Shown in pieces: positions 1 to 64,000 of a DNA stretch of 64,000 nt. Source of the stretch: Oscillospiraceae bacterium. GTDB taxonomy: Bacteria > Bacillota > Clostridia > Oscillospirales > Oscillospiraceae. Numbering within the stretch: position 1 is the stretch's first letter; the number at the start of each line of letters is the position of its first letter. The stretch lies in NCBI GenBank assembly GCA_902778285.1, contig CACYXC010000026.1, forward strand, positions 1 to 64,000. The letters are read 5' to 3'. The position numbers were made by a program, and so were the translations under genes. Below the pieces are notes generated by a model. That model did not search any database and was not told the DNA's origin. It worked only from the letters and a program-made list of their open reading frames with translations.

Positions 1-82
1 CGACCTATCCGACACAATGGCCAAGTGTCGGATAGGAACGGCAAAATTTTTTGCACTTCTATTGCTTCTTTATCACACATAA
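1..82. other. Left-edge DNA interrupting the Maff2 gene
   Basis: This stretch does not continue the Maff2 reading frame that starts after it: an in-frame TAA lies at 80-82, directly before the conserved Maff2 sequence. It holds a perfect 12-bp inverted repeat (4-15 with 25-36, 9-base loop) and a weaker TTGCTT/AAGCAA inverted repeat. It is probably the end of an inserted element (IS, MITE or intron) whose bulk lies outside the window. The type of insertion cannot be decided here. Confidence 0.45.
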
Positions 83-175
83 GCAAAAAGCCAGGGCATC
101 AAGCAGCTCATGGCGGGCGGCGGTATCATTCTGCTGGGAACGACTTTGATCCCCCTGCTGGCTTCTCTGTTTTAA
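83..175 (+). pseudogene. Maff2 family protein, C-terminal fragment
   Basis: Thirty codons ending in TAA encode AKSQGIKQLMAGGG followed by a hydrophobic tail ending LLASLF. This matches the C-terminal half of the small membrane Maff2 proteins that lie just before the TrbL/VirB6-like gene in many Clostridial conjugative elements, normally about 70 residues. The N-terminal half (first membrane helix) is missing and an in-frame stop precedes the fragment, so the gene is interrupted or 5'-truncated at position 83. Assignment to Maff2 is from memory of the family and from the conserved position upstream of trbL. It is unlikely to be functional unless an upstream intron is spliced out. Confidence 0.6.
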
Positions 176-187
176 GGGCGGCCGGGC

Positions 188-1054
188 ATGGGTATTCTCA
201 CCGACTGGCTGACGGACTGGCTCAAAGAGCTTTTGATCGAGGGTATCCTTTCGCACCTGACAGGGCTTTTTGATACGGTCAATACCCGTGTCGGAGAGAT
301 TGCAACGCAAGTGGGAACGACCCCGGCGGCATGGAACGCCGGGGTTTTCTCCCTCATACGGCAGCTTTCCGAAACGGTGATACTGCCGATTGCCGGTCTG
401 ATCCTGACCTTTGTTGCCACCTATGAGCTGATCCAGCTCATCGTGGAAAAGAACAATCTGCACGATCTGGACTATTGGATTTTCTTTAAGTGGATTTTCA
501 AAACGGCGGCGGCCATCCTCATTCTGTCCAACACGTTCAATATCGTCATGGCGGTATTCGATGTGTCGCAGAGCGTAATAGGCCGGGCCGCCGGGCTGGT
601 GCAAAGCTCCACGGACATATCCGCCTCCATGCTGGACAATCTGGAGTCGACGTTGCAAACGATGGGCGTGGGCGAGCTGCTGGGCTTGTGGTTTCAATCC
701 GGGATCATCCTGCTTTCCATGATCGCGCTGAATGTCGTGATCTTTGTGATCGTGTATGGACGTATGATCGAGATTTACCTGTTGACGAGCCTTGCCCCGA
801 TCCCCGTTGCCACGCTTGCCAACCGGGAGCTGGGCAGCACGGGGCAAAACTACCTGAAATCTTTGTTTGCGGTGGGCTTTCAAGGTCTGCTGATCCTTGT
901 GTGCGTCGCTGTTTATGCGGTGCTGGTACAGGGGATCGCTACAAGCGGAGATCCCATACAGGCCATTTGGATTTGCATGGGCTACACGGTCTTGCTCTGT
1001 TTCATGCTCTTTAAGACGGGCTCGATCTCCAAGAGCATTTTCGGTGCTCATTGA
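188..1054 (+). CDS. TrbL/VirB6-like conjugative membrane protein
   Basis: A 288-residue protein with an amphipathic N-terminus (ILTDWLTDWLKELLIEGIL) and about six hydrophobic helices at roughly residues 60-85, 100-125, 170-200, 210-230, 235-260 and 265-280. This layout matches the VirB6/TrbL-like channel proteins of Gram-positive conjugative elements, which form the inner-membrane part of the mating channel. It is followed after 17 bases by the SpoVG-domain gene and is preceded by the Maff2 remnant, the usual order in this element family. The ATG at 188 is chosen because similar proteins begin MG(I/F)LTDW; the Shine-Dalgarno sequence is weak. Family assignment is from architecture and synteny. 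Confidence 0.75.
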   Translation: MGILTDWLTDWLKELLIEGILSHLTGLFDTVNTRVGEIATQVGTTPAAWNAGVFSLIRQLSETVILPIAGLILTFVATYELIQLIVEKNNLHDLDYWIFFKWIFKTAAAILILSNTFNIVMAVFDVSQSVIGRAAGLVQSSTDISASMLDNLESTLQTMGVGELLGLWFQSGIILLSMIALNVVIFVIVYGRMIEIYLLTSLAPIPVATLANRELGSTGQNYLKSLFAVGFQGLLILVCVAVYAVLVQGIATSGDPIQAIWICMGYTVLLCFMLFKTGSISKSIFGAH

Positions 1055-1071
1055 GAAAGGATGGTTTTACT

Positions 1072-1608
1072 ATGGCGAAAACACAGACGACGGCGACGCA
1101 GGACGAAATGCGGCGCTTGCTTTTTGAAGCTCCTATTTCGGAGCTGGCGGAGTCCCGCGGCATTTCCGTTGATGAAGCGGTAAAGCTGCGGGTGGAGGAA
1201 ACGCTGAAGGAGGCCCTTCCCGTGGAGGTGACGGTGCGGCCCATTGAGCCGCAGGGCAAGGTGCTGGGCTTTGCCAGCGTCAAGATCGGCGGCGTCACAA
1301 TGGACGATTTCAAGATCGTGGACGGCAAGAACGGGATTTTCCTCGGCGCGCCCAGCAAGCCCGATCCGGGCAGCAGGTCGGGCTACCGCACGACGGCCCG
1401 GATCACAGACCGGGCCTTGCAGGAGCGGCTGAACGAAAAGGCGGTGGAGGCATACAGCGCCGCCGTGGAAAAGCTGATGGCCCGGGCCGAGGCGGTGCGC
1501 CCGGCCCCTATCCGGCAGCAGATGGAAAATGCGGCGCAGGCCGCGGCCAAGGAGAACACGGCCCGCACGGAGCCGGGCAAGAAGAAAGAGGCACGGGATG
1601 ATAGATAA
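1072..1608 (+). CDS. SpoVG-domain protein of the conjugative element
   Basis: A 178-residue soluble protein. The central part, residues about 50-100, contains KVLGFASVKIGGVTMDDFKI and a following GIFLGAPSKPD stretch, characteristic of the SpoVG fold, a small nucleic-acid-binding domain. The flanks are charged and Ala/Glu-rich; the C-terminus is basic and low complexity. The ATG at 1072 is preferred over an in-frame TTG at 1051 because AGAAAGGA lies 12 bases upstream of it. The end overlaps the methyltransferase start, suggesting translational coupling. In this element family it is a conserved neighbour of virB6-like genes; its role in transfer is unknown. Confidence 0.7.
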   Translation: MAKTQTTATQDEMRRLLFEAPISELAESRGISVDEAVKLRVEETLKEALPVEVTVRPIEPQGKVLGFASVKIGGVTMDDFKIVDGKNGIFLGAPSKPDPGSRSGYRTTARITDRALQERLNEKAVEAYSAAVEKLMARAEAVRPAPIRQQMENAAQAAAKENTARTEPGKKKEARDDR

Positions 1609-2383
1609 GCGCACTTCGGGACAAAATGTCCCGAAGTTGAAGGAAGGGCTATTTCTCATGGACGGGATCGAGGGCCTGCGCTCCCTGCCCCGTCATTCGG
1701 TGGATATGCTCTTAACCGATCCGCCCTATGGCACAACGCGCAACTATTGGGACGTGCCTCTGCCGCTGATTGAGTTTTGGGAGGCGGTACGCTGGGCAGT
1801 TAAGCCGGATGGCGCGGTGTTGCTGTTCGCTCAATGCCCCTATGACAAGGTGCTGGGCGCGTCCAACCTCTCCATGCTCCGCTATGAATGGGTGTGGTAT
1901 AAGTCCAAAGGTACCGGCTTTCTCAACGCCAAACGCGCCCCGCTGAAAAAGAGCGAGAACATTTTGGTATTCTACCAACGGCCCCCGGCCTATTTCCCGC
2001 AGTTTGAGCAGGGTGAGCCCTATCGGAAGGTCTATGCCCGCAGCGGTGCCAGCCCGAACTACGGCAAGTTTGAACGTGTAGGAACTCAATCCACCGACGG
2101 ACGGCGCTACCCCGGAAACGTGCTTGCGTTTCCGGCGGTGGCGCATACCATCCACCCCACGCAAAAGCCCGTGGAGCTTTGTGAATATCTCATCAAGACC
2201 TACACCCGGGAGGGCGAGGTCGTGGCGGATATTTGTGCCGGAAGCGGCACAACCGCCGTGGCCGCCCTCAACACGGGCCGCCGCTTTATCTGCTTTGAAA
2301 ACGCTCCCGTATTCTTCGGCCCCGCTTCGGAGCGCGTTGAACAGGCCCGGCTTGCCGTGGCCCAGGGCGGGAAAGGAGTGTGA
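1598..2383 (+). CDS. DNA (adenine-N6/cytosine-N4) methyltransferase
   Basis: A 261-residue enzyme of the N4/N6 DNA methyltransferase family. The catalytic motif DPPY is near residue 43 and the AdoMet-binding motif, ICAGSGTT, follows near residue 210, the order of beta-class enzymes. TQKPVEL before the second motif is also typical. It probably methylates element or host DNA; no cognate restriction gene is adjacent, so it looks like an orphan that may aid escape from host restriction. The start at 1598 has AAAGAGG six bases upstream and overlaps the previous gene. Codons 6-13 (TSGQNVPK) lie inside a 25-bp palindrome repeated through the element. A later ATG at 1658 is a possible alternative start. 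Confidence 0.85.
   Translation: MIDKRTSGQNVPKLKEGLFLMDGIEGLRSLPRHSVDMLLTDPPYGTTRNYWDVPLPLIEFWEAVRWAVKPDGAVLLFAQCPYDKVLGASNLSMLRYEWVWYKSKGTGFLNAKRAPLKKSENILVFYQRPPAYFPQFEQGEPYRKVYARSGASPNYGKFERVGTQSTDGRRYPGNVLAFPAVAHTIHPTQKPVELCEYLIKTYTREGEVVADICAGSGTTAVAALNTGRRFICFENAPVFFGPASERVEQARLAVAQGGKGV
1613..1637. repeat. Element palindrome copy 1
   Basis: Perfect palindrome ACTTCGGGACA-AAA-TGTCCCGAAGT with 11-bp arms, inside the 5' coding part of the methyltransferase gene and read in frame as TSGQNVPK. It is one of eight copies in the conjugative element. Confidence 0.9.
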
Positions 2384-2388
2384 CTATT

Positions 2389-2424
2389 AAAGAAAATAGC
2401 AAAGCCATCCCTTTCGAGATGGCT
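2389..2424 (-). terminator. Terminator of the yjzC-like gene
   Basis: Reading the minus strand, a 7-bp stem (2403-2409 with 2418-2424) is followed by a T-rich tract before the end of the methyltransferase gene on the other strand. It fits a factor-independent terminator for the small reverse-strand gene. Confidence 0.5.
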
Positions 2425-2442
2425 CAGCTGGTTAGAGACTAT

Positions 2443-2631
2443 TCACTTTTTGGGCTTGCCAGACTTGTTGTTGGTAGGGTCATTCATCACATAGGTCTGG
2501 CCGGGCTTCTGCGTGGGAGGCATAGGCTCGCCTTTCACAACGGTAACTTCTTTGTTAGTCTTACCGCCGCGAGGGCCAACTACGCCGTACTGACCAGAAG
2601 CGGGTGCTTTCTGACCGGGTTTAAGTCCCAT
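2443..2631 (-). CDS. YjzC-like small protein
   Basis: A 62-residue protein beginning MGLKPGQKAPASGQY and rich in Gly, Pro and Lys, resembling the YjzC family of small Firmicutes proteins of unknown function. The start at 2631 has AAAGGAG seven bases upstream; an ATG six bases earlier would be too close to it. It is transcribed against the conjugation genes, between the methyltransferase and PrgI genes, with its own promoter and a perfect CIRCE operator, so it should be heat-shock inducible through HrcA. It is probably a cargo gene rather than part of the transfer apparatus. The family call is from the N-terminal motif and size. Confidence 0.65.
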   Translation of the reverse strand: MGLKPGQKAPASGQYGVVGPRGGKTNKEVTVVKGEPMPPTQKPGQTYVMNDPTNNKSGKPKK

Positions 2632-2653
2632 AGACATTCTCCTTTCTTAAGTG

Positions 2654-2680
2654 TTAGCACTCATCTTTCCGGAGTGCTAA
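2654..2680 (-). promoter_or_regulatory. CIRCE operator (HrcA-binding site)
   Basis: TTAGCACTC-N9-GAGTGCTAA, an exact match to the CIRCE consensus, placed just downstream of the -10 box of the yjzC-like gene and upstream of its ribosome binding site. HrcA bound here would block transcription until heat shock. Confidence 0.92.
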
Positions 2681-2684
2681 TACA

Positions 2685-2713
2685 AGCATAACACTAAATA
2701 TGGGAAAAGTCAA
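2685..2713 (-). promoter_or_regulatory. Promoter of the yjzC-like gene
   Basis: Minus strand: TTGACT at 2713-2708 and TATGCT at 2690-2685 with a 17-base spacer, directly abutting the CIRCE operator. This is a vegetative sigma-A-type promoter. Confidence 0.75.
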
Positions 2714-2758
2714 CCAGTAGAAACCACAATATATTGTATTGTATAAGGAGTGTGATGT

Positions 2759-3127
2759 ATGCCCTATGTAAATGTTCCCAACGATCTTTCCAAGATCAAG
2801 ACGAAAATCGCCTTTAACCTCACGAAACGCCAGCTTGTCTGCTTCGGCATCGGGGCGGCGGTGGGTATCCCGGTCTATCTCCTGACACGCAGCGCCATCG
2901 GCAACACCGGGGCGCTGTTCGTCATGCTGGGGATCATGCTTCCCGCCTTTCTCATGGCTATGTATGAGCGGGACGGGCTGCCCTTTGAAAAGGTGCTGCG
3001 GAATATCCTGAACACCTGCTTTCTGCGCTCCGGCGTCAGGCCGTACAAGACGCAGAACATCTACGCGCCGTTCACGGGAAAGGAGGAGCCTGTTGCGGAA
3101 AGCAAAGACCAAAAGCAACCGCATTGA
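2759..3127 (+). CDS. PrgI family conjugative membrane protein
   Basis: A 122-residue protein starting MPYVNVPNDLSKIKTKIAFNL, the typical opening of PrgI family proteins, followed by two hydrophobic helices at about residues 30-45 and 50-70 and a hydrophilic tail. PrgI proteins are small membrane parts of Gram-positive type IV secretion systems and always precede the VirB4 ATPase gene. AAGGAG lies upstream of the ATG. The gene overlaps virB4 by 35 bases, so the two are translationally coupled. The N-terminus and synteny make the assignment firm; its exact place in the mating channel is not known from this sequence. Confidence 0.85.
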   Translation: MPYVNVPNDLSKIKTKIAFNLTKRQLVCFGIGAAVGIPVYLLTRSAIGNTGALFVMLGIMLPAFLMAMYERDGLPFEKVLRNILNTCFLRSGVRPYKTQNIYAPFTGKEEPVAESKDQKQPH

Positions 3128-5441
3128 CCGCCGGGCCGCGCTGTCGGCCCAGCAGACGATCCCCTATGTGGTGATGCACCCGGACGGCATCTGCCAGCTT
3201 CCGGGCAGTGTCTTTACCAAAACGGTGGAATACGAGGACATCAATTACGCCGTGGCGTCCACGGAGGATCAGACCGCCATATTCAGCGGCTGGAGCTCTT
3301 TCCTCAATTACTTTGACAGCTCCCTGCCGTTCCAGCTCTCTTTCGTCAATCGCCGTTCCCATTCCATTTCCCGATATAAGGTCAATATCCCCGCCCGAGA
3401 GGATAAGTACAACAGCATCCGGGGCGAGTTTGTGGATATGCTCAAAGGCCAGATCGCCAAGAGCAACAACGGTATTGTGCGCTCCAAATACATCACCTTC
3501 GGCCTGCCCGCCGCCAGCATGAGCGAGGCCCGGCCCCGGTTAGGCCGGGTGGAGTCCGACGTGATGGGCAACTTCAAGCGGCTGGGGGTACAGTGCCAGC
3601 CCCTTGACGGGCGGGAGCGTCTGGCCGTGCTCCACGGGCAGATGCACCCCGGCCAGCGAGAGCCGTTCCGCTTTTCGTGGAAGGACATTCCCAAAACGGG
3701 CATGGGGACGAAGGACTATATCGCCCCGGACAGCTTCGACTTTCGCCAGAGCCGCACGTTCCGCGTTGGCCAGGCATGGGGCGCTGCGTCCTACTTGCAG
3801 ATTTTGGCCTCGGAAATGTCGGACAAGCTGCTGGCCGAGATTTTGGAGTTGGACGCGGAGCTGACCGTCACCATGCACATTCAGACGGTGGATCAGCTCA
3901 AGGCCATCAAGACCATCAAGGGCAAGATCAGCGACATAGGCCGGATGAAGGTGGAGGAACAGAAAAAGGCCGTCCGCTCCGGCTACGACATGGAGATTTT
4001 GCCCCCTGACCTCATCACCTTTTCCAAGGACGCGGCGGAGCTTCTCACCGAGCTGCAATCCCGGAATGAACGGATGCTTTTGCTGACGTTTACGGTGGTG
4101 AATATCGCGCCCACCCGCCAGCGGCTGGAAAACGACGTGTTCACCGTGTCCGGTATCGCGCAGAAATACAACTGCGCCCTGAAACGGCTGGACTGGCAGC
4201 AGGAGCAGGGCTTTGTGTCCTCGCTGGTGCTGGGCTACAACGGCTTGGAAATCCAGCGGGGCATGACGACGAGCTCCACGGCCATCTTCATTCCCTTTAT
4301 GACCCGGGAGCTCCGCATGGGCGGGCAGGCCCTCTACTACGGCATGAACGCGCTTTCCAACAACGTCATCATGGCTGACCGGAAAAAGCTGAAATCGGCC
4401 AACGGGCTCTACCTCGGCTCCACCGGATCGGGAAAGTCTTTCGGGGCCAAGCGGGAGCTTATTAACGTGTTCCTTGCCACGGATGACCGGATCATCGTGG
4501 TCGATCCGATGGGCGAATACGCGCCGCTGATCCGGCGGCTGGGCGGCCAGGTCATCGAGATTTCTCCGGGCAGCCCCCATTACATCAATCCTATGGACAT
4601 CGCCATCAATCTAAACGACGAGGACAGTCCGCTTTCCATGAAAGCGGATTTTCTTTTGTCCCTGTGTGAGCTGGTGGTGGGCGGCAAGGAGGGCTTGCAG
4701 CCCATTGAGCGGACGGTCATTGACCGCTGTGTGCGGCTGGTCTATCGGGAGCTGGCCCTCGGGCTGGAAACGGCAAAGACGCCGCTGCTGCAAGACTTGT
4801 ACGAGGAGCTGCTGCGCCAGCCGGAGCCGGAGGCCCGGCGCGTGGCGACGGCGCTGGAGCTCTACTGCACCGGCTCCCTCAATCTGTTCAATCACCCTAC
4901 CAACGTCAACCTCAATTCCCGGGTGGTGTGCATCGTCCTCAAAGGGCTGGGTGAAAACCTCCGCAAGATCGCCATGCACATTACAAACGAATTTGTGACG
5001 GCGGCGGTCAATGCCAACTTCAACGAGGGGATCGCTACATGGTGCTACTTTGACGAGTTCCATATCCTGCTGCGGGATGCGCTGACCGCCAGCTACTTTG
5101 TAGCGGTGTGGAAGATGCTCCGCAAAAAGGGCTGCATCCCCTCCGCGCTGACGCAGAACGTGAAAGACCTGCTGGCAAGCCGGGAGATCGAGAACATTCT
5201 GGACAACACGGATTTTATGATCCTGCTGTCCCAGGCACAGAGCGACCGGGCCATCCTCGCAAAGCAGCTCGGCATCAGCGAGCATCAGCTCTCCTACATC
5301 ACCCATGCCAACGCGGGCGAGGGCCTGCTGTTCTATGGGAATGTGACGATTCCCTTTGTAGATCGCTTCCCCAAGGGCGAGATCTATGACCTGCTGACGA
5401 CGCGCCCGGAGGATATGATCCATGACCGGGCCGGAGCGTAA
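3093..5441 (+). CDS. VirB4-like type IV secretion ATPase
   Basis: A 782-residue ATPase that powers assembly of the mating channel and DNA export. The N-terminal half is the VirB4 CagE/TrbE-like region. The C-terminal RecA-like domain has Walker A GSTGSGKS at about residues 443-450 and a Walker B-like CYFDEFH near residue 651. A TTG start at 3093 is supported by AAAGGAGGA six bases upstream. It overlaps the PrgI gene upstream and the NlpC/P60 gene downstream (20 bases), forming one transfer operon. Length is normal for the family and no frameshift is seen. Confidence 0.93.
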   Translation: MRKAKTKSNRIDRRAALSAQQTIPYVVMHPDGICQLPGSVFTKTVEYEDINYAVASTEDQTAIFSGWSSFLNYFDSSLPFQLSFVNRRSHSISRYKVNIPAREDKYNSIRGEFVDMLKGQIAKSNNGIVRSKYITFGLPAASMSEARPRLGRVESDVMGNFKRLGVQCQPLDGRERLAVLHGQMHPGQREPFRFSWKDIPKTGMGTKDYIAPDSFDFRQSRTFRVGQAWGAASYLQILASEMSDKLLAEILELDAELTVTMHIQTVDQLKAIKTIKGKISDIGRMKVEEQKKAVRSGYDMEILPPDLITFSKDAAELLTELQSRNERMLLLTFTVVNIAPTRQRLENDVFTVSGIAQKYNCALKRLDWQQEQGFVSSLVLGYNGLEIQRGMTTSSTAIFIPFMTRELRMGGQALYYGMNALSNNVIMADRKKLKSANGLYLGSTGSGKSFGAKRELINVFLATDDRIIVVDPMGEYAPLIRRLGGQVIEISPGSPHYINPMDIAINLNDEDSPLSMKADFLLSLCELVVGGKEGLQPIERTVIDRCVRLVYRELALGLETAKTPLLQDLYEELLRQPEPEARRVATALELYCTGSLNLFNHPTNVNLNSRVVCIVLKGLGENLRKIAMHITNEFVTAAVNANFNEGIATWCYFDEFHILLRDALTASYFVAVWKMLRKKGCIPSALTQNVKDLLASREIENILDNTDFMILLSQAQSDRAILAKQLGISEHQLSYITHANAGEGLLFYGNVTIPFVDRFPKGEIYDLLTTRPEDMIHDRAGA

Positions 5442-7101
5442 GGCCTGGACTTCGGGACAAAATGTCCCGAAGTCCAAGTTCCGGCAAAAGAGCCAGCAGG
5501 AGAAAACGGCGGCCTCCAAGCTCCGCATGGAGCGCCGGGAGGAAACGCTGGACAAGGCCCGGCAAAAGCTCTCCAAACAAAAGCCGCTCAAAAGGCCCGG
5601 CCCCGTCAAACGGACGGGCCGGGCGGTACGCCGGGGCGTTCACGGCTATGTCCATGGCAAAATCTACGAGGTGGAGCAGGAGAATGTGGGCGTGGAGGCC
5701 GCTCACCATACCGAGCTTGCGGGCGAGGCCACGCTGCGGGGCGGGAAACGCTTTGTCAAGCGGCAGGTGCGCCTGCATCCCCGGCGGGCCGTCCTCCGCG
5801 CCGAGCGGAAGTTTGTCAAGGCCACGGCGGATTACCAATACCGTGTGACGGCACAGGAGCACCCGGAAATGCAGGGCAATCCCGTTTCCCGCTATTGGCA
5901 GAAGCAGCGGCTCAAGCGGCAATACGCAAAGCAGGCGCGGGAGGCGGCCAAAAAAAGCGCGAAGGCCGCCGAGGAAACGGCGGTCACGACGGAAAAGCTG
6001 GCGTCCCGGGCAGTGGAGTTCGTCAAGCGGCATCCCGTGGGCTTCATTCTTGCCCTATTTGTCGTGCTGCTGGTGGTGGGGCTGCAATCCTGTATGTCCT
6101 CCATGACCACCCTCGGCGGCAGCGCGATGGGCGCTATCGGCGCTTCCACCTATACCGCCTCGGACGCGGATATGTATGGGGCCGAGGCCGCCTACTGTGC
6201 GCTGGAGGCCGAGCTGCAAAACAAGCTGGACAATTACGAGAGCACCCACGACTATGACGAGTACCATTACGATCTGGACGACATCGGGCATGATCCCTAT
6301 GTGCTGATCTCCATTTTGAGCGCATGGCATGAGGGCGCGTGGACGCTGGACGAGGTACAGGGCACGATGCAAATGCTCTTTGACCGTCAGTACATTCTCA
6401 CCGAGGAGGTGGTGCGGGAAACCCGCTACCGGACGGAAACCCGGACGGACAGCTACCTTGTCACAGATCCCGAAACCGGCGAGAGCTATTGGGAGGAGGA
6501 TACCTACGAGGTGGAGGTGCCCTATGACTATTTCATCTGCACCGTCACGCTGGAAAACTTCAATTTGTCCCATCTGCCCGTTTACATCATGGGACAGGAG
6601 CGGCTTTCCCGCTACGCCCTGTATATGGCGACGCTGGGCAACCGCCCCGATCTGTTCCCGTCCTCTGGCTATGTGAATAAGTACGTCAACGGCAGCCCGC
6701 TGCTCTATGACATCCCGAGGGAGTATCTGAACGACGAAACCTTTGCCGCGATCATGGCAGAGGCGGAGAAATATATCGGGTATCCCTACGTTTGGGGCGG
6801 CTCCAGCCCGGCCACGTCCTTTGACTGTTCGGGCTATGTGTCGTGGGTTATCAATCACAGCGGCTGGAATGTGGGGAGGCTGGGGGCGCAGGGCCTGTAT
6901 AACATCTGCACCCCAACGGGCGATCCCCACCCCGGCGATCTGGTGTTCTTCGTGGGAACGTATGACACGACGGGCGTTTCCCATGTGGGCATCTATGTGG
7001 GCGACGGCTGGATGCTCCATTGCGGAGATCCCATCAGCTATACCAACCTGAACAACAGCTATTGGCAGGCCCATTTTTACGCCTATGGGCGGCTGCCGTA
7101 A
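5422..7101 (+). CDS. NlpC/P60 peptidoglycan hydrolase of the mating apparatus
   Basis: A 559-residue membrane-anchored cell-wall hydrolase that would open the peptidoglycan for the mating channel. Residues 1-200 are strongly basic and cytoplasmic; one transmembrane helix (GFILALFVVLLVVGLQS) lies at about 205-225; a long extracellular region follows; the C-terminal NlpC/P60 domain has the catalytic Cys in FDCSGYVSW (about residue 468) and the His in SHVGIYVGDGW (about 520). Residues 10-17 (TSGQNVPK) are encoded by a copy of the element palindrome. It overlaps virB4 and is followed by the DUF4315 gene after 13 bases. Confidence 0.9.
   Translation: MTGPERKAWTSGQNVPKSKFRQKSQQEKTAASKLRMERREETLDKARQKLSKQKPLKRPGPVKRTGRAVRRGVHGYVHGKIYEVEQENVGVEAAHHTELAGEATLRGGKRFVKRQVRLHPRRAVLRAERKFVKATADYQYRVTAQEHPEMQGNPVSRYWQKQRLKRQYAKQAREAAKKSAKAAEETAVTTEKLASRAVEFVKRHPVGFILALFVVLLVVGLQSCMSSMTTLGGSAMGAIGASTYTASDADMYGAEAAYCALEAELQNKLDNYESTHDYDEYHYDLDDIGHDPYVLISILSAWHEGAWTLDEVQGTMQMLFDRQYILTEEVVRETRYRTETRTDSYLVTDPETGESYWEEDTYEVEVPYDYFICTVTLENFNLSHLPVYIMGQERLSRYALYMATLGNRPDLFPSSGYVNKYVNGSPLLYDIPREYLNDETFAAIMAEAEKYIGYPYVWGGSSPATSFDCSGYVSWVINHSGWNVGRLGAQGLYNICTPTGDPHPGDLVFFVGTYDTTGVSHVGIYVGDGWMLHCGDPISYTNLNNSYWQAHFYAYGRLP
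5449..5473. repeat. Element palindrome copy 2
   Basis: Identical to copy 1 (ACTTCGGGACA-AAA-TGTCCCGAAGT); the symmetry extends three more bases on each side (5446-5476). It lies in the 5' coding part of the NlpC/P60 gene and is read in the same frame as in the methyltransferase gene. Confidence 0.9.
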
Positions 7102-7114
7102 AAGGAGGTCATTC

Positions 7115-7381
7115 ATGGCGACAACGAAAAGCGCAAAGATCGAGGCCGAGATCGAAAAGGTCAAGGGCAAGATCGCGGAGCAGCAGGCCCGGCTGAAGGA
7201 GCTGGAACAGCGCCGAACGGAGGCGGAAAACAGCGAGATCGTGGACATCGTGCGCGGTATGAGCATTTCCCTTGACGAACTGCCCGTGCTGCTCCAGAAG
7301 CTCCGCGGCGGTGAGACTTTGGGACAAATTGTCCCGAAGTCCGAGGGGGCTGTGACACCTAAAACGGAGGATGATGAATGA
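7115..7381 (+). CDS. DUF4315 family coiled-coil protein
   Basis: An 88-residue protein: an N-terminal coiled coil rich in Lys, Glu and Gln (residues about 5-45), then a short helical part containing MSISLDELPVLL. Size, composition and position between the NlpC/P60 and DUF4366 genes match the DUF4315 family of Clostridial conjugative elements, whose function is unknown. The ATG at 7115 is preceded by AAAAGGAGG. The C-terminal segment TLGQIVPKSEG is encoded by the third palindrome copy, apparently a coding addition. It ends in an ATGA overlap with the next gene. Confidence 0.7.
   Translation: MATTKSAKIEAEIEKVKGKIAEQQARLKELEQRRTEAENSEIVDIVRGMSISLDELPVLLQKLRGGETLGQIVPKSEGAVTPKTEDDE
7316..7340. 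repeat. Element palindrome copy 3
   Basis: ACTTTGGGACA-AAT-TGTCCCGAAGT, one arm mismatch from the perfect form, within the 3' coding part of the DUF4315 gene and read in the same frame as copies 1 and 2 (TLGQIVPK). Confidence 0.85.
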
Positions 7382-8166
7382 AAAAGCTGCGTATTCTCAT
7401 GGCGGCCCTGTGTGTGGCCGCCCTTATGTGCTCCGTCACGGTGACGGCCTACGCCGGAGCGCCGGACTATGAGGAAACGGGCGGCTATGAGCCGCCCGCG
7501 GAAACCGTCACGGAAACCCCACCCCCGGAGCCAGTGGCCGAGGAGGAGCATTTTGAACTGCTGCCCGGCCAGGGCTTTTCCGAGGACGGCAATCTGGCTA
7601 CCCGTGATCTGCTCTATGACAAGTACGCCAATAAGCAGTTTATTACCGTGGAAACGGCGGGCGGCAATCTCTTTTACATCATCATCGACTACGACAAGCC
7701 CATCGACGAGGCCGGAGAACGGTACGAAACCTACTTTCTGAGTCTTGTGGATGAGGCCGATCTGCTGGCCCTCGCGCAGTCTGCGGGCGTGGAGCTGCCT
7801 CGTTGTATCTGTAAGGAGAAGTGTATGCCCGGCGCGGTCAACATGGATTGCCCGGTCTGCTCCAAAAATATGAGTGAGTGTACGGGCGCGGAGCCCGCGC
7901 CTACGGTGACGCCTGAGCCGCAAGTGGAGCCTACGGTGGAGCCCGAGCCCGCCAGCACGGGCAACGGCGGGGCGCTGGTGCTGATCCTTGTCCTTGCCGT
8001 GGCTGCCGGGGTGGGCGCGTGGTATGTCAAGATTTATCGCCCGAAACAGCAGCAGGCCGCCGCGGACGCCGAGGAGTATGTGGACGATCCCGCCGCCTAT
8101 GAGGACGCGGAGGATTATCTGGACGAGGACGACGGCCCGCCGTGGGACGAGGACGAGGAGGAATGA
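7378..8166 (+). CDS. DUF4366 family membrane-anchored protein
   Basis: A 262-residue protein with a signal peptide (hydrophobic to AYAG, about residues 5-26), a Pro/Glu-rich spacer, a conserved globular part (residues about 58-145, LLPGQGFSEDGNLATRDLLY), a four-cysteine cluster (CICKEKC and CPVC), a TPEP-type spacer, a transmembrane helix at about 198-218 and an extremely acidic cytoplasmic tail. The arrangement matches DUF4366 proteins that accompany NlpC/P60 genes in these elements. It is a surface or envelope component of unknown role. The start overlaps the DUF4315 stop by four bases and the end overlaps the next gene by four. Confidence 0.75.
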   Translation: MKKLRILMAALCVAALMCSVTVTAYAGAPDYEETGGYEPPAETVTETPPPEPVAEEEHFELLPGQGFSEDGNLATRDLLYDKYANKQFITVETAGGNLFYIIIDYDKPIDEAGERYETYFLSLVDEADLLALAQSAGVELPRCICKEKCMPGAVNMDCPVCSKNMSECTGAEPAPTVTPEPQVEPTVEPEPASTGNGGALVLILVLAVAAGVGAWYVKIYRPKQQQAAADAEEYVDDPAAYEDAEDYLDEDDGPPWDEDEEE

Positions 8167-8516
8167 GCCGGGAGCTGACGCGCAAGGAAAAAGCGGCGAT
8201 CCGTAAGCTGGTGGTAACGCTCTGCGCCAACTACGACAAGGAATACAGGTGCCTGCCGCTGGATTGCGAGTGTTATATGCTCAGCAAATGCTGGACGGGG
8301 GCCTATTGCCGCTATTTCCGGGAGGCCGTACTGCCAAACGATCCGGTTCTGGAGGCTTCCCTATCCAGCGAGGACGGGGAGCCCGACACACAACCCTGTC
8401 CCGTCTGCGGCAAGCCCTTTCTACCCGACGGCAGGACGCGCTACTGCTCGGAGGCCTGTTCCCGCGCCGCCCAGCGGCGGCAGCAGCGGGAATACATGAG
8501 GAAAAAGCGGGGCTGA
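8163..8516 (+). CDS. Cysteine-rich VLP-type protein
   Basis: A 117-residue soluble protein with two cysteine groups: C-x(4)-LDCECYMLSKCWTGAYC in the N-terminal half and a CPVC...YCSEAC zinc-ribbon-like pair near residues 80-102, followed by an Arg/Gln-rich basic tail. It resembles the cysteine-rich VLP domain proteins of conjugative elements and probably binds a metal and nucleic acid. The ATG at 8163 overlaps the upstream stop (ATGA) and follows GAGGAGGA. Function unknown. Confidence 0.65.
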   Translation: MSRELTRKEKAAIRKLVVTLCANYDKEYRCLPLDCECYMLSKCWTGAYCRYFREAVLPNDPVLEASLSSEDGEPDTQPCPVCGKPFLPDGRTRYCSEACSRAAQRRQQREYMRKKRG

Positions 8517-8651
8517 ACTGTTGAAAAATAGGCCGGAGAAAAGGCCCTGTTTTCAAGGCTTTCCCGGCCTGCTTTCGGGGTGGGGCGTATGATTTTACGT
8601 CCTGCCCCGTTTTTCTAAAATGCTTTCAACATTTTGAAGGGAGGTCATACC

Positions 8652-9113
8652 GTGGAGGTCAACGCGGATTATATCATCCGGCAGTCTGTTCTGTTCGACA
8701 ATGGCCGGGGCTTTGCGCTGGGCGAGTCCTCCAAGGCCCCGGCCCCCTTTGTCACATGGCAGTTTACCGAGGAACGAGGGCGGCGGGATTACTATTGGGG
8801 CCATTACCACGGCGACAGGGCCGCCGCCGAAAAAGACTTTACCGCAAGGATCGAGGACTACAAGCGGCGCTTCGGCGTCCACGAGGTCATGCGCCCGATC
8901 AAACAACAGCTTGCGGAGGCCAGGGAACTTGCAAAGGAGGAGAAAATGCAAGAGAAAGACAATCCCTTGAGAAACGCGGAAATGGCGCTGGAACAGAATT
9001 TCAATCAGATCGACGGGATTATCAACAACCTGCCGATCCCGGAGGAAAAGCCCAAGGACAAGGTGCTGGAGCCGCCCAAGAAGCACCGGGGCCGGGATCG
9101 TGAGGAGCGGTAA
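8652..9113 (+). CDS. Conserved conjugative-element protein, unknown function
   Basis: A 153-residue soluble protein read from a GTG at 8652, with GAAGGGAGG seven bases upstream. The N-terminal half has several aromatic and glycine residues (FDNGRGFALGE, RDYYWGHYHGD); the C-terminal half is charged and helical. I recognise it only as a common neighbour of mobC in such elements. It overlaps mobC by 14 bases, implying coupling to mobilisation functions. No enzymatic motif is visible. Confidence 0.6.
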   Translation: MEVNADYIIRQSVLFDNGRGFALGESSKAPAPFVTWQFTEERGRRDYYWGHYHGDRAAAEKDFTARIEDYKRRFGVHEVMRPIKQQLAEARELAKEEKMQEKDNPLRNAEMALEQNFNQIDGIINNLPIPEEKPKDKVLEPPKKHRGRDREER

Positions 9114-9447
9114 GCGCCGCCGCCCAATCCATTTGCACGTCATGGTGTCCGAGGAGGAGCAGGCGCTCATTCAGGAGCGCATGGCCGAGGCGGGCATCCG
9201 AAACATGGGCGCGTATATGCGGAAGATGGCGCTCAACGGATATGTGCTCCATGTCGATCTGTCCTCTGTTCGGGAGCTTGTTTCCTTGCAGCGGCGCTGT
9301 GCGAACAATCTCAATCAGGTGGCGATCCACGCCAATACCTACGGCGTGTACCCCGAGGAGATCGCCGCGCTGCAAAAGGACTATGCGGCTCTATGGGGGC
9401 CGCTGTCCGAGCTGCTGAAAAAGCTGTCCGCCGTGGTGGAGCTATGA
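9100..9447 (+). CDS. mobC: MobC-like relaxosome accessory protein
   Basis: A 115-residue protein with a basic N-terminus and the MobC-type core (VMVSEEEQALIQERM... and LVSLQRRCANNLNQVA), a ribbon-helix-helix-like DNA-binding protein that helps the relaxase at oriT. It reads from GTG at 9100, overlapping the preceding gene. The relaxase gene normally follows closely, but here a CD1845 gene and a reverse-strand ATPase gene lie between them. A clear terminator at 9452 ends the operon. Confidence 0.8.
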   Translation: MRSGKRRRPIHLHVMVSEEEQALIQERMAEAGIRNMGAYMRKMALNGYVLHVDLSSVRELVSLQRRCANNLNQVAIHANTYGVYPEEIAALQKDYAALWGPLSELLKKLSAVVEL

Positions 9448-9451
9448 CGTA

Positions 9452-9487
9452 CCGGGGAGCGGCCCTGCGCCGCTCCCCGGCTTTTCT
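9452..9487 (+). terminator. Terminator after mobC
   Basis: An 11-bp GC-rich stem (9452-9462 with 9470-9480) followed by CTTTTCT. It ends the long transfer transcript. Confidence 0.8.
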
Positions 9488-9556
9488 GCCGCAACAGAGG
9501 TATAATGATATTATAGAAGGAGGTAATCGGACATTCGCAGACAGGAGGTAGCTGCC

Positions 9557-9850
9557 ATGCGTTTTATTCTGAAAATCTTTGCTGCGCCGATTGTATTGGT
9601 GCTGACGATCCTTGTGGCCGTGTTATCGTTCCTGCTGTCTATGGCAACATGGATACTGAACATTCTTGCCTTGATCTTCTTCATTTGCGGGATATTCGCA
9701 TGGGCTATCGCTCACGAAGCGAAAGAGGGTATCTCTATGATAGTCACAGCGTTTGTCCTTTCGCCCTTTGGACTTCCCGCCTTGGCAGATTGGTTGGTGG
9801 ATAAGCTGGATACGCTGAATTATAATCTGAAGGAGTTTATGCGAAGCTGA
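9557..9850 (+). CDS. CD1845 family membrane protein
   Basis: A 97-residue protein of two to three hydrophobic helices (residues about 5-28, 30-50, 58-78), starting MRFILKIFAAPIVLVLTIL. This matches the CD1845 family of small membrane proteins found beside relaxase genes in Clostridial elements. ACAGGAGGT precedes the ATG and a TATAAT box is visible at about 9502. Function unknown. The stop is followed after one base by a copy of the element palindrome. Confidence 0.7.
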   Translation: MRFILKIFAAPIVLVLTILVAVLSFLLSMATWILNILALIFFICGIFAWAIAHEAKEGISMIVTAFVLSPFGLPALADWLVDKLDTLNYNLKEFMRS

Positions 9851-9851
9851 T

Positions 9852-9876
9852 ACTTCGGGACAACTTGTCCCAAGGT
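9852..9876. repeat. Element palindrome copy 4
   Basis: ACTTCGGGACA-ACT-TGTCCCAAGGT, a degenerate copy with two arm mismatches, one base after the stop of the CD1845 gene. Confidence 0.8.
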
Positions 9877-9923
9877 GAAGCATAACGGCGGCTGACGTAG
9901 CCGCCGTTAATCATTATACCTTG

Positions 9924-11417
9924 TTAATTATAGCTACGGTATACTTCGATAATTGTAGTATCATAAGATTTTGGAATGCGCAATTTGCGGCAAAACCCAT
10001 AGTGAACGCAGTAATACGGATAGGATTGCATAAATTCAAAATAGTCATCTTTGTATTTAAATATCCATCGGCCTTCTTCATTAATGCATCCTATTACACT
10101 GTAATCAAAGAGTATCTTAACAACATCTAATGGAGTCTTTCCGTTTTCTTTACACCATTTTTTTATTTCTGCATTCGTCTCAAACCGCTTAACTAATACT
10201 GTAACACGTTCTTTCCCCCGTGCGATTTCAGAGATACAGTTAAGTGCACCTTTCCAACAAGAAAGGAAACTTTGTGCTTCATCTCTAAATTCCCTGTAAA
10301 ACCACCCAGAGTATTCTTCTTCGACAGCTTGCACGTCCGAAAGAGTTAACTTATTGCCTTTAACGCCATTTGAACAGTACTTTAGCAGTTTAATTATGTC
10401 ACGGGGGCGGCTAAACGTCAGGACACAGAGATATTGCCATAGACCTTTTGGTACGCTATCGTTTTCTGCCACAAGAGACCAATAGTCTGCTGTTTCAAAA
10501 GAAGGGTGTTCTGCTTTGACGGTAGCCTCAATTCTTTTTTCTGCAATTTGCTTCAAAGACCAACGGCTCTTTTCATTTGTCGTCCAATTAAGCCGTAGCA
10601 CAAAATCGTCAAGTTTGTTTAGATCATTGTCCTCCAAACTGTCAAAGATGTCAGACCTTAATGCAAGAACAGGTATGCATTTAATATCACTTTTTTTGAA
10701 CGAGTTATAAATCTCATCTACCGCACGGAGCAAAGAAAGAATAACAAGCCTTATATTTGTGTTCTTTGCTTGATACCCTTCATCCAACTCGTCAATTAAT
10801 AGAACAAATGTCGAATCGGTATGAATTGTAGAGAAAAGAGATTCCAAAGATTTTACAGCCTTGTTGTAATGAATTTGTGCAGTAACTTCTGTCTCAGATG
10901 CTTTAGAATATTCCCCGGATAGAACAGATGCAACAACGTTTATCTTGTTTTCACTTTGCTTTAATTTTCTTATGGTTTCTGCCATAGAGATGCCGTCTGG
11001 AAAGTTATCCTGTATTAGCCTGTTAATCATGCCCAGTTCTTTGGAATCTTCTATCGAGTTGTCTTGAATGAGGAGACTTGCAATTTCCATCAAAAGAAGA
11101 AATTTCCATGCAGAAACATACTTTGATTTATCTTGTTGGCTACGATCACCCAAAGATTTGAAGTCGCTTAAAGGAAAGTCCCGGAGTGAAATATCTGCAT
11201 AAAATGATGTCGGATCGGATGCTGAATCAAGACGTAGCTTTTGCAGAATTGCTGATTTCCCTGTCCCTTTTCGCCCAATAATGTATCGTTTCTTTCCTTT
11301 TAGTATTTCATCGTATCCAGGAAATTCAACAAAATACTGCCCAAGAGATTCGTCGTTTTTCGCTTCATCTTCGCCCCATTCAATATCTGAAAAGGATAAA
11401 GTGAATTGTTTCATCAT
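9924..11417 (-). CDS. P-loop ATPase, Sll1717-like; possible defence gene
   Basis: A 497-residue protein with Walker A GRKGTGKS near residue 50 and Walker B FVLLIDELDEG near residue 205; the region GYDEILKGKKRYIIG before Walker A and the RSDIF and FSRPRDIIKLL motifs resemble the Sll1717-type P-loop ATPases. The C-terminal half (residues about 330-497) has no motif I recognise. It is read against all the transfer genes, has an excellent ribosome binding site (AAAGGAGG) and is clearly richer in A+T than its neighbours, so it looks like acquired cargo. Solitary large ATPases in this position often prove to be anti-phage genes, but that is an inference. Confidence 0.65.
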   Translation of the reverse strand: MMKQFTLSFSDIEWGEDEAKNDESLGQYFVEFPGYDEILKGKKRYIIGRKGTGKSAILQKLRLDSASDPTSFYADISLRDFPLSDFKSLGDRSQQDKSKYVSAWKFLLLMEIASLLIQDNSIEDSKELGMINRLIQDNFPDGISMAETIRKLKQSENKINVVASVLSGEYSKASETEVTAQIHYNKAVKSLESLFSTIHTDSTFVLLIDELDEGYQAKNTNIRLVILSLLRAVDEIYNSFKKSDIKCIPVLALRSDIFDSLEDNDLNKLDDFVLRLNWTTNEKSRWSLKQIAEKRIEATVKAEHPSFETADYWSLVAENDSVPKGLWQYLCVLTFSRPRDIIKLLKYCSNGVKGNKLTLSDVQAVEEEYSGWFYREFRDEAQSFLSCWKGALNCISEIARGKERVTVLVKRFETNAEIKKWCKENGKTPLDVVKILFDYSVIGCINEEGRWIFKYKDDYFEFMQSYPYYCVHYGFCRKLRIPKSYDTTIIEVYRSYN

Positions 11418-11529
11418 AATTTGCCTCCTTTAGACAGGATACAGGATATATTGATAATACCATTTTTTACAAAGCATTACAATATCAAAGCTACCCATCA
11501 CACAGAGTAAGCGAAAGGAGGTGCCGCCC

Positions 11530-12954
11530 ACGGCGACGACATATCTCAAAACGCATAAGATCAGCAGAGGCCAGACGATCGCTCAATCGCTGCGGGATCG
11601 TTTTGATTACGGGCAGAACCCAGACAAAACGCAGGGCGGCGAACTTCTTTCCGCCTATGAGTGCGATCCTCTGACCGCTGACGCTGAGTTTCTTCTCACC
11701 AAAGCAAAATACAAGGCTGTCACAGGCCGGGAGCAGCGCCGGGATGCCGATGTGCTGTGCTATCAGATCCGGCAGGCGTTCAAGCCCGGAGAGATCACCC
11801 CGGAGGAGGCCAACCGTATCGGCTACGAAACGGCGATGCGCTGGACGAAGGGCAAGTATGCCTTTTTCGTTGCCACCCACACAGACCGCCAGCACATCCA
11901 TAACCACATTTACTATAATTCCACTTCGCTGGATCATACCCGAAAATTCCGGGATTTCATCGGATCGGCCCGCGCTGTGCGGCGGCTCTCTGACCGGGTA
12001 TGTTTGGAAAATGACCTGTCCGTGATCCTCAATCCCAAGCTCCATAGCAAGGGTCGTTTTCTCCACTATGGGGCTTGGCTGGGAGCCGAGCGCCAGCCCT
12101 CTTATAAAGAAAGGCTGCGCTTTGCCATCAACGATGCGCTTGCAAAAGGCCCCGCCGATTTTGCCGACTTTCTGCGGCTCATGGAGGAGTCCGGGTATGC
12201 GGTCAAGCATGGGCGCGGCGGGGTGATCTCGTTCCTCGCTCCCGGCCAGGATCGGGCAACGCGGCTCCGGGCTTCTGTTCTCGGAGAAGGCTACGATCCC
12301 GAGGACATTCAGGCCGTGATTGCCGGGAAACGTCCTATCCCGCAGATGTCCCGCGAGGCGGCTCCGGCTCCCCGACGTGTCGATCTCATTATTGACATTC
12401 AGCAGAGAATGGCCGAGGGCAAGGGGCCGGGCTATGAACGCTGGGCAAAGGTCTATAATCTCAAACAAATGGCCGCGGCGCTCCAATACTTGCAGGAGCA
12501 TCACTTGACCGATTATGACAGCCTCGCGGCTATGGCGGATCAAGCAGCCGGGCGTTTTCATACGCTGACCGCGAAGATCCGTCAGACCGAAGCCGAGCTC
12601 TCTAAAACCTCTGCGCTCATGGGCGCGGTGGTACAATACGCAAAGACGCGGCCCGTGTTCGACGGCTACAAGGCCGCCCGATACAGCAAGAAATATCTTG
12701 CCGAGCACGAGGCGGAGCTGGCCGATTACCGGGCGGCGAGGGCTACAATCAATGACCTGCTGGGCGGCGCGAAGCTCCCGAAAATGGACGCGCTGAAAGA
12801 ACAGCGCCACAAGCTCGCGGCGCAAAAAAAGGCGCTCTATACAGAATACCGGGATGCCCAGCGGGATATGCGGGAGGCCGTGGCGGTCAAGACCAACATC
12901 GACCATCTGATTGGGGCCACGGGTGGCAGGGCTCATAAGGAACAGGAGCGGTAG
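11530..12954 (+). CDS. Relaxase, MOBP-like
   Basis: The strand-nicking relaxase for conjugative transfer. The three-histidine metal motif HTDRQHIHNH lies at about residues 117-126, with the relaxase core continuing to about residue 200 and a charged, coiled-coil C-terminus. Related relaxases begin MATTYLKTH; here that ATG reads ACG at 11530, exactly eight bases after AAAGGAGG. The only upstream in-frame start is GTG at 11521, which overlaps the Shine-Dalgarno sequence. Either ACG is used, the GTG is used poorly, or the start has decayed. About 474 residues from the ACG; the reading frame is otherwise intact. Confidence 0.85.
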   Translation, partial: TATTYLKTHKISRGQTIAQSLRDRFDYGQNPDKTQGGELLSAYECDPLTADAEFLLTKAKYKAVTGREQRRDADVLCYQIRQAFKPGEITPEEANRIGYETAMRWTKGKYAFFVATHTDRQHIHNHIYYNSTSLDHTRKFRDFIGSARAVRRLSDRVCLENDLSVILNPKLHSKGRFLHYGAWLGAERQPSYKERLRFAINDALAKGPADFADFLRLMEESGYAVKHGRGGVISFLAPGQDRATRLRASVLGEGYDPEDIQAVIAGKRPIPQMSREAAPAPRRVDLIIDIQQRMAEGKGPGYERWAKVYNLKQMAAALQYLQEHHLTDYDSLAAMADQAAGRFHTLTAKIRQTEAELSKTSALMGAVVQYAKTRPVFDGYKAARYSKKYLAEHEAELADYRAARATINDLLGGAKLPKMDALKEQRHKLAAQKKALYTEYRDAQRDMREAVAVKTNIDHLIGATGGRAHKEQER

Positions 12955-12976
12955 CTCCTGTGACGCAGCCGACAGG

Positions 12977-13001
12977 ACTTTGGGACATTTTGTCCCGAAG
13001 T
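12977..13001. repeat. Element palindrome copy 5
   Basis: ACTTTGGGACA-TTT-TGTCCCGAAGT, one mismatch, 22 bases after the relaxase stop codon. Confidence 0.85.
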
Positions 13002-13029
13002 CGCCGGGTTTGGGGAGGCTCCCCAACAA

Positions 13030-13110
13030 GCATTTTTGCGGCCCCTCCGGGATGCAAAAATAGCAAGTGTGGCCACACTTGCCCTGCTTGCCGTTAGTGC
13101 GTACCCCGGA
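13030..13110. other. Palindromic region after relaxase, possible oriT
   Basis: This noncoding stretch contains a perfect 20-bp palindrome (13063-13082, arms GCAAGTGTGG) and, just before it, an ATTTTTGC/GCAAAAAT inverted repeat around 13030-13060. Inverted repeats next to a relaxase gene are typical of transfer origins, so this is a candidate oriT. I do not recognise a known nic sequence, and the site could instead be an operator for the adjacent Xre gene. Confidence 0.35.
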
Positions 13111-13139
13111 AAAGGCGCAAAAAACGGAGGTTGCGTTTT

Positions 13140-13499
13140 TTACACTTCCTCCGTTTCCTTGGCGTCTTTCAACGCCTGTATTGTGGCTTCAATTACCCGC
13201 AAGTCCTTTTCGTCCAGCGAGTTCAGCATCACATCAATGCGCTTGCGGCAACTGTTTTCCGGGTACTTCTCGGGGAAGAAAAACTGATCCACGGAAATAT
13301 CAAACATTGTCATCATCTGATAGAACGCATTAAGGCTGGGATGCTGGCCGTTGTTTTCGTTATACATGATCGTGCGCGGAGTACGGTCAATGACAAAGGC
13401 CAAATCCTCCTGTGTCATTCCCTTGGCTTCGCGCGCCCGCTTTATAGCAAGACCAATCTTTGTAAAATCTAATCGTCGTTCATCGCGTTGAAACTTCAT
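13140..13499 (-). CDS. Xre-family transcriptional regulator
   Basis: A 119-residue repressor-like protein with an N-terminal helix-turn-helix (IGLAIKRAREAKGMTQEDLAFVIDRTPRTI as separate helices near residues 13-45) and a C-terminal part with DISVDQFFFPE. The start at 13499 is preferred because AGGTGAT lies before it; the ATG at 13529 has no ribosome binding site. It is read divergently from the second Xre-type gene and opposite to the relaxase. It probably controls transfer or excision genes of the element. Confidence 0.8.
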   Translation of the reverse strand: MKFQRDERRLDFTKIGLAIKRAREAKGMTQEDLAFVIDRTPRTIMYNENNGQHPSLNAFYQMMTMFDISVDQFFFPEKYPENSCRKRIDVMLNSLDEKDLRVIEATIQALKDAKETEEV

Positions 13500-13718
13500 A
13501 ACATCACCTAATGTAATTTTATATTTCATGTTGTATTATTTGAACGACTTTGCTTTTCATTAAAGGTACTATTTAATTTCGTGTTTCGCATCGTTGAGGT
13601 TTCAGGCAAGTTCGAGTAGGATATAGGTAACCCAGGGCGTTTTTCGTTGATTGAAAGAGTTTTGCTATGACTTAACTGGTGGTTAATTTTTGTATCAGCG
13701 GGTTAAATAACGGCTCAA

Positions 13719-13747
13719 TTGTTATGTGATGCAATGTGCGCTATAAT
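13719..13747 (+). promoter_or_regulatory. Promoter of the Xre-TPR gene
   Basis: TTGTTA at 13719 and TATAAT at 13742, 17-base spacer, followed by AAGGAGGG before the ATG at 13777. Confidence 0.7.
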
Positions 13748-13776
13748 TTAGGCATATCAAGGAGGGCAATTCAAAT

Positions 13777-14850
13777 ATGAAATTGAATGAGCAAATTCGA
13801 GAACATCGTAAAAAAGTCGGTTTAACGCAAGAACAGGTTGCAAATTACCTCGGCGTTTCCACTCCAGCAGTCAATAAATGGGAAAGCGGATCGACTTATC
13901 CAGACATTACCCTTTTAGCACCGCTTGCCAGATTGCTTGAAATTGACCTAAATACACTGTTCACATTTCATGAAACTCTTTCAAAAAAAGAGATTGGCCA
14001 GTTTTGTAACGATGTCGAAGAAGTGGCAAATACTATGGGATTTCAAGCTGGCTTTTCTGCTGCGACAGCAAAGCTGCAAGAGTACCCCACCTGTGATTTG
14101 CTGAGATATTCTATGGCGCTGCTCTTGGAAGGCACCCTTATGCGCAGCTCATTATCAACTGAGGAGCAAGCAGAATATGAGCGCCAGTTAATGGTGTGGT
14201 ACGAGAAAGCTGCCAACAGCAACGACGAAGAAACGAAAGAGGCGGCAATTAGTATTCTTGTAAATAAGTATCTCGCTTTCGGAAAAACAGAAAAAGCACA
14301 GGAGTTAATTGCTTTGCTTCCCGACAAAAGAACGGTTGACAAGCAAATGCTGCAAATCAATGTTTTGATGAAGCAGGAAAGGTACGAAGAAGCGGCCGCC
14401 TTAGCAGAAATGAAAATATTCAGTGATGTTGCAACCATGCAGAATTACTTTATTAAGTTGGTTGATATTGACCTGCTTTTGGATGAAACGGATTCTGCCG
14501 CCTGTGTTTCTGAGATTTCACAAAAGATGGCATCGCTTTTTGGCTTTTGGGAGTACAATGGATATGTTTGCCCCCTACAAATAGCACTTGCATCAAAGGA
14601 TGTTGACCAAAGTATTGAGATTATCACGATGATGCTAAATGCAGCGCTGACACCGATCAAGGCACCTGCCATGTTCCGGCATTTACCCACAAAGCCTACT
14701 GATGATACCCTTGGCTCACGAGTTGTGAGTTTGATGTTGCACCAGCTTGAAACAGACAACGAATGTGAGTTCTTGCGCTCTGATCCGGCTTTCCAAATTT
14801 TGATCGACGAATACAGGAAGCGTTTTCCCCAAACGGGAGATATGTCATAA
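13777..14850 (+). CDS. Xre-family regulator with helical repeat domain
   Basis: A 357-residue protein: an N-terminal Xre helix-turn-helix (residues about 5-60, GLTQEQVANYLGVSTPAVNKW) and a long all-helical C-terminal region (about 75-350) that looks like TPR-type repeats. Such proteins can sense peptides or other ligands, but no partner gene is present. It is more AT-rich than the transfer genes and has its own promoter and terminator, so it is probably a cargo or element-control regulator. Family and fold are from the N-terminal motif and helical pattern only. Confidence 0.75.
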   Translation: MKLNEQIREHRKKVGLTQEQVANYLGVSTPAVNKWESGSTYPDITLLAPLARLLEIDLNTLFTFHETLSKKEIGQFCNDVEEVANTMGFQAGFSAATAKLQEYPTCDLLRYSMALLLEGTLMRSSLSTEEQAEYERQLMVWYEKAANSNDEETKEAAISILVNKYLAFGKTEKAQELIALLPDKRTVDKQMLQINVLMKQERYEEAAALAEMKIFSDVATMQNYFIKLVDIDLLLDETDSAACVSEISQKMASLFGFWEYNGYVCPLQIALASKDVDQSIEIITMMLNAALTPIKAPAMFRHLPTKPTDDTLGSRVVSLMLHQLETDNECEFLRSDPAFQILIDEYRKRFPQTGDMS

Positions 14851-14867
14851 CATCTATCTCAACTGCC

Positions 14868-14960
14868 GCACGACGGCAAAAGAAAAAAGCCGTCGTGCAG
14901 CAGACATATCTACACGCCTATGAAACGGCGGCTTTGATTTTCAGAGCCGCCGTTTCTTTT
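14868..14960 (+). terminator. Double hairpin terminator after the Xre-TPR gene
   Basis: A 10-bp stem (14868-14877 with 14889-14898) is followed by a stronger 11-bp stem (14923-14933 with 14945-14955) ending in TTTCTTTT. The second is a good factor-independent terminator. Confidence 0.75.
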
Positions 14961-15312
14961 CGTTTATCCTAAACCAACGACGACCCGAACACCGTGTAAA
15001 GACACGGCGGCAAACAGGAGGATGCCGCCGTGTTTGTTCTATTATTCAGTAGCACCCATGATTTGCACCAGCTAAAAAAAGCGTAGCTCCCCCTGCGGCG
15101 CAGTCCTGCCTTGGATGCGAAATTTGGCAGTACAGAACTGAATATGTCATTTCATGCGCTTGTATGGTATCACGCCATGCGAGCGCGTTTTTCTATACCC
15201 ACTTTGGGATAAGTTGTCCCGAGGTAGGCAGGGGCGGCCCCGGCTGCCGATCCCCGCCATCTCCCGTTTAGATCGACCACTCACAACAAAAATCTGAACG
15301 GAGGAAAATATA
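14961..15312. other. Intergenic region with a hairpin and a palindrome copy
   Basis: No gene is seen. It contains an 11-bp stem (15002-15012 with 15023-15033) followed by TTGTTCTATT, probably a further terminator, the degenerate palindrome at 15201, and the ribosome binding site GGAGGAAAA of the sigma-like gene. Confidence 0.6.
15201..15225. repeat. Element palindrome copy 6
   Basis: ACTTTGGGATA-AGT-TGTCCCGAGGT, a degenerate copy upstream of the sigma-like gene. Confidence 0.7.
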
Positions 15313-15735
15313 ATGACTACTATCAATTTGAAGGACTTTTACGCTTGGTACACCCACGATGAATACATTGATGTTTCCGATGAAGTGGCCGCCGAGATGC
15401 GGGCCGACAAGCTGTATGAGGCTGCCTACCAGCGGCGCGTGATCCGCAACAAGGCACAGTATTCCCTCGACTGTGACGATGGGATCGAATACTCCGCTTG
15501 CCTGTCCGAGCCGACGCCGCAGGAGTTGCTGGAACGCATGGAGCGCTTCTGCGATCTGTGGAACGCGCTGAACACTTTGCCCGAAACGCAGGGTCGCCGT
15601 GTGGATGCCTGTATCATTGAGGGGAAGAGCTACGCCGAGGTTGCCGCTGCGGAAGGTGTCAACGAAAGCGCGGTGAGACACGCCGTTGAGCGCGGTTTGA
15701 AGAATATGAAAAATTATTTGAAAAATTGTCAGTAA
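15313..15735 (+). CDS. Sigma-70 region 4-like regulator
   Basis: A 140-residue protein whose C-terminal third (residues about 95-137) has the sigma-70 region 4 helix-turn-helix pattern (EGKSYAEVAAAEGVNESAVRHAVERG). The N-terminal part (DFYAWYTHDEYIDVSDEVA) is the usual opening of sigma-like proteins in Clostridial conjugative elements. It lacks an obvious region 2 and may act as an activator rather than a full sigma factor. GGAGGAAAATATA precedes the ATG. It lies upstream of the recombination module. Confidence 0.75.
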   Translation: MTTINLKDFYAWYTHDEYIDVSDEVAAEMRADKLYEAAYQRRVIRNKAQYSLDCDDGIEYSACLSEPTPQELLERMERFCDLWNALNTLPETQGRRVDACIIEGKSYAEVAAAEGVNESAVRHAVERGLKNMKNYLKNCQ

Positions 15736-15759
15736 GGCAGTACGGATTGAGATGTTTTT

Positions 15760-16020
15760 TGTCCTTGGTATATGAGAGGAGTTGATCCTCTCCACAACTG
15801 AATAGCGGCGGCTCCGGGCATAGCGCGGGGAGCCAGGCGGCGGGTGCGCCGAGACTTCTCCAATATGGAGGACGAGCGATCCACACCAACGCCGCAAGTG
15901 GGGACTTGCCACCCCACGGCCACGATCCGCGAGGGGACAGGCTGGCGGCCTGTTCCCCGGAGCTACCGCACCACCCCAGCAAGGAGCGTCGCGCCGAGTA
16001 TAGCTGTCTTATGACGGGCC
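15760..16020 (+). ncRNA. Candidate structured noncoding RNA or DNA region
   Basis: A GC-rich stretch without a credible gene and with several hairpins: 7-bp stem 15774-15780 with 15786-15792; a GGCTCC/GGGAGCC pair around 15810-15834; GTGGGG/CCCCAC around 15898-15917; and a 10-bp stem with one bulge at 15933-15958. The density of self-complementarity exceeds that of nearby intergenic DNA. It could be a regulatory RNA of the element, a recombination-site region or part of an origin. Strand is assumed from the flanking genes. Confidence 0.35.
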
Positions 16021-16050
16021 AAGAAAATGAGCGCGGCGCTCCTTATTCTA

Positions 16051-16075
16051 ACTTCGAGACAAATTGTCCCAATGT
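16051..16075. repeat. Element palindrome copy 7
   Basis: ACTTCGAGACA-AAT-TGTCCCAATGT, a degenerate copy between the sigma-like and TnpW genes. Confidence 0.7.
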
Positions 16076-16083
16076 GGAGCCGC

Positions 16084-16121
16084 AAGAATGGGCGGCATCC
16101 TCACGGGTGCCGCCCATTCTT
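16084..16121 (+). terminator. Terminator upstream of tnpW
   Basis: A perfect 14-bp stem (16084-16097 with 16108-16121) followed by TGTTT. It insulates the recombination module from upstream transcription. Confidence 0.75.
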
Positions 16122-16186
16122 GTTTCCCCACCAGACAACGGGAGACTATCTCAACAAGGCCAGTGTTATGGGAGGGAGGTTATTTG

Positions 16187-16399
16187 ATGAAACAGAAAAC
16201 GGCTGCGTTTCGTGTGGACGGTTATGAGATTTCCGCCACCTTTGCGGAAAGCCGAAACTCCGATATAAGCAGACACTTGAAACATATCCTGCTGACTTCC
16301 TACGCCGCTGATACGCCAAAAAAGCGTTCCGGCGACATCCTTGAGGTGCCTACTATGCAGAGGTATAATGATAGTGGTGAAGGACACCGTGTACCTTGA
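16187..16399 (+). CDS. tnpW: TnpW-like transposon-encoded protein
   Basis: A 70-residue protein beginning MKQKTAAFRVDGYEISATFAE, resembling TnpW family proteins first seen in Tn4451, encoded just before the large serine recombinase. The role of TnpW is unknown. GGGAGGGAGG precedes the ATG at 16187. The C-terminus (from about residue 47) differs from what I recall of the family. It lies 78 bases upstream of the recombinase gene and probably shares its transcript. Confidence 0.65.
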   Translation: MKQKTAAFRVDGYEISATFAESRNSDISRHLKHILLTSYAADTPKKRSGDILEVPTMQRYNDSGEGHRVP

Positions 16400-16477
16400 A
16401 AACTGCATATCGTTCTATTTCTGCGTATTGATACTGTTCTCTACCGTACCCGTTAATCGGAAAGGAGAAGTATCAAT

Positions 16478-18082
16478 ATGAAAAAAAGAGTTTGCTGCTT
16501 ATATCGCGTTTCCACCGACAAGCAGGTGGATCACGACGACAAAAACCAAGCGGACATTCCCATGCAGCGAAAAGCCTGCCATAAGTTCTGTGAGGAGAAA
16601 GATTGGGAAATTGTCCACGAAGAGCAGGAGGAAGGCGTTTCCGGCCATAAGGTGCGGGCAGAACACCGCGACAAGCTCCAGATCATCAAAGAGCTTGCCT
16701 TGCAGAAAAAGTTTGATATTTTCCTTGTGTTCATGTTTGACCGGATCGGGCGTATTGCGGATGAAACACCTTTCGTCGTGGAGTGGTTTTCCAAAAACGG
16801 GATCGAGGTCTGGAGTACCCAGGAGGGCGAGCAGCGGTTTGACAATCACACCGATAAGCTCACCAACTATATCCGCTTCTGGCAGGCCGACGGCGAGAGC
16901 GAAAAAACCTCTATCCGTACAAAAACCGCCCTCGGCCAGCTTGTGGCAGACGGCGGTTTTAAGGGTGGCATGGCGCCCTATGGCTATGGTCTTGTAAAGA
17001 GCGGGCGCTTCAACAAGCGCAAGCATGAGGTCTTTATGCTGGCCGTCAATGAGGCCGAAGCCTCCGTCGTGCGTATCGTCTTTGAAAAATATGTACAGGA
17101 GGGTTTCGGCGCTCAGCGGATCGCCAGCTATCTGAATGACCTCGGGTATCGTGCCAGATCGGGCAAGCCGTGGCATCATGCCACGATCCGAGGAATTATC
17201 TGTAACCTGACCTATACCGGCATCCTCCGCTGTGGGGAAAGCCGCTCCGAAGTGCTGCCGCAACTGCAAATCGTTGAGCCGGAGCTCTACGAGGCGGCGC
17301 AGCATATCCGTGTTTCACGTTCCAAAGAATACGAGGCAACGCGCACGTTGCCTCGCAATATTGCGGGTAATTCGCTTTTGTCCGGGAATGTCTTTTGTGG
17401 GCATTGTGGCGCACGGCTCACACTCACAACAAACGGCAAGCGTTATCCCTGCAAGGACGATCCCAGCCGGATCGTCAAGCGGGTACGGTATATCTGCTAT
17501 GGGAAAACTCGCAAGCAGACCGAGTGCGACGGACAGACGGGCTACACGGCCCACGTTCTTGATGGGATCGTGGATAAGCTGATCCGGCAGATCTTTGAGC
17601 GCATGAGGGCCATCCCCAAAAGTGAAATCGTCGGCATCCGGTATCAGGAAAAGATGAAGGAACGGAAGGCGCTGCTGCAGGCTGTCCGGGCCGACTATAA
17701 CAAGGCGTCTGCTGATCTGGCGATGCTAAAGGCCGAGGTGGTCAAATCCCTCCGTGGAGAAAGCAGTTTCAGTCAAGACCTGCTGGCCTCTCTGATTGCC
17801 GACTCTGAGACAAATTGTCTCAAAGTGAAAGAACAGCTCGACGCTGCCCAGGCCGCCTACGACGAAGGACAGGCTGTCATGGCGTCACTTAACGCGCAGT
17901 ATGACGACATCATTTCATGGGCCGATATGTACGATACGACCAGTCTGGAAGCAAAGAAGATGATCGTCAACTGTCTTATCAAGCGGATCGAGGTCTATCG
18001 GGACTACAAGCTGCATATCGACTTTAACATCGACTTTGAGCAGTTCAGTCTCGGATTGGACATGGAGGCGCTTGTGGCATAA
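16478..18082 (+). CDS. Large serine recombinase (TnpX-like integrase)
   Basis: A 534-residue site-specific recombinase for integration and excision. The resolvase domain (residues 1-150) has the catalytic serine in LYRVSTDKQ (Ser12) and the DRIGRI arginine motif; a recombinase domain follows (about 170-290, GFGAQRIASYLNDLGYRAR), then a zinc ribbon (CGHCGARL ... RYICYGK ... CDGQ, about 310-355) and a coiled coil (about 385-460). Like other large serine integrases it sits at the very end of its element, next to the attachment site. It is shorter than TnpX itself (about 700 residues). A degenerate palindrome copy encodes residues around SETNCLKVK. Confidence 0.92.
   Translation: MKKRVCCLYRVSTDKQVDHDDKNQADIPMQRKACHKFCEEKDWEIVHEEQEEGVSGHKVRAEHRDKLQIIKELALQKKFDIFLVFMFDRIGRIADETPFVVEWFSKNGIEVWSTQEGEQRFDNHTDKLTNYIRFWQADGESEKTSIRTKTALGQLVADGGFKGGMAPYGYGLVKSGRFNKRKHEVFMLAVNEAEASVVRIVFEKYVQEGFGAQRIASYLNDLGYRARSGKPWHHATIRGIICNLTYTGILRCGESRSEVLPQLQIVEPELYEAAQHIRVSRSKEYEATRTLPRNIAGNSLLSGNVFCGHCGARLTLTTNGKRYPCKDDPSRIVKRVRYICYGKTRKQTECDGQTGYTAHVLDGIVDKLIRQIFERMRAIPKSEIVGIRYQEKMKERKALLQAVRADYNKASADLAMLKAEVVKSLRGESSFSQDLLASLIADSETNCLKVKEQLDAAQAAYDEGQAVMASLNAQYDDIISWADMYDTTSLEAKKMIVNCLIKRIEVYRDYKLHIDFNIDFEQFSLGLDMEALVA
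17802..17826. repeat. Element palindrome copy 8
   Basis: ACTCTGAGACA-AAT-TGTCTCAAAGT, inside the coiled-coil part of the recombinase gene and read in a different frame from copies 1-3. Symmetry is kept although the bases have changed in both arms. Confidence 0.7.
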
Positions 18083-18085
18083 AGA

Positions 18086-18114
18086 AAACCTGCTCCCAAA
18101 GGAACAGGTTTTTG
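18086..18114. terminator. Bidirectional terminator between recombinase and tRNA-Ala
   Basis: AAACCTG (18086-18092) pairs with CAGGTTT (18105-18111), with T-rich sequence on both strands. It can end the recombinase transcript and the convergent tRNA transcript. Confidence 0.7.
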
Positions 18115-18132
18115 AAAGGTGTTTCCCCTTGA

Positions 18133-18209
<77 letters not shown>

Positions 18210-18271
18210 GATGTGGGAAAACACATTTTTCACTATTCAGTTTACGGGGGTCGTTACACTCTTGTACCGGG

Positions 18272-18294
18272 CTCCCAGCTGAGCTATACCCCCA
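18272..18294. repeat. Direct repeat copy 2 (orphan tRNA-Ala 5' fragment)
   Basis: An exact repeat of the first 22 bases of tRNA-Ala plus one flanking base, without the rest of the gene. It lies right after a strong promoter on the minus strand, where an intact tRNA gene would be expected to start. This suggests integration in, or duplication of, the tRNA 5' end. Confidence 0.8.
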
Positions 18295-18306
18295 CGGCGC
18301 TTGATT

Positions 18307-18335
18307 ATAATAACAGGCTTACCCTGATTTGTCAA
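18307..18335 (-). promoter_or_regulatory. Promoter of the tRNA-Ala locus
   Basis: Minus strand: TTGACA (18335-18330), 17-base spacer, TATTAT (18312-18307). It is a strong promoter that reads first into the orphan 5' tRNA fragment and then into the complete tRNA-Ala. Confidence 0.85.
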
Positions 18336-18637
18336 CAGTTTTTTTCGCGCATCCGGAAGATTCTGTTTCGCGGGAATAAGAGGGAAAAGCGCGCCTCCGG
18401 GAAGGCCCGGAGGCGCGAAAAGACGGCAAGGATCAATGCGCGCGGAACGAACAAAACGAGGCGCGGAGCGGCTCGCCGGAAGCGGGCGGGACCGCGCCGT
18501 CCTTACAGCGCGAAGCCGCGCAGGCCGGCGCTTTGCGGCGACAGCACGCCGCGAAGCAACAGGAGCTGACCCGGCGTGCTGGCCTGACCCAGCTCATGGG
18601 TGAAGCCCCTCTGTTGATTTCATTCGTCGCCGCGAAA
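18336..18637 (-). other. 3' region of polC
   Basis: About 300 bases between the tRNA promoter and the polC stop. It holds the terminator at 18383-18417 and, between that and polC, about 220 bases of GC-rich sequence with no credible gene on either strand. Confidence 0.6.
18383..18417 (-). terminator. Terminator of polC
   Basis: An 11-bp GC stem (18390-18400 with 18407-18417) followed on the minus strand by CTTTTCCC. It lies 220 bases after the polC stop codon. Confidence 0.75.
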
Positions 18638-21600
18638 CTAAAACAGACTGATCTGGCTGGTGTCGGGCAGATCTCCCAGCGCGCCGATGGCCTTGAGCTG
18701 CTCGAGGTGGGTCTGGCTGACCTTGGGGCAGACGCTTCCGAGCTCCTCAACGGAGATGAACTCCTGCCCGGAGCGCCCGGCCGCGGCCAGATCCTGCGCC
18801 GCGGTCTCGCCGAGGCCGGAGATGGCCACGAAGGGCGGGCGCAGTCTGCCGTCGTCCGTGATGAGGAACTTCGAGGCGTCGGAGCTGTACAGGTCGATCT
18901 GCGCAAACGCGAAGCCGCGCATGTTGAACTCATACACCGCCTCCAGCGTCACCAGAAGATCCTCCTCGTTGGCGCTCAGGTCACCGCGGCGCTTCATCTC
19001 GTTGATCTTGCGGCGCACGGCGTCGGTGCCGCCGGTCATCATCGCGGCGTCGAAGCCGCCCTTCTGGCTGCGCCGGTAGAAGTAGGCGCTGTAGAAGGCC
19101 AGCGGCTCGTGCACCTTGAACCAGGCGATGCGGAAGGCCATCATGACGTAGGCGACCGCATGCGCCTTCGGAAAGAGGTAGGCGATCTTGCGGGCCGATT
19201 CGATCCACCATTCCGGCACACCCATGGAGCGCATCTGCTCCTCGGCGTCGCCGGGGAAGGAGCCGCTCTTTTTGACCTTGCCCTTTCGCACGGCCTCCAT
19301 GGTCTTGAAGGCCAGCGCGGGCTGCATGCCCTTCTGGATCAGGTAGATCATGATGTCGTCGCGGCAGCCGATGGTCTGATTGACGTCGGCGACGCCGTTT
19401 ACGATCAGGTCATGGATGTTGCCGGCCCACACGTCGGTGCCGTGGGAGAAGCCGGACAGACGCACCAGCGTGTCGAACTGCTTCGGCTGGGTATCCACCA
19501 GCATCTGCCGGGTGAAGGGCGTGCCGAACTCGGGCACGCCGATCGAGCCCGTCCTGCCGATGATCGGGTCGTCGTCCGGCAGACCCAGAACGGAGGGGCT
19601 GGTGAAGATGGACATGGTCTCCGGGTCCGACAGGGAGATGTGCTTTGCATCGACGCCCGTCATGTCCTCCATCATGCGGATCATCGTGGGGTCATCGTGG
19701 CCCAGCTCGTCGAGCTTGAGCAGGTTGTCCTCCATGCAGTGGTACTCAAAGTGGGTGGTGATGATATCGCTGTTGGGATCGTCCGCCGGGTGCTGTACCG
19801 GGCAGAAGTCGGTCACGTCCATGTCCTGCGGGATGATGACGAGGCCCCCCGGGTGCTGGCCCGTGGTGCGCTTGATGCCGACCAGCCCGTGCGCGAGGCG
19901 GTTCTCCTCGGCCTTGGTGGCCGTGATGCCGCGCTCCTCGAGGTACTTCTTCACATAGCCGTAGGCCGTCTTCTCGGCAAGCGTCCCGATGGTCCCGGCG
20001 CGGAACACATGGTCCGAGCCGAAGAGGACCTCGGTGTACTTGTGGGCCTTGGCCTGATACTCGCCGGAGAAGTTCAGGTCGATATCGGGGGTCTTCTCGT
20101 TGCCGGGAAAGCCCAGGAAGGTCTCGAAGGGGATGTCGAAGCCCTCGCGGTTCATGCGCGTGCCGCATGCGGGGCAGTCCTTCTCCGGCATGTCAGCCCC
20201 GCAGCCGTAGCTGCCGTCGGTGACGAATTCCGAGTGGCAGCACTTGGGGCAGACATAGTGCGGCGGGAGGGAGTTGACCTCCGTGATGCCGGACATGAAG
20301 GCCACGATCGAGGAGCCGACACTTCCCCGGCTGCCGACGAGGTAGCCGTGCTCGAGGGAGTTCTGCACCAGCTTCTGGGCGGACATGTAAATCACGTCGT
20401 AATTGTGGTCGAGGATGGTGTTGAGCTCGGTGTCCACGCGCTCCTGCACGATGGCGGGCGGGTTCTCACCGTAGATACGGTGCATCTTGCCGTAGACCAG
20501 ATCGCGCAGGTCGCGGGCGGAGTTTTCGATTTTTGGCGGGAAGAGATCCTTCGGCAGCAGCTCGATCTCCTCCACCTGATCGGCGATGGCGCGGGTGTTG
20601 GTGACGACCAGCTCATGGGCCGTCTCCTCGCCGAGATACGAAAACTCCCGGAGCATCTCGTCGGTGGTGCGGAAGAAGATCGGGCAGTCCCGGTCGGCGT
20701 CGGAAAACTTCTTGGCCGCCTGCAGGATCTTGCGGTACTGCTCGTCCCGCGCGTCGAGAAAATGCACGTCGCTCGCGGCGATCACGGGCTTTTGAAGCTG
20801 CCGCCCGATCTCCAGGATCCTGCGGTTGTAGTCCTGCAGCACGCCTTCGTCCCTGACCCGGCCGTTTTCGACCAGAAAGGCGTTGTTGCAGATGGGCTGG
20901 ATCTCCAGATAGTCGTAGTAGGAGGCGATCTTCCTGAGCTCATTGTCCGGCGCGCCGCTCATGACCGCGCCGTAGAGCTCGCCCATGCCGCAGGCGGAGC
21001 CGACCAGGATCCCCTCGCGGTGCTGGTTGAGCAGGCTTTTGGGCACCGTGGGCACGCGGTGGAAATATTTCAGATAGGACTGCGAGATCATCTCATAGAG
21101 ATTCTTCAGGCCCGTCCTGTTCCTGACCAGCAGGATCATATGGTGCGTCTTCGCCGCGTCCGTGCGCCTGATGCGGTGGAAGACCTCCTCGATGCCGTCG
21201 AGGTCTTTTGCCCCCTTCGCGCGCAGCATGGGCAGGAACTTGTCCATCATGCGGGCGACCACCATGGCGTCGTCCGAGGCGCGGTGGTGGTTGAACTGCG
21301 GCAGGCCGAGGTGGTTGGAGACGATGTCCAGCTTGAAGCGCCTGAGCTCGGGCAGCAGGGCCTGGCTCAAGGCGAGCGTATCGAGGAAAACGGGGCTGAA
21401 GCGGAGCCCCTGCCGCTGCGCGGCGGCGGCCATGAAGCCCACGTCGAAATGTGCGTTGTGCGCGACGAGCGGGCGGTCCCCGGCGAAAGCCATGAAGCGC
21501 TCCATGGCCGCCTTCTCCCCCGGCGCGTCCTGTACGTCGGCGTCCCGGATGCCGGTGAGCGTGGTGATCTCCGGCGGGATGTGCATCCCCGGATTGACGA

Positions 21601-22633
21601 AGGTGTTGAACGTCTCTTTGATCTCGCCGCCGGAGAAGATGACCGCGCCGATCTCGGTCATGCGGTCGTTGCGCGCGTTGAGGCCGGTGGTCTCGATGTC
21701 GAAGGCCACGAACTCCGTATCCAGCGGCAGCTTGGACTTGCCGATGACGGCGGCGTTGCCGTCCATGTCGTTGACGAAGTAGGCCTCCATGCCGTAGATG
21801 ATCTTGACGCCGTACTTCTTCCCGGCCTTCCACATGTCGGGAAAGGCCTGCGCCACGCCGTGGTCGGTGACCGCGACGGCGGGCATGCCCCAGTCCGCCG
21901 CGCGCCGGACGGCGGCCTCCGGGTCCGTCAGCGCGTCAAGCGTGGAAAAACGGGTGTGCAGATGCAGCTCCACGCGCTTTTCCTCCGCCGTGTCCGGACG
22001 GAGATAGCGCTTGGTTTTCATGATGCTGCGCGGCTCGAGCACCATGTCCTTGTCATATTTGGACCAGACGATCTCGCCCTGCACGATCAGGTGATCGCCC
22101 TCACGGATCTTGTCCTTGACGCTGTGGTCGCTGTCCGAGCGCAGAAAAGAGGAGACCGAGACGGAATTGGAATAGTCGGTCAGATCGAAGGCCAGCACGG
22201 CGCCGCCGCCGCGGGTGTCGCGGCTGGTGTTCGTCACCACGTCGCCCTCGACGGTGACCTTGCCGGACTCCATCGTCAGCGTGTCCATCGGCACCGGGTG
22301 CTGCTTGATGGCATGGCCGAAGATCACGTCGCCCTTGGGAGCGCCGCCGTTTTTCCCGCCGTTTTGGGAAGAGGAAAAGGCGGAGGCCTTCGGCCGCGGG
22401 TAGTCCGGCACGATGACCGCGTCCCGCAGGCCGTAGTCCGTCTTGAGCCTCTCGCAGAGCGCGCCGAGCTCCACGGGGGAGGGCATGGCGGCGAAGCGGG
22501 CGCTGACCGTGATCGTCAGCTCCCGCGTGTTCACCTGCACGTCGGTGACCCAGGCGTTCTGCAGGCCGCCCGCCGTGTGGCCGAGATCCTCACAGCCGGG
22601 GAATATGGATAAAAACAGGGTGTTGTCTGTCAT
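18638..22633 (-). CDS. polC: DNA polymerase III alpha subunit, PolC type
   Basis: The 1331-residue replicative polymerase of low-G+C Gram-positives, with built-in proofreading. Order seen: N-terminal region, OB-fold (about 100-205), PHP domain interrupted after ELHLHTRFS (about 222), the 3'-5' exonuclease beginning FVAFDIETTG (about 308), the PHP remainder, a zinc-binding CPKC...CPAC segment near 815, the palm with PDIDLNFSGE near 875, and a C-terminal clamp-binding QISLF. The order and the final motif are diagnostic. GGAAGGT precedes the ATG. Intact and of normal length (usually about 1,430; the N-terminus is short). It appears monocistronic. Confidence 0.97.
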   Translation of the reverse strand: MTDNTLFLSIFPGCEDLGHTAGGLQNAWVTDVQVNTRELTITVSARFAAMPSPVELGALCERLKTDYGLRDAVIVPDYPRPKASAFSSSQNGGKNGGAPKGDVIFGHAIKQHPVPMDTLTMESGKVTVEGDVVTNTSRDTRGGGAVLAFDLTDYSNSVSVSSFLRSDSDHSVKDKIREGDHLIVQGEIVWSKYDKDMVLEPRSIMKTKRYLRPDTAEEKRVELHLHTRFSTLDALTDPEAAVRRAADWGMPAVAVTDHGVAQAFPDMWKAGKKYGVKIIYGMEAYFVNDMDGNAAVIGKSKLPLDTEFVAFDIETTGLNARNDRMTEIGAVIFSGGEIKETFNTFVNPGMHIPPEITTLTGIRDADVQDAPGEKAAMERFMAFAGDRPLVAHNAHFDVGFMAAAAQRQGLRFSPVFLDTLALSQALLPELRRFKLDIVSNHLGLPQFNHHRASDDAMVVARMMDKFLPMLRAKGAKDLDGIEEVFHRIRRTDAAKTHHMILLVRNRTGLKNLYEMISQSYLKYFHRVPTVPKSLLNQHREGILVGSACGMGELYGAVMSGAPDNELRKIASYYDYLEIQPICNNAFLVENGRVRDEGVLQDYNRRILEIGRQLQKPVIAASDVHFLDARDEQYRKILQAAKKFSDADRDCPIFFRTTDEMLREFSYLGEETAHELVVTNTRAIADQVEEIELLPKDLFPPKIENSARDLRDLVYGKMHRIYGENPPAIVQERVDTELNTILDHNYDVIYMSAQKLVQNSLEHGYLVGSRGSVGSSIVAFMSGITEVNSLPPHYVCPKCCHSEFVTDGSYGCGADMPEKDCPACGTRMNREGFDIPFETFLGFPGNEKTPDIDLNFSGEYQAKAHKYTEVLFGSDHVFRAGTIGTLAEKTAYGYVKKYLEERGITATKAEENRLAHGLVGIKRTTGQHPGGLVIIPQDMDVTDFCPVQHPADDPNSDIITTHFEYHCMEDNLLKLDELGHDDPTMIRMMEDMTGVDAKHISLSDPETMSIFTSPSVLGLPDDDPIIGRTGSIGVPEFGTPFTRQMLVDTQPKQFDTLVRLSGFSHGTDVWAGNIHDLIVNGVADVNQTIGCRDDIMIYLIQKGMQPALAFKTMEAVRKGKVKKSGSFPGDAEEQMRSMGVPEWWIESARKIAYLFPKAHAVAYVMMAFRIAWFKVHEPLAFYSAYFYRRSQKGGFDAAMMTGGTDAVRRKINEMKRRGDLSANEEDLLVTLEAVYEFNMRGFAFAQIDLYSSDASKFLITDDGRLRPPFVAISGLGETAAQDLAAAGRSGQEFISVEELGSVCPKVSQTHLEQLKAIGALGDLPDTSQISLF

Positions 22634-22653
22634 ATAATATACCTTCCATTGCG

Positions 22654-22768
22654 GCTCCCCCTGTGCAGGGGGAGCTGTCGCCGCCGCTTAGGCCGGCGAC
22701 TGAGGGGTTGTTCAGATTAAGGCGACCCCTCCGCCCCTTTGGGGCGCCTCCCCTTTCAGGGGAGGCAC
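22654..22768. repeat. REP-like hairpin repeat between polC and ispG
   Basis: Two GC hairpins of the kind CTCCCC...GGGGAG (around 22656-22675 and 22746-22766) joined by GACCCCTCCGCCCCTTTGGG-type sequence. Related composite repeats occur near 32.0, 48.3, 49.8 and 53.0 kb. Confidence 0.75.
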
Positions 22769-22769
22769 T

Positions 22770-23825
22770 TTACTGTTCGCTCAGGATCAGCTCCATCAGC
22801 CTCTCGCAGAGCTGGTCATAGTCGTATGTACCCAGCACCTCGCCCTTTTTGAAGAGCAGGCCTTTGTCTTTGCCGCCCGCGATGCCGTAGTCGGCCTCCC
22901 GCGCCTCGCCCGGGCCGTTGACCACGCAGCCCATCACGGCCACGGTGATATCGCGGTCCAGATCCCGCACCAGGGCCTCCACTCTGTTGGCAAGGCCGAT
23001 CAGGTCGATCTCGGTGCGCCCGCAGGTGGGGCAGGAGACGAACTTCACGCCGCCCTTTCGGAGACCGGCGGCCTTCAGGATCGCGATGCCCGCGGAGACC
23101 TCCTTCACGGGGTCTGCCGTCAGGGAGACGCGGATGGTGCTGCCGATGCCCTCGTTGAGCAGGGTGCCGATGCCCACGGCGGACTGGATCGTGCCGTTCC
23201 ACTCGGTGCCCGTCTCGGTGACGCCCAGATGCAGCGGATAGGGGAAGACCTCCGCCGCCATGCGGTAGGCCGCCACGGTCAGCGGCACGGTGGAGGACTT
23301 GAGCGACAGGCAGATGTCCTCAAAGCCGAATTTCCGCAGCAGGTCCACATGGCCCTGCGCGCTCTCGACCATGGCCTCCGGGCAGGGATGGCCGTATTTT
23401 TCGAGAAGGCGCTTTTCGAGGGAACCCGCGTTCACGCCGATGCGGATGGGGATATTTCTGGCTTTGCAGGCATCCGCCACGACTTTTACCTTCTCCTCGC
23501 CGCCGATGTTGCCCGGGTTGATGCGGATCTTGTCGATGCCGCGCTCGGCGCACATCAGGGCAAGCCGGTAGTCAAAGTGGATATCCGCCACCAGGGGCAC
23601 GTCCACCTGCGCCTTGATCCTGTCGATGGCCTCGGCCGCCCGGGTATCGGGCACCGCCAGCCGCACGATCTCGCAGCCTGCGGCGCGCAGCTCCTTGATC
23701 TGCCGGACGGTAGCTTCCACGTCCCAGGTCTTGGTATTGCACATGGACTGCACCGTGACCGGCGCGTCCGCGCCGATTTTCAGCGCGCCCACCTGCAGGG
23801 ATCGGGTCTCTTCGCGTGTATACAT
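22770..23825 (-). CDS. ispG: 4-hydroxy-3-methylbut-2-enyl diphosphate synthase
   Basis: A 351-residue [4Fe-4S] enzyme of the MEP isoprenoid pathway. The TIM-barrel part has PVTVQSMCNTKTWDVEAT near residue 22 and the INPGNIGG motif near 100; the C-terminal cluster-binding part has CPTCGR (about 268) and GCVVNGPGEA (about 303). The start at 23825 has GGGAGG eight bases upstream and gives the usual N-terminus; a longer in-frame start at 23870 lacks a ribosome binding site. It lies downstream of nothing else on this strand and appears to have its own promoter. Confidence 0.96.
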   Translation of the reverse strand: MYTREETRSLQVGALKIGADAPVTVQSMCNTKTWDVEATVRQIKELRAAGCEIVRLAVPDTRAAEAIDRIKAQVDVPLVADIHFDYRLALMCAERGIDKIRINPGNIGGEEKVKVVADACKARNIPIRIGVNAGSLEKRLLEKYGHPCPEAMVESAQGHVDLLRKFGFEDICLSLKSSTVPLTVAAYRMAAEVFPYPLHLGVTETGTEWNGTIQSAVGIGTLLNEGIGSTIRVSLTADPVKEVSAGIAILKAAGLRKGGVKFVSCPTCGRTEIDLIGLANRVEALVRDLDRDITVAVMGCVVNGPGEAREADYGIAGGKDKGLLFKKGEVLGTYDYDQLCERLMELILSEQ

Positions 23826-23886
23826 GGCATGGTCCTCCCACGAGTATAGATCGCATTCTGTATCTGTCATTCAGTCTTGAATTCTT

Positions 23887-23916
23887 ACTATAGCATAAAA
23901 GGGGCCGCCCGGACAA
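23887..23916 (-). promoter_or_regulatory. Possible ispG promoter
   Basis: Minus strand: TTGTCC (23916-23911), 18-base spacer, TATAGT (23892-23887), about 60 bases before the start codon. Confidence 0.45.
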
Positions 23917-24073
23917 GTAAAAAAACGGAGACAGGCGGCCGACGGGAGTGATCGAGCCCGCCTCCCGCCGCCGGCAGCGGCGGCCCTGAAACGCCTTGCC
24001 GCGGATGCCGTTCCCGGTCCTGCATCGCAGCAGACCGACAATTCTTAATTTTTATTATCTTTTTACGGAATGC

Positions 24074-24102
24074 TTGCGATGAAGTATCAACTGTAGTATA
24101 AT
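24074..24102 (+). promoter_or_regulatory. Promoter of the ABC permease operon
   Basis: TTGCGA at 24074 and TATAAT at 24097, 17-base spacer, 31 bases before the first ATG. Confidence 0.7.
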
Positions 24103-24133
24103 TCCTCCGTTTGGAAACACAATATATTACGAA

Positions 24134-25033
24134 ATGGTTACACAGATGAGCAAGAGAAAAGCGAAATCCCGGGACAGGTGGAATGACTTTCTCCAAAGCC
24201 TGTGCTTTCTGTCCCCCAGCCTGCTGGGCGTGGCGGTTTTTTTCATTGTGCCCTTCGGCGTGGTGGTCTACTATTCCCTGATCGACGGGGTCGGCTCCCG
24301 CAGCTTCGTGGGGCTCGACAACTTCACCAGGCTCTTCCAGAACTCCGCCTTCCTCATGGCGGGCAGGAATACCCTGCGCTTTTCCGTGCTGGCGGTGCCG
24401 CTGGCGGTGGTGCTGGCGATCGTGCTGGCCCTGCTGCTGGAGGCGCGCATCCCGCTCAAGAGCCAGTTCCGCACCTTTTTCCTCAGCCCGATGATGGTCC
24501 CGGTGGCCTCGGTGGTGCTGATCTGGCAGGTGCTGTTCAATTTTAACGGCACAGTCAATGAATTCCTCAGACTCTTCGGTGCGGACAAGATCGACTGGTT
24601 CCAGTCCGAGTACAGCCTGATCGTGGTCCTCATCCTCTTTTTGTGGAAGAACCTGGGCTACAACATGATCCTCTTCATGGCAGGCCTGGCCAACATCCCC
24701 AGGGAGCTGCTGGAGGTGGCGGACGTGGAGGGCGCAAGCGAGTGGTACAAATTCTTTGCCATCAAGCTCAGATATCTTTCCCCCACGGTGCTCTTCGTCA
24801 CGATCCTCTCCCTCATCAACTCCTTTAAGGTCTTCCGCGAGGTGTATCTGCTGACGGGCGATTACCCCTATGAGGAGCTGTACATGCTGCAGCACTTCAT
24901 GAACAACACCTTCAAATCCCTGGACTACCAGAAGCTCTCCGCGGCGGCGGTGGTCATGGCCGTCGTCATGGTCGTGCTGATCGCCCTCCTCTTCAAGGCC
25001 GAGGACTGGTTCGGAAAGGATGTGGAGGGATGA
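24134..25033 (+). CDS. ABC transporter permease, MalF/UgpA-like
   Basis: A 299-residue permease with six membrane helices. The EAA-type loop that contacts the ATPase reads ELLEVADVEGASEWYKFFAIKL (as LEVADVEGASEW, about residues 195-207). It resembles the first permease of sugar-type importers. It overlaps the second permease gene by four bases. No solute-binding protein or ATPase gene is next to it; instead an export-type adaptor gene follows. The start at 24134 lacks a clear ribosome binding site, and ATG 24146 is an alternative. Confidence 0.85.
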   Translation: MVTQMSKRKAKSRDRWNDFLQSLCFLSPSLLGVAVFFIVPFGVVVYYSLIDGVGSRSFVGLDNFTRLFQNSAFLMAGRNTLRFSVLAVPLAVVLAIVLALLLEARIPLKSQFRTFFLSPMMVPVASVVLIWQVLFNFNGTVNEFLRLFGADKIDWFQSEYSLIVVLILFLWKNLGYNMILFMAGLANIPRELLEVADVEGASEWYKFFAIKLRYLSPTVLFVTILSLINSFKVFREVYLLTGDYPYEELYMLQHFMNNTFKSLDYQKLSAAAVVMAVVMVVLIALLFKAEDWFGKDVEG

Positions 25034-25905
25034 GGAAAAAGCGCTATTTCAGCCGCGGCGTCACCTTCCTGCTGTGCCTGGTTTTCGCGGTGGCCTTCCT
25101 GCTTCCGACGGTGCTGACCATCACGAATTCCTTCATGTCCGAGGCGGAGATCAAGTCCAACTACGGCATGATCTTCTCCACCACCACGGGCGGCTATGTG
25201 TCGAAGACCGTGAACCTGAAGTTCATCCCGGACAAGGTGAGCTTCTCGCAGTATATCACCGGCCTCATCAAATCCCCCGAGTACCTGCTCAAGTACTGGA
25301 ACAGCATCCTGCTGGTCGTACCCATCGTGATCTTTCAGGTGGCCGTCGCCTCGGTGGCGGCGTACAGCTTCACGCGCTGGCGCGGGAAGCTCCGCAGCGG
25401 CATCTTCTTCTTTTATGTCATTCTTATGCTGATGCCCTATCAGGTCACGCTGGTGCCGAACTATCTGGTCAGCGACTGGCTGGGCATCCTCAACACCCGC
25501 TGGTCCATCATCCTGCCGGGCATCTTCGCTCCCTTCTCGGTCTTCCTGCTGACGAAGTTCATGCGCCGCATCCCCTATTCGCTGATCGAATCGGCGAAGG
25601 TGGACGGAGCGGGCGAGTGGCAGATCTTCACGAAGATCTGCCTGCCGCAGTGCCGCTCGGCGCTCTATTCGATCGCCATCCTGGTCTTCATCGACTACTG
25701 GAACATGGTCGAGCAGCCGCTGATCCTGCTGCAGGACGCCGACGCGCAGCCGCTGTCGGTTTTCCTCTCGTCCATCAACGCCGGCGAGATCGGCCTGGCC
25801 TTCGCCATGGCCACGGTGTATATGATCCCCTCGCTGCTGCTCTTCCTCCACGGCGAGGAATACCTTGTAGAGGGTATCGCCAATTCCGGCAGCGTCAAGG
25901 GCTGA
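25030..25905 (+). CDS. ABC transporter permease, MalG/UgpE-like
   Basis: A 291-residue permease with about six helices and an EAA loop SLIESAKVDGAGEWQIFTKI (about residues 180-200), the second partner of sugar-type importers. The first periplasmic loop is unusually long (residues about 35-90). The ATG overlaps the upstream stop and GGAGGGATG supplies the ribosome binding site. Followed after 80 bases by the adaptor gene, probably in the same operon. The transported substrate cannot be told. Confidence 0.85.
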   Translation: MRKKRYFSRGVTFLLCLVFAVAFLLPTVLTITNSFMSEAEIKSNYGMIFSTTTGGYVSKTVNLKFIPDKVSFSQYITGLIKSPEYLLKYWNSILLVVPIVIFQVAVASVAAYSFTRWRGKLRSGIFFFYVILMLMPYQVTLVPNYLVSDWLGILNTRWSIILPGIFAPFSVFLLTKFMRRIPYSLIESAKVDGAGEWQIFTKICLPQCRSALYSIAILVFIDYWNMVEQPLILLQDADAQPLSVFLSSINAGEIGLAFAMATVYMIPSLLLFLHGEEYLVEGIANSGSVKG

Positions 25906-25985
25906 TATGGTTTTCAGATTTCAGATTTCAGTTTTCAGTTTTCAGGCATACAGAGGGATGACGCCTGAAAAAACTGGAGGTTTCT

Positions 25986-27785
25986 ATGGACTATAAACCG
26001 AAAAACAGAGAATGGGTCAAGAACGCGGCCATTATCTTTCTGGCCGTGCTGCTGGTGCTGACCTTCTTTTCCAACACCATCATGAACCGGAGCCTGCCGG
26101 AGGTCGCCACGCAAAATGTGACCAGCGGCTCCATCACCGCCAAGGTGCGCGGCACCGGCACTGTGACCGCCATCGGAAACCATGTGGTCAAGGCCGAGCA
26201 GACGCGGGAGATCCGCGCGGTCATGATCAAGGCCGGGCAGACCGTTGAAGCCGGGGACATTCTCTTCATCCTGGGCGAGGGAGAGAGCTCCGAGATCGAG
26301 CAGGCGCAGGAGACCCTGCGCACGCTGCAGGTGAGCTATCAGCGCGCCGCCATCGGCGTGCCCGCGGTCAGCTACAAGGCCGAGGAGCACGAGATCGAGC
26401 GGGCCAGAGAGGAGCTGAAGGAGGCCAGGGAGGCCCTGGAGGCTGTGAAGAAAAAAGCCAGCCGCGAGATCCCCAGCGCCCAGCTCGAGGAGGCGGAGCA
26501 GGAGCTCTATGAGGCCAAGCTGGCCACGCAGGCCGCAAAGGACGAAGTCGACACCAGAGAACTGGAGCTTGAAGACAAGAAGATCGAGCGCGACGCGATC
26601 AAAACCATGTACAACGACAAGCTCAACCAGGCGATCGACAACCGCCAGTGGTGGCAGGACATGGTCGCTGACCAGCAGGCGACGGTGGACGCGCTGAAGA
26701 AGGCCAAGGAGGAGGGCTCCGAGGACCCGGACATCGACCAGAAGATCCTGGAGGCCGAGACGGAGCTTGCCCAGGACAAGCTGCGCCTGGAGGAGGCTGT
26801 GGCGCGCGAAAAGGCGCTGCTGGACCCCGCCAGCCAGATCGAACTGACCGAGGCCGAGCGTGCCGTGCAGGAGGCCGACGACAAGGTGCGCAACGCGGAG
26901 GACGCCTATTCTGACGCGCAGACCGCCGAGGCCGCGGCCGCGGCCAAGGTCGAGGCCATCCAGGCCGTGATCGACGAGATCATGGGCACCGAGACCGTCA
27001 GCGAGGAGTATAAAAAGGCCAGGGAGGCTGTGATCGCCGCAGAGGACAGGCTGTTCACGCTGGAAAACAATCTCGAGCTCAAGAAAATCAGCGACGCCAA
27101 GAGCCAGTCCCTGAGCTATCTCGACCTGACCGACCTCGGCCAGCAGATCGAGAGGGCCAAGCAGAAGCTGGCCGAACTCTCCGGCGGCGAGGAGAACCAG
27201 ATCCTCGCCAAGGTGTCCGGCACGGTGCAGTCCGTGGAGTGCACCGCGGGCGAGACCAAGGCCAAGGGCGACGCCCTCGCGACCATCGAGGTGCCGGACA
27301 TGGGCTACACCCTGTCCTTCACGGTCACAAACGACCAGGCCCGCCGCCTGAAGGTGGGCGACACGGCGACGGTCTCCAACTACTACTGGGGCAAGCAGAT
27401 CACGGCCACGCTCGAGTCCATCCGCGTGGACCCGAAGAATCCGCAGACCAACAAGCTGCTGACCTTCAACGTGGACGGCGATGTGAACGTCGGCGCCGAG
27501 CTGACGATCTCCGTCGGCCAGAAGAGCGCCAACTACGACCTGATCGTGCCGAACTCCGCCGTCCGCAGCGACGCCAACGGCAGCTTCGTCCTCAAGATCG
27601 AGGCCAAGAGCTCCCCGCTGGGCAACCGCTACATCGCCCGCCGCGTCAATGTGGAGGTACTGGCCGAGGACGATATGAATTCCGCCGTCACGGGCGACCT
27701 CTCCAACTGGGGCGATTTCGTCATCACCACTTCCAACGCGCCGGTCAAGAGCGGCGACATGGTGCGTCTGGCGGACAACGGCTGA
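25986..27785 (+). CDS. HlyD-type membrane fusion protein
   Basis: A 599-residue protein anchored by one N-terminal helix (AAIIFLAVLLVLTFF, about residues 14-29), then a lipoyl half-domain (GTGTVTAIGNHVVKAEQTRE), a very long coiled coil (about 100-400, rich in Glu, Ala and Lys), the second lipoyl half (ILAKVSGTVQSVECTAGETKAKG as ILAKVSGTVQSV) and a beta-barrel domain. This is the adaptor architecture of ABC and RND exporters. In a Gram-positive it would span the cell wall. TGGAGG precedes the ATG. Its linkage to importer-type permeases is odd. Confidence 0.82.
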   Translation: MDYKPKNREWVKNAAIIFLAVLLVLTFFSNTIMNRSLPEVATQNVTSGSITAKVRGTGTVTAIGNHVVKAEQTREIRAVMIKAGQTVEAGDILFILGEGESSEIEQAQETLRTLQVSYQRAAIGVPAVSYKAEEHEIERAREELKEAREALEAVKKKASREIPSAQLEEAEQELYEAKLATQAAKDEVDTRELELEDKKIERDAIKTMYNDKLNQAIDNRQWWQDMVADQQATVDALKKAKEEGSEDPDIDQKILEAETELAQDKLRLEEAVAREKALLDPASQIELTEAERAVQEADDKVRNAEDAYSDAQTAEAAAAAKVEAIQAVIDEIMGTETVSEEYKKAREAVIAAEDRLFTLENNLELKKISDAKSQSLSYLDLTDLGQQIERAKQKLAELSGGEENQILAKVSGTVQSVECTAGETKAKGDALATIEVPDMGYTLSFTVTNDQARRLKVGDTATVSNYYWGKQITATLESIRVDPKNPQTNKLLTFNVDGDVNVGAELTISVGQKSANYDLIVPNSAVRSDANGSFVLKIEAKSSPLGNRYIARRVNVEVLAEDDMNSAVTGDLSNWGDFVITTSNAPVKSGDMVRLADNG

Positions 27786-27786
27786 T

Positions 27787-28875
27787 ATGAGAAGGCGGAG
27801 GAGTAAGAAGGAGCGGATCGCGCTGCTGATCATGTGCGCGGCGCTCACGCTGGCGGCGGCTGTCTGCTTTCTCGGCGCGCTGTTTCTGGGCGGAGAGCTG
27901 GATTCCCAGCGGGCGGCCGAGCGCTGGAAGGGCGAGGGCGAGCTGGAGTTCAGACAGCTCAGCTGCTTCGTGCCGGTGGACGAAAAGCTGTCGCTCAACC
28001 AGATCTATCAGTTCCGCACGGATCTGATGAAGCGCCTGCACGAGGCGGCGCTGGATGCGGACAGCGATCAGACGCTCTTCGTGGACGCCTGGAGCTGTAC
28101 CGGCAAGGCTCTGGCCAGCACCGATCTCGGCAAGGGCGACGCCAGCGTTATCGCCGTCGGCGGCGATTTCTTCCAGTTCCACCCGCTGCGGCTTCTGAGC
28201 GGCAGTTACTTCCGGGAGGGCGACCTGATGCAGGACCTCGTCCTGCTGGACGAGGAGCTGGCGTGGATCCTCTTCGGCAGCACGGATCTGCAGGGCCTGA
28301 CGATGAAGATCGACGGCGTGCCCTTCCAGATCGCGGGCGTGATCCAGCGGGAGCAGGATTTCGCCAGCCAGAAAGCCTATACCGCGGGCATGGGGCTGTA
28401 TATGTCCTTTGACGCGTGGAAGAGCCTGCACGAGACCGCCGGCATCACGAGCTATGAGCTGGTGCTGGCCGAGCCGGTCAAAAACTTCGCGGTCAACTTC
28501 ACAAGGGAGAAGTTTCCCATCGGGCACGGCGAGATCGTCGTCAACAGCGGCCGCTTCCGGATGGGGAGACTGTTGGGACTCGTGGCGCAGTTCGGTACGC
28601 GCAGCATGCAGAAGCTCGGCGTGCTGCTGCCCTATTGGGAGAACGCCGCCCGCTGCATGGAGGACTACTGCGCGCTTCTGTGCTTCCTGGGCTGGCTGTT
28701 TATCCTGATCCCGGCGATCGTGCTGACCGTCACGCTCTTCCGGCTGCTCCGACGAGGGAAGGAAAGGCTGACGGACGAGGTGCTGCCCGGCTGGCGGGAC
28801 AACGCAGAGGAATTTGTCCGTGTGCGTCGGCGCCGCCGCTGGGAGAAGAGACAGGGCAAACACGAAAGCCGCTGA
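27787..28875 (+). CDS. MacB periplasmic-core-like membrane protein
   Basis: A 362-residue protein with an N-terminal helix (about 10-33), an extracellular domain with the MacB/FtsX-type core pattern (ASVIAVGGDFFQFHPLRLLSGSYF; VLLDEELAWILFGSTDLQG; MKIDGVPFQIAGVI), and one C-terminal helix (about 297-320). Full MacB permeases have four helices, so this is a reduced form. It starts one base after the adaptor stop, implying coupled translation, and is the last gene before a hairpin terminator. It probably works with the adaptor and permeases, as an envelope-spanning assembly of unknown substrate. Confidence 0.65.
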   Translation: MRRRRSKKERIALLIMCAALTLAAAVCFLGALFLGGELDSQRAAERWKGEGELEFRQLSCFVPVDEKLSLNQIYQFRTDLMKRLHEAALDADSDQTLFVDAWSCTGKALASTDLGKGDASVIAVGGDFFQFHPLRLLSGSYFREGDLMQDLVLLDEELAWILFGSTDLQGLTMKIDGVPFQIAGVIQREQDFASQKAYTAGMGLYMSFDAWKSLHETAGITSYELVLAEPVKNFAVNFTREKFPIGHGEIVVNSGRFRMGRLLGLVAQFGTRSMQKLGVLLPYWENAARCMEDYCALLCFLGWLFILIPAIVLTVTLFRLLRRGKERLTDEVLPGWRDNAEEFVRVRRRRRWEKRQGKHESR

Positions 28876-28882
28876 ATGAAAA

Positions 28883-29075
28883 AAGGATGTGCCATACGGC
28901 ACATCCTTCAGACTGTAGACAAACCCATGCTGCCGAAGTTTGACACGCATGGGGAGAGCGCGAGAGGGGATTGGTTATTCCCTCTCGCGATTGATATACT
29001 CAGTTCTCATTTTTGATTTTCAAGCTGTCGACACTTTGTCGACAGCTTGAAGGATGTGCCATACGGCACATCCTT
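28883..29075. repeat. MITE-like element between duplicated hairpins, locus 1
   Basis: A 26-bp palindromic hairpin (stem GGATGTGCC/GGCACATCC) occurs identically at 28883-28908 and 29050-29075. Between the copies lies a 141-bp element (28909-29049) that begins CAGACTGTAGACAAACC and ends with the palindrome CAAGCTGTCGACA...TGTCGACAGCTTG, so the two ends form imperfect terminal inverted repeats. Only the second hairpin is followed by a T run. Internal hairpin 28959-28989. The element is in the opposite orientation to loci 2 and 3. Confidence 0.8.
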
Positions 29076-29144
29076 TTTTCCGCGGAATTTGTCATCGCCT
29101 TTCGGCGAATCGATCGTCTTCATAGGCACAGGGCGGAAAAGACG

Positions 29145-29315
29145 TCATTCCTTTTCCGCAGCCTGTTCATTTTCCTTTTCAGCATAGATCTGAGCGACCT
29201 CTTCTTTGAGAGGCTGGGCCATTTTACGTCTGTTCAGCCAGGGGATAAAGAGCTTCCCGAGAACAAGAGCAATGACGAATGCCAGCAAAAAAGCTATGAT
29301 GATTCTGATCTCCAT
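29145..29315 (-). CDS. Small membrane protein resembling the MraY N-terminus
   Basis: A 56-residue open frame with a good ribosome binding site (GGGAG six bases before the ATG). Residues 1-37, with FLLAFVIALVLGKLFIPWL then NRRKMAQPLKEE, resemble the first helix and cytoplasmic edge of phospho-N-acetylmuramoyl-pentapeptide transferase; the rest (AQIYAEKENEQAAEKE) is a charged tail. It lacks all catalytic parts. It may be a remnant of a mraY copy or a free small protein. It overlaps nothing and is followed by the MITE locus. Confidence 0.5.
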   Translation of the reverse strand: MEIRIIIAFLLAFVIALVLGKLFIPWLNRRKMAQPLKEEVAQIYAEKENEQAAEKE

Positions 29316-29438
29316 ATGATACTCCCATAAGCATCGAGCGCCGGCCGGGGGCGGACCCTGCCGGAACAGCAGCTTGTCTGTCTGTTTGATGCGGACGCGG
29401 CAGGGCGCCGCCTCTCCTCAAAACTCAAAACTCACGAC

Positions 29439-30590
29439 TCAAAACTCTTTCTCCAGCTCCAGCAGCGTCTGGGTGAAGCCGTAGCGCTCGGCGAGCGCGC
29501 GGGCCTGCTCCCGTCCGGCCGTACCGCATCTGCCCGTGCGCCGGGCGCGGATCATCAGGTTTTTCGGCGTGCTGTCAAAATCCGTGAATTCGATCATGTC
29601 CACCGCGTAGCCCCGATCCTCCAGCACCAGCGCGCGGATGGAGTCGGTCAGCAGGGCGGCCATGCGCTCCTGAATGATGCCGTGGCGGAGAAAGATATCC
29701 AGCTCGCCGCCCCAGCGGATGCTGCCGTTGATTTCGTGCTGGCAGCAGGGGACGGAGAAGATGTGCTGCGCCCCCTTCGCGATGGCGTAGTGCAGGGCGT
29801 AGTCGGTGGCGGTGTCGCAGGCGTGGAGCGTGACGACCATGTCCACCTTCTCATCATACAGCACGTCCTTCGACACGTCCGCGTGCACGAAGCGCAGGCC
29901 CGCATAGCCGTACTTCCCGGCGATGGCATTGCAGCGCTCGACCACGTCCGCCTTCAGGTCGTAGCCGATGATCTTCACGTCCATGCCGCGCCTGACGGAA
30001 AAGTAGTAGTAGAGGATAAAGGTCAGATAGCTCTTGCCGCAGCCAAAGTCGAGGATCGTGATCTGCTTCTGCTCGCTGCCCGTGAAGGCCTGGTCGATGA
30101 GCTCCACAAAGCGGTTGATCTGCCGGTACTTGTCGTAGCGGGCCTTGACGATGCGGAAGTCCTGCGTGAACACGCCCAGATCCACCAGCGCCGGGATCGC
30201 CTCGCCCTCGCGCAGGAGATACTGCTTTTCCCGGTCGTGGCCCTGCGCGGCCGCCGGCCGCGGCACCGCCGCGCCGCCGCTTTTCTTATAGAGGCCGTTC
30301 TGCCGCAGACTGTACTGGGCGGAGGCCTCCTCCGTCACGATCAGGGCCTGCCGGTAGCGCCCGTCCAGCTCGTCGGCCGCCATACGCAGCAGCGCCTCGC
30401 CTTCCAGATTCTGATGGAAGACCTGCGCGCCGCGCTGCCGCTCCAGCTGGAAGATGCGCGTCCCCCTGTGAAGCAGCGGACGGACGGAGATCTTTGCATC
30501 GGCACTTTGGTCCAGCGGCTGGCTGAACACCGCGCGCGAGAGCGTATCCAGCGCGGCGGAGAGTTCGGTTGTGAGATTCTTTTCTTTCAT
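29439..30590 (-). CDS. SAM-dependent methyltransferase
   Basis: A 383-residue enzyme with a central Rossmann-type methyltransferase domain: motif I ILDFGCGKSYLTFILYYY (as ILDFGCGKSYL, near residue 178) and, later, TLHACDTATDYAL and FSVPCCQHEIN, a set typical of the Methyltransf_32 group that may modify RNA. The N-terminal 130 residues are a separate region. It overlaps the rsmI stop by four bases and is therefore in one operon with it, which supports a role in RNA modification. The exact target is unknown. Confidence 0.75.
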   Translation of the reverse strand: MKEKNLTTELSAALDTLSRAVFSQPLDQSADAKISVRPLLHRGTRIFQLERQRGAQVFHQNLEGEALLRMAADELDGRYRQALIVTEEASAQYSLRQNGLYKKSGGAAVPRPAAAQGHDREKQYLLREGEAIPALVDLGVFTQDFRIVKARYDKYRQINRFVELIDQAFTGSEQKQITILDFGCGKSYLTFILYYYFSVRRGMDVKIIGYDLKADVVERCNAIAGKYGYAGLRFVHADVSKDVLYDEKVDMVVTLHACDTATDYALHYAIAKGAQHIFSVPCCQHEINGSIRWGGELDIFLRHGIIQERMAALLTDSIRALVLEDRGYAVDMIEFTDFDSTPKNLMIRARRTGRCGTAGREQARALAERYGFTQTLLELEKEF

Positions 30591-31462
30591 TCGAACATCT
30601 TTTTCAGTCTCAGGGCCGCGGCCTTGAGCTCGTTTTTGCTGTAGGAATTGTTCTCGTCGGCCAGGACCGCCGCGACGGCCTCTTTGGCGCTGAGATCCCC
30701 GGCCACCATGGCGTCCACCAGCATGGCCTCGGGAGAGACCGTGTGCTCCACCTTGTTGAACACATACTCCGGCGCGACCTCCAGCACCACGGCGTATTCG
30801 CCCTTGTCGTAGTTCCCCTTGGCCAGCAGCTGCTCCTTCACTTCCGCGGGCGTGCCGCGAAAGCTCATCTCGTGCAGCTTCGTCATGTCGTTGCAGAGGC
30901 AGAGCCGCAGGTCGGCGGCGCTTTCGATGAAAAAGTCCACCAGGGACATGATGCGCAGGGGGGACTCGTAGAAGGCGAAGGTGCGCGTGTCGCCCCGGCG
31001 CATCCGCTCCAGCAGCTTGCGGCGATCTGCGTTTTCACGCGGGAAGAAGCCGAAGAAGGTGAAGGAGCTCAGATCGAAGCCCGAGATCGCCAGCGCGTTC
31101 ACCGCGGCGCAGCAGCCCGGTATGCCGACCACGCGGATGCCCTCTTCGACCGCGGCCTTGATGAGCTCGTTGCCGGGGTCGGAGATGCAGGGGGTGCCGG
31201 CGTCGGTGATGACGGCGACGTTTTTGCCCGCCTTCATCTCCTGGATGAAGTATTTGGCCTTGCCGTATTCGTTGAACTTGTGGTTGGAGACCAGCTTGTT
31301 TTTGATGCCGAGCTTGTTTAAGAGCACCATGGAGCGGCGCGTGTCCTCCGCGGCGATGATGTCCGCGTCCGTGAGGATCTGTGTCCCGCGGGGCGACATG
31401 TCCCGCGAGTTGCCGATGGGCGTCGCGACGATGTACAGGGTCCCGGCCGTGATCTCTTCCAT
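30587..31462 (-). CDS. rsmI: 16S rRNA (cytidine-2'-O)-methyltransferase RsmI
   Basis: A 291-residue enzyme that methylates the ribose of C1402 in 16S rRNA. It starts GTLYIVATPIGNSRDMSPRG, has the EDTRRS and GTPCISDPG motifs near residues 38 and 90, and PGCCAAVNAL near 115, all hallmarks of RsmI within the tetrapyrrole-methylase fold. Length is normal. It is the first gene of a two-gene operon with the downstream methyltransferase. A GGAAGAGATC-type start context is present. Confidence 0.95.
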   Translation of the reverse strand: MEEITAGTLYIVATPIGNSRDMSPRGTQILTDADIIAAEDTRRSMVLLNKLGIKNKLVSNHKFNEYGKAKYFIQEMKAGKNVAVITDAGTPCISDPGNELIKAAVEEGIRVVGIPGCCAAVNALAISGFDLSSFTFFGFFPRENADRRKLLERMRRGDTRTFAFYESPLRIMSLVDFFIESAADLRLCLCNDMTKLHEMSFRGTPAEVKEQLLAKGNYDKGEYAVVLEVAPEYVFNKVEHTVSPEAMLVDAMVAGDLSAKEAVAAVLADENNSYSKNELKAAALRLKKMFE

Positions 31463-31540
31463 AAGAAGCCTCCGTGTTTTTTCAGAATCATCAGTCTAAA
31501 ATAACAGTATAACGTATCGGATACGCTTTGACAACAAAAA

Positions 31541-31564
31541 CCGGAGAGAGCTCTCCGGCTTTTC
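31541..31564. terminator. Hairpin between rsmI and csoR
   Basis: CCGGAGAG-AG-CTCTCCGG (31541-31558) followed by CTTTTCG on the plus strand and a T run on the minus strand. It probably insulates the csoR promoter. Confidence 0.5.
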
Positions 31565-31638
31565 GATTTCGTGCGGCGAAGTCCGTGCAGCTGCGGATGA
31601 ACGGTCCATACAGAGGGAAATCTTCTTTGCGGAGGGAC

Positions 31639-31667
31639 TTGACATATACCCCGTGGGGGTATATTAT
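31639..31667 (+). promoter_or_regulatory. Promoter of csoR-copA
   Basis: TTGACA at 31639 and TATTAT at 31662 with a 17-base spacer that is almost entirely the CsoR operator. Confidence 0.9.
31644..31664 (+). promoter_or_regulatory. CsoR operator
   Basis: Palindrome ATATACCCC-GTG-GGGGTATAT between the -35 and -10 boxes, matching the CsoR box. Cu(I) binding by CsoR would relieve repression. Confidence 0.88.
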
Positions 31668-31690
31668 CCTGACAGAAGGAGGCGAGAGCG

Positions 31691-32017
31691 ATGGAGAAAA
31701 CATGCTGCTGTCCGCCGACGGAGGAGGGAAACGGCCTCCATAAAACGAAGGAGCGCTCCCCGGAGGAGTACAGGGCCCTGTGCAACCGGCTCAGCCGGAT
31801 CGAGGGGCAGATCCGCGGCCTGCGCGGTATGCTGGACCGGGGCGCGTACTGCCCGGATATCCTGGCCCAGGCGGCGGCCGCGAACGCGGCGCTCAACGCC
31901 TTCAGCCGGGAGCTGCTCAGCCGGCATATCCGCTCCTGCGTGGTCGATGACGTGCGCGCCGGCAACGACGAGGTCATCGACGAGCTGCTGGGGACTCTGC
32001 AGAAGCTGATGCGATAG
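31691..32017 (+). CDS. csoR: Copper-sensing repressor CsoR
   Basis: A 108-residue all-helical repressor of the DUF156 family. The Cu(I) ligands are in place: Cys54, His79 and Cys83 (YCPDIL and RHIRSC), with the same spacing as in known CsoR. An extra CCC near the N-terminus is unusual. It represses its own promoter through the operator at 31644. copA follows after 335 bases filled with repeats, so the two are probably cotranscribed. GGAGGCGAGAGCG precedes the ATG. Confidence 0.93.
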   Translation: MEKTCCCPPTEEGNGLHKTKERSPEEYRALCNRLSRIEGQIRGLRGMLDRGAYCPDILAQAAAANAALNAFSRELLSRHIRSCVVDDVRAGNDEVIDELLGTLQKLMR

Positions 32018-32352
32018 GGGCAGGAGTAAGACTTACGCCCCTCATCCGCCCCAGTGTGCCCACTGGGGCACCTTCCCCCAAAGGGGGAAGGCTATAAGGA
32101 AACCTCATCCGGTGCTTCGCGCCACCTTCCCGCGTCCGAACAAGGCCGCGAGGTCTGACAGCGGCACGAAAATGCCGCTGCCATGACCGCCGACCTTGTT
32201 CCTCCTAACCCAAATCAAAGCATGCGCTTTGATTTGGAGAGGAAAAGGGAGGGAGCGGATATGTAGCTTTCATGGCTCTTAAGCAAACCATGGAAGCGGA
32301 ATAGAGCGAGCTTCCTTTGACGAGTGGAAGGCTGTAAGGAAGAAGGATTGGA
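32018..32352. repeat. Repeat-filled gap between csoR and copA
   Basis: No gene. From 32037 to about 32100 it is a REP-like repeat (CCCCTCATCC... then CCTTCCCCC-AAA-GGGGGAAGG and CTATAAGGA), partly repeated at 32101-32130. A GGTC/GACC-containing segment follows. From 32213 to 32335 it is a second repeat family (contains ATCAAAGCATGCGCTTTGAT and GGAAGC), whose inverted relative lies at 59903-60014. The end of this repeat, AAGGCTGTAAGGAAGAAGG, provides the ribosome binding site of copA. Confidence 0.7.
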
Positions 32353-34875
32353 ATGGAACAATACAACGTCACGGGCATGAGCTGCGCGGCCTGCTCGGCC
32401 CGGGTAGAAAAGGCCGTCGGCGCGGTGCCGGGGGTCACGGCCTGCTCGGTGAGTCTGCTCACAAACTCCATGGGCGTCGAGGGCACGGCCGATCCGCAGA
32501 GCATCATCGCCGCGGTGGAGGCCGCCGGCTACGGCGCGAGCCGGGAGGGCGCGGAGAAGACCGCCGCGCCCGCTGAGGATGAACTGGCAGACCGTGAGAC
32601 GCCCGCGCTGCTGCGCCGCCTCGCGGCGTCCGTCGGCTTCCTGCTGGTGCTGATGTACTTCTCCATGGGGCACACGATGTGGGGCTGGCCCCTGCCGAAG
32701 TTTTTTGACGACAACCATGTGGCCATGGGCATAGCCCAGCTGCTGCTGGCAGGGATCGTCATGGTCATCAACCAGAAGTTTTTTGTTAACGGCTTCAGGG
32801 GCCTGCTCCACGGCGGCCCGAATATGGACACGCTGGTGGCGATGGGCTCCGCCGCGTCCTTTGTCTACAGCACCTACGCCCTCTTCGCCATGACCCGCGC
32901 CCAGATCACGGGCGGCAGCGAGGCCGCCATGCCCTGGATGCATGAGTTCTATTTTGAGTCCGCGGCGATGATCCTGGCCCTCATCACCGTGGGCAAGACG
33001 CTCGAAGCCCGCTCCAAGGGCAAAACCACCGACGCGCTCAAGAGCCTCATGAAGATCGCGCCGAAGACAGCGACGCTGGTGATCAACGGACAGGAAAAGA
33101 CCGTGCCGATCGAGCAGGTCAAACGGGGCGACGTCTTTGCGGTGCGTCCGGGGGAGAGCATCCCCGTGGACGGCGTGGTGCTCGAGGGCGGCAGCGCCGT
33201 GGACGAGTCCGCCCTGACCGGCGAGAGCATCCCCGTGGACAAGGCAGCGGGCGACCGCGTCTCCGCCGCCACTATCAACCGCGAGGGCTATCTCCGCTGC
33301 GAGGCGACCCGCGTAGGCGAGGACACCACCCTCAGCCAGATCATCCGCATGGTCTCCGACGCCGCGGCCACCAAGGCCCCCATCGCCAAGATCGCCGATA
33401 AGGTCTCCGGCGTGTTCGTGCCGGCGGTCATGTCCATCGCGCTGGTGACGACTCTCGTCTGGCTGCTGCTGGGGCGGGAAATCGGCTTCGCGCTGGCCCG
33501 CGGCATCTCCGTGCTGGTGATCAGCTGCCCCTGCGCGCTCGGCCTCGCCACGCCCGTGGCGATCATGGTCGGCAGCGGCGTCGGCGCAAAGCAGGGCGTG
33601 CTGTTCAAGACCGCCGCCGCGCTGGAGGAGACCGGCAGGGTGGATATCGTCGCCCTCGACAAGACCGGCACCGTCACCGCAGGGGAGCCGAAGCTCACCG
33701 ATCTGCTGCCCGCGGAGGGCGTGAGCGAGGCGGAGCTGCTGCGGCTCGCGGCTTCTCTGGAGAGCCGGAGCGAGCATCCCCTGGCCCGCGCCGTCCTGCA
33801 GGGTGCGCGGGAGCGGGCGATCGAAACGCAGTCGGTGGAGGACTTTCACGCCCTGCCCGGCAACGGCCTGCGCGCGGTTTTGGACGGTGAGGCGCTGCTC
33901 GGCGGCAGCCGGGCCTATATGGCAAAGCAGCTCGTCCTGCCCGCGGCGGCCGTGAAACAGGCCGAGGCGCTCGCGGCAGAGGGGAAGACCCCGCTGTTCT
34001 TCGCGCTCGGCGGCCGCTTCCTCGGCATCCTCGCCGTGGCGGACGTCATCAAGCCCGACAGCGCGCAGGCGGTCCAGGAATTGAAGAATTTGGGCATTAA
34101 GGTTGTTATGTTAACCGGCGACAATGCCCGCACCGCCGCGGCCATCGGCCGTCAGGCGGGCGTGGATCAAGTGATCGCGGGCGTGCTGCCCGACGGGAAG
34201 GAAAGCGTGATCCGGCGGCTGCAGGAGTTCGGCAGAGTCGCCATGGTGGGCGACGGCATCAACGACGCGCCGGCGCTTACCCGCGCGGACATGGGTATCG
34301 CCATCGGCGCGGGCGCGGACGTCGCGATCGACGCGGCGGACGTGGTGCTGATGCACTCGCGGCTCTCCGACGTGCCCGCGGCCATCCGCCTGAGCCGCGC
34401 GACGCTGCGCAACATCCACGAGAACCTGTTCTGGGCCTTTTTCTACAACGCCATCTGCATCCCCGTGGCGGCGGGCTGCTTTGTGCGCGCTGGACTCACG
34501 CTCAGCCCGATGCTCGGCGCGGCGGCCATGAGCCTGTCGAGCTTCTGCGTGGTGTCGAACGCTCTGCGGCTGAATCTGTTCCGCATGCATGACGCGAGCC
34601 ATGACAAGCCCCGGAAGGGGAGCCTGAACGAGATGGAACTTGAAATTGACAATACAAAGGAGGAAACGAAAATGACGAGAACCCTGAAGATCGAGGGCAT
34701 GATGTGCCCGCACTGTGAGGCCCGCGTGAAGAGGGCTCTGGAGGCGCTCGACGGCGTGGACGAGGCCGTGGTCAGCCATGTCAGCGGCACCGCCGTCGTC
34801 ACCGGCGACGCGGACTTCGAGACCATGAAGGCCGCCGTCGAAGCCCAGGACTACAAGGTGCTGGGCGTCGAGTGA
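32353..34875 (+). CDS. copA: Copper-exporting P1B-type ATPase with C-terminal CopZ-like domain
   Basis: An 840-residue Cu(I) exporter. N-terminal metal-binding domain GMSCAAC (Cys11, Cys14); membrane helices; actuator TGES near residue 289; CPC metal site in [11 protein letters not shown] near 391; phosphorylation site DKTGT near 436; SEHPLARA near 473; GDGINDAP near 633; two last helices to about 750. Then, unusually, a second heavy-metal domain [11 protein letters not shown] (about 782) forms the C-terminus. The linker holds a strong internal ribosome binding site and Met774, so free CopZ may also be made. Regulated by CsoR. Confidence 0.95.
34672..34875 (+). CDS. copZ: Nested CopZ-like copper chaperone (internal start in copA)
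   Basis: Starting at an in-frame ATG within copA (codon 774), preceded eight bases upstream by AAAGGAGG, this would give a 67-residue protein [15 protein letters not shown]..., a complete heavy-metal-associated domain with the CPHC copper site. Its size and sequence match CopZ chaperones, which normally are separate genes after copA. Here no stop codon separates the two. Both a fusion and a free chaperone are possible. Confidence 0.6.
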
Positions 34876-34877
34876 CA

Positions 34878-35156
34878 GTGAAAAACGGGATGCGAAAGCA
34901 TCCCGTTTTTCTCAGACTGTCAAGAAAACCGTCGCGAAAGCATCGGAAATCAGAACAGCGGGGGAGCTCGAGGGGGCAAGGCCCGCCTCGAGTACAATCA
35001 GACGCCGTCCGAAAAAGGCTGAAATTCAGACTTTTTCGGGTTATCGCATTTTGGCAGATGCCAAAATGCGCGGCGGCAGAAGCGCAGTCAAAAAAGTCTG
35101 CAGGGACTTTTTTGACAAGCTGTGAAAAACGGGATGCGAAAGCATCCCGTTTTTCT
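34878..35156. repeat. MITE-like element between duplicated hairpins, locus 4
   Basis: A 35-bp segment containing the terminator hairpin AAACGGGATGC-GAAA-GCATCCCGTTT is repeated at 34878-34912 and 35122-35156. Between them lies an element of about 210 bp with imperfect terminal inverted repeats (left CAGACTGTCAAGAAAA; right end, read inward, CAGCTTGTCAAAAAAG). Internal inverted repeats include CATTTTGGCA/TGCCAAAATG near 35047-35070. The first hairpin is the copA terminator. Confidence 0.75.
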
Positions 35157-35162
35157 TTCTCT

Positions 35163-35189
35163 GTAGGGGTCGGCGCCCTCGACGACCCG
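35163..35189. repeat. GTAGGGG-type short repeat
   Basis: GTAGGGGTCGG...CGACGACCCG, a short hairpin repeat; relatives lie at 39775, 50904 and inside the polyferredoxin gene near 59467. Confidence 0.5.
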
Positions 35190-35206
35190 TCTGTTTTCTG
35201 AAGTCT

Positions 35207-35683
35207 CTATAAACGAAGGATTTCCTTCCCGTCCAGCACGGCCTCGACCAACCGGTCGCCGACATAGCGGAGCTTGAGCGAGAAAAACGGCGCGTCCTCC
35301 TCCAGCAGGCGGAGGAAGATCTTATCGCCCTCCCAGATGGGCTTTTCCAGCAGCTCACGCTTTCCGATCCACTCCAACTGCCCCTCGTCGCAGTCCGTGC
35401 GGACTTCGCCCTCGAAATCGTCCGAGGTAAAGAGGTGCATGTACTCGGTGCCCCACTCGTCGGAGACGAAGGTCACGATGCCGCGAAACTGCCAGCTTCG
35501 GAGGCTCAGCCCCGTCTCCTCCCGCACCTCGCGCAGCAGGCAGTCCTCCGGGCTCTCGCCCTCCTGGAACTTTCCGCCGATGCCGACCCATTTGTCTTTG
35601 TTCTCGTCCACGTTTTTTTTGACGCGGTGCATCATCAGGTATTTTCCGCCGCGCTCGATGTGGCACAGCGTGGTATTGCGCAT
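35207..35683 (-). CDS. NUDIX hydrolase (8-oxo-dGTP diphosphatase-like)
   Basis: A 158-residue NUDIX enzyme. The box G-x5-E-x7-REVREETG is complete (GGKFQEGESPEDCLLREVREETGL, residues about 36-59, seen as GKFQEGESPEDCLL then REVREETGL). It resembles MutT-type enzymes that remove oxidised nucleotides, but the substrate is not certain. The ATG at 35683 with GGGAGG upstream is preferred over a GTG nine bases earlier that overlaps the ribosome binding site. Single gene. Confidence 0.85.
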   Translation of the reverse strand: MRNTTLCHIERGGKYLMMHRVKKNVDENKDKWVGIGGKFQEGESPEDCLLREVREETGLSLRSWQFRGIVTFVSDEWGTEYMHLFTSDDFEGEVRTDCDEGQLEWIGKRELLEKPIWEGDKIFLRLLEEDAPFFSLKLRYVGDRLVEAVLDGKEILRL

Positions 35684-35796
35684 GGCGATCACCTCCCGGC
35701 CATCTTATCATAAAAAAAGAAAAATGAACAGGGTGGATTGTCTTGCGTGAAAAAGGGTGGTATACTGAGAGCAATTTCCGACGAGGAGAACAAGAT

Positions 35797-36759
35797 ATGA
35801 AACGCTTGATCGCCCTGCTTTTGATGACCGCCCTGCTGCTGGCGCTGCCCGTCGTGGCCGCCGCGGAGGACGGCGGACAGTCCGAAGCCTTCACCGTGGA
35901 CACCAAGATCCATGACGTGATCGATGACCCCGCCTTCAGCGGCTTCGGGCGGCTGCTGTTCCCCACGGTCTTTGATATCCCGGCGCGTCTGCCGATCAAG
36001 GAGCTGTACTACCTGCTGCCCGCCTACCATACCATCAACCCGGAGAACGCGGCCGAGGTGCTCAACTACCTGAAGGATCAGGCCGAGGCCGGCAATCAGG
36101 TCTTCTACGACATCTACACCGCCGAGGAAAAGGCGGCTGACCCCGCCAAGGCGGACACGGGCCTGTTCTTCTTCCGCGGCGATCCCGGCGGCAAGTTTGC
36201 GGTGCTGTCCTCGGGCATGGCCTTCCGCTATGTCGGCGCCATCCATGACAGCTTCCCCCAGGCGCTGGAGCTTTCCAAGCGCGGCTACAACGCCTTCGCG
36301 CTGATCTTCCGCCCCGGCAAGATCACCGGCACGGAGGATCTTGCCCGCGCGGTCGACTTCATCTTCGCCCACGCCGACGAGCTGGGCGTGGACACGACGG
36401 ACTACTCCATCTGGGGCGGCTCCAGCGGCGCGCACTTTGCGGTCTGGTACACGGAGAACGGCGCCCAGGCCTTCGGCGGGCAGGACCACGGGAGACCCGC
36501 CATCATCGTGACGCAGTACACCGCCTCCTATGAGCTCAGCGGCAACGACGTGCCCACCTACGCAAACCTCGGCGACCGGGACCTCTACTGCCAGGCCAAC
36601 GAGAAGGACCGCATCGCCAAGCTCCAGGCCATGGGCATCGACGCGCAGCTCGACCTCTTCGAGGGCTGCTGGCACGGCTTCGGACTGGGCATCGGCACCG
36701 CGGCCGAGGGCTGGATCGACAACGCGGTGGCCTTCTGGCAGCGGCACATGACGGCCTGA
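35797..36759 (+). CDS. Secreted alpha/beta hydrolase
   Basis: A 320-residue protein with a signal peptide (LIALLLMTALLLALPVVAAAE, cleavage near residue 24; given here as LLLMTALLLALPVVAAA) and an alpha/beta-hydrolase domain. The nucleophile elbow GGSSGAH lies near residues 207-213 and a likely catalytic His in CWHGFGLG near 294. The pattern resembles BD-FAE/esterase-lipase family enzymes acting outside the cell. ACGAGGAGAA precedes the ATG. The next gene follows after 28 bases and may be cotranscribed. Confidence 0.8.
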   Translation: MKRLIALLLMTALLLALPVVAAAEDGGQSEAFTVDTKIHDVIDDPAFSGFGRLLFPTVFDIPARLPIKELYYLLPAYHTINPENAAEVLNYLKDQAEAGNQVFYDIYTAEEKAADPAKADTGLFFFRGDPGGKFAVLSSGMAFRYVGAIHDSFPQALELSKRGYNAFALIFRPGKITGTEDLARAVDFIFAHADELGVDTTDYSIWGGSSGAHFAVWYTENGAQAFGGQDHGRPAIIVTQYTASYELSGNDVPTYANLGDRDLYCQANEKDRIAKLQAMGIDAQLDLFEGCWHGFGLGIGTAAEGWIDNAVAFWQRHMTA

Positions 36760-36787
36760 GGACGGAAAAACGACGGAGGAAGCAGAT

Positions 36788-37183
36788 ATGAGATTCCTGG
36801 ACGACGAGTGGTATAAGATCCATCTCGAGAAGATCGCGCAGACCTTTACGGAGCCGGGCAGGCTGAACACCTCGCTGGTCGAGGTGTACCGGAACGTCTG
36901 GGGCGAGCCGGGCAGGGTCAGATGGATCAAATACGTCGTGGAAAACACGATGGTCAAGGAGATCACCCGCGGCGAGAGCGAGGACACGGTACCCGACGCG
37001 GCCTTCCGCTGCTTCGGCGAGTATAAAAGCTACGTCGCGGTCTGCCAGCGGAGGCTCGACCCCAAGATGGGCATCCTCGGCGGCGTGTTCAAGCTCGAGG
37101 GCGGCGTCATGGCCGCCATGCCGATGCTCCCGGTCTATGACAAACTGACCGCCTGCAAGCGCGTGGACGGAATGGAATTCTGA
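36788..37183 (+). CDS. SCP2-like small protein
   Basis: A 131-residue soluble protein. The C-terminal half (YKSYVAVCQRRLDPKMGILGG followed by VFKLEGGVMAAM) has the pattern of SCP2 sterol-carrier domains, which bind hydrophobic ligands. Confidence is limited. GACGGAGGAAGCAG precedes the ATG. It lies directly before the MITE locus 2, whose first hairpin is probably its terminator. Confidence 0.5.
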   Translation: MRFLDDEWYKIHLEKIAQTFTEPGRLNTSLVEVYRNVWGEPGRVRWIKYVVENTMVKEITRGESEDTVPDAAFRCFGEYKSYVAVCQRRLDPKMGILGGVFKLEGGVMAAMPMLPVYDKLTACKRVDGMEF

Positions 37184-37199
37184 GCTCAGAACATAACGA

Positions 37200-37377
37200 A
37201 AATGTCCTCCCCAAAAAGGGAGGACATTTCAAGCTGTCGACAAAGTGTCGACAGCTTGAAAAGCAAAAATGGGAACTTCCGAAAAAGTTCCCATTTTTGC
37301 ACAGATTGTACCGCGAAAGGGGACTGTATAGGTTTGTCTACAGTCTGAAATGTCCTCCCCAAAAAGGGAGGACATTT
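37200..37377. repeat. MITE-like element between duplicated hairpins, locus 2
   Basis: A 30-bp hairpin sequence (AAATGTCCTCCCC-AAAAA-GGGAGGACATTT with shared loop bases) occurs identically at 37200-37229 and 37348-37377. The 118-bp element between them (37230-37347) begins CAAGCTGTCGACAAAG and ends GTTTGTCTACAGTCTG, imperfect terminal inverted repeats, and carries an internal terminator-like hairpin AAAAATGGGAACTT...AAGTTCCCATTTTT. Confidence 0.85.
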
Positions 37378-37380
37378 TTC

Positions 37381-37430
37381 TTGACATTTTAGTTCTACAA
37401 GTGTAGTATATAGATGTACTACAAATGTAG
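37381..37430 (+). promoter_or_regulatory. BlaI-type promoter/operator
   Basis: TTGACA at 37381 and TAGTAT at 37404 with a 17-base spacer. Two dyads, CTACA-AG-TGTAG (37395-37406) and CTACA-AA-TGTAG (37419-37430), are the operator sites expected for BlaI/MecI repressors. The locus 2 MITE ends four bases upstream. Confidence 0.88.
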
Positions 37431-37444
37431 AAGGAGACTGCGTC

Positions 37445-37819
37445 ATGGAAAAGGAACTGCGGCGTCTGCCGGATTCGGAATTGGAGGTCATGCAGGCGCT
37501 CTGGGAGCTGGAGGAGCCGATCTGCCGCGCGGCGGTCGAAGAGAAGCTGGCGCAGAGGCGGCTGGCCGTGACCACGCTGCTGACTCTGCTGACAAGGCTC
37601 TCGGACAAGGGCTTTGTGCGCATCGAGAAGGACGGGCGGCGCAGCCGCTATGTGCCGCTGGTCTCGAGGAAGGACTATCAGGCGGCGCAGAGCCGCCGCT
37701 TCGTGCAGCAGGTCTGCGGCGGCAGCATCTCCGCCTTTGCCAGCGCCCTCTGCGACAGCGGCCTGAGCCGGGAGGAGCTGGATGAGCTGCGCAGGCTGCT
37801 GGAGGAGGACGCGCTGTGA
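37445..37819 (+). CDS. BlaI/MecI-family repressor
   Basis: A 124-residue winged-helix repressor. The opening LPDSELEVMQALWELEEP and the LLTLLTRLSDKGFV helix-wing are typical of the family. It binds the two dyads in its own promoter and is overlapped by the M56 protease gene, which would cleave it after sensing a signal. No beta-lactamase is nearby, so the target is probably cell-envelope stress or the downstream genes. GAAGGAGACTGCGTC precedes the ATG. Confidence 0.9.
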   Translation: MEKELRRLPDSELEVMQALWELEEPICRAAVEEKLAQRRLAVTTLLTLLTRLSDKGFVRIEKDGRRSRYVPLVSRKDYQAAQSRRFVQQVCGGSISAFASALCDSGLSREELDELRRLLEEDAL

Positions 37820-38925
37820 ACAGGGTGAATATTCTCCTGCTGGGCGTCGCGCTGCTGTTTGGGGTGACGGTCGGCGTCAGCAATTACCTCCGGCGCAGGA
37901 AAGAGAAAAGGGGGGAGCTCTCCGGCCTGAGACCGCAGCTCTACCGGCCCGCGAATCTCCCGTACGGTTTGTTTATCGGCTATGTGCTCATGGCGACGCT
38001 CCTCTCCCCGCTCCTGTTCGGCAGCCGCCGGGAGGAGCTGATCACGCGCGGCTTTTCCAATCTCAGCACACTGTGTCTGGTCTTCTCGGCCTACTATGCG
38101 CTGCTTTTGTGCCTGCTGCCGCTGCTGCGGCGAAAGCTGGAGGCGCGCGGCTGCGCCGCGCTGTGGCTTGCGCCCTCGGTGCTGTATCTCTTTCTCAATG
38201 CTGAGCTGAGCGCGCTGCATCCGCTTCGGGTCATCCGCGTGCCGCCGGAGCTTGCGAAAACGCTGCGGATCATATGGATCGCGGGCTTCTGCGCGCTGCT
38301 GCTGTGGGAGATGATCGCGCATCTGCGCTGGCGCCGGGCGGTCCTGAAGAACGCGAGAAAAGTAGAAGACGGCCCTGTTTTTGCGCTGCTGCGCGAGGAG
38401 ATGGCGCGCGTCGGTGAGGAAAAGCTGCCGCTGGTGATCTCGAGCGCGGTAAGGACGCCGCTGATCGTCGGGCTGCTCAGGGACGAGCTGGTGCTGGTTC
38501 TGCCCGAGCGGGCGTACAGCGGGGAGGAGCTGCGGCTCATCTTCCGGCACGAGCTGGTGCACCTGCAGCGGGAGGACGTCTGGCTCAAGTGCTTCATGCT
38601 CTTCTGCACGGCCATGCTCTGGTTCGACCCGCTGATGTGGCTTGCCATGCGGCGGGCGGCGGAGGACGCGGAGCTGAGCTGTGACGAGACGGTGATGGCC
38701 GACGCGGGAGAGGCCGAGCGCAGGCTCTATGCAGAGCTGATCCTCTCGACCGCGGGGGACGCCTGCGGCTTCTCGACCTGCCTCTCCGCCTCCGCGCGCG
38801 GTCTGCGCTATCGGCTGCGGAGCATCGTGAAGCCGGAGCAAAAGCGCGCCGGGATCCTGCTGCTGTCGCTGCTGAGCTTCCTGCTGGTGGCGAGCTGCGG
38901 CCTGATCTGCGTCACGGTCGGCTGA
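37816..38925 (+). CDS. BlaR1-like M56 metalloprotease sensor
   Basis: A 369-residue membrane protease with helices at about residues 4-22, 50-68, 85-105, 118-132, 150-168 and 265-282, and the zinc motif HELVH at about 245-249 followed by the acidic third ligand in SCDETVM. It starts GTG overlapping the repressor stop. Its C-terminal sensor domain is missing except for a last helix (LLLSLLSFLLVASCGLI), so it is not a beta-lactam sensor of the full BlaR1 type. It probably cleaves the BlaI-like repressor. Confidence 0.88.
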   Translation: MNRVNILLLGVALLFGVTVGVSNYLRRRKEKRGELSGLRPQLYRPANLPYGLFIGYVLMATLLSPLLFGSRREELITRGFSNLSTLCLVFSAYYALLLCLLPLLRRKLEARGCAALWLAPSVLYLFLNAELSALHPLRVIRVPPELAKTLRIIWIAGFCALLLWEMIAHLRWRRAVLKNARKVEDGPVFALLREEMARVGEEKLPLVISSAVRTPLIVGLLRDELVLVLPERAYSGEELRLIFRHELVHLQREDVWLKCFMLFCTAMLWFDPLMWLAMRRAAEDAELSCDETVMADAGEAERRLYAELILSTAGDACGFSTCLSASARGLRYRLRSIVKPEQKRAGILLLSLLSFLLVASCGLICVTVG

Positions 38926-39019
38926 GGAAAAACGCATAAGAGAATCCTGGCGGCGCGTATAAAGTTTTCCATCTCCGTAAATAATAGGCTCGTAATCCTT
39001 TTTTACGGAGGTCAAACAC

Positions 39020-39754
39020 ATGAACAGCAGAAGCTCCGGCGGAAGGCTGGAGGCATTTTTCACGGGGAAGGGCTTCTACATAGTCCTGTTCCTCTGCGCG
39101 GCGATCATCGGCGGTTCTGCCTGGATGATGGCGGCGGGCGAGCGGACTATGAAGGAAGACATCGCCGGCATGAACCGGCAGAGCATGGAGAACTACCGGG
39201 TGGAGACCGTGATCCTTCCTCCTGAGCAGGAGGAGATCCAGCCCGCCATGGCGCCGGAAACGAAGGTCATGCGCCCGGAGGACGAGGGCGTCGCCCCCGC
39301 GCAGAGCAGTGAGGCATGGAGCGGAGAGCCCGCGGCGGAGGCGGGGCCGGACTACGTCTGGCCTGTCAGCGGGCAGGTCGAGCGCCGGCATGACAGAAAC
39401 GTCCTGACCTACGACGCGACGATGCGCGACTGGCGCACGCACGAGGGCATCGACATCCTGGCGCCTCTGGGCGAGCCGGTCTGCGCCGCCCACGCCGGCA
39501 GCGTGGAGAGCATCGTGCAGGACGATCTCTACGGCACAGTGCTCACCGTCTCCCACGGCGACGGGACGCGCACGGTCTACGCCAATCTCGCCGAGCAGCC
39601 CGCGGTCAGCGTGGGCGACCGCGTGGAGGCCGGCGACGTGATCGGCACGGTCGGGGACACGGCCCTCGGCGAGATCGGCCAGGGCAGCCATCTGCACTTT
39701 GCCGTCACGGTGGACGGCGCGGGCGTGGACCCGCTGGCATATCTCCCGGGCTGA
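39020..39754 (+). CDS. M23 peptidase, SpoIIQ-like
   Basis: A 244-residue membrane-anchored protein with one helix (about residues 17-38) and an M23 domain at about 115-240. Metal ligands are present: HEGIDI near residue 141 and HLHF near 224, so it could be an active endopeptidase. The small size, single helix and spacer match Clostridial SpoIIQ, which acts at the forespore membrane, but the call is not certain. TACGGAGGTC precedes the ATG. A terminator follows. Confidence 0.7.
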   Translation: MNSRSSGGRLEAFFTGKGFYIVLFLCAAIIGGSAWMMAAGERTMKEDIAGMNRQSMENYRVETVILPPEQEEIQPAMAPETKVMRPEDEGVAPAQSSEAWSGEPAAEAGPDYVWPVSGQVERRHDRNVLTYDATMRDWRTHEGIDILAPLGEPVCAAHAGSVESIVQDDLYGTVLTVSHGDGTRTVYANLAEQPAVSVGDRVEAGDVIGTVGDTALGEIGQGSHLHFAVTVDGAGVDPLAYLPG

Positions 39755-39774
39755 GACAGCAGGGAATCAACACC

Positions 39775-39799
39775 GTAGGGGCGGCTATCAGCCGCCCGC
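39775..39799. repeat. GTAGGGG-type short repeat
   Basis: GTAGGGGCGGC-TATCA-GCCGCCCGC, a short hairpin repeat; compare 35163, 50904 and 59467. Confidence 0.6.
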
Positions 39800-39802
39800 A
39801 AA

Positions 39803-39838
39803 AAACCGGGCCTGCGGCATTTGCCGCAGGCCCGGTTT
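39803..39838. terminator. Bidirectional terminator
   Basis: A 17-bp stem (39803-39819 with 39822-39838), ending in TTT on each strand, placed between the M23 gene and the convergent dehydratase operon. Confidence 0.8.
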
Positions 39839-39850
39839 GCTTGAAAAGGA

Positions 39851-40021
39851 TCAAATGTACTGATTGTGCTCCTGATGGTCGTACCATTTCTCCAGCAGGG
39901 GGGCCAGCATGGCGGTGGCCTTCATGTCCAGATTGAACATATAGATCGTGAAGGTGACCACGAAAAAGCAGACCGCGGCCAGCAGCAGGTACAGGGGCAG
40001 TTTCAAAAGCTTTTTGAACAT
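39851..40021 (-). CDS. Small membrane protein of the dehydratase operon
   Basis: A 56-residue open frame with one helix (LPLYLLLAAVCFFVVTFTIYM, here LYLLLAAVCFFVVTFTIY, residues about 10-28) and a charged C-terminus. It starts 21 bases after the last dehydratase gene with GAAGGAG upstream (13-base spacing). No family is recognised. It is probably cotranscribed with the dehydratase genes. Confidence 0.55.
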   Translation of the reverse strand: MFKKLLKLPLYLLLAAVCFFVVTFTIYMFNLDMKATAMLAPLLEKWYDHQEHNQYI

Positions 40022-40042
40022 ATGCTTCCGGCGTCTCCTTCC

Positions 40043-41641
40043 TTAGTAGGCTTCGTTGTCGGGGATGATCTCGAGGGAGGGATCCAGCGGCTCCTCGCGC
40101 ATGACGGTGCGCATGTAGTTGTTCACCTGGTCGCGGATCGCCTGGCGGGTGAAGACGCGCGGATCGCACAGGTCGTGGGAGACCCACATGATGTGGATGC
40201 CGCGCTCGCGCGCCTGCTCCTCGAACATGCCGTGCATGCCGGTCAGCGCCTTGCAGCTCATGTGCTCCCACATCATGACCATGTCGGCGTTCATCTTCTC
40301 GCACAGCTCCCACAGCTCGTCGAGCAGCACCTTGTAGCCGCCGTGGGTGTGGTTGCGCATGATCATCTCCATGTTCAGCATCGCCATGTCGCGGTAGGCC
40401 TGCTCGCGGTTTTCGGGCGTGTCCTCCTCGGCGATCATCTCGGTGTTGATGATGGAGAGCATGTCGGCCAGCGGCATGACGCCCCAGCACTGCACCAGCC
40501 AGTAGAGCATGTCGATCGTATACTGCGGCTGCACGCCCCAGACGATGGCGCGGTGGCGGTACTCTTTGGCGTACATGCGCTTGGCGCGGTAGCCCTGCTC
40601 GGCCAGCGCCAGCAGCTTGTGGTCGATGGGCACAAAGTTGGGATCGCGGCCGGAGTTGCCCATGTAGTTGGTGTCGTTATAGAGGCTGAAGGCCGCGCCG
40701 AAGAACTGCGGATACGGGGTGGAGTTGATCTCGAGCTGGGCGATGCGGCAGCGGGTCGCGTCGTTGACGCGCTTGGCGGCGGCAAAGTACACGTCCCAGT
40801 CCCATTTCCCGCCGGTGTGCTCCTCGACGAAGGCGATGGCCTTCTTGATCTCGGTCGCGGCATAGTCCATGACGTCCGGCTCCTTGTGGCGCAGCGGGGT
40901 GGCCAGCTGGAAGGTCGGGATGCCGTACTGGCGCTCGAGACGCTTGGCGATGATGCCGTTGCCCATCAGAGAGCCGTCGCAGGTGGTGTTGTTCTGCACC
41001 GCGCACTTGCCGAGCACGCAGAAGTCGTCCTCGATGGAGATGCCAGCCTCGGCCTCGGGCATGGGGCAAACGTCGCCGGGGATGCCGTACTGCTGGGCGA
41101 CGTCGAGATAGTGCATGACGTTGAACTGGTGGAAGATGTTCGAGGCGAACATCGTGGGCACCTCGCGCAGGATCGTGTGGATCTTCTCCTTGTCGAAGCC
41201 CATCATGAAGGTGACCATGGAGTTCTCGTCGGTGATGACGCAGTGGTCGGAATAGTAGACGTCGTTGCCGACGCGGCGGTCGCCGCGGAAGCAGTTGGCG
41301 ATGGCCTGCGTCACGTCGGCGATGACGAAGTTGAAGGAGGTGTGGGCGATGCGCAGCGCCTCGTCGCGCAGGCCGACGGTGAACTTGTCCATGCCGTGCG
41401 GCACGAAGAGATAGCTCATCATCCAGCGGTAGCGGAAGAAGCCCTTGATGTTGCGCGGCACGACGATGAAGCGGGCCAGCACGGAGATCAGGTAGAGCCA
41501 GCGGGTGTAATCGTAGAGGGTGTCCTTCAGACCGCGCCACTCGCGGCGGGCGCGGACCTTCAGCTTCTCGTCGTAGATCTTTCCGGGCGACTGCTCGCCG
41601 GCGCGCCTGACGGGATTGATGACTTTCTCAACCGTTTTCAT
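40043..41641 (-). CDS. 2-hydroxyacyl-CoA dehydratase subunit
   Basis: A 532-residue protein of the 2-hydroxyacyl-CoA dehydratase D-component family, enzymes that remove water from 2-hydroxyacyl-CoA with a [4Fe-4S] cluster by a radical mechanism in amino-acid fermentation. Family features are the C-terminal MWEHMSCKALTG and WVSHDLCDPR regions with conserved cysteines. It is longer than usual (about 380-480). AGGAGAGCAGGC precedes the ATG, which overlaps the partner's stop by four bases. The ATP-dependent activator is not in this window. Confidence 0.82.
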   Translation of the reverse strand: MKTVEKVINPVRRAGEQSPGKIYDEKLKVRARREWRGLKDTLYDYTRWLYLISVLARFIVVPRNIKGFFRYRWMMSYLFVPHGMDKFTVGLRDEALRIAHTSFNFVIADVTQAIANCFRGDRRVGNDVYYSDHCVITDENSMVTFMMGFDKEKIHTILREVPTMFASNIFHQFNVMHYLDVAQQYGIPGDVCPMPEAEAGISIEDDFCVLGKCAVQNNTTCDGSLMGNGIIAKRLERQYGIPTFQLATPLRHKEPDVMDYAATEIKKAIAFVEEHTGGKWDWDVYFAAAKRVNDATRCRIAQLEINSTPYPQFFGAAFSLYNDTNYMGNSGRDPNFVPIDHKLLALAEQGYRAKRMYAKEYRHRAIVWGVQPQYTIDMLYWLVQCWGVMPLADMLSIINTEMIAEEDTPENREQAYRDMAMLNMEMIMRNHTHGGYKVLLDELWELCEKMNADMVMMWEHMSCKALTGMHGMFEEQARERGIHIMWVSHDLCDPRVFTRQAIRDQVNNYMRTVMREEPLDPSLEIIPDNEAY

Positions 41642-42837
41642 GCCTGCTCTCCTTTCTGGATCTTCTTGATCTCGATGCTCTCCACGAAGGCCTGCACGCG
41701 GGTGCGCATCTGGCCGGAGGAGGAGGCGATGTTGTAGGGCCGGTCGACCGACAGCACGGGATAGCCGAAGTCCACATTCAGCATTGAGGAGCCCAGGGTC
41801 CTCTCGTAGGCCCAGGGGTCGCAGAACTTGACCTGCTGGTAGATGATGCCGTCGGCGCCGTACTCGCGGGCGAGATCGGCCACGTACTGCTTGCGGCCGT
41901 AGACCTTGTCCATGCTCATCATGCGCGGGCACTGGCAGCTCTGGATGTAGTGGCGGCAGACCTGCCTGAGCGCGTCCTCGTCGTCGTTGAGGACGATCTC
42001 GTTGCGGCCGGGGAAGGAGCCGAAGCAGAAGCGGTCACAGCAGACCAGAGCGCCCTGCTCCTCGATGAGCTTGATCATGCCGGAGTCGTCCATCTCGGAG
42101 CCGACCACCAGAAGCCTTGCGCGCCAGGGCTTGTCGTCCGGCTCGCGATTCTGCAGCTCCTCGAGCGTCTCTTCCAGCTTGTCGAGGATGAGATACTTGG
42201 GGCAGACATAGGTGGCCAGGCACAGCACATGGAACTCATAGCCGGTGATGCGGGGCCTGTCGCCCTTGCGGAATTCGCCGATCGCGCGGATCAGGCGGCA
42301 GATTTTGTTGTGCCGCTCCACGGACTCGCGGATGGAGGCGTCGGAGATGTCCACGCCGTATTTCTCGTGCAGGGGCTTGAGCACGTGGTTCGTGCACTGC
42401 AGTACGGCGAGGTCCACGTCGCTGTCGGTGTTCTTGAAGGCGATCTCCATGTATTCATGGAAGAAGTTGGGGTTACCCTGGCCCATGGTGTGCAGCAGCT
42501 CCATGTTTTCGACGCAGCGGTTCATCATCGTGCAGCCGTCGGGCGTGATGACGCAGTCGGCGAAGTTGAAGCCGCCCTCGATGGCGCGCTCCAGCAGGGC
42601 GCGGCTCGGCTCGCACAGCAGGTTCGTCATGTAATAGGTCGCGATGTCCATGGAGCCGGTGTGCGGCGCGAAGAGACGGATCGAGCAGCAGTCGCCGAGG
42701 TTGAGCAGGGGTTCGGGGACGTTTTCGCAGGTGTAGGCGACGCAGAGTTTGCCATCGCTCTTGGCCTGAGCGATAAGCGCGTTGTTGGCCTCCTGCAGGA
42801 GGTTTTCAAAGTAAATCAGATGCTCCAGGTCTCTCAT
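41638..42837 (-). CDS. 2-hydroxyacyl-CoA dehydratase subunit
   Basis: A 399-residue partner subunit. Motifs include VAYTCENVPEPLL with the early cysteine near 48, LGDCCSIRLFAPHTGSMD, and the C-terminal QVKFCDPWAYER with cluster-ligand cysteine, all characteristic of the dehydratase family (HgdB/FldC group). The start at 42837 has AGAGGGA upstream; an earlier in-frame ATG has no ribosome binding site. First gene of a three-gene operon. The substrate (glutamate, phenylalanine, lactate or other pathways) cannot be fixed. Confidence 0.85.
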   Translation of the reverse strand: MRDLEHLIYFENLLQEANNALIAQAKSDGKLCVAYTCENVPEPLLNLGDCCSIRLFAPHTGSMDIATYYMTNLLCEPSRALLERAIEGGFNFADCVITPDGCTMMNRCVENMELLHTMGQGNPNFFHEYMEIAFKNTDSDVDLAVLQCTNHVLKPLHEKYGVDISDASIRESVERHNKICRLIRAIGEFRKGDRPRITGYEFHVLCLATYVCPKYLILDKLEETLEELQNREPDDKPWRARLLVVGSEMDDSGMIKLIEEQGALVCCDRFCFGSFPGRNEIVLNDDEDALRQVCRHYIQSCQCPRMMSMDKVYGRKQYVADLAREYGADGIIYQQVKFCDPWAYERTLGSSMLNVDFGYPVLSVDRPYNIASSSGQMRTRVQAFVESIEIKKIQKGEQA

Positions 42838-42872
42838 TTGATCCCTCTTTCCAAAATAAAGTGCCTGCGAAC

Positions 42873-42901
42873 AGTTTATCAATACCCCGGGGCAAAATCA
42901 A
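42873..42901 (-). promoter_or_regulatory. Promoter of the dehydratase operon
   Basis: Minus strand: TTGATT (42901-42896), 17-base spacer, TAAACT (42878-42873), 35 bases before the start codon. Confidence 0.6.
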
Positions 42902-42972
42902 GTTTGGGGGGCTTAGCAGGCTTAAATTTATCCGTTTCGTCAAAAAATCTGAAGATTCTTTATGCAAAGCGA

Positions 42973-43021
42973 CAGGAGCGGTGTTTAGACATTTCCAGAC
43001 GAAATGTCCGCACCGCTCCTG
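42973..43021 (-). terminator. Hairpin after the EEP-family gene
   Basis: An 11-bp stem (42973-42983 with 43011-43021) containing an inner GACATTTC/GAAATGTC stem. It can end the EEP-family transcript on the minus strand. Confidence 0.5.
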
Positions 43022-43040
43022 CGTGGGCTGTTATTGATGA

Positions 43041-44096
43041 TTATTTGAGCGTGACGCGCAGGTTCACCGGGTTGTGGTCGGAATCGGCAAAGCCCAGATC
43101 CAGCGTCATGACGCGCTCCATCTTCACATTGGGGGAGACGAGGAAGCCGTCGATCACGTAGTACTGGGTGTGCGCCACGTCCAGGGGCTCGTAGGGCTGG
43201 TTGAGCAGGCGGCAGCTCGGCACCTCCAGATCGTAGAAGAAGGAAAAGCCCTGCGGCAGAGCGTCGTTCTCCAGCACGCCCGGCGCCCAGTAATCGGGAT
43301 TGATCATCGGATACTCCGCCATCACCTCGGGGAAGGTCTGGTTGAAGTCGCCGCCGGCGATGACGTAGTTGCCCTTGGCATATTCCTCCTGAACAAGGTC
43401 CGCGAGCTGCTTTGTCTGGGCGATCTTGCCCTCGCCGTCGTCATAGGCCTCGAGGTGCAGGTTCACCAGCACCAGCTCTTTGCCGCTCTCCCCGACGGGC
43501 AGGCGGCTGACCAGCAGGCAGCGCTTGAGATTGGCCGTGCGCAGCGGCCAGGAGAAGGGGCAGGGGAGGGCCACGCGCTCAGCCGAGTCGATCCGGTATT
43601 CGGAGCTCGTCATCAGACCGCTGTACACCCTGCCCATGGGCGGCCAGGGGATGGGCACGAAGGGGCAGGAATAGTTGTAGGCAAAGACGGACTGGCCGAT
43701 GGAAAGCGGCACGCTCTCGTCGATGCGATAGGTGCGTTTGGAATCGGTGTCCACCTCCTGGAGGAGGACCATGTCGTAGTCGCCGATGGTGATCTGCGCC
43801 GCAATGTCGGCCAGATAGTGCCGCACCGTCTCCTCGTCGGCGCTGACGCCCTCGCCGCCGTCCATAAAGAAGTCGGACGCTGCGCCGAGACCGGCGTAGC
43901 CGATGTTCCAGCTCAGGATGCTCAGGGACTGCCCCTCGGTCAGCGCGGGGAGGGGCTGCTCCGGCATGTCGAAGAAGGAGAGCGCCTCGACCGCCTCCGG
44001 CCGGTACTCCGTCACGGTCAGAAAACCGAGCAGGCCGCCCGCCGCGAGGACGATCACCAGCACAAGGATCAGCAGGGCTTTGAGCAGTTTTTTCAT
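43041..44096 (-). CDS. Membrane-anchored endonuclease/exonuclease/phosphatase-family protein
   Basis: A 351-residue protein with an N-terminal helix (ALLILVLVIVLAAGGLLGFL, residues about 7-26) and an EEP-fold domain: SILSWNIGYAG near 58, LLQEVDTDSK near 111, GGDFN near 252 and SDHNP near 340. All four catalytic regions are present, so it is probably an active extracellular phosphodiesterase or phosphatase; the substrate (nucleic acid, sphingolipid or inositol-type) is unknown. AGGAGGTGTCCC precedes the ATG. It appears monocistronic. Confidence 0.85.
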   Translation of the reverse strand: MKKLLKALLILVLVIVLAAGGLLGFLTVTEYRPEAVEALSFFDMPEQPLPALTEGQSLSILSWNIGYAGLGAASDFFMDGGEGVSADEETVRHYLADIAAQITIGDYDMVLLQEVDTDSKRTYRIDESVPLSIGQSVFAYNYSCPFVPIPWPPMGRVYSGLMTSSEYRIDSAERVALPCPFSWPLRTANLKRCLLVSRLPVGESGKELVLVNLHLEAYDDGEGKIAQTKQLADLVQEEYAKGNYVIAGGDFNQTFPEVMAEYPMINPDYWAPGVLENDALPQGFSFFYDLEVPSCRLLNQPYEPLDVAHTQYYVIDGFLVSPNVKMERVMTLDLGFADSDHNPVNLRVTLK

Positions 44097-44180
44097 GGGA
44101 CACCTCCTGTGTCAGTTGAATACCATGATTGTACCATGTTTCCATAAATCCATCAAGAAATATTCGTCAAACTTGCCGGA

Positions 44181-44209
44181 TTGTAAGATGGAGGAAAAGC
44201 GGTTATAAT
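44181..44209 (+). promoter_or_regulatory. Promoter of glyA
   Basis: TTGTAA at 44181 and TATAAT at 44204, 17-base spacer, 60 bases before the ATG. Confidence 0.75.
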
Positions 44210-44268
44210 GTTGTCGGTTTTTGGAAAACGCGCAGAGAACACAACATCTTGTTACGGAGGGCTTACGC

Positions 44269-45510
44269 ATGAGCTATGAACATGTCAGACGGCAGGACCC
44301 GGAAGTATACGAATCCATGATGCGTGAGCTGCAGCGGCAGCGGGACCATCTGGAGCTGATCGCCTCGGAGAACTTTGTGAGCGAGGCCGTCATGCAGGCC
44401 ATGGGCAGCCATCTGACCAACAAATACGCCGAGGGCTATCCCGGCGCCCGCTACTATGGCGGCTGCCAGTTCGTGGACGAGGTGGAGACCCTGGCGATCG
44501 AGCGCGCCAAGAAGCTCTTCGGCGCCGAGCACGCAAACGTGCAGCCTCACTCCGGCTCTCAGGCCAACGTGGCCGTGTATCTCGCTCTGCTCCGGCCGGG
44601 CGATACCATCCTGGGCATGGATCTGAACCACGGCGGCCACCTGACCCACGGCGCTAAGGCCTCCATCTCCGGCAAGTACTTCAACGCGCAGTTTTACGGC
44701 GTGGACCCGCAGACCGAGACCATCAACTACGAAAGCGTGATGCGGCGGGCGGAAGAGGTAAAGCCGAAGATCATCATCGCCGGCGCGAGCGCCTACCCCC
44801 GCTTCATCGATTATCAGAAGATGCGCGAGATCGCCGACGCCGTCGGCGCGTACCTGATGGTGGACATGGCCCATGTGGCGGGCCTCGTCGCCGCGGGCGT
44901 GCATCCGAACCCGGTACCCTTCGCCCATGTGGTGACCACCACCACCCACAAGACCCTGCGCGGTCCCCGCGGCGCGCTGATCCTCTGCACGGACGAGCTG
45001 AAGAAAAAGATCGACTCCGCCGTCTTCCCCGGCAGCCAGGGCGGCCCGCTGATGCACATCATCGCGGCCAAGGCCGTCTGTTTCGGCGAGGCGCTGCAGC
45101 CCGAATTCCGGGAGTACCAGAGCCAGGTGGTCAAAAACGCCGCCGCCCTGGCCGACTCTCTGCGGCAAAACGGCGTGCGCCTGGTCTCCGGCGGCACCGA
45201 CAACCACATGATGCTGGCCGACGTGATGAGCAGGGGCAAGACCGGAGCCGAGGTGCAGGAGCTGCTGGACGCGGCCAACATCACCGCCAACAAGAACACC
45301 ATCCCCTTCGACACCCAGTCCGTCAAGCTGACCTCCGGCATGCGCTTCGGAAGCCCCGCCGTCACCACCCGCGGACTGAAGGAGGAGGAGATGCGTCAGG
45401 TCGGCGGCTTCATCGCCCGCCTGATCGAGGAGGGCGAGAGCGCCGTGCCCGAGGTGAAGGAGCAGGTCATCGAGATGACCCGCCGCTTCCCGCTCTATCC
45501 CGAGATGTAA
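44269..45510 (+). CDS. glyA: Serine hydroxymethyltransferase
   Basis: A 413-residue PLP enzyme converting serine and tetrahydrofolate to glycine and methylene-THF. Family motifs: [12 protein letters not shown] near residue 31, [16 protein letters not shown] near 50, and the PLP-lysine motif [15 protein letters not shown] near 222. Length is normal. The ATG at 44269 follows ACGGAGGG; upstream in-frame codons have no ribosome binding site. Monocistronic; its terminator hairpin is the one duplicated around the MITE array that follows. Confidence 0.97.
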
Positions 45511-45519
45511 ATACCGTAT

Positions 45520-45920
45520 CTGGTCCGGGCGGCTTTGCCGCCCGGAATCTCAAGCTGTTGACAAAGTGTCGACAGCTTGAGCGGCAAAAATGGGAACTTC
45601 CGAAAAAGTACCCGCTTTTGCACAGATTGTACCGCGAAAGGGGATTACCGTCCCCTCTCGCGCTCCCCCCATGCGAGTCCGACTTGTTCTGTACGGGTTT
45701 TTCTACAGTCTGTGATTCCGGGCGGCATTGCCGCCCGGAATCTCAAGCTGTCGACAAAGTGTCGACAGCTTGAAAGGCAAAAACAGAAACATTCGAAAAT
45801 GTTCCTGTTTTTGCTGACATTGAAATGCGAGAGGGAATACTCTCCCCATGCGAGTCCGACTTGTTCTGTATGGGTTTGTCTACAGTCAGTGATTCCGGGC
45901 GGCATTGCCGCCCGGAATCT
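45520..45920. repeat. Tandem MITE-like elements between three hairpin copies, locus 3
   Basis: A hairpin with stem TTCCGGGCGGC/GCCGCCCGGAA occurs at 45520-45550 (variant), 45713-45743 and 45890-45920 (identical 31 bp). Element A (45551-45712, 162 bp) and element B (45744-45889, 146 bp) fill the gaps. Both begin CAAGCTGT(C/T)GACAAAG and end TCTACAGTC(T/A)G; each has an internal AAAAA...TTTTT hairpin and a CATGGGGAG-type module. The first hairpin is the glyA terminator. Confidence 0.85.
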
Positions 45921-46036
45921 TCATCTGCTCCGTGCTCGGCTCTGTCGTGTGGGACAGACCGTGACGCCCTGCGGTGCTTCGCCGTCGTATACGCCGACAT
46001 AACAAAAGCGAAAATGGAAAATCCTTTGAAAAACTG

Positions 46037-46065
46037 TTGCAATCCGCCCTGTTTCGGACTACAAT
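46037..46065 (+). promoter_or_regulatory. Promoter of the hyp operon
   Basis: TTGCAA at 46037 and TACAAT at 46060, 17-base spacer, 55 bases before the hypF TTG start. Confidence 0.65.
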
Positions 46066-46120
46066 ACACTGTGGCTTAAATTGGATTACTCGACATTTTC
46101 GGCAGGAAGCGGAGGCGGCC

Positions 46121-48343
46121 TTGGAACACCTGAGCATCAACATCCACGGCATCGTGCAGGGCGTCGGTTTCCGCCCCCTCATGCACCGTCAGGTCCGCGA
46201 GCACGGGCTGTGCGGCACGATCCGCAACAGCTCCTCCGGCGTGGTGCTGGAGCTCGAGGGGGAGCGCCCGGCGCTGGAGCGCTTTCTGGACGGGCTGCCG
46301 CAAAGAGCGCCGAAGCTCGCCGTGATCGACCGGATCGAGCCCCGCTGGGGCGGCGCGCTGGAGCACTACAAGGGCTTTACGATCCTGCCGAGTCTGGTCG
46401 AGTCTGAGCGCAACACGCTCGTCTCGCCGGACTTCGGCCTGTGCGACGACTGTCGGCGCGAGCTGCTGGACCCGAAGGACCGGCGCTATCGCTACCCCTT
46501 CATCAACTGCACCAACTGCGGCCCGCGCTTTACCATCGTGCGGGACCTGCCCTATGACCGTCCGCTGACCTCCATGGGGAGCTTTCCCATGTGCCCGGAC
46601 TGCGAGCGGGAATACCGCGACATCGAAAATCGCCGCTACCACGCCCAGCCGGACTGCTGCCCGGTCTGCGGCCCCCACCTGTTCTTCGTCAACGCCGCGG
46701 GGGAGCGCACCGAGGGCGACGAGGCGGCGCTGAAGCAGGCCCGCGAGATGCTGAAAGCCGGGAAGATCGTGGCTGTCAAGGGCCTCGGCGGCGTGCATCT
46801 GGCCTGCTCCTGCGCCGACCCGAGGGTGACGCGGCGCCTCAGACAGCGCAAGCAGCGCGACGAGAAGCCCTTTGCCGTCATGTGCCGGGATCTCGCGTGC
46901 GCAGAAAAGATCTGCGAAGTCGGAGAGGACGAGGCGCGGCTCCTCGAGAGCTGGCGGCGGCCCATCGTTCTGCTGAAAAAGAAGGCGCCGGGTCTTACGC
47001 ATATCAGCGAAAACGGCTATGTGGGCGTGATGCTGCCCTATACGCCGCTGCATGTCCTCCTGCTCGGGGACGACATCGACATGCTCGTGATGACCAGCGC
47101 CAACCTCTCGGACACGCCCATCGTTTACAAAAACGACGAGGCGCTGGAGAGGCTCTCCGGCATCGCCGACGGCTTCCTGCTCCACGACCGGGAGATCCTG
47201 AAGCGCTGTGACGACTCGCTCTGCTTCTGCCTGGACGGGAAGGAGTATCCGGTCCGGAGAAGCCGCGGCTATGCGCCCTATCCGATCCGCGTCGAGGGCG
47301 GGCGGAGCAGCATGCTCGCCTGCGGGGCCGAGCAGAAGGCGGGCTTCTGCCTGTCGAAGGGGGACTACGTGTTCCCCAGCCAGCACATCGGAGACCTCAA
47401 AAACTTCGAGACGCTGGAAAACTACGAGCAGCAGATCGCCCATTTCGAGCGTCTGTTCGATATCCGTCCGGCGGCGTTCGCCTGCGATCTGCACCCGGAC
47501 TATCTCTCCACCGCCTACGCCCGCGAGCGCGCGGAGCGTGAGGGCCTGCCGCTGCTGCAGGTGCAGCACCACCACGCGCATATGGTCTCCTGCATGGCCG
47601 ACAACGGCCTGAAAGACCCGGTGATCGGCCTCGTGTGGGACGGCACCGGCCTCGGCGCGGACGGGACGATATGGGGCGGCGAGTGCCTGGCGGGCGACGC
47701 AAAGGGCTATGAGCGCATCGCTTCGATCCGGCCCATCCCGCTGCTCGGCGGCGATCTGGCCGCAAAGGAGCTGGACCGCATCGCCTGGGTGCTGCGGCGC
47801 GAGGCGGGGCTGGAAAACCCGGACAATCCCGTGTTTGAGACCATGCTGGCGCAGGGGCTCAACTGCCCCCTGTCCTCCGGCATGGGGCGGCTCTTCGACG
47901 GCGCTGCCGCGCTGCTCGGCATCAGGACCCTGGCAAGCTATGAGGGCCAGGGCGCGGTGCTGCTGGAGGCCGCGGCTGCGGAGGGCGAGGAGGGGACTTA
48001 TCCCTTTGAGCTCGACGGTGAGCCGCTGCGTTTCGACTGGCGGCCCATGATCCGCGCCATGTGCGAGGATCCCGCCGACACGGCCCGCAAAGCCGCAAAA
48101 TTCATGAACACGCTGCTGCGGATGGCGGCGGAGACGGCGCAATTTGCCTCCCGCAAAACAGGCGTCACCGATGTGGTCCTCTCCGGCGGCAGCTTCCAGA
48201 ATATGTATCTCATGCGCAGGCTGCCCGGACTGCTGCGGGCGCGCGGATTGAATGTCTATCACCACAGCCGCGTCTCCTGCAACGACGAGGGCATCGCTCT
48301 GGGCCAGCTGATGATATTAGCGCAGACAGCCCCCCCTGCCTAA
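46121..48343 (+). CDS. hypF: Hydrogenase maturation protein HypF
   Basis: A 740-residue carbamoyltransferase that makes the cyanide ligands of the [NiFe] site with HypE. Order: acylphosphatase domain (GIVQGVGFRPL near residue 8), two zinc fingers (CDDCRREL, CTNCGPRF, CPDCEREY, CPVCGPH, about 105-190), YrdC-like domain (about 200-380), and Kae1-like carbamoyltransferase domain with VQHHHAHMVSCMADN near 485. The TTG at 46121 follows AGCGGAGG. The last codons (TAPPA) and the stop lie in a REP-like repeat. First of hypF-C-D-E. Confidence 0.95.
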   Translation: MEHLSINIHGIVQGVGFRPLMHRQVREHGLCGTIRNSSSGVVLELEGERPALERFLDGLPQRAPKLAVIDRIEPRWGGALEHYKGFTILPSLVESERNTLVSPDFGLCDDCRRELLDPKDRRYRYPFINCTNCGPRFTIVRDLPYDRPLTSMGSFPMCPDCEREYRDIENRRYHAQPDCCPVCGPHLFFVNAAGERTEGDEAALKQAREMLKAGKIVAVKGLGGVHLACSCADPRVTRRLRQRKQRDEKPFAVMCRDLACAEKICEVGEDEARLLESWRRPIVLLKKKAPGLTHISENGYVGVMLPYTPLHVLLLGDDIDMLVMTSANLSDTPIVYKNDEALERLSGIADGFLLHDREILKRCDDSLCFCLDGKEYPVRRSRGYAPYPIRVEGGRSSMLACGAEQKAGFCLSKGDYVFPSQHIGDLKNFETLENYEQQIAHFERLFDIRPAAFACDLHPDYLSTAYARERAEREGLPLLQVQHHHAHMVSCMADNGLKDPVIGLVWDGTGLGADGTIWGGECLAGDAKGYERIASIRPIPLLGGDLAAKELDRIAWVLRREAGLENPDNPVFETMLAQGLNCPLSSGMGRLFDGAAALLGIRTLASYEGQGAVLLEAAAAEGEEGTYPFELDGEPLRFDWRPMIRAMCEDPADTARKAAKFMNTLLRMAAETAQFASRKTGVTDVVLSGGSFQNMYLMRRLPGLLRARGLNVYHHSRVSCNDEGIALGQLMILAQTAPPA

Positions 48344-48478
48344 AGGGGGCTGCCTCGAAGAGGCGGGGGGATACGCTAAACGAACAGCGCCCTGTTTGGA
48401 AGCGGAATGAATTCCGACCGCCCCTCATCCGGCGCTGCGCGCCACCTTCCCCCCCAGGGGGAAGGCTATAAGGAAGTA
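48327..48478. repeat. REP-like composite between hypF and hypC
   Basis: First part 48327-48371: AGCCCCCC...GGGGGCT hairpin and a GGCGGGGGGA tail; it provides the last five codons and the stop of hypF. Second part 48419-48478: CCCCTCATCC-GGCGC-type sequence, CCTTCCCCC...GGGGGAAGG hairpin and GGCTATAAGGAA, which supplies the hypC ribosome binding site. Confidence 0.8.
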
Positions 48479-48484
48479 TGTTTT

Positions 48485-48706
48485 ATGTGTCTTGCAGTAC
48501 CCTTGAAGTTAATTGAAATCAACGGCAACGACGCCGTGGGGGACGCCATGGGCGTGCGGCGGAAGATCCGGGTGGACTTTATCCCGGAGCCGAAGGTCGG
48601 CGACTATGTGATCGTCCATGCGGGCTTTGCCATCGAGCGCCTGCCCGAGCAGCAGGCCCTGGAGGATCTGGAGAGCTGGGAGGAACTGGATGAAGCCCTC
48701 CGCTGA
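48485..48706 (+). CDS. hypC: Hydrogenase maturation chaperone HypC
   Basis: A 73-residue chaperone beginning MCLAVPLKLIEI; the conserved Cys2 binds iron and the hydrogenase large subunit. With HypD it carries the Fe(CN)2CO group. The AAGGAA ribosome binding site lies at the end of a repeat. It overlaps hypD by 17 bases. Confidence 0.95.
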   Translation: MCLAVPLKLIEINGNDAVGDAMGVRRKIRVDFIPEPKVGDYVIVHAGFAIERLPEQQALEDLESWEELDEALR

Positions 48707-49754
48707 GCAGCTCCTGTCTGAGATCCGTTCTCTGCCTGTGGGTCAGGCACGGCTGATGGAGGTCTGCGGCACGCACACCATGGCCATCGCCGAGGCGGGC
48801 ATCCGGAGCCTTCTGCCCGAAAACGTGAGACTGCTGAGCGGCCCCGGCTGCCCGGTCTGCGTGACCCCCGCGGAGCTCATCGACGCGGTGCTGGCCCTCG
48901 CGATGGAGAAAAATGTGATCCTCGCCAGCTACGGCGATATGATCCGCGTCCCCGGCAGCACGCCGGGCGACAGCCTGCAGCGCCGCCGGGCGCTGGGGGC
49001 CGATGTGCGGGTCTGCTACTCGCCGATGGACGCGCTCGACATCGCGCGCGCCAATCCCGCGAAGGAAGTCGTTTTCCTCGGCGTGGGCTTTGAGACCACC
49101 GCCCCCGGCACCGCCGCCGCGGTCCTGAGCGCGGCGGCGAGAGGGCTCAAAAACTTCTCCGTCTGGTCCATGCTCAAGACCGTGGAGCCCGCGTTGCGCG
49201 CCCTGATGGGCATGGAGGGCTTTAACGTGCAGGGCTTCCTCTGCCCCGGCCACGTGGCGACGATCCTCGGGGAAGAGGGCTTCCGCTTCCTGCCCGAGGA
49301 ATACGGGATGCCCGCGGTGATCGGCGGCTTTGAGCCGGAGGATATCCTGCTCGCCGTTTGTAAACTGCTCCGCCAGATCGCGGGGGGCGCGCCGAAGGTG
49401 GAGAACGAATACATCCGCGCCGTGCGCCCGGAGGGCAATCCGCTCGCAAGGGCCGCGATCGCGCGCTGCTTTGCGCCGCGTACCGATCTCTGGCGCGGCC
49501 TCGGGGAGATCCCGCAGAGCGGCCTCGGGCTCCGGGAGGAGTATGCCGCCTTTGACGCGGAGAAGAAGTTCAGCGTCACGGTATCCGGCCCCGCGCAGAC
49601 GCCCTGCCGCTGCGGCGAGGTCATCACCGGGCGCATGGACCCGCCGGGCTGCCCGCTCTTCGGCAGGCGCTGCACGCCCGAGGACCCGGTGGGACCCTGC
49701 ATGGTCTCCTCCGAGGGCGCCTGCGCCGCGTGGTACAAATATCAGACACTGTAA
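48690..49754 (+). CDS. hypD: Hydrogenase maturation protein HypD
   Basis: A 354-residue [4Fe-4S] protein that assembles the Fe(CN)2CO unit. Motifs CGTHT near residue 22, GPGCPVC near 51, GFETTAPG near 137 and the C-terminal cluster cysteines (CRCGEVITGRMDP, CPLFGRRCTPEDP) are all present. The ATG at 48690 follows GGGAGGAA and overlaps hypC, indicating coupled translation. Length is normal. The next repeat lies right after the stop. Confidence 0.95.
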   Translation: MKPSAEQLLSEIRSLPVGQARLMEVCGTHTMAIAEAGIRSLLPENVRLLSGPGCPVCVTPAELIDAVLALAMEKNVILASYGDMIRVPGSTPGDSLQRRRALGADVRVCYSPMDALDIARANPAKEVVFLGVGFETTAPGTAAAVLSAAARGLKNFSVWSMLKTVEPALRALMGMEGFNVQGFLCPGHVATILGEEGFRFLPEEYGMPAVIGGFEPEDILLAVCKLLRQIAGGAPKVENEYIRAVRPEGNPLARAAIARCFAPRTDLWRGLGEIPQSGLGLREEYAAFDAEKKFSVTVSGPAQTPCRCGEVITGRMDPPGCPLFGRRCTPEDPVGPCMVSSEGACAAWYKYQTL

Positions 49755-49900
49755 GCCCCCTTGCCTAAAGGGGGGGCCCCGGAGGGGCGGGGGGGATTCT
49801 TTTCGATAAACAGCGCTCCGAAACCGCAGCTCTGGGAACGGACGCCCCTCATCCGGCGCTTACGCGCCACCTTCCCCCGAGGGGAAAGGCTATAAGGAAG
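49755..49900. repeat. REP-like composite between hypD and hypE
   Basis: First part 49755-49798: GCCCCCTTGCC...GGGGGGG hairpin and GGGGCGGGGGG. Second part 49842-49900: CCCCTCATCC, CCTTCCCCC...GGGGAAAGG and GGCTATAAGGAAG, whose AAGGAAG is the hypE ribosome binding site. Same two-part design as at 48327. Confidence 0.8.
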
Positions 49901-49906
49901 ATTTAT

Positions 49907-50896
49907 ATGGAAGAAATCATAACCCTTGATTACGGCAGCGGCGGGAAGAAGACCGCGCGCCTCATAGAACAGCGTATCGTCCCCGCCCTCTCGAATCCCG
50001 CGCTGAACGCCCTGACCGACGGGGCGATCCTGGGCGATCTGGTCTTTTCCACGGATAGCTTCGTGGTCGATCCGATCTTCTTCCCCGGCGGGGACATCGG
50101 CAAGCTCGCCGTCTGCGGCACCGTCAACGACCTTGCCGTCTGCGGCGCGGTGCCGCAGTATTTAAGCTGCGCCCTCATCATCGAGGAGGGCCTGCCGATG
50201 GCGGAGCTTACGCGCGTGATCGCATCCATGAAGGCCGCCTGCGAGATGGCGGGTGTGCAGATCGTCACGGGCGACACCAAGGTGGTCGAGCGCGGGCGGG
50301 GCGACAAGCTCTATATCAACACCGCCGGCATCGGCAAGCTCAAATATCCCGGCCTCTCCCCGCAGACTATCCGGGCGGGGGACGCGGTGCTCTGCTCCGG
50401 CACCGTGGGCGACCACGGCACCGCGGTCATGCTCGCGCGCAGCGGCATGATGCAGACGGAGCTTCAGTCCGACTGCGCGCCGCTCCACCGCCTCTGCGAG
50501 GCGATCCTGAACGCCGGCGCGCGGGTGCGCGTGCTGCGCGACCCCACACGCGGCGGCGTCGCCACCACGCTCAATGAGTTCGTGGAGGGCACGGCGCTCG
50601 GCATCGAGCTCGACGAGGGCGCGATCCCGGTGCGGCCGGCGGTGAAGGCCGCCTGTGCCATGCTGGGGCTCGAGCCGCTCTACTGCGCCAACGAGGGCAA
50701 GCTTCTGGCCGTCGTCGCGCCCGAGGACGCGGAAAGGGTCCTCGCCGCCATGCGCGCCCTGCCCGGGGGCGAAAACGCCGCGCAGATCGGCGTCGTGACC
50801 GCCGACGCGCCCGGCAGAGTGCTCATGAAGACCGCCCTCGGCGGCCGCCGGGTGCTGCAGAAGCTCGCCGGCGCGCAGCTGCCGCGGATCTGCTGA
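49907..50896 (+). CDS. hypE: Hydrogenase maturation protein HypE
   Basis: A 329-residue ATP-dependent enzyme that turns the carbamoyl group passed from HypF onto its C-terminal cysteine into cyanide. The N-terminal motif LDYGSGGKKT, the GTVNDLAV and GDTKVVERG motifs and the invariant C-terminal PRIC are seen. Length is normal. HypB, needed for nickel insertion, is not in this window; hypA is inside the hydrogenase operon. Confidence 0.95.
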   Translation: MEEIITLDYGSGGKKTARLIEQRIVPALSNPALNALTDGAILGDLVFSTDSFVVDPIFFPGGDIGKLAVCGTVNDLAVCGAVPQYLSCALIIEEGLPMAELTRVIASMKAACEMAGVQIVTGDTKVVERGRGDKLYINTAGIGKLKYPGLSPQTIRAGDAVLCSGTVGDHGTAVMLARSGMMQTELQSDCAPLHRLCEAILNAGARVRVLRDPTRGGVATTLNEFVEGTALGIELDEGAIPVRPAVKAACAMLGLEPLYCANEGKLLAVVAPEDAERVLAAMRALPGGENAAQIGVVTADAPGRVLMKTALGGRRVLQKLAGAQLPRIC

Positions 50897-50903
50897 AGGC
50901 TGC

Positions 50904-50985
50904 TCGTAGGGACGAGCATTGCTCGTCCGTCCCTGCTCAGCGCGATACGATAAGCGGACGACCGATGGTCGTCCCTGCGGGCGCA
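50904..50985. repeat. GTAGGGA-type repeat pair
   Basis: Two adjacent hairpins, GACGAGC-ATT-GCTCGTC (about 50910-50928) and GGACGACC-GA-TGGTCGTCC (about 50954-50974), of a short repeat family related to those at 35163 and 39775. Confidence 0.5.
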
Positions 50986-51134
50986 GGCAGCGCGGGACCG
51001 CAATTCCAACATTTGTCAGCAAACTTTTTCCCATATAACGCATCTTTCCTACGAAACAAAGCAAAAGAGAGAAAAACAGGAGCGAAAGCTCGGGCAGACG
51101 GATGCCTGCCCAAGAAAACGAGAGGTGATGTATT

Positions 51135-51533
51135 TTGCAGGAGTACAAACGCATCGACATCAGCAAGGACCAGATCGTACCGATCGCCGAGCGCATGCGC
51201 AAAAAGAACGTCTACCTGGTGATGATCCACGCCTTCATCAACAAGGAAGGCCTGCCGGACATCTCCTGGGACTACGCGGTGGACCCCGCCATAGAGTCCT
51301 ATCACGTGGTGGGCGAGACCTGCGTGCCCTCCATCGGCGGGATCTACGACGCGGCGGCCATCTGGCCGGAGCGGGAGCTCAACGAGCTCTTCGGCATCGA
51401 GTTTGAGGGACTGGACACCACCCAGCGCCTCTTCCTGCCGGAGGATCTGCTGGAGACCCAGGGCCGCGGTCAGATCATGGTGACGCCGCTGAGCGAGCTG
51501 GTGGAGAAAAACAGGAAGGAGGCCGGGCAATGA
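51135..51533 (+). CDS. mbhK: Group 4 hydrogenase NuoC-like subunit
   Basis: A 132-residue soluble subunit with the 30-kDa NADH dehydrogenase/NuoC pattern (GGIYDAAAIWPERELNELFGIEF, seen as YDAAAIWPERELNELFGI, about residues 75-95). In Mbh-type hydrogenases this is MbhK, next to the catalytic large subunit. The TTG start follows AGAGGTGATG. It overlaps the large subunit gene by four bases. It opens the 14-gene hydrogenase operon; a possible promoter lies around 51017-51043. Confidence 0.8.
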   Translation: MQEYKRIDISKDQIVPIAERMRKKNVYLVMIHAFINKEGLPDISWDYAVDPAIESYHVVGETCVPSIGGIYDAAAIWPERELNELFGIEFEGLDTTQRLFLPEDLLETQGRGQIMVTPLSELVEKNRKEAGQ

Positions 51534-52612
51534 GTTATATCGTACCCATTGGGCCCTACCATCCCGCCCTGGAGGAGCCGGTGCACGCCAGGCTCTTCAC
51601 CGAGGGCGAAGTTATCAAGGACGCGGAGGTCTTCGTCGGCTATAACCACCGCGGCATCGAGAAGCTCGCCACCGAGCGCAACGCCATCCAGACCCTCGTG
51701 CTGGTGGAGCGCGTCTGCGGCATCTGCTCCCATTCCCACGCCTTCACCTACGCTATGTGCGTGGAGGCCATCAACGGTACCGAAGTGCCCAAACGCGGCC
51801 AGTACATCCGCGTCATCACCGCGGAGCTGGAGCGCCTGCACTCCCATTTCCTGTGGCTGGGCATCGCCTGCCACATCATCGGCCATGACAGCATGTTCAT
51901 GCACATCTGGGACGAGCGCGAGCTGGTGATGGACATCCTCGAGAAGATGACCGGCAACCGCGTCAACTACGCCATGGTCACCATCGGCGGCGCGAGACGC
52001 GACATCGACGACGATCTCCGGCGCGAGATCCTGGACGCCTGCGACAAGCTCAAGGCGCCGCTGGACCGCATCACCGAGATCGCCCTGACCGACAAGACCA
52101 TCGCCATGCGCACCAAGGGCGTCGGCGTGCTTCCCACGGCGGATGCGATCCGTCTCGGCGCGGTCGGCCCCCATGCCCGCGCCTCCGGCGTGGACATCGA
52201 CGTGCGGCGCGACGCCCCCTACAGCTGCTATGACGAGTTCGAGTTCAACGTGCCCGTGGTGGACAGCTGCGACGTGTTCGCCCGCGTGGTCGTGCGCGCG
52301 CTCGAGTGCTACGAGAGCATCAAGATCATCCGGCAGGCGCTGGAGAATCTGCCGGAGGGCCCCATCAATCTCGGCACCAAGCTGCCCAAGATCAAGGAGG
52401 GCCAGGCGGTCTGCCGTCACGAGGCGCCCCGCGGACAGCTCAGCCACATGGTGGTGGGCGACGGCGGATTGACCAATCACCGCGTCTCGGTGCACGTGCC
52501 CAGCTTCAAGAACACCCCGACGGTGCCCTTCATGCTGCGGGGCAACACCGTGGCCGACGCCGGTCTCATCATCGCCAGCATCGACCCCTGCTTCAGCTGC
52601 CTCGACCGCTGA
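51530..52612 (+). CDS. mbhL: Group 4 [NiFe]-hydrogenase large subunit
   Basis: A 360-residue catalytic subunit. Both nickel-binding motifs are intact: ERVCGICSHSH (Cys63, Cys66) and the C-terminal DPCFSCLDR (Cys354, Cys357). Overall it resembles NuoD/MbhL. The protein ends at the DPCxxC motif plus three residues, so there is no C-terminal extension to be cut off by a maturation protease, in line with the absence of such a gene here. It reduces protons with electrons from reduced ferredoxin. Confidence 0.93.
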   Translation: MSYIVPIGPYHPALEEPVHARLFTEGEVIKDAEVFVGYNHRGIEKLATERNAIQTLVLVERVCGICSHSHAFTYAMCVEAINGTEVPKRGQYIRVITAELERLHSHFLWLGIACHIIGHDSMFMHIWDERELVMDILEKMTGNRVNYAMVTIGGARRDIDDDLRREILDACDKLKAPLDRITEIALTDKTIAMRTKGVGVLPTADAIRLGAVGPHARASGVDIDVRRDAPYSCYDEFEFNVPVVDSCDVFARVVVRALECYESIKIIRQALENLPEGPINLGTKLPKIKEGQAVCRHEAPRGQLSHMVVGDGGLTNHRVSVHVPSFKNTPTVPFMLRGNTVADAGLIIASIDPCFSCLDR

Positions 52613-52953
52613 TGCACGAGCTCGCACTGACCGAAGGCATCATCGCCATCGTAGAGCAGGAGGGCAAAAAGAACGGCTTTTCCCGGGTGCTGGAGATCAC
52701 GCTGAAGGTCGGCGAGTTCTCCGGCGTGATCCCGGAATGCCTGCGGGAGTTCTTCCCCATCGCCTCCCGGGGCACGGCGGCCGAGGGCGCGGCGCTGCGC
52801 ATCGAGACCGTCCCCGCCGCCTTCCGATGCGAAGGCTGCGGCTTCGAGGGTCCTCTTCCCCGGCACACGGCCTGCTGCCCCGTCTGCGGCGGCGAGGCCA
52901 TACGGATGATCTCCGGCCGGGAGTTCTTCGTGGAAAACTTGAAGGTCGAATAA
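52612..52953 (+). CDS. hypA: Hydrogenase nickel-insertion protein HypA
   Basis: A 113-residue metallochaperone: MHELALTEGI with the nickel-binding His2, and the zinc site CEGCGF...CPVCGGE (about residues 72-93). It starts within the stop of mbhL (TGATG). Placement inside the structural operon rather than with hypFCDE is noteworthy. Confidence 0.93.
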   Translation: MHELALTEGIIAIVEQEGKKNGFSRVLEITLKVGEFSGVIPECLREFFPIASRGTAAEGAALRIETVPAAFRCEGCGFEGPLPRHTACCPVCGGEAIRMISGREFFVENLKVE

Positions 52954-53064
52954 GCCTCCCCTGAAAGGGGAGGTGCCCCGAAGGGGCGGAGGGGTATGGA
53001 ACCTGCAGCACATCAGACTACCCCTCAGTCTGCTTCGCAGACAGCTCCCCTTGCAGGGGAGCCT
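52954..53064. repeat. REP-like composite between hypA and mnhE
   Basis: CCTCCCC-TGAAA-GGGGAGG hairpin, GGGGCGGAGGGG, then CCCCTCAGTC, CTGCGAAG-type stem and CTCCCCTTGCAGGGGAG, the same composite design as at 22654, 48327 and 49755 but in the middle of the operon. Confidence 0.75.
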
Positions 53065-53099
53065 ATATGGTACTTTATTGTAAAAGGAGTTGTTGCTTC

Positions 53100-53618
53100 T
53101 TGCGCAAAACAACATTCCCCGCAGTGCTCGCCACCTTTGTGGTCTGCTTTGCCTTCTGGGTCCTGCTGACGTGGAAATTCACGCTGCAGGAGCTGGCGGC
53201 GGGCGCGGTGGTGAGTCTGGCGGTGGCGCTGTTCACGGCCCGCTTCTTCATCCATGAAAAAGCCGGCTGGCTCTTTAACCCCGTGAAGTTCTTCAACCTC
53301 CTCGGCTACTGGCTCTTCATCTTCCCGGTAGAGCTGGTCAAGGCCAATGTGGACATGGCGAAGAGATGCTTCACCGGCTGCACCGACATCAACCCCGGCA
53401 TCGTCAAGGTCCCCGTGGACCTGAAATCCGACTACGGCCAGGCGGCTCTGGCCAACTCCATCACCCTGACGCCCGGCACCATCACCATGGACATCGCCGA
53501 GCAGGACGGGCAGACTTACTATTACATCCACTGGATCGACGTAAAGGCCGACGGCGAGGAAGCCGGCGAGGCCATCAAGGGCAGACTCGAGAGAGGCGTA
53601 AGGAGGTTTTGGGAATGA
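53100..53618 (+). CDS. mnhE: Mrp antiporter subunit E-like (MbhA)
   Basis: A 172-residue membrane subunit with helices at about residues 8-25, 28-45 and 62-82 and a conserved C-terminal domain (ANSITLTPGTITMDI, then YYIHWIDV). It matches MnhE/MrpE, MbhA in the hydrogenase. The TTG at 53100 with AAAGGAG ten bases upstream is chosen; an in-frame ATG at 53067 would lie before that ribosome binding site. It overlaps mnhF by four bases. Confidence 0.85.
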   Translation: MRKTTFPAVLATFVVCFAFWVLLTWKFTLQELAAGAVVSLAVALFTARFFIHEKAGWLFNPVKFFNLLGYWLFIFPVELVKANVDMAKRCFTGCTDINPGIVKVPVDLKSDYGQAALANSITLTPGTITMDIAEQDGQTYYYIHWIDVKADGEEAGEAIKGRLERGVRRFWE

Positions 53619-53872
53619 GCGATATGCTGATCTTCGCGATCTTTTTCGCAGCCCTGGCCGTCATGAGCCTTTACCGGGTGGCCAGGGGGCCCAGCGCGGC
53701 GGACCGTCAGGTCGCCGTGGACAGCGCGGACGTGCTCATCACCTGCGCGCTGGTGCTGTTTTCGATCTACAGCGGCAGAGGGATCTATCTGGACATCGCC
53801 ATTATCAGCGCGATGCTCGGCGTGATCGACACCATGCTGGTCGGCCGCTATCTGGAGAGGAGGTGGCAGTAA
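53615..53872 (+). CDS. mnhF: Mrp antiporter subunit F-like (MbhB)
   Basis: An 85-residue protein with three helices and the conserved MSLYRVARGPSAADRQVAVD motif near residue 17, typical of MnhF/MrpF. AAGGAGG precedes the ATG, which overlaps mnhE. Part of the ion-translocating module. Confidence 0.9.
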   Translation: MSDMLIFAIFFAALAVMSLYRVARGPSAADRQVAVDSADVLITCALVLFSIYSGRGIYLDIAIISAMLGVIDTMLVGRYLERRWQ

Positions 53873-53873
53873 G

Positions 53874-54218
53874 ATGGCAGTTCGCATCATCGCGGACGTC
53901 CTGATCCTGATCGGCGCCCTCTTCGCCACCGCCGGCACGATCGGCATCCTGAAAATGCCGGACGCCTTCAGCAGGATGCAGGCGAGCACCTGCGTGTCCA
54001 CGCTGGGCATGCTGGGCGCGATGCTGGGCGCGCTCCTGTACGCGATCTTCGTGATGGGCAGCGCCTCGGCGGCGGTCAAGATCGCCCTCATCGCGCTGCT
54101 GATCTTCGTGACCAACCCCCTGGGCTCTCACGCCATCGCCAAGGGCGCCTACCGGCACGGGATCCGTCCCGACAAGCCCATGGAAGTCGACGACTTCGGG
54201 AGGGACTTCGATGAGTAA
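53874..54218 (+). CDS. mnhG: Mrp antiporter subunit G-like (MbhC)
   Basis: A 114-residue protein with three helices and the MPDAFSRMQASTCVSTLG motif near residue 28, typical of MnhG/MrpG. GAGGAGGTGG precedes the ATG. Overlaps the next gene by eight bases. Confidence 0.9.
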   Translation: MAVRIIADVLILIGALFATAGTIGILKMPDAFSRMQASTCVSTLGMLGAMLGALLYAIFVMGSASAAVKIALIALLIFVTNPLGSHAIAKGAYRHGIRPDKPMEVDDFGRDFDE

Positions 54219-54465
54219 TCTGATCGTGATTCTGAATGTGTTCGTGATCGTGGGCCTCGTGGTCTCCGCGATCCTGGCGGTGCACTTCGAGAAGCTTTTG
54301 AGCTCGGTCATCGCCCTGGGACTCACCGGCGTCTTCGCCGCGGCGGAATTCCTGCTGCTGCACGCGCCCGACGTGGCCATCTCCGAGGCCGCCGTCGGCG
54401 CCGCTCTGGTCCCGCTGATCTTCATCGTCACGCTGAAAAAGCTGGGAGGAGGGGACGAGAAATGA
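54211..54465 (+). CDS. mbhD: MbhD-like hydrogenase membrane subunit (DUF4040)
   Basis: An 84-residue protein of three helices with the conserved LLLHAPDVAISEAAVGAALV (residues about 49-68). This segment corresponds to the DUF4040 part of MnhA and to MbhD in membrane-bound hydrogenases. GGGAGG precedes the ATG. Confidence 0.88.
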   Translation: MSNLIVILNVFVIVGLVVSAILAVHFEKLLSSVIALGLTGVFAAAEFLLLHAPDVAISEAAVGAALVPLIFIVTLKKLGGGDEK

Positions 54466-54821
54466 AAAAGTTTCTGACCTGGCTCTGCCTCGGCGTGCTC
54501 CTCTTCGCCGGCGTCTACGCCTGCCTTGACATGGCGGTCATGCCCCGCACCTACGAGGGGCAGAATGCCGCGGTTTCCGTCTACCAGCTGCAGCAGGACC
54601 CCGCGTCCTATGACGACAGCACGGCCGACGGCGCCGCTGCCGCCATTGTGCAGCAGAATCTGGAGAAGGCGCACGCCGTCAACGACGTGACCTCGATCGT
54701 CTTCGACTTCCGCGGCTACGACACCATGGGCGAGGCCTTCATCCTGATCACCGCCGTGGCGGGCTCCGTGGTCATCCTCTATACCAAAAAGAAAAAGGAG
54801 GAGAAGCACGATGAACAATAA
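54462..54821 (+). CDS. mbhE: MbhE-like hydrogenase membrane subunit
   Basis: A 119-residue protein with an N-terminal helix (about 5-25) and a C-terminal helix (about 90-106, AFILITAVAGSVVILY) separated by a hydrophilic loop with VFDFRGYDTMGEA. The C-terminal motif is typical of MbhE and the matching part of MnhA. The start overlaps mbhD; the end overlaps mnhB by 11 bases. Confidence 0.8.
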   Translation: MKKFLTWLCLGVLLFAGVYACLDMAVMPRTYEGQNAAVSVYQLQQDPASYDDSTADGAAAAIVQQNLEKAHAVNDVTSIVFDFRGYDTMGEAFILITAVAGSVVILYTKKKKEEKHDEQ

Positions 54822-55272
54822 ACCCGTTGTCAGGCAGGTGATCTCCCGCTGCGGTGCGGACGCGCTGCTTCCCTTCGCGCTGGTCTACGCGCTCTATGTC
54901 ATCCTCCACGGGCATCTGTCCCCCGGCGGCGGCTTTCAGGGCGGCGTGCTGATGGCCGGCATCGTCGCGCTGCTCTACCTCGGCCACGGCTTCGAGGACA
55001 CCGTCAGCGCCCTGAGCTACCGCGCGCTGCACGAGGGCGAGGGCTTCGCCTCCGTCGTGTATGTGGCGCTGGCCCTGATGGGCGTGGCTGTCGGCGCGCA
55101 GTTCTGCCAGAACATCCTCTACACCCACGGAAACGTCGGAGACCTCTACAGCTCCGGCACCATCTTCTGGATGAATGTCACCGTCGGCGTCAAGGTCATC
55201 ACCGGCATCGGTTCCATCTCCCTGCTGATGATCAGTTTGCTCGCCGGCAAGGACATCGACACCACGGACTGA
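54811..55272 (+). CDS. mnhB: Mrp antiporter subunit B-like (MbhF)
   Basis: A 153-residue protein with four helices and the conserved HGHLSPGGGFQGGVLMAG near residue 33, the signature of MnhB/MrpB. AAGGAGGAGAAGC precedes the ATG. Confidence 0.92.
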   Translation: MNNKPVVRQVISRCGADALLPFALVYALYVILHGHLSPGGGFQGGVLMAGIVALLYLGHGFEDTVSALSYRALHEGEGFASVVYVALALMGVAVGAQFCQNILYTHGNVGDLYSSGTIFWMNVTVGVKVITGIGSISLLMISLLAGKDIDTTD

Positions 55273-55284
55273 GGAGGGAACGAC

Positions 55285-55635
55285 ATGATCTTACTCAACT
55301 ACATTGCCTCCTTCTTCCTGATCGTGCTGGGCCTGTACTGCATCGTCGTCAAGTACAATCTGGTCAAGACGGTCATCGGTCTGTCCATCATGGACTACGG
55401 CGTGAACCTGCTGATCATCACGATCGGCTTCAATCCCGGCGGCACCGCGCCCATCTTCACCTGGGGCGAGCTGAACCCGGAGAGCTTCTTCGTCGATCCT
55501 ATCCCCCAGGCCCTCACGCTGACCAGCATCGTCATCGGCGCCTGTGTCACCGCCATGTCTCTTGCTCTGGTCATGAAGCTGGAGGAGCAGTACAACACCA
55601 TCGACACCCGTGAGATAAGGAGGCTGAGAGGATGA
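55285..55635 (+). CDS. mnhC: Mrp antiporter subunit C / NuoK-like (MbhG)
   Basis: A 116-residue protein with three helices, including the VKTVIGLSIMDYGVNLLII segment and DPIPQALTLTSIVIG, typical of MnhC/NuoK. GAGGAGGGA precedes the ATG. Overlaps the next gene by four bases. Confidence 0.92.
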   Translation: MILLNYIASFFLIVLGLYCIVVKYNLVKTVIGLSIMDYGVNLLIITIGFNPGGTAPIFTWGELNPESFFVDPIPQALTLTSIVIGACVTAMSLALVMKLEEQYNTIDTREIRRLRG

Positions 55636-57554
55636 ATATGCTTAGCCTTCAGCATTTCCCGATCTATTCGATCATGGTGCTGTTCCTCGGCGCCTTCCTG
55701 ATCGTCATGTTCGGGCGGAACAAAGTCGTCCGCCACGCGATCGCGCTGCTGGCGACCTTCGCGTCCTTCTTCTTCATGGCGGCGCTCTTCCGGCCCGTCA
55801 TGCTGGAGGGGGAGACCATCGCCTACTGGATGGGCGGCCGCGTGCCCGCCGGCGGCTATGCCATCGGCATCGCCCTCGAGGTGGACGCGCTGAGCCTCTT
55901 CTTCGGCCTGCTCGTCTCCTGCGTGGTCTTCATCGCCTGCATCTACTCCATCCAGTACATGAGCCATGACGACAACGTGCCCCAGTACTACACGCTGTTT
56001 CTGATGCTCGCCGGCGGCGTCATGGGCCTCGTCCTCTCGGGCGACCTCTTCAACATGTTCATCATGGTGGAGATCCTGACCTTCGCGGCCGTCGCGCTGA
56101 CTGCCTTCCGCAACACCGCAAACGGCGCGCTGGAAGCGGCCTTCAAGTATCTGGTCGTCGGCTGCATCGGCTCGACCTGCATCCTCGCGGGCACCATCAT
56201 GCTCTACGCCCAGGTACATACCCTGAACCTCGCCCAGATGTCCGCGCTGATCCCCGGCAACCTGTCGACCGCCACGAAGGCCGCCTTCGCGCTGCTGTTC
56301 ATCGGCTTTTGCACCAAGGCCTTCCTGGTGCCCTTCCACCCGCTGGCGGCGGACGCCCACGGCGCGGCTCCCGCCTCCATCTCGGTGCTGATCTCGGGCG
56401 TGCTCACGAAGTCCGGCATCTATGGCCTGATCCGTCTGAGCTACTTCCTGTTCCAGTCCATGGCGCTGGGGACCATGCAGTTCTGGCTCGTGTTCCTCGG
56501 CAGCGTCTCCATGTTCGTGTGCGTGACGATGGCGCTGGCCCAGCATGACTTCAAGCGCCTGCTGGCCTTCCACTCCATCTCCCAGATCGGCTATGTGCTG
56601 GCCGCGGTCGGCCTGTGCACCGCCTTCGGCGTCTCCTCGGGCCTCTACCACGCGATGAACCACACGCTCTTCAAGGGCCTGCTGTTCCTTGCGGCCGGCG
56701 CTGTGCTGCACGAGACCGGCACCACCGACCTCGACAAGCTCGGCGGCCTGTCGAAGAAGATGCCCCACACCACGGTCCTGTTCCTGGTCGGCGCCTTCTC
56801 CATCAGCGGCATCCCGCCCTTCAACGGCTTTGCCTCCAAGTGGATGATCTATCAGGCCACCTACCAGAAGGCTGTGGAGACCGGCAACATCGGCTTCCTG
56901 CTGGTCACGATCTGCGCGCTCGTCACCTCCACGCTGACGCTGGCCTCCTTCGTAAAGGTCACGCAGTCCGTCTTCTTCGGACAGCTTCCGAAGGAGTATG
57001 AGAACGTGAAGGAAGTGCCCTTCGGCATGCGCCTCGCGATGGGCATCCTCGCGCTGATGTGCCTCGCGGGCGGCCTCTTCCCCGACGCCGTCACCCGTTA
57101 CCTGACCGAGCCCGCGGCCCGCGCGGTGTTCAGCGTTACCGCCTACATCAACAGCATGATGGGTCAGGGCTACGCGCAGAGCGCCATGGCCGTGCAGCCC
57201 GCCGTGCCGGAGATGAGCTTCGCCTCCGCCGGCGTGTGGAGCCCGATCTCCTGGCTGTGCCTGCTGATGATCGCGCTGCTGGCCGTCACGATCGTCGCGA
57301 TCGCCGGCAAGTACGACCGCGTCAGCGTCAGGACCCCCGAATCCCTCTCCGGCAAGTACGACCTGTTCTACGGCGGCGAAGAGACCGTCTATTCCCAGGT
57401 CGGCGGCGACGATCTGTTCTGGGGCTTCAAGCACAACTGGCGGCACTACTTCCGCTTCATGCACGAGCTGCACAGCGGCGTGGTCAACGATTACGCACTC
57501 TGGGCGGTGGTGGCGCTGGCTCTGGCCGTCGTCTACGCCCTGATCGTTCTGTAA
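55632..57554 (+). CDS. mbhH: Proton/ion-conducting membrane subunit (MbhH, MnhD/NuoN-like)
   Basis: A 640-residue antiporter-like protein with about 14 helices. Conserved lysines and glutamate of the family are found in FNMFIMVEILTFAAVAL, KAFLVPFHPLAADAHGAAP (as FLVPFHPLAADAHGAAP), the HNT-like NHTLFKGLLFLAAG and FNGFASKWMIY. It is the main ion-pumping subunit. A long C-terminal part (about 490-640) is unlike shorter MnhD. AGGCTGAGAGG precedes the ATG. Confidence 0.93.
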   Translation: MNMLSLQHFPIYSIMVLFLGAFLIVMFGRNKVVRHAIALLATFASFFFMAALFRPVMLEGETIAYWMGGRVPAGGYAIGIALEVDALSLFFGLLVSCVVFIACIYSIQYMSHDDNVPQYYTLFLMLAGGVMGLVLSGDLFNMFIMVEILTFAAVALTAFRNTANGALEAAFKYLVVGCIGSTCILAGTIMLYAQVHTLNLAQMSALIPGNLSTATKAAFALLFIGFCTKAFLVPFHPLAADAHGAAPASISVLISGVLTKSGIYGLIRLSYFLFQSMALGTMQFWLVFLGSVSMFVCVTMALAQHDFKRLLAFHSISQIGYVLAAVGLCTAFGVSSGLYHAMNHTLFKGLLFLAAGAVLHETGTTDLDKLGGLSKKMPHTTVLFLVGAFSISGIPPFNGFASKWMIYQATYQKAVETGNIGFLLVTICALVTSTLTLASFVKVTQSVFFGQLPKEYENVKEVPFGMRLAMGILALMCLAGGLFPDAVTRYLTEPAARAVFSVTAYINSMMGQGYAQSAMAVQPAVPEMSFASAGVWSPISWLCLLMIALLAVTIVAIAGKYDRVSVRTPESLSGKYDLFYGGEETVYSQVGGDDLFWGFKHNWRHYFRFMHELHSGVVNDYALWAVVALALAVVYALIVL

Positions 57555-57566
57555 GGAGGTGGGAAG

Positions 57567-58586
57567 ATGATAATCGACGCTTTGAAATACCTGGCCTACG
57601 TCCTCGTTTTCCCCGGTTTCCTGTTCTGCTTCCTGACGGGCCTGCTCCTGTGCGGCATTGACCGCAAGCTGGTGGCCCGGATGCAGAAGCGCGTGGGACC
57701 GCCGATCCTGCAGCCCTTCTATGACTTCTTCAAGCTCTGCGGCAAGGAGACGATCGTCCCCGCCGCCGCCAACCGCACGGTCTTCCTGATCGCGCCGCTG
57801 GTGGGCCTGGCCGGCCTTGTGGTGCTGCAGCTCTTCATCCCTGTGTTCAGCTTCTCCGCCTTCTCCAACGTGGCGGACGTGATCGTCATCCTCTACCTGC
57901 TGCTGATCCCGGCCCTGTCCATCATCATCGGCGGCGCCTCCACCGGCTCCCCCTACGCCGGCGTGGGCCTGAGCCGCGAGATGGTCACGGTCCTCTCCTG
58001 CGAGCTGCCTCTGGTCCTCGTGCTGCTGGCCGTGGGCAAGAAGGTGGGCGCCGCGACCGGCACGGGCCTGTGCTTCTCGCTGACGGAGATCGTCCGCTAC
58101 CAGATGGCCAACGGCAGCCTCCTGTGGCGCCTGAGCATGATCCCGGCGGCTGTGGCCTTCCTGCTGGTCATCCCCGGCGAGACCGGCAGCCACCCCTTCG
58201 ACGCGGCCGAGGCCGAGACGGAGATCTGCGAAGGCATGCTGGCCGAGTACAGCGGCGCGCCGCTGGGCGTGTACAAGCTCAGCCACGCCGTCAAGCTCCT
58301 GACCATGACGAGCCTGTTCGTCATGCTCTTCCTCGGCGGTATCGGCGGCAGGCTCGAGGCTCTGGTTTACGCGCTGGGTCTGACCGGCGGCGCCGCCGGC
58401 GCGCTCGTCATGCTGCTGAGCGTGCTCGTGCTGTTCCTGCTGTGCGTCCTGCTCACCGCCGTGGCGATCTCCCTGGTGCACGCGGTCACCGCCCGCCTCA
58501 AGATCGAGCAGATCTTCAAGTACTACTGGACCGTGGTCGCCGCCCTGGCTCTGCTGAGCCTGGCGCTGGCCTGGTACGGTCTGTAA
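57567..58586 (+). CDS. mbhM: NuoH-like membrane subunit (MbhM)
   Basis: A 339-residue membrane protein with about eight helices and the NuoH signatures RMQKRVGPPILQPFYDFFKL near residue 39 and HPFDAAEAETEICEGMLAEY near 212. It anchors the hydrogenase small and large subunits to the membrane arm. AAGGAGGTGGG precedes the ATG. Confidence 0.93.
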   Translation: MIIDALKYLAYVLVFPGFLFCFLTGLLLCGIDRKLVARMQKRVGPPILQPFYDFFKLCGKETIVPAAANRTVFLIAPLVGLAGLVVLQLFIPVFSFSAFSNVADVIVILYLLLIPALSIIIGGASTGSPYAGVGLSREMVTVLSCELPLVLVLLAVGKKVGAATGTGLCFSLTEIVRYQMANGSLLWRLSMIPAAVAFLLVIPGETGSHPFDAAEAETEICEGMLAEYSGAPLGVYKLSHAVKLLTMTSLFVMLFLGGIGGRLEALVYALGLTGGAAGALVMLLSVLVLFLLCVLLTAVAISLVHAVTARLKIEQIFKYYWTVVAALALLSLALAWYGL

Positions 58587-58598
58587 GGAGGTGCCTCT

Positions 58599-59042
58599 GT
58601 GTTTAAGAAACTGATCGAAGAGAGCACCGGCAAATCCCCGTGGCTCTTCCACATCAACGCCGGCTCCTGCAACGGCTGCGATATCGAGCTGGTGAGCGTC
58701 CTGACCCCGCGCTATGACGCCGAGCGTCTGGGCTTTAAGCTGGCCGGCAGCCCCCGCCACGCCGACATCGTCGTGGTCACGGGGCCCATCACGGCCCAGT
58801 CCCTGCCGCGCGTGCTGCGCTCCATCGAGCAGGTGCCGGAACCGAGATGCATCGTGACGATGGGCTCCTGCCCGCAGAGCGGCAACGTCTTTCGCGGCAG
58901 CTACTCCATCTGCGGCCCGCTTTCGAAGTATGTACATGTGGACGTGGACGTGGCCGGCTGCACGCCGAAGCCCGAGGCCGTGATCGACGGGCTGGCCCTG
59001 GCCACCAAGATCCTGCAGGAGAAAAGGAGGGCGATGAAGTAA
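58599..59042 (+). CDS. mbhJ: Hydrogenase small subunit, NuoB-like (MbhJ)
   Basis: A 147-residue subunit binding the proximal [4Fe-4S] cluster: CNGC (Cys24, Cys27), GSCPQSG near residue 88 and GCTPKPE near 121 supply the four cysteines. It reads from GTG at 58599 with AAGGAGGTG upstream. Its stop shares a base with the ATG of the polyferredoxin gene. Confidence 0.93.
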   Translation: MFKKLIEESTGKSPWLFHINAGSCNGCDIELVSVLTPRYDAERLGFKLAGSPRHADIVVVTGPITAQSLPRVLRSIEQVPEPRCIVTMGSCPQSGNVFRGSYSICGPLSKYVHVDVDVAGCTPKPEAVIDGLALATKILQEKRRAMK

Positions 59043-59719
59043 TGGATTTCCCGTTTGTGAAAGAAGCCATTTCCCAGCTCTTCTCCAAGCCCAGCTGCGC
59101 CATGTATCCGGCGGTGGAGAGCATCGCCGCGCCCCGCTACCGCGGCCGCATCGCCTTTGATCCCACCAAGTGCATCAACTGCGGCATGTGCGAGCGCGTC
59201 TGCTGCGGCGGCGCCATCACCCACACGGTGGAGAAGACCGAGGAGGGCGATAAGATCACCCGCAGCTTCGACCTCGGCTGCTGCACCTTCTGCGCCCACT
59301 GCATGGATTTCTGCTCCACGAAGGCCATCCAGCTGACGCAGGATTACCACATGATCGCCACCAAGGAGGAGGATCTGATCGTCTCCGGCACCTTCATCAA
59401 GAAGCCGCCGGTGAAGAAGGCCGTGCCGCCCAAGCCCGCAGCCCCTGCTGCTGCCGCGGCAGCGCCTGTAGGGGCCGCCGGCCCCGGCGGCCCGCAAGCT
59501 GAGGCTCCTGCCCCCGCCGCGGCTCCCAAGCCCCGCGAGGACGGCAAGCCCGTGCAGGATCCGAATAAGTGCGTCTACTGCACGATCTGCGCCAAAAAGT
59601 GCCCCGCCGGGGCGCTGACCGTGGACCGCGCGGCCAAGACCTGGACCCTGGACGAGGACGCCTGCGTCGCCTGCGGCACCTGCGCCGGCGTCTGCCCCAA
59701 AAAAGCGATCATCATGTGA
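59042..59719 (+). CDS. mbhN: Polyferredoxin-type electron input subunit (MbhN-like fusion)
   Basis: A 225-residue protein. The N-terminal part is NuoI/MbhN-like with two [4Fe-4S] motifs (CINCGMC and CCTFCAHCMDFC, about residues 42-90). A linker rich in Ala, Pro and Gly (about 125-175) joins it to a second bacterial-type ferredoxin with two more clusters (CVYCTICAKKC and CVACGTCAGVC, about 178-218). Typical MbhN has only the first part, so this is a fusion with added clusters. Part of the linker is encoded by a GTAGGGG-type repeat. Confidence 0.85.
   Translation: MDFPFVKEAISQLFSKPSCAMYPAVESIAAPRYRGRIAFDPTKCINCGMCERVCCGGAITHTVEKTEEGDKITRSFDLGCCTFCAHCMDFCSTKAIQLTQDYHMIATKEEDLIVSGTFIKKPPVKKAVPPKPAAPAAAAAAPVGAAGPGGPQAEAPAPAAAPKPREDGKPVQDPNKCVYCTICAKKCPAGALTVDRAAKTWTLDEDACVACGTCAGVCPKKAIIM
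59467..59496. repeat. GTAGGGG-type repeat within mbhN
   Basis: TGTAGGGGCCGCC-GGCC-type hairpin ending GGCGGCCCGCAAG, matching the short repeat at 39775, but lying in frame in the Ala/Pro linker of the polyferredoxin gene. Confidence 0.55.
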
Positions 59720-59738
59720 TCGGACAATCGCACTGACA

Positions 59739-59779
59739 CAACAACAGCCCCAACCGATTCTCGGTTGGGGCTGTTGTTG
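59739..59779 (+). terminator. Terminator of the hydrogenase operon
   Basis: A perfect 19-bp stem (59739-59757 with 59761-59779) with a three-base loop, 20 bases after the last gene. No T run, but the hairpin is very strong. Confidence 0.75.
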
Positions 59780-60245
59780 CGTAGAGAAAGGTATACTATA
59801 AAACTCAAAAACTCACTTGCTCATAGGGAATCCGCTGCGAGATGCGCCCCCTATTCTTTCTTTTCTTCTTGAGAAAAGAAAGAACGCGCCGCGGCGTCAG
59901 ATGAAGCTCGCTGCGCTCTGCTTCCACGGCTTACGAAAGAGCCGTGAAAGCGGCGCATCCGCTCCCTCCGTCTTCCTTTTCAAAATCAAAGCTTCCGCTT
60001 TGATTTTGAGATGAGGAAAGAGAACGAAAAGAGCGCTTTCCCGTTCTGCGAGGGGTCAAGGGGAAACGTCCCCTTGTCGCCTTTCTTTGGCATCAAAAAC
60101 CGTTTCTTTCCGCGAACAGGAAAGAAATGGGTTTTGCTGTGGGCCGCTTCCCATTTCGCCAACACGACAAAAATATAAGTACACTTTTATTCGAACATAG
60201 CAGCGCCCTCCATTCGGAGGGCGCCGATACATTATTCTGCAGGGA
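59780..60245. other. Gene-free region with a repeat
   Basis: No credible gene is found. At 59862-59885 lies a TTTCTTTTCTT...AAGAAAAGAAA inverted repeat. At 59903-60014 is a repeat that matches, in reverse, the one before copA. An AGGGG...CCCCT hairpin is near 60052-60076, and AT-rich DNA precedes the LRR-gene stop. Confidence 0.5.
59903..60014. repeat. Inverted relative of the pre-copA repeat
   Basis: Shares GAAGCTCGCT, AAGAGCC-TGAAAGC, ATCCGCTCCCTCC and the AATCAAAGC...GCTTTGATT hairpin with the reverse complement of 32213-32335. Confidence 0.7.
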
Positions 60246-62135
60246 TTACCACCCGAACACGAGGTTGTGACCCTCCCGCAGCGCCAGATAGCCGGGGCCG
60301 TAGGGGCTGAACTTGTTGTTCATGTAGCCCTTGTCGTCGTAGAGGAAGAGCCGGCGCATCTGCAAGTAGTAATCCGAAAAGACGGAGGCGACCGCGGGGA
60401 TCGCGTCATAGCGCCAGGGGTAGCCGTAGGGCTGCTCTCCGATCCAGGCGGTCAGACAGTCCGGGTTCCGCTCGTCAAAGCGCTGCTGCGCCTCTGGGGG
60501 CACCCTTGTCTGCATGGCGACAAGCCTCTCCAGCTTCAGGTCCTCGAGCGCGGAGACGTCGGACACGCCGGTGTTGGAGATGTTCACAAAACGGATCGTG
60601 TCGTGGCCCCTGAGCGCGCTGATGTCATTGAGCCAGCCGCAGAAGCAGCACTCGACCCAGACCAGGTTCCGGCAGCTCTCCAGCGGAGAGAGATCCCTGA
60701 CAAGGGAGCCGGAGAGAATGAGACATTCCAGACGCGGCATGTACGCGAGGAAGCTGATGTCCGACAGGTAGCTGTTGTGGCCGATATCGAGATAGACGGC
60801 ATCCGTGCAGTATCGCAGGGGAGCGCTGTTATAGTCCTTCAGGACGAAGGTGACGCGCAGGATCTCCTCGTCGGTCAGCATGTTGACGCCCGCGATAAAC
60901 ACGCGCCAGACCAGCTTGACCTCGGGGTAGTCGTCCCGGATGGAGGCAAAGACCTCGTCATGCATGCCGAAACGGTCCTCATCCAGCTTGAAGTAGCGGC
61001 AGCGGGGGAGGAGGTCCAGCGCCTCGCGGATCGCGGTCTCGTCCTCGTCTGTCAGGACCACATGGTCGTATTCGACCCGCTCATCCAGCGTGCTCAGGGT
61101 CTGCCCGAAGAGCTCGAATTCATAGTGAACGCCCGCTTCGGGCAGGGCTTTCAGAATGTGACGTACCTCCTCTCTGTCAAAGGGGCAGCGGCCGCCGCGG
61201 CCCATCAGCTCGACCCCGCGCAGGGAGGGGAGGAGCCGCAGCGCTTCCAGCGCCGCGTCCAGCTGCGCCGGGCGCAGGCGCGAGAGATCGACCCGCTCGG
61301 CATCCCGGTCATACCAGCTGCCGCCGACGCGCACGGAGTAGGAGAGGTCAATCTCCGGCGCGGCCTCCAGCAGCGCGGCGACGCCCGCGGTGTCGAGGGC
61401 GCACATGCCGGTGGACTTTTTCAGCTCGATCCGCCGCAGTCCCGGCAGCAGCGGGAGCTTATCTATCACCTCGGGCAGCTCCTCCGCCTGCATCCCGGAC
61501 AGATCGAGCTCCTCCGCGTCCCCGGGCACGATCTGCCCGGCGATCTCCACGCTCCAGAGGAGCGCCGCATCCTCCGCCATCAAGTCACGGACAGCGGCAA
61601 GCTGCTCCGCGGAGAGGTCGGTCGCCTCCAGCGTGAGCGTTTTCAGCGCCGGGAGCCGCGGCAGGGCCTGCAGCAGCGCGTCAAAGTCGAAGCTTCCCGC
61701 GGCAAGATCCAGCTCTTCGCAGTCCCCGTCCACGGTCTGCCCGCCGATGTCCACGGAATAGCGCAGGACGGCGTTCTCCGGCATGGCTGCTCGCAGCGCG
61801 GCAAGCTGCTCCGCGGAGAGGTCGGTCGTCTCCAGCGTGAGCGTCTTCAGGGCCGGGAGCCGCGGCAGAGCCCGCAGCAGCGCGCCGCAGTCAAAGCTGC
61901 CCGCGGCGAGCGTCAGCTCCTCCGTGTCCTCCCGTACCGCCAGCCCTTTGCCCAGAGGGTACTCGGGGATCGGCGTGGGCGTCGGCTCCGGGGCCGGCTC
62001 GCCCGCGGCCTCGTCGGCAGACGCGGGGGGCGCTTCGCCGTCGGCATACGCGGCGCCCGCGCCGCCGAACGACAGACACAAAAGGAACAGCAGGACAAGG
62101 ATCGGGAGAAAACGGCGGGAAAGGAAGTTTTTCAT
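60246..62135 (-). CDS. Secreted leucine-rich-repeat-type protein
   Basis: A 629-residue exported protein: signal peptide (FLPILVLLFLLCLSFGGAGA, about residues 9-29), Pro/Glu/Ala spacer, then five tandem units of about 68-72 residues (about 71-420), each with LPALKTLTLE-type leucine patterns and a SVxIGGQxVxGD-type turn, and finally short 22-residue leucine-rich repeats (DISFLAYMPRLECLILSGS; about 470-560). The first two units are nearly identical even in DNA. It is probably a surface binding protein. GGAGCTGAACCAG precedes the ATG at 62135; an earlier in-frame start has no ribosome binding site. Confidence 0.7.
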   Translation of the reverse strand: MKNFLSRRFLPILVLLFLLCLSFGGAGAAYADGEAPPASADEAAGEPAPEPTPTPIPEYPLGKGLAVREDTEELTLAAGSFDCGALLRALPRLPALKTLTLETTDLSAEQLAALRAAMPENAVLRYSVDIGGQTVDGDCEELDLAAGSFDFDALLQALPRLPALKTLTLEATDLSAEQLAAVRDLMAEDAALLWSVEIAGQIVPGDAEELDLSGMQAEELPEVIDKLPLLPGLRRIELKKSTGMCALDTAGVAALLEAAPEIDLSYSVRVGGSWYDRDAERVDLSRLRPAQLDAALEALRLLPSLRGVELMGRGGRCPFDREEVRHILKALPEAGVHYEFELFGQTLSTLDERVEYDHVVLTDEDETAIREALDLLPRCRYFKLDEDRFGMHDEVFASIRDDYPEVKLVWRVFIAGVNMLTDEEILRVTFVLKDYNSAPLRYCTDAVYLDIGHNSYLSDISFLAYMPRLECLILSGSLVRDLSPLESCRNLVWVECCFCGWLNDISALRGHDTIRFVNISNTGVSDVSALEDLKLERLVAMQTRVPPEAQQRFDERNPDCLTAWIGEQPYGYPWRYDAIPAVASVFSDYYLQMRRLFLYDDKGYMNNKFSPYGPGYLALREGHNLVFGW

Positions 62136-62229
62136 CTGGTTCAGCTCCGTTCTGTCCGTATGATGAATTCGCCGTATGAAAAAAGCTGTTGACGGAATGG
62201 TATCTATCCGATATAACTCTTCATGAAAG

Positions 62230-62258
62230 ACTATAAGGCCTGAAAAGCCAAAAGTCAA
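62230..62258 (-). promoter_or_regulatory. Promoter of the LRR gene
   Basis: Minus strand: TTGACT (62258-62253), 17-base spacer, TATAGT (62235-62230). Confidence 0.7.
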
Positions 62259-62300
62259 TGGAACGCGCAGTCAAGACCCTTTTAGGAAAGGACGGATAAC

Positions 62301-62783
62301 ATGAGCAAGAAGATCGTCGCCTATTTCAGCGCCAGCGGCAGCACCCGCACGCTGGCAGAGACGCTCGCCGCCGCGGCCGGGGCCGAGCTGTATGAGATCT
62401 GCCCGGAGCTCCCCTACGAGCGGAAGGACCTGAACTGGATGGATAAGAAGTCCCGCAGCACGCTGGAGATGCAGGACCCCGACTGCCGCCCGGCGCTGGC
62501 CGCGCAGGAGATCCCGGTGGCGGGGGCGGATGTGGTGTTCCTCGGCTTCCCCATCTGGTGGTACCGCGAGCCGAGCATCGTTGACAGCTTCCTCGACGCC
62601 TATGACTTCGGCGGCAAGACCGTCGTGCCCTTTTTCACCTCCGGCGGCAGCGAGCTGGGCGAGGGTCAGGGCCGGATCGAAAAGCTGGCCGCAGGCGCAA
62701 AGGTGCTCGAGGGCAAGCGCTTCTGCGCCCGCGCCTCCGAGAGCGAGCTGAAAAGCTGGCTCGCCGCGCTGAAGCTCGACTAA
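62301..62783 (+). CDS. Flavodoxin
   Basis: A 160-residue FMN protein. The phosphate-binding loop YFSASGSTRTLAE (about residues 8-20) and the FLGFPIWWYREPSIV segment near 80 that packs on the isoalloxazine ring are typical of Flavodoxin_4-type electron carriers. It can replace ferredoxin in some reactions. AGGAAAGGACGG precedes the ATG. Single gene, divergent from the LRR gene. Confidence 0.85.
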   Translation: MSKKIVAYFSASGSTRTLAETLAAAAGAELYEICPELPYERKDLNWMDKKSRSTLEMQDPDCRPALAAQEIPVAGADVVFLGFPIWWYREPSIVDSFLDAYDFGGKTVVPFFTSGGSELGEGQGRIEKLAAGAKVLEGKRFCARASESELKSWLAALKLD

Positions 62784-62858
62784 CGATACCGCCCGCGCGG
62801 CACATGGCGCATAAGCCCCGTGACACGCAGACCCGAAAACCCGAAAGCGTACAAGAGG

Positions 62859-62904
62859 AAAAAGGCACAGGATTGGGAGACGGATCCCGGTTCCGTGCCT
62901 TTTT
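62859..62904 (+). terminator. Terminator between flavodoxin and YwaF genes
   Basis: AAAAAGGCAC (62859-62868) pairs with GTGCCTTTTT (62895-62904), with an inner GGATCC-like stem. A T run follows the second arm. Confidence 0.65.
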
Positions 62905-62953
62905 GATCGGCATTGCCGCCCGGAAGCCTTTGCTTAAGCCCGCTTACTATGCG

Positions 62954-62982
62954 TTTACAAGCCCGGGGGACTGTGGTAAAAT
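62954..62982 (+). promoter_or_regulatory. Promoter of the YwaF-like gene
   Basis: TTTACA at 62954 and TAAAAT at 62977, 17-base spacer, 25 bases before the ATG. Confidence 0.65.
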
Positions 62983-63007
62983 ACGAAACTGAAAGGAAGG
63001 GGTCGAC

Positions 63008-63802
63008 ATGCAGCCCAATTCGGATTTCTGGATCATGAAGCCGCTCAATCCGCTGTTTCTCGCTGTGTTCGCGGCCTTTCTGCTCCTGCTCGTCTTTGCG
63101 AGCGTCCTGCTGCGCGGCAGGAGCGAGAGGACAAGGAGACTCGTGCTGATCGCGGCCTGCGTCGTGACGCTGATCGGCTTTGTGATCTACAAGTATTTCC
63201 TGTCTCTCGACAGCGATTATAACGTCATCACCGCCGGGATGGGCGGCTTCAACTGGTGGGGCGAGCTGCCGCTGCAGCTTTGCAACATCAACATGCTGCT
63301 GATCCCGATCGCGGTTTTGAAAAAAAGCCGCCCTCTGATGTGCTTCAGCTTTTTCCTCGGGCCGCTCGGGGCGCTGATGGCGCTGCTGATGCCCGGCAAC
63401 GGCTTCGACGGCTACTCGCTGCTCCTGCCGAGGATGCTCGGCTACTACGGGACGCATTTCATGGTCGTGATCGAGGGGCTGGCGCTGGCCTCCTTCGGCC
63501 TGTTCCGCCCGAGATTTCGCGACCTGCCGAAGGCCGCCCTCGCCGTGCTTGGGATCGCCTTCGCAGTTTTCCTCTTCAATCTGCTCCTTCGCTGGACCGG
63601 GCTGCACCCGAAGGCGAACTACTTCTTCTCCGTGGAGACGGAGGGGAACTTCCTGCTTGAGCTCTTCCACAGCTGGCTCCCGTTCCCGTTTCTGTATCTG
63701 ATTCCGAGCTTTGGGATCCTCATCCCCTACATGCTGCTCGTCACGATCCCCTTTGAGCTGGCGGACCGCAGGGCCCGGAAGGCGGCCGCGGCGGCGCGGT
63801 GA
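63008..63802 (+). CDS. YwaF family membrane protein
   Basis: A 264-residue protein with about seven helices. Conserved family positions include WWGELPLQLCNINM (about residues 78-91) and LGYYGTHFMVVIEG near 145, matching YwaF/TIGR02206-type membrane proteins whose function is unknown. AAGGAAGGGG precedes the ATG. Alone in its transcription unit as far as the window shows. Confidence 0.75.
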   Translation: MQPNSDFWIMKPLNPLFLAVFAAFLLLLVFASVLLRGRSERTRRLVLIAACVVTLIGFVIYKYFLSLDSDYNVITAGMGGFNWWGELPLQLCNINMLLIPIAVLKKSRPLMCFSFFLGPLGALMALLMPGNGFDGYSLLLPRMLGYYGTHFMVVIEGLALASFGLFRPRFRDLPKAALAVLGIAFAVFLFNLLLRWTGLHPKANYFFSVETEGNFLLELFHSWLPFPFLYLIPSFGILIPYMLLVTIPFELADRRARKAAAAAR

Positions 63803-64000
63803 CGCTGCGCGCGCCGGACTGAGGCCGCCGCGCTCCATGTGAGCATGCGGACCGCCCCGGCGCGAAGCACCGGCCCGCCGTCTCCGCCGGACCGCATCAA
63901 CCCTTGACGTGCATGGGGAGCGCTTGGGAGGGGATCGGTTATTCCCTCCCAACACAGTTGAGCGAAGCGGATAGAACTCCATCTCCAGCCAAAAAATAAC
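63803..64000. other. Right-edge noncoding DNA with MITE-type module
   Basis: No gene. Positions 63904-63953 (TTGACGTGCATGGGGAGCGC then GGGAGGGGATCGGTTATTCCCTCCC as a hairpin, about 20 and 25 bases apart) closely resemble the inner module of the MITE-like element at locus 1 (28939-28990). Probably part of another element cut by the window end. Confidence 0.55.

Follow-up and report, generated by a model that had tools for sequence, protein, structure and literature searches.

The window analysed here is a 64,000-nucleotide stretch of contig CACYXC010000026.1 from an Oscillospiraceae bacterium (GCA_902778285.1). At four places, each 3' of a gene, it contains short elements that resemble miniature inverted-repeat transposable elements (MITEs) and lie between direct copies of a hairpin, as a first-pass annotation of the bare sequence had proposed. 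We re-found all four and set their exact coordinates (strand is given for the elements; the repeats are unstranded):

28883-28908: putative target duplication, copy 1, locus 1; terminator hairpin AAGGATGTGCCATACGGCACATCCTT 3' of the MacB-like gene, identical to 29050-29075
28909-29049, minus strand: family-1 MITE, 141 bp, ends CAGACTGTAGACAAA / CAAGCTGTCGACAAA
29050-29075: putative target duplication, copy 2, locus 1; perfect 26-bp copy
34879-34912: putative target duplication, copy 1, locus 4; hairpin 3' of the copA-like gene, 34-bp perfect direct repeat
34913-35122, plus strand: family-2 MITE, 210 bp, ends CAGACTGTCAAGAAA / CAGCTTGTCAAAAAA
35123-35156: putative target duplication, copy 2, locus 4; perfect 34-bp copy
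37200-37229: putative target duplication, copy 1, locus 2; AAATGTCCTCCCCAAAAAGGGAGGACATTT
37230-37347, plus strand: family-1 MITE, 118 bp, between perfect 30-bp copies
37348-37377: putative target duplication, copy 2, locus 2; perfect 30-bp copy
45520-45550: glyA terminator hairpin, first copy, 31 bp, diverged
45551-45712, plus strand: family-1 MITE, 162 bp, in tandem, upstream of the second MITE
45713-45743: glyA terminator hairpin, second copy, 31 bp, identical to the third
45744-45889, plus strand: family-1 MITE, 146 bp, in tandem
45890-45920: glyA terminator hairpin, third copy, 31 bp, identical to the second

These sequences, ends and duplications are direct observations. The reported reversal of the locus 1 element and the third hairpin copy at the tandem locus were both recovered; at the latter, the first copy differs from the other two by several bases. 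A single MITE type had been assumed throughout. This holds for three loci, and the element at 34913 belongs to a second family with related ends. Pfam matches support the names of three upstream genes: the MacB-like gene, a P-type ATPase gene resembling copA, and glyA (SHMT). The "SCP2-like" open reading frame has no Pfam match at 1e-5. With up to three mismatches, the window holds 10 right-end matches (0.83 expected) and nine left-end matches (0.48 expected), and none of 100 shuffles reached either count. An Rfam scan of positions 28500-46200 returned no family reaching the gathering threshold.

Hairpin repeats around elements in the host and other genomes

The host assembly is a draft of 2.43 Mb and 89% completeness. 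The left end of the main MITE forms a palindrome of 29 bp around a 5-base centre, and a search with this palindrome (up to three mismatches) gave 96 forward and 98 reverse matches, in which a single copy tends to count on both strands; the reversed control gave none. The listed left-end places number at least 100 (78 with zero, 11 with one and 11 with two mismatches), a list from which places matching only at three mismatches are absent. Leaving out four two-mismatch places (contigs C30, C37 twice, and C43) and adding one copy met within a retrieved stretch, we retrieved at least 97 copies. Being short, multicopy and devoid of its own transposase gene, the main element qualifies as a MITE.

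Seventeen of the 97 copies were excluded from repeat scoring because the right end was unreadable or the stretch ended. Among the matches listed, direct repeats of 20-44 bp flank 73 of the 80 evaluable copies, with element lengths of 107-279 bp. All 73 repeats differ from one another in sequence, and 48 are identical between their two copies over the full length. The repeat centre coincides with the centre of an inverted repeat in 62 of the 73. Symmetric pairing within the repeats is 0.783, compared with 0.279 in 200 base shuffles, none of which exceeded 0.321. Inside the repeat it holds at roughly 0.8-0.9, and directly beyond the boundary it drops to 0.66, then 0.53, then 0.37. The observation of elements flanked by a hairpin peculiar to their locus extends beyond the window. 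The stronger claim, that the duplication is always a complete hairpin, describes the majority: 73 of 80 copies have a repeat, 62 of these dyad-centred, and a minority of seven lack a scoring repeat, a kind of element that the first-pass annotation had named as evidence against its reading. On the two sides of most of these seven, the hairpins are different or diverged. Some of the counted repeats are weak, such as that at L084, which at 33 bp with seven mismatches lies at the threshold.

In other genomes, 46 of 106 copies were excluded on the same grounds. Among the matches listed, repeats flank 44 of the 60 evaluable copies and are dyad-centred in 38 of the 44; the remaining 16 of 60 have no scoring repeat. 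The 106 copies include one locus counted on both strands (L115) and a probable contig-end duplicate (L220/L250), and since these extras fall among the 46 unscored copies, the fraction of 44/60 is unaffected. The second family gave nine end matches in the host genome (reversed control, one), of which only four have a scoring repeat and four have no partner end that we could find.

The inverted repeat often runs a few bases past the duplication, so the cut would not fall strictly at the hairpin foot. An A/T run (at least four of six bases) adjoins only 48 of the 73 host targets, and hence not all of them are likely terminators. At two loci the duplication is very short and lies in a small dyad, as read by eye: AGTTCT, 6 bp, within GGAAGTTCTTCC (L034), and ATACTAT, 7 bp, within TAATACTATTA (L113). 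Differences between hairpin copies in the host set show no enrichment in the loop (45/1920 stem and 6/281 loop positions). With respect to the T run, element orientation is weakly biased in the host (30 against 24, 19 ties) and divides 28 against 13, with three ties, in other genomes.

Orthologous sites in relatives bear on the claim that the hairpin is duplicated upon insertion. The element is missing at 16 of 17 glyA 3' sites and at all 14 copA 3' sites, and among the hairpins listed for these element-free sites (up to four per site, 330 bases) none is duplicated. The one filled site (G016) holds an element of the second family, flanked by two copies of a hairpin of its own. The SCP2-like site has too few orthologues for such a comparison. 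Together with the 73 distinct, mostly dyadic repeats of one genome and the related transposase described below, these comparisons support the reading of the hairpin as an insertion target that would be duplicated in the process. Conversely, two hairpins could have existed beforehand, as tandem or bidirectional terminators, with the element inserting between them and duplicating nothing. The seven host copies without a scoring repeat would fit this scenario, as would seven of the 22 insertion sequences (ISs) in the clade described below, whose two sides carry different hairpins. We nevertheless consider it very unlikely in view of the 48 repeats identical over their full length, the element-free copA and glyA ends, where none of the hairpins listed is duplicated, and the tandem elements that bring an extra hairpin copy in the window (glyA locus) and at L117.

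IS1182-type transposases with related ends

The first-pass annotation had envisaged a transposase with the same terminal repeats. We found candidate genes for it, of the IS1182 family, in sister species, and none in the host draft by profile search. A single host match with E=0.0027 lies far under the cut-off and was not accepted. The exact MITE right-end 15-mer CAGACTGTAGACAAA occurs at the transposase-proximal end of IS1182 genes in G018, G030, G074 and G097, where it adjoins a hairpin; all four genes are incomplete or cut by contig ends. The opposite IS end, CAAATTGTCGACAAA, lies on another G018 contig and shows two differences from the MITE left end.

The transposase at L178 is complete with 507 aa, matches NF033551 (IS1182) with E=3.8e-133 and 444.9 bits against a cut-off of 270, and contains the Pfam domains PF13751, PF05598 and PF01609 (DDE transposase). 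Each of its IS ends is one substitution away from the MITE right end, the far end is four away from the MITE left end, and the hairpins on its two sides are different. At L136, the open frame of an IS1182-type IS (298.1 bits) is accompanied by the exact family-2 end CAGCTTGTCAAAAAA, and this complete IS is flanked by whole-hairpin repeats. Such repeats occur at six of nine IS1182 loci from plasmid records. Large serine recombinase genes adjoining the element (L092, L100) were at first candidates for the autonomous partner. We rejected them because the MITE at L117 has its internal hairpin split by an insert whose border sequence matches, with the two halves of the MITE and the hairpin repeat outside them still in place.

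A tree of 45 IS1182-type transposases contains one supported clade of 22, which includes elements from Lactococcus UCCL626 and Peribacillus R9-11; in every member, at least one IS end carries a hairpin. The hairpin is repeated in 12 of them, 11 by algorithm and one by eye (L363, where two hairpins with a common stem and a different middle escaped the algorithm). In seven of the 22, the two sides carry different hairpins. Among these seven are L188, where one side is no better than background, and L330, whose near-twin L329 is flanked by a perfect repeat. Among the 23 transposases outside the clade we detected one palindromic repeat, a lopsided contrast in that their IS ends are mostly not located. 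The tree labels were set by hand, and their class "none" denotes ISs that show neither a palindromic repeat nor a clear CAG end bearing a hairpin; these ISs may still use hairpins in the manner of IS1272. Proteins shorter than 430 aa were left out of the tree, among them three with hairpin repeats (L185, L336, L352) and two with a hairpin at one end (L332, L340). Judging from protein similarity, L336, a Fusobacteriota plasmid copy, may belong to the clade.

The association with IS1182 transposases, in sister species and in one clade, is likewise observed directly, and on these sequence grounds an IS1182-family transposase is the likely source of the window elements. Its cognate MITEs would be mobilised in trans. 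A similar outcome, namely duplicated inverted repeats of variable length, would be left by an IS1630-like transposon of the IS30 family. The IS30 profile NF033563 has no match in the host genome, whereas IS1182 transposases in relatives carry identical or related ends and a duplication of this type; we judge an IS30 source extremely improbable. We give next to no credence to copying by an HUH enzyme on single-stranded hairpins, as for REP/RAYT or IS200/IS605-like elements: hairpins do occur at element ends and targets, and the MITE left end is itself a 29-bp palindrome, but the associated gene encodes a DDE transposase, and the elements have terminal inverted repeats and extended target duplications. 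HUH elements are not known to make a target duplication. For ISCaa10, the target duplication is listed as 0 (PMC3196728).

Proposed insertion route and comparison with known systems

The window elements are very probably MITEs of the IS1182 type that duplicate an entire dyad or hairpin when they insert. The enzyme acting on them in trans would be a DDE transposase from a single IS1182 clade; it would bind the CAG.CTGT.GACAAA ends and choose a dyad-symmetric site, mostly an intrinsic-terminator hairpin. The two element ends would be joined to opposite strands close to the outer edges of the dyad, and gap filling would then yield a hairpin copy on each side. It seems that the transposase reads dyad symmetry rather than termination, given the 6- and 7-bp duplications on small dyads.

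The geometry would fit a cruciform that is extruded at the target and attacked by strand transfer close to its 5' feet. Tentatively, and with somewhat less than even confidence, we suggest that the IS1182 clade, found in a number of Bacillota groups and, judging from protein similarity, on a Fusobacteriota plasmid, attacks the two 5' feet of such a cruciform like a junction-cutting enzyme, so that the duplication equals the hairpin at any length, and that the self-complementary MITE left end, whose arms change together, is read by the same fold-recognising protein. Alternatively, two symmetric subunits might read a linear palindrome without extrusion and set the stagger where symmetry ends. 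The short duplications at L034 and L113, on dyads probably too small for stable extrusion, speak for such linear reading; the 20-44 bp range would be hard to reconcile with one rigid protein geometry and would come naturally from a hairpin foot. We regard linear reading as less likely than not. If attack at the cruciform feet is correct, a DDE transposase would recognise its target by the shape of the DNA and would be tuned to land where an insertion is cheapest, at terminators.

Duplication of the terminator would leave the upstream gene with a copy of its own, so that an insertion would do almost no harm and copies could build up to about 100. This suggests a route to such copy numbers without gene damage, each insertion leaving a terminator on either side. 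The analysis also names a small transposase group suited to biochemical work, with which the choice of DNA structure over sequence by a DDE transposase becomes directly testable. Scattered reports on IS1630 and IS1272 become a candidate clade-level rule with more than 100 natural target sites.

In the summary of Siguier 2015, as cited in PMC4923244, some IS1182 family members are reportedly said to target palindromic sequences; what the present analysis adds by measurement is the clade, the number of sites and the dyad-centred duplication of whole hairpins. Long palindromic repeats may already be on record in ISfinder. The combination of hairpin targeting by an IS1182 member with whole-hairpin duplication was not found in the open-licence literature searched. 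The first-pass annotation had called hairpin duplication very unusual; it is less so in light of IS1272/TnSha1, which target terminator hairpins, and IS1630, which duplicates inverted repeats. MITEPye1 of Paracoccus yeei resembles our elements as a MITE assigned to IS1182-family transposases via its terminal repeats; it differs in having 1-3 chromosomal copies, and hairpin duplication is not mentioned in the excerpted account (PMC11578231). IS1630 (IS30 family, Mycoplasma fermentans) has duplicated junctions of 16, 23, 25 and 26 bp at four of seven complete copies, according to PMC3317919. As here, an inverted-repeat target of variable length is duplicated; IS1630 has an IS30-type transposase and few copies, whereas our case involves the IS1182 family and mainly MITEs. 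Closest in family are IS1272 and TnSha1 of Staphylococcus, whose targets, in the published reports (PMC4923244, PMC5678879), are inverted repeats with no primary sequence consensus, five of seven TnSha1 sites being confirmed terminators by RNA-seq. Both the IS1182 family and the consensus-free inverted-repeat targets (here 73 distinct, 62 dyad-centred) are shared. The systems differ in the fate of the stem-loop: according to the same reports it is wholly or partly deleted or replaced by IS1272 and TnSha1, without duplication, whereas here it is duplicated (73 of 80 copies among the matches listed).

Hairpin-flanked elements in the window and the genome

At four places in the window, short elements are flanked by direct repeats, and each repeat is itself an inverted repeat. 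Elements between duplicated hairpins, as proposed by the first-pass annotation, are therefore present at all four, and their coordinates are now fixed. The proposed single element type applies to three places, which hold four elements of the main MITE (family 1), and a second family with related ends occupies the fourth. At the tandem locus the noted third hairpin copy is confirmed; copies 2 and 3 are identical and copy 1 is diverged.

Elements in the window
Family 1: left end, 29-bp palindrome CAAGCTGTCGACAAAGTGTCGACAGCTTG (e.g., at 37230-37258); right end, TTTGTCTACAGTCTG
34913-35122: family-2 element with ends CAGACTGTCAAGAAA / CAGCTTGTCAAAAAA, related to but distinct from those of family 1
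45520-45920: tandem pair, two elements and three hairpin copies

Directly after the locus-2 element lies a Penicillinase_R (BlaI-type) repressor gene (37378-37816); upstream of this gene we noticed, reading by eye, palindromes that resemble TACAAATGTA.

With up to three mismatches, the 29-bp palindrome matches the 2.43-Mb draft genome (76 contigs) 96 times in forward and 98 times in reverse orientation, and its reversed control gave 0 matches in this genome at the same limit. The palindrome search listed 100 places; 96 of these and one further copy make up a set of 97, of which 17 were left out of judging because they run off the fetched stretch or have no readable right end. With the element ends fixed and a score of at least 12 required, a direct repeat was detected in 73 of the 80 judged copies (48 exact; 20-44 bp, median 29), every one distinct in sequence; L084, with 7 mismatches in 33, is among the weakest. 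The repeat centre is the centre of dyad symmetry in 62 of these 73. Mean symmetric pairing is 0.783 vs 0.279 in 200 shuffles (maximum 0.321), and pairing falls from about 0.8-0.9 within the repeats to 0.66, 0.53, and 0.37 at the next positions outside. Tabulated likewise for other genomes, as the annotation had recommended, 44 of 60 judged copies (at least 106 were seen) carry repeats, 38 of them dyad-centred. Among the records listed for the palindrome, those with a name are MAGs assigned to Oscillospiraceae, Ruminococcaceae, or Clostridia(les), from ruminants where the source is named. At least four A before or four T after the hairpin (of six bases) accompany 48 of the 73 targets. Hence, many but not all targets resemble intrinsic terminators, and the claim that they are terminator hairpins is plausible for this portion and less likely for the remainder, which has no such run.

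Copies without a hairpin duplication, which had been named as evidence against the duplication reading, form a minority (7/80), so that the target is usually, not always, a complete hairpin. L005 and L054 have unlike hairpins on either side, the flanking hairpins of L009, L078, and L079 are related yet diverged, and L017 lacks one hairpin arm at one side. Unlike flanking hairpins also occur in complete plasmid records (L330, L334) and are therefore not only assembly artefacts; they could stem from recombination between copies or from deletion after insertion. Two near-identical IS copies on Peribacillus sp. R9-11 plasmids, in one strain, lie between identical hairpins (L329, pB) and between two unlike hairpins (L330, pA). 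At L046 and L109 the flanking hairpins have common stems and unlike loops.

Since the duplication equals the hairpin across a range of lengths, it seems to be the shape of the target that determines how far apart the two strands are cut. Alternatively, the transposase may read a linear palindrome, a reading favoured by two cases with short dyads: in L034, the seventh copy without a scoring repeat, the 6-bp repeat AGTTCT lies at the centre of GGAAGTTCTTCC, at a site that appears by eye to be coding sequence, and in L113, from another species, the 7-bp repeat ATACTAT takes the central position of TAATACTATTA; both repeats are dyad-centred. A terminator is kept at both sides of the element, and therefore hairpin-duplicating insertions should be nearly neutral.

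Orthologous sites, the second family, and the left-end palindrome

The proposed comparison of empty sites was possible at two genes, although terminator sequences vary among the compared species and the sites are therefore orthologous rather than exact empty sites. No element lies 3' of glyA in 16 of 17 relatives, and none of these 16 has a duplicated hairpin among the at most four listed per site in 330 bases; in 11 of them a hairpin lies no more than 60 bases away. A lone weak end-like match before the stop (L308) was scored as empty. In the relative G016, a family-2 element lies between two copies of that genome's own glyA hairpin and is an independent hit on the glyA terminator. No element lies 3' of copA in 14 of 14 relatives, 13 with a hairpin within 90 bases of the gene.

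The family-2 end TTTTTTGACAAGCTG matches the window's genome nine times with at most one mismatch (reversed control, 1). Four of the nine loci have a scoring repeat, exact at the window locus and with 4 or 5 mismatches at L293, L294, and L296; L289 has related hairpins at both sides. At four, no partner end was found. One of these four, L291, adjoins the far-side hairpin of the family-1 copy L026 (G000:C17, about 40237-40428), where both families seem to have used one terminator.

Among the 97 family-1 left palindromes, six base pairs are changed on both arms with pairing kept (CAAGATG..CATCTTG, CACGCTG..CAGCGTG, and others) and twelve changes are one-sided; we estimate that about 0.1 double changes would be expected at about 1% change per arm position. 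The other genomes contribute four paired changes (two kinds, two copies each) vs fourteen one-sided. This would be explained if folding of the end is important, or if one arm serves as the template for repair of the other. Within the family-1 MITE, the internal hairpin is itself a shared insertion place at L092/L120 (G036:C26), L100/L121 (G023:C21), and L117/L122 (G026:C77), with matching border sequences at all three. The first two inserts contain large serine recombinase genes and the third is about 1.1 kb long, as if the MITE acted like an attachment site for them.

IS1182-type transposases

A DDE-domain search of 36 relatives returned a complete IS of 1577 bp in G016 (L136), flanked by perfect 32-bp hairpin copies and bounded by family-2-like ends. 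Its open frame encodes an IS1182-family transposase (E=1.3e-88), with the gene start in another frame. The annotation had suggested looking for a transposase with matching terminal repeats, and a genus search revealed IS1182 genes with the exact near end CAGACTGTAGACAAA, the family-1 right end, in G074, G030, G018, and G097, each adjoining a hairpin. The same end with one substitution occurs in G112 and at the complete 507-aa copy L178 in G085. The L178 product matches the IS1182 model (E=3.8e-133), and a Pfam search recognises three transposase domains in it. A separate G018 contig carries the end CAAATTGTCGACAAA, two bases off the MITE left end. Matches to the G018 protein piece occur in 15 of 102 genus genomes; most have none. 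An IS1182 transposase gene was not found in the window's own genome. With a completeness of 89% and several contigs that break at MITE copies, a multicopy IS could have been lost, and may be missing from the assembly only.

Nine plasmid loci were read from 20 listed of 1772 records matching L178; clinical records of Enterococcus and Listeria were excluded, as were two more. Perfect whole-hairpin copies flank six of the nine, two have unlike hairpins per side, and at L332 just one recognised end showed a hairpin.

Exact repeats at plasmid IS loci (one or two bases of a length may match by chance)
Acetoanaerobium: 24 bp
Peribacillus pB: 24 bp
Cytobacillus: 35 bp
Sutcliffiella: 30 bp
Lactococcus: 20 bp
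Cetobacterium: 22 bp

A phylum-wide sample added further loci: hits occurred in 299 genomes, of which 46 were sampled and 30 loci read. Transposases of at least 430 aa, 45 in number, were placed in a quick maximum-likelihood tree. One clade (SH-aLRT 99) holds 22 of them, and all 22 show a hairpin at an IS end. The hairpin is repeated in 12 (11 by script; L363, two hairpins with a common stem and unlike middle, by eye), seven have two unlike hairpins (L188 weak on one side), and three have a hairpin seen on one side only. Outside the clade a hairpin repeat was found in 1 of 23, although the ends of most of these 23 are unlocated and long branches were flagged, which makes the contrast and the clade border less sure than the counts imply. 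This single case, L359, is a phylum-level relative with 22% identity to L178, situated between 31-bp hairpin copies with CAG..GACAAA-like ends.

Relation to known systems

The annotation had called hairpin duplication very unusual. This holds insofar as we found no description of whole-hairpin duplication by IS1182, or of its clade-wide extent, in the open-licence papers searched (main IS reviews and ISfinder lay outside this scope). It holds less well for the kind of event: according to PMC4923244, members of IS1182 target hairpins and terminators, and inverted-repeat duplication by IS1630 is in print, as judged from the title of the original paper and a citing paper. An IS1182-type MITE is likewise described in PMC11578231. 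A contrast is IS1272, for which PMC5678879 describes loss of the stem-loop at insertion, whereas the window elements lie between hairpin copies; the same paper sketches a shape-set hairpin duplication as a theoretical alternative to such loss.
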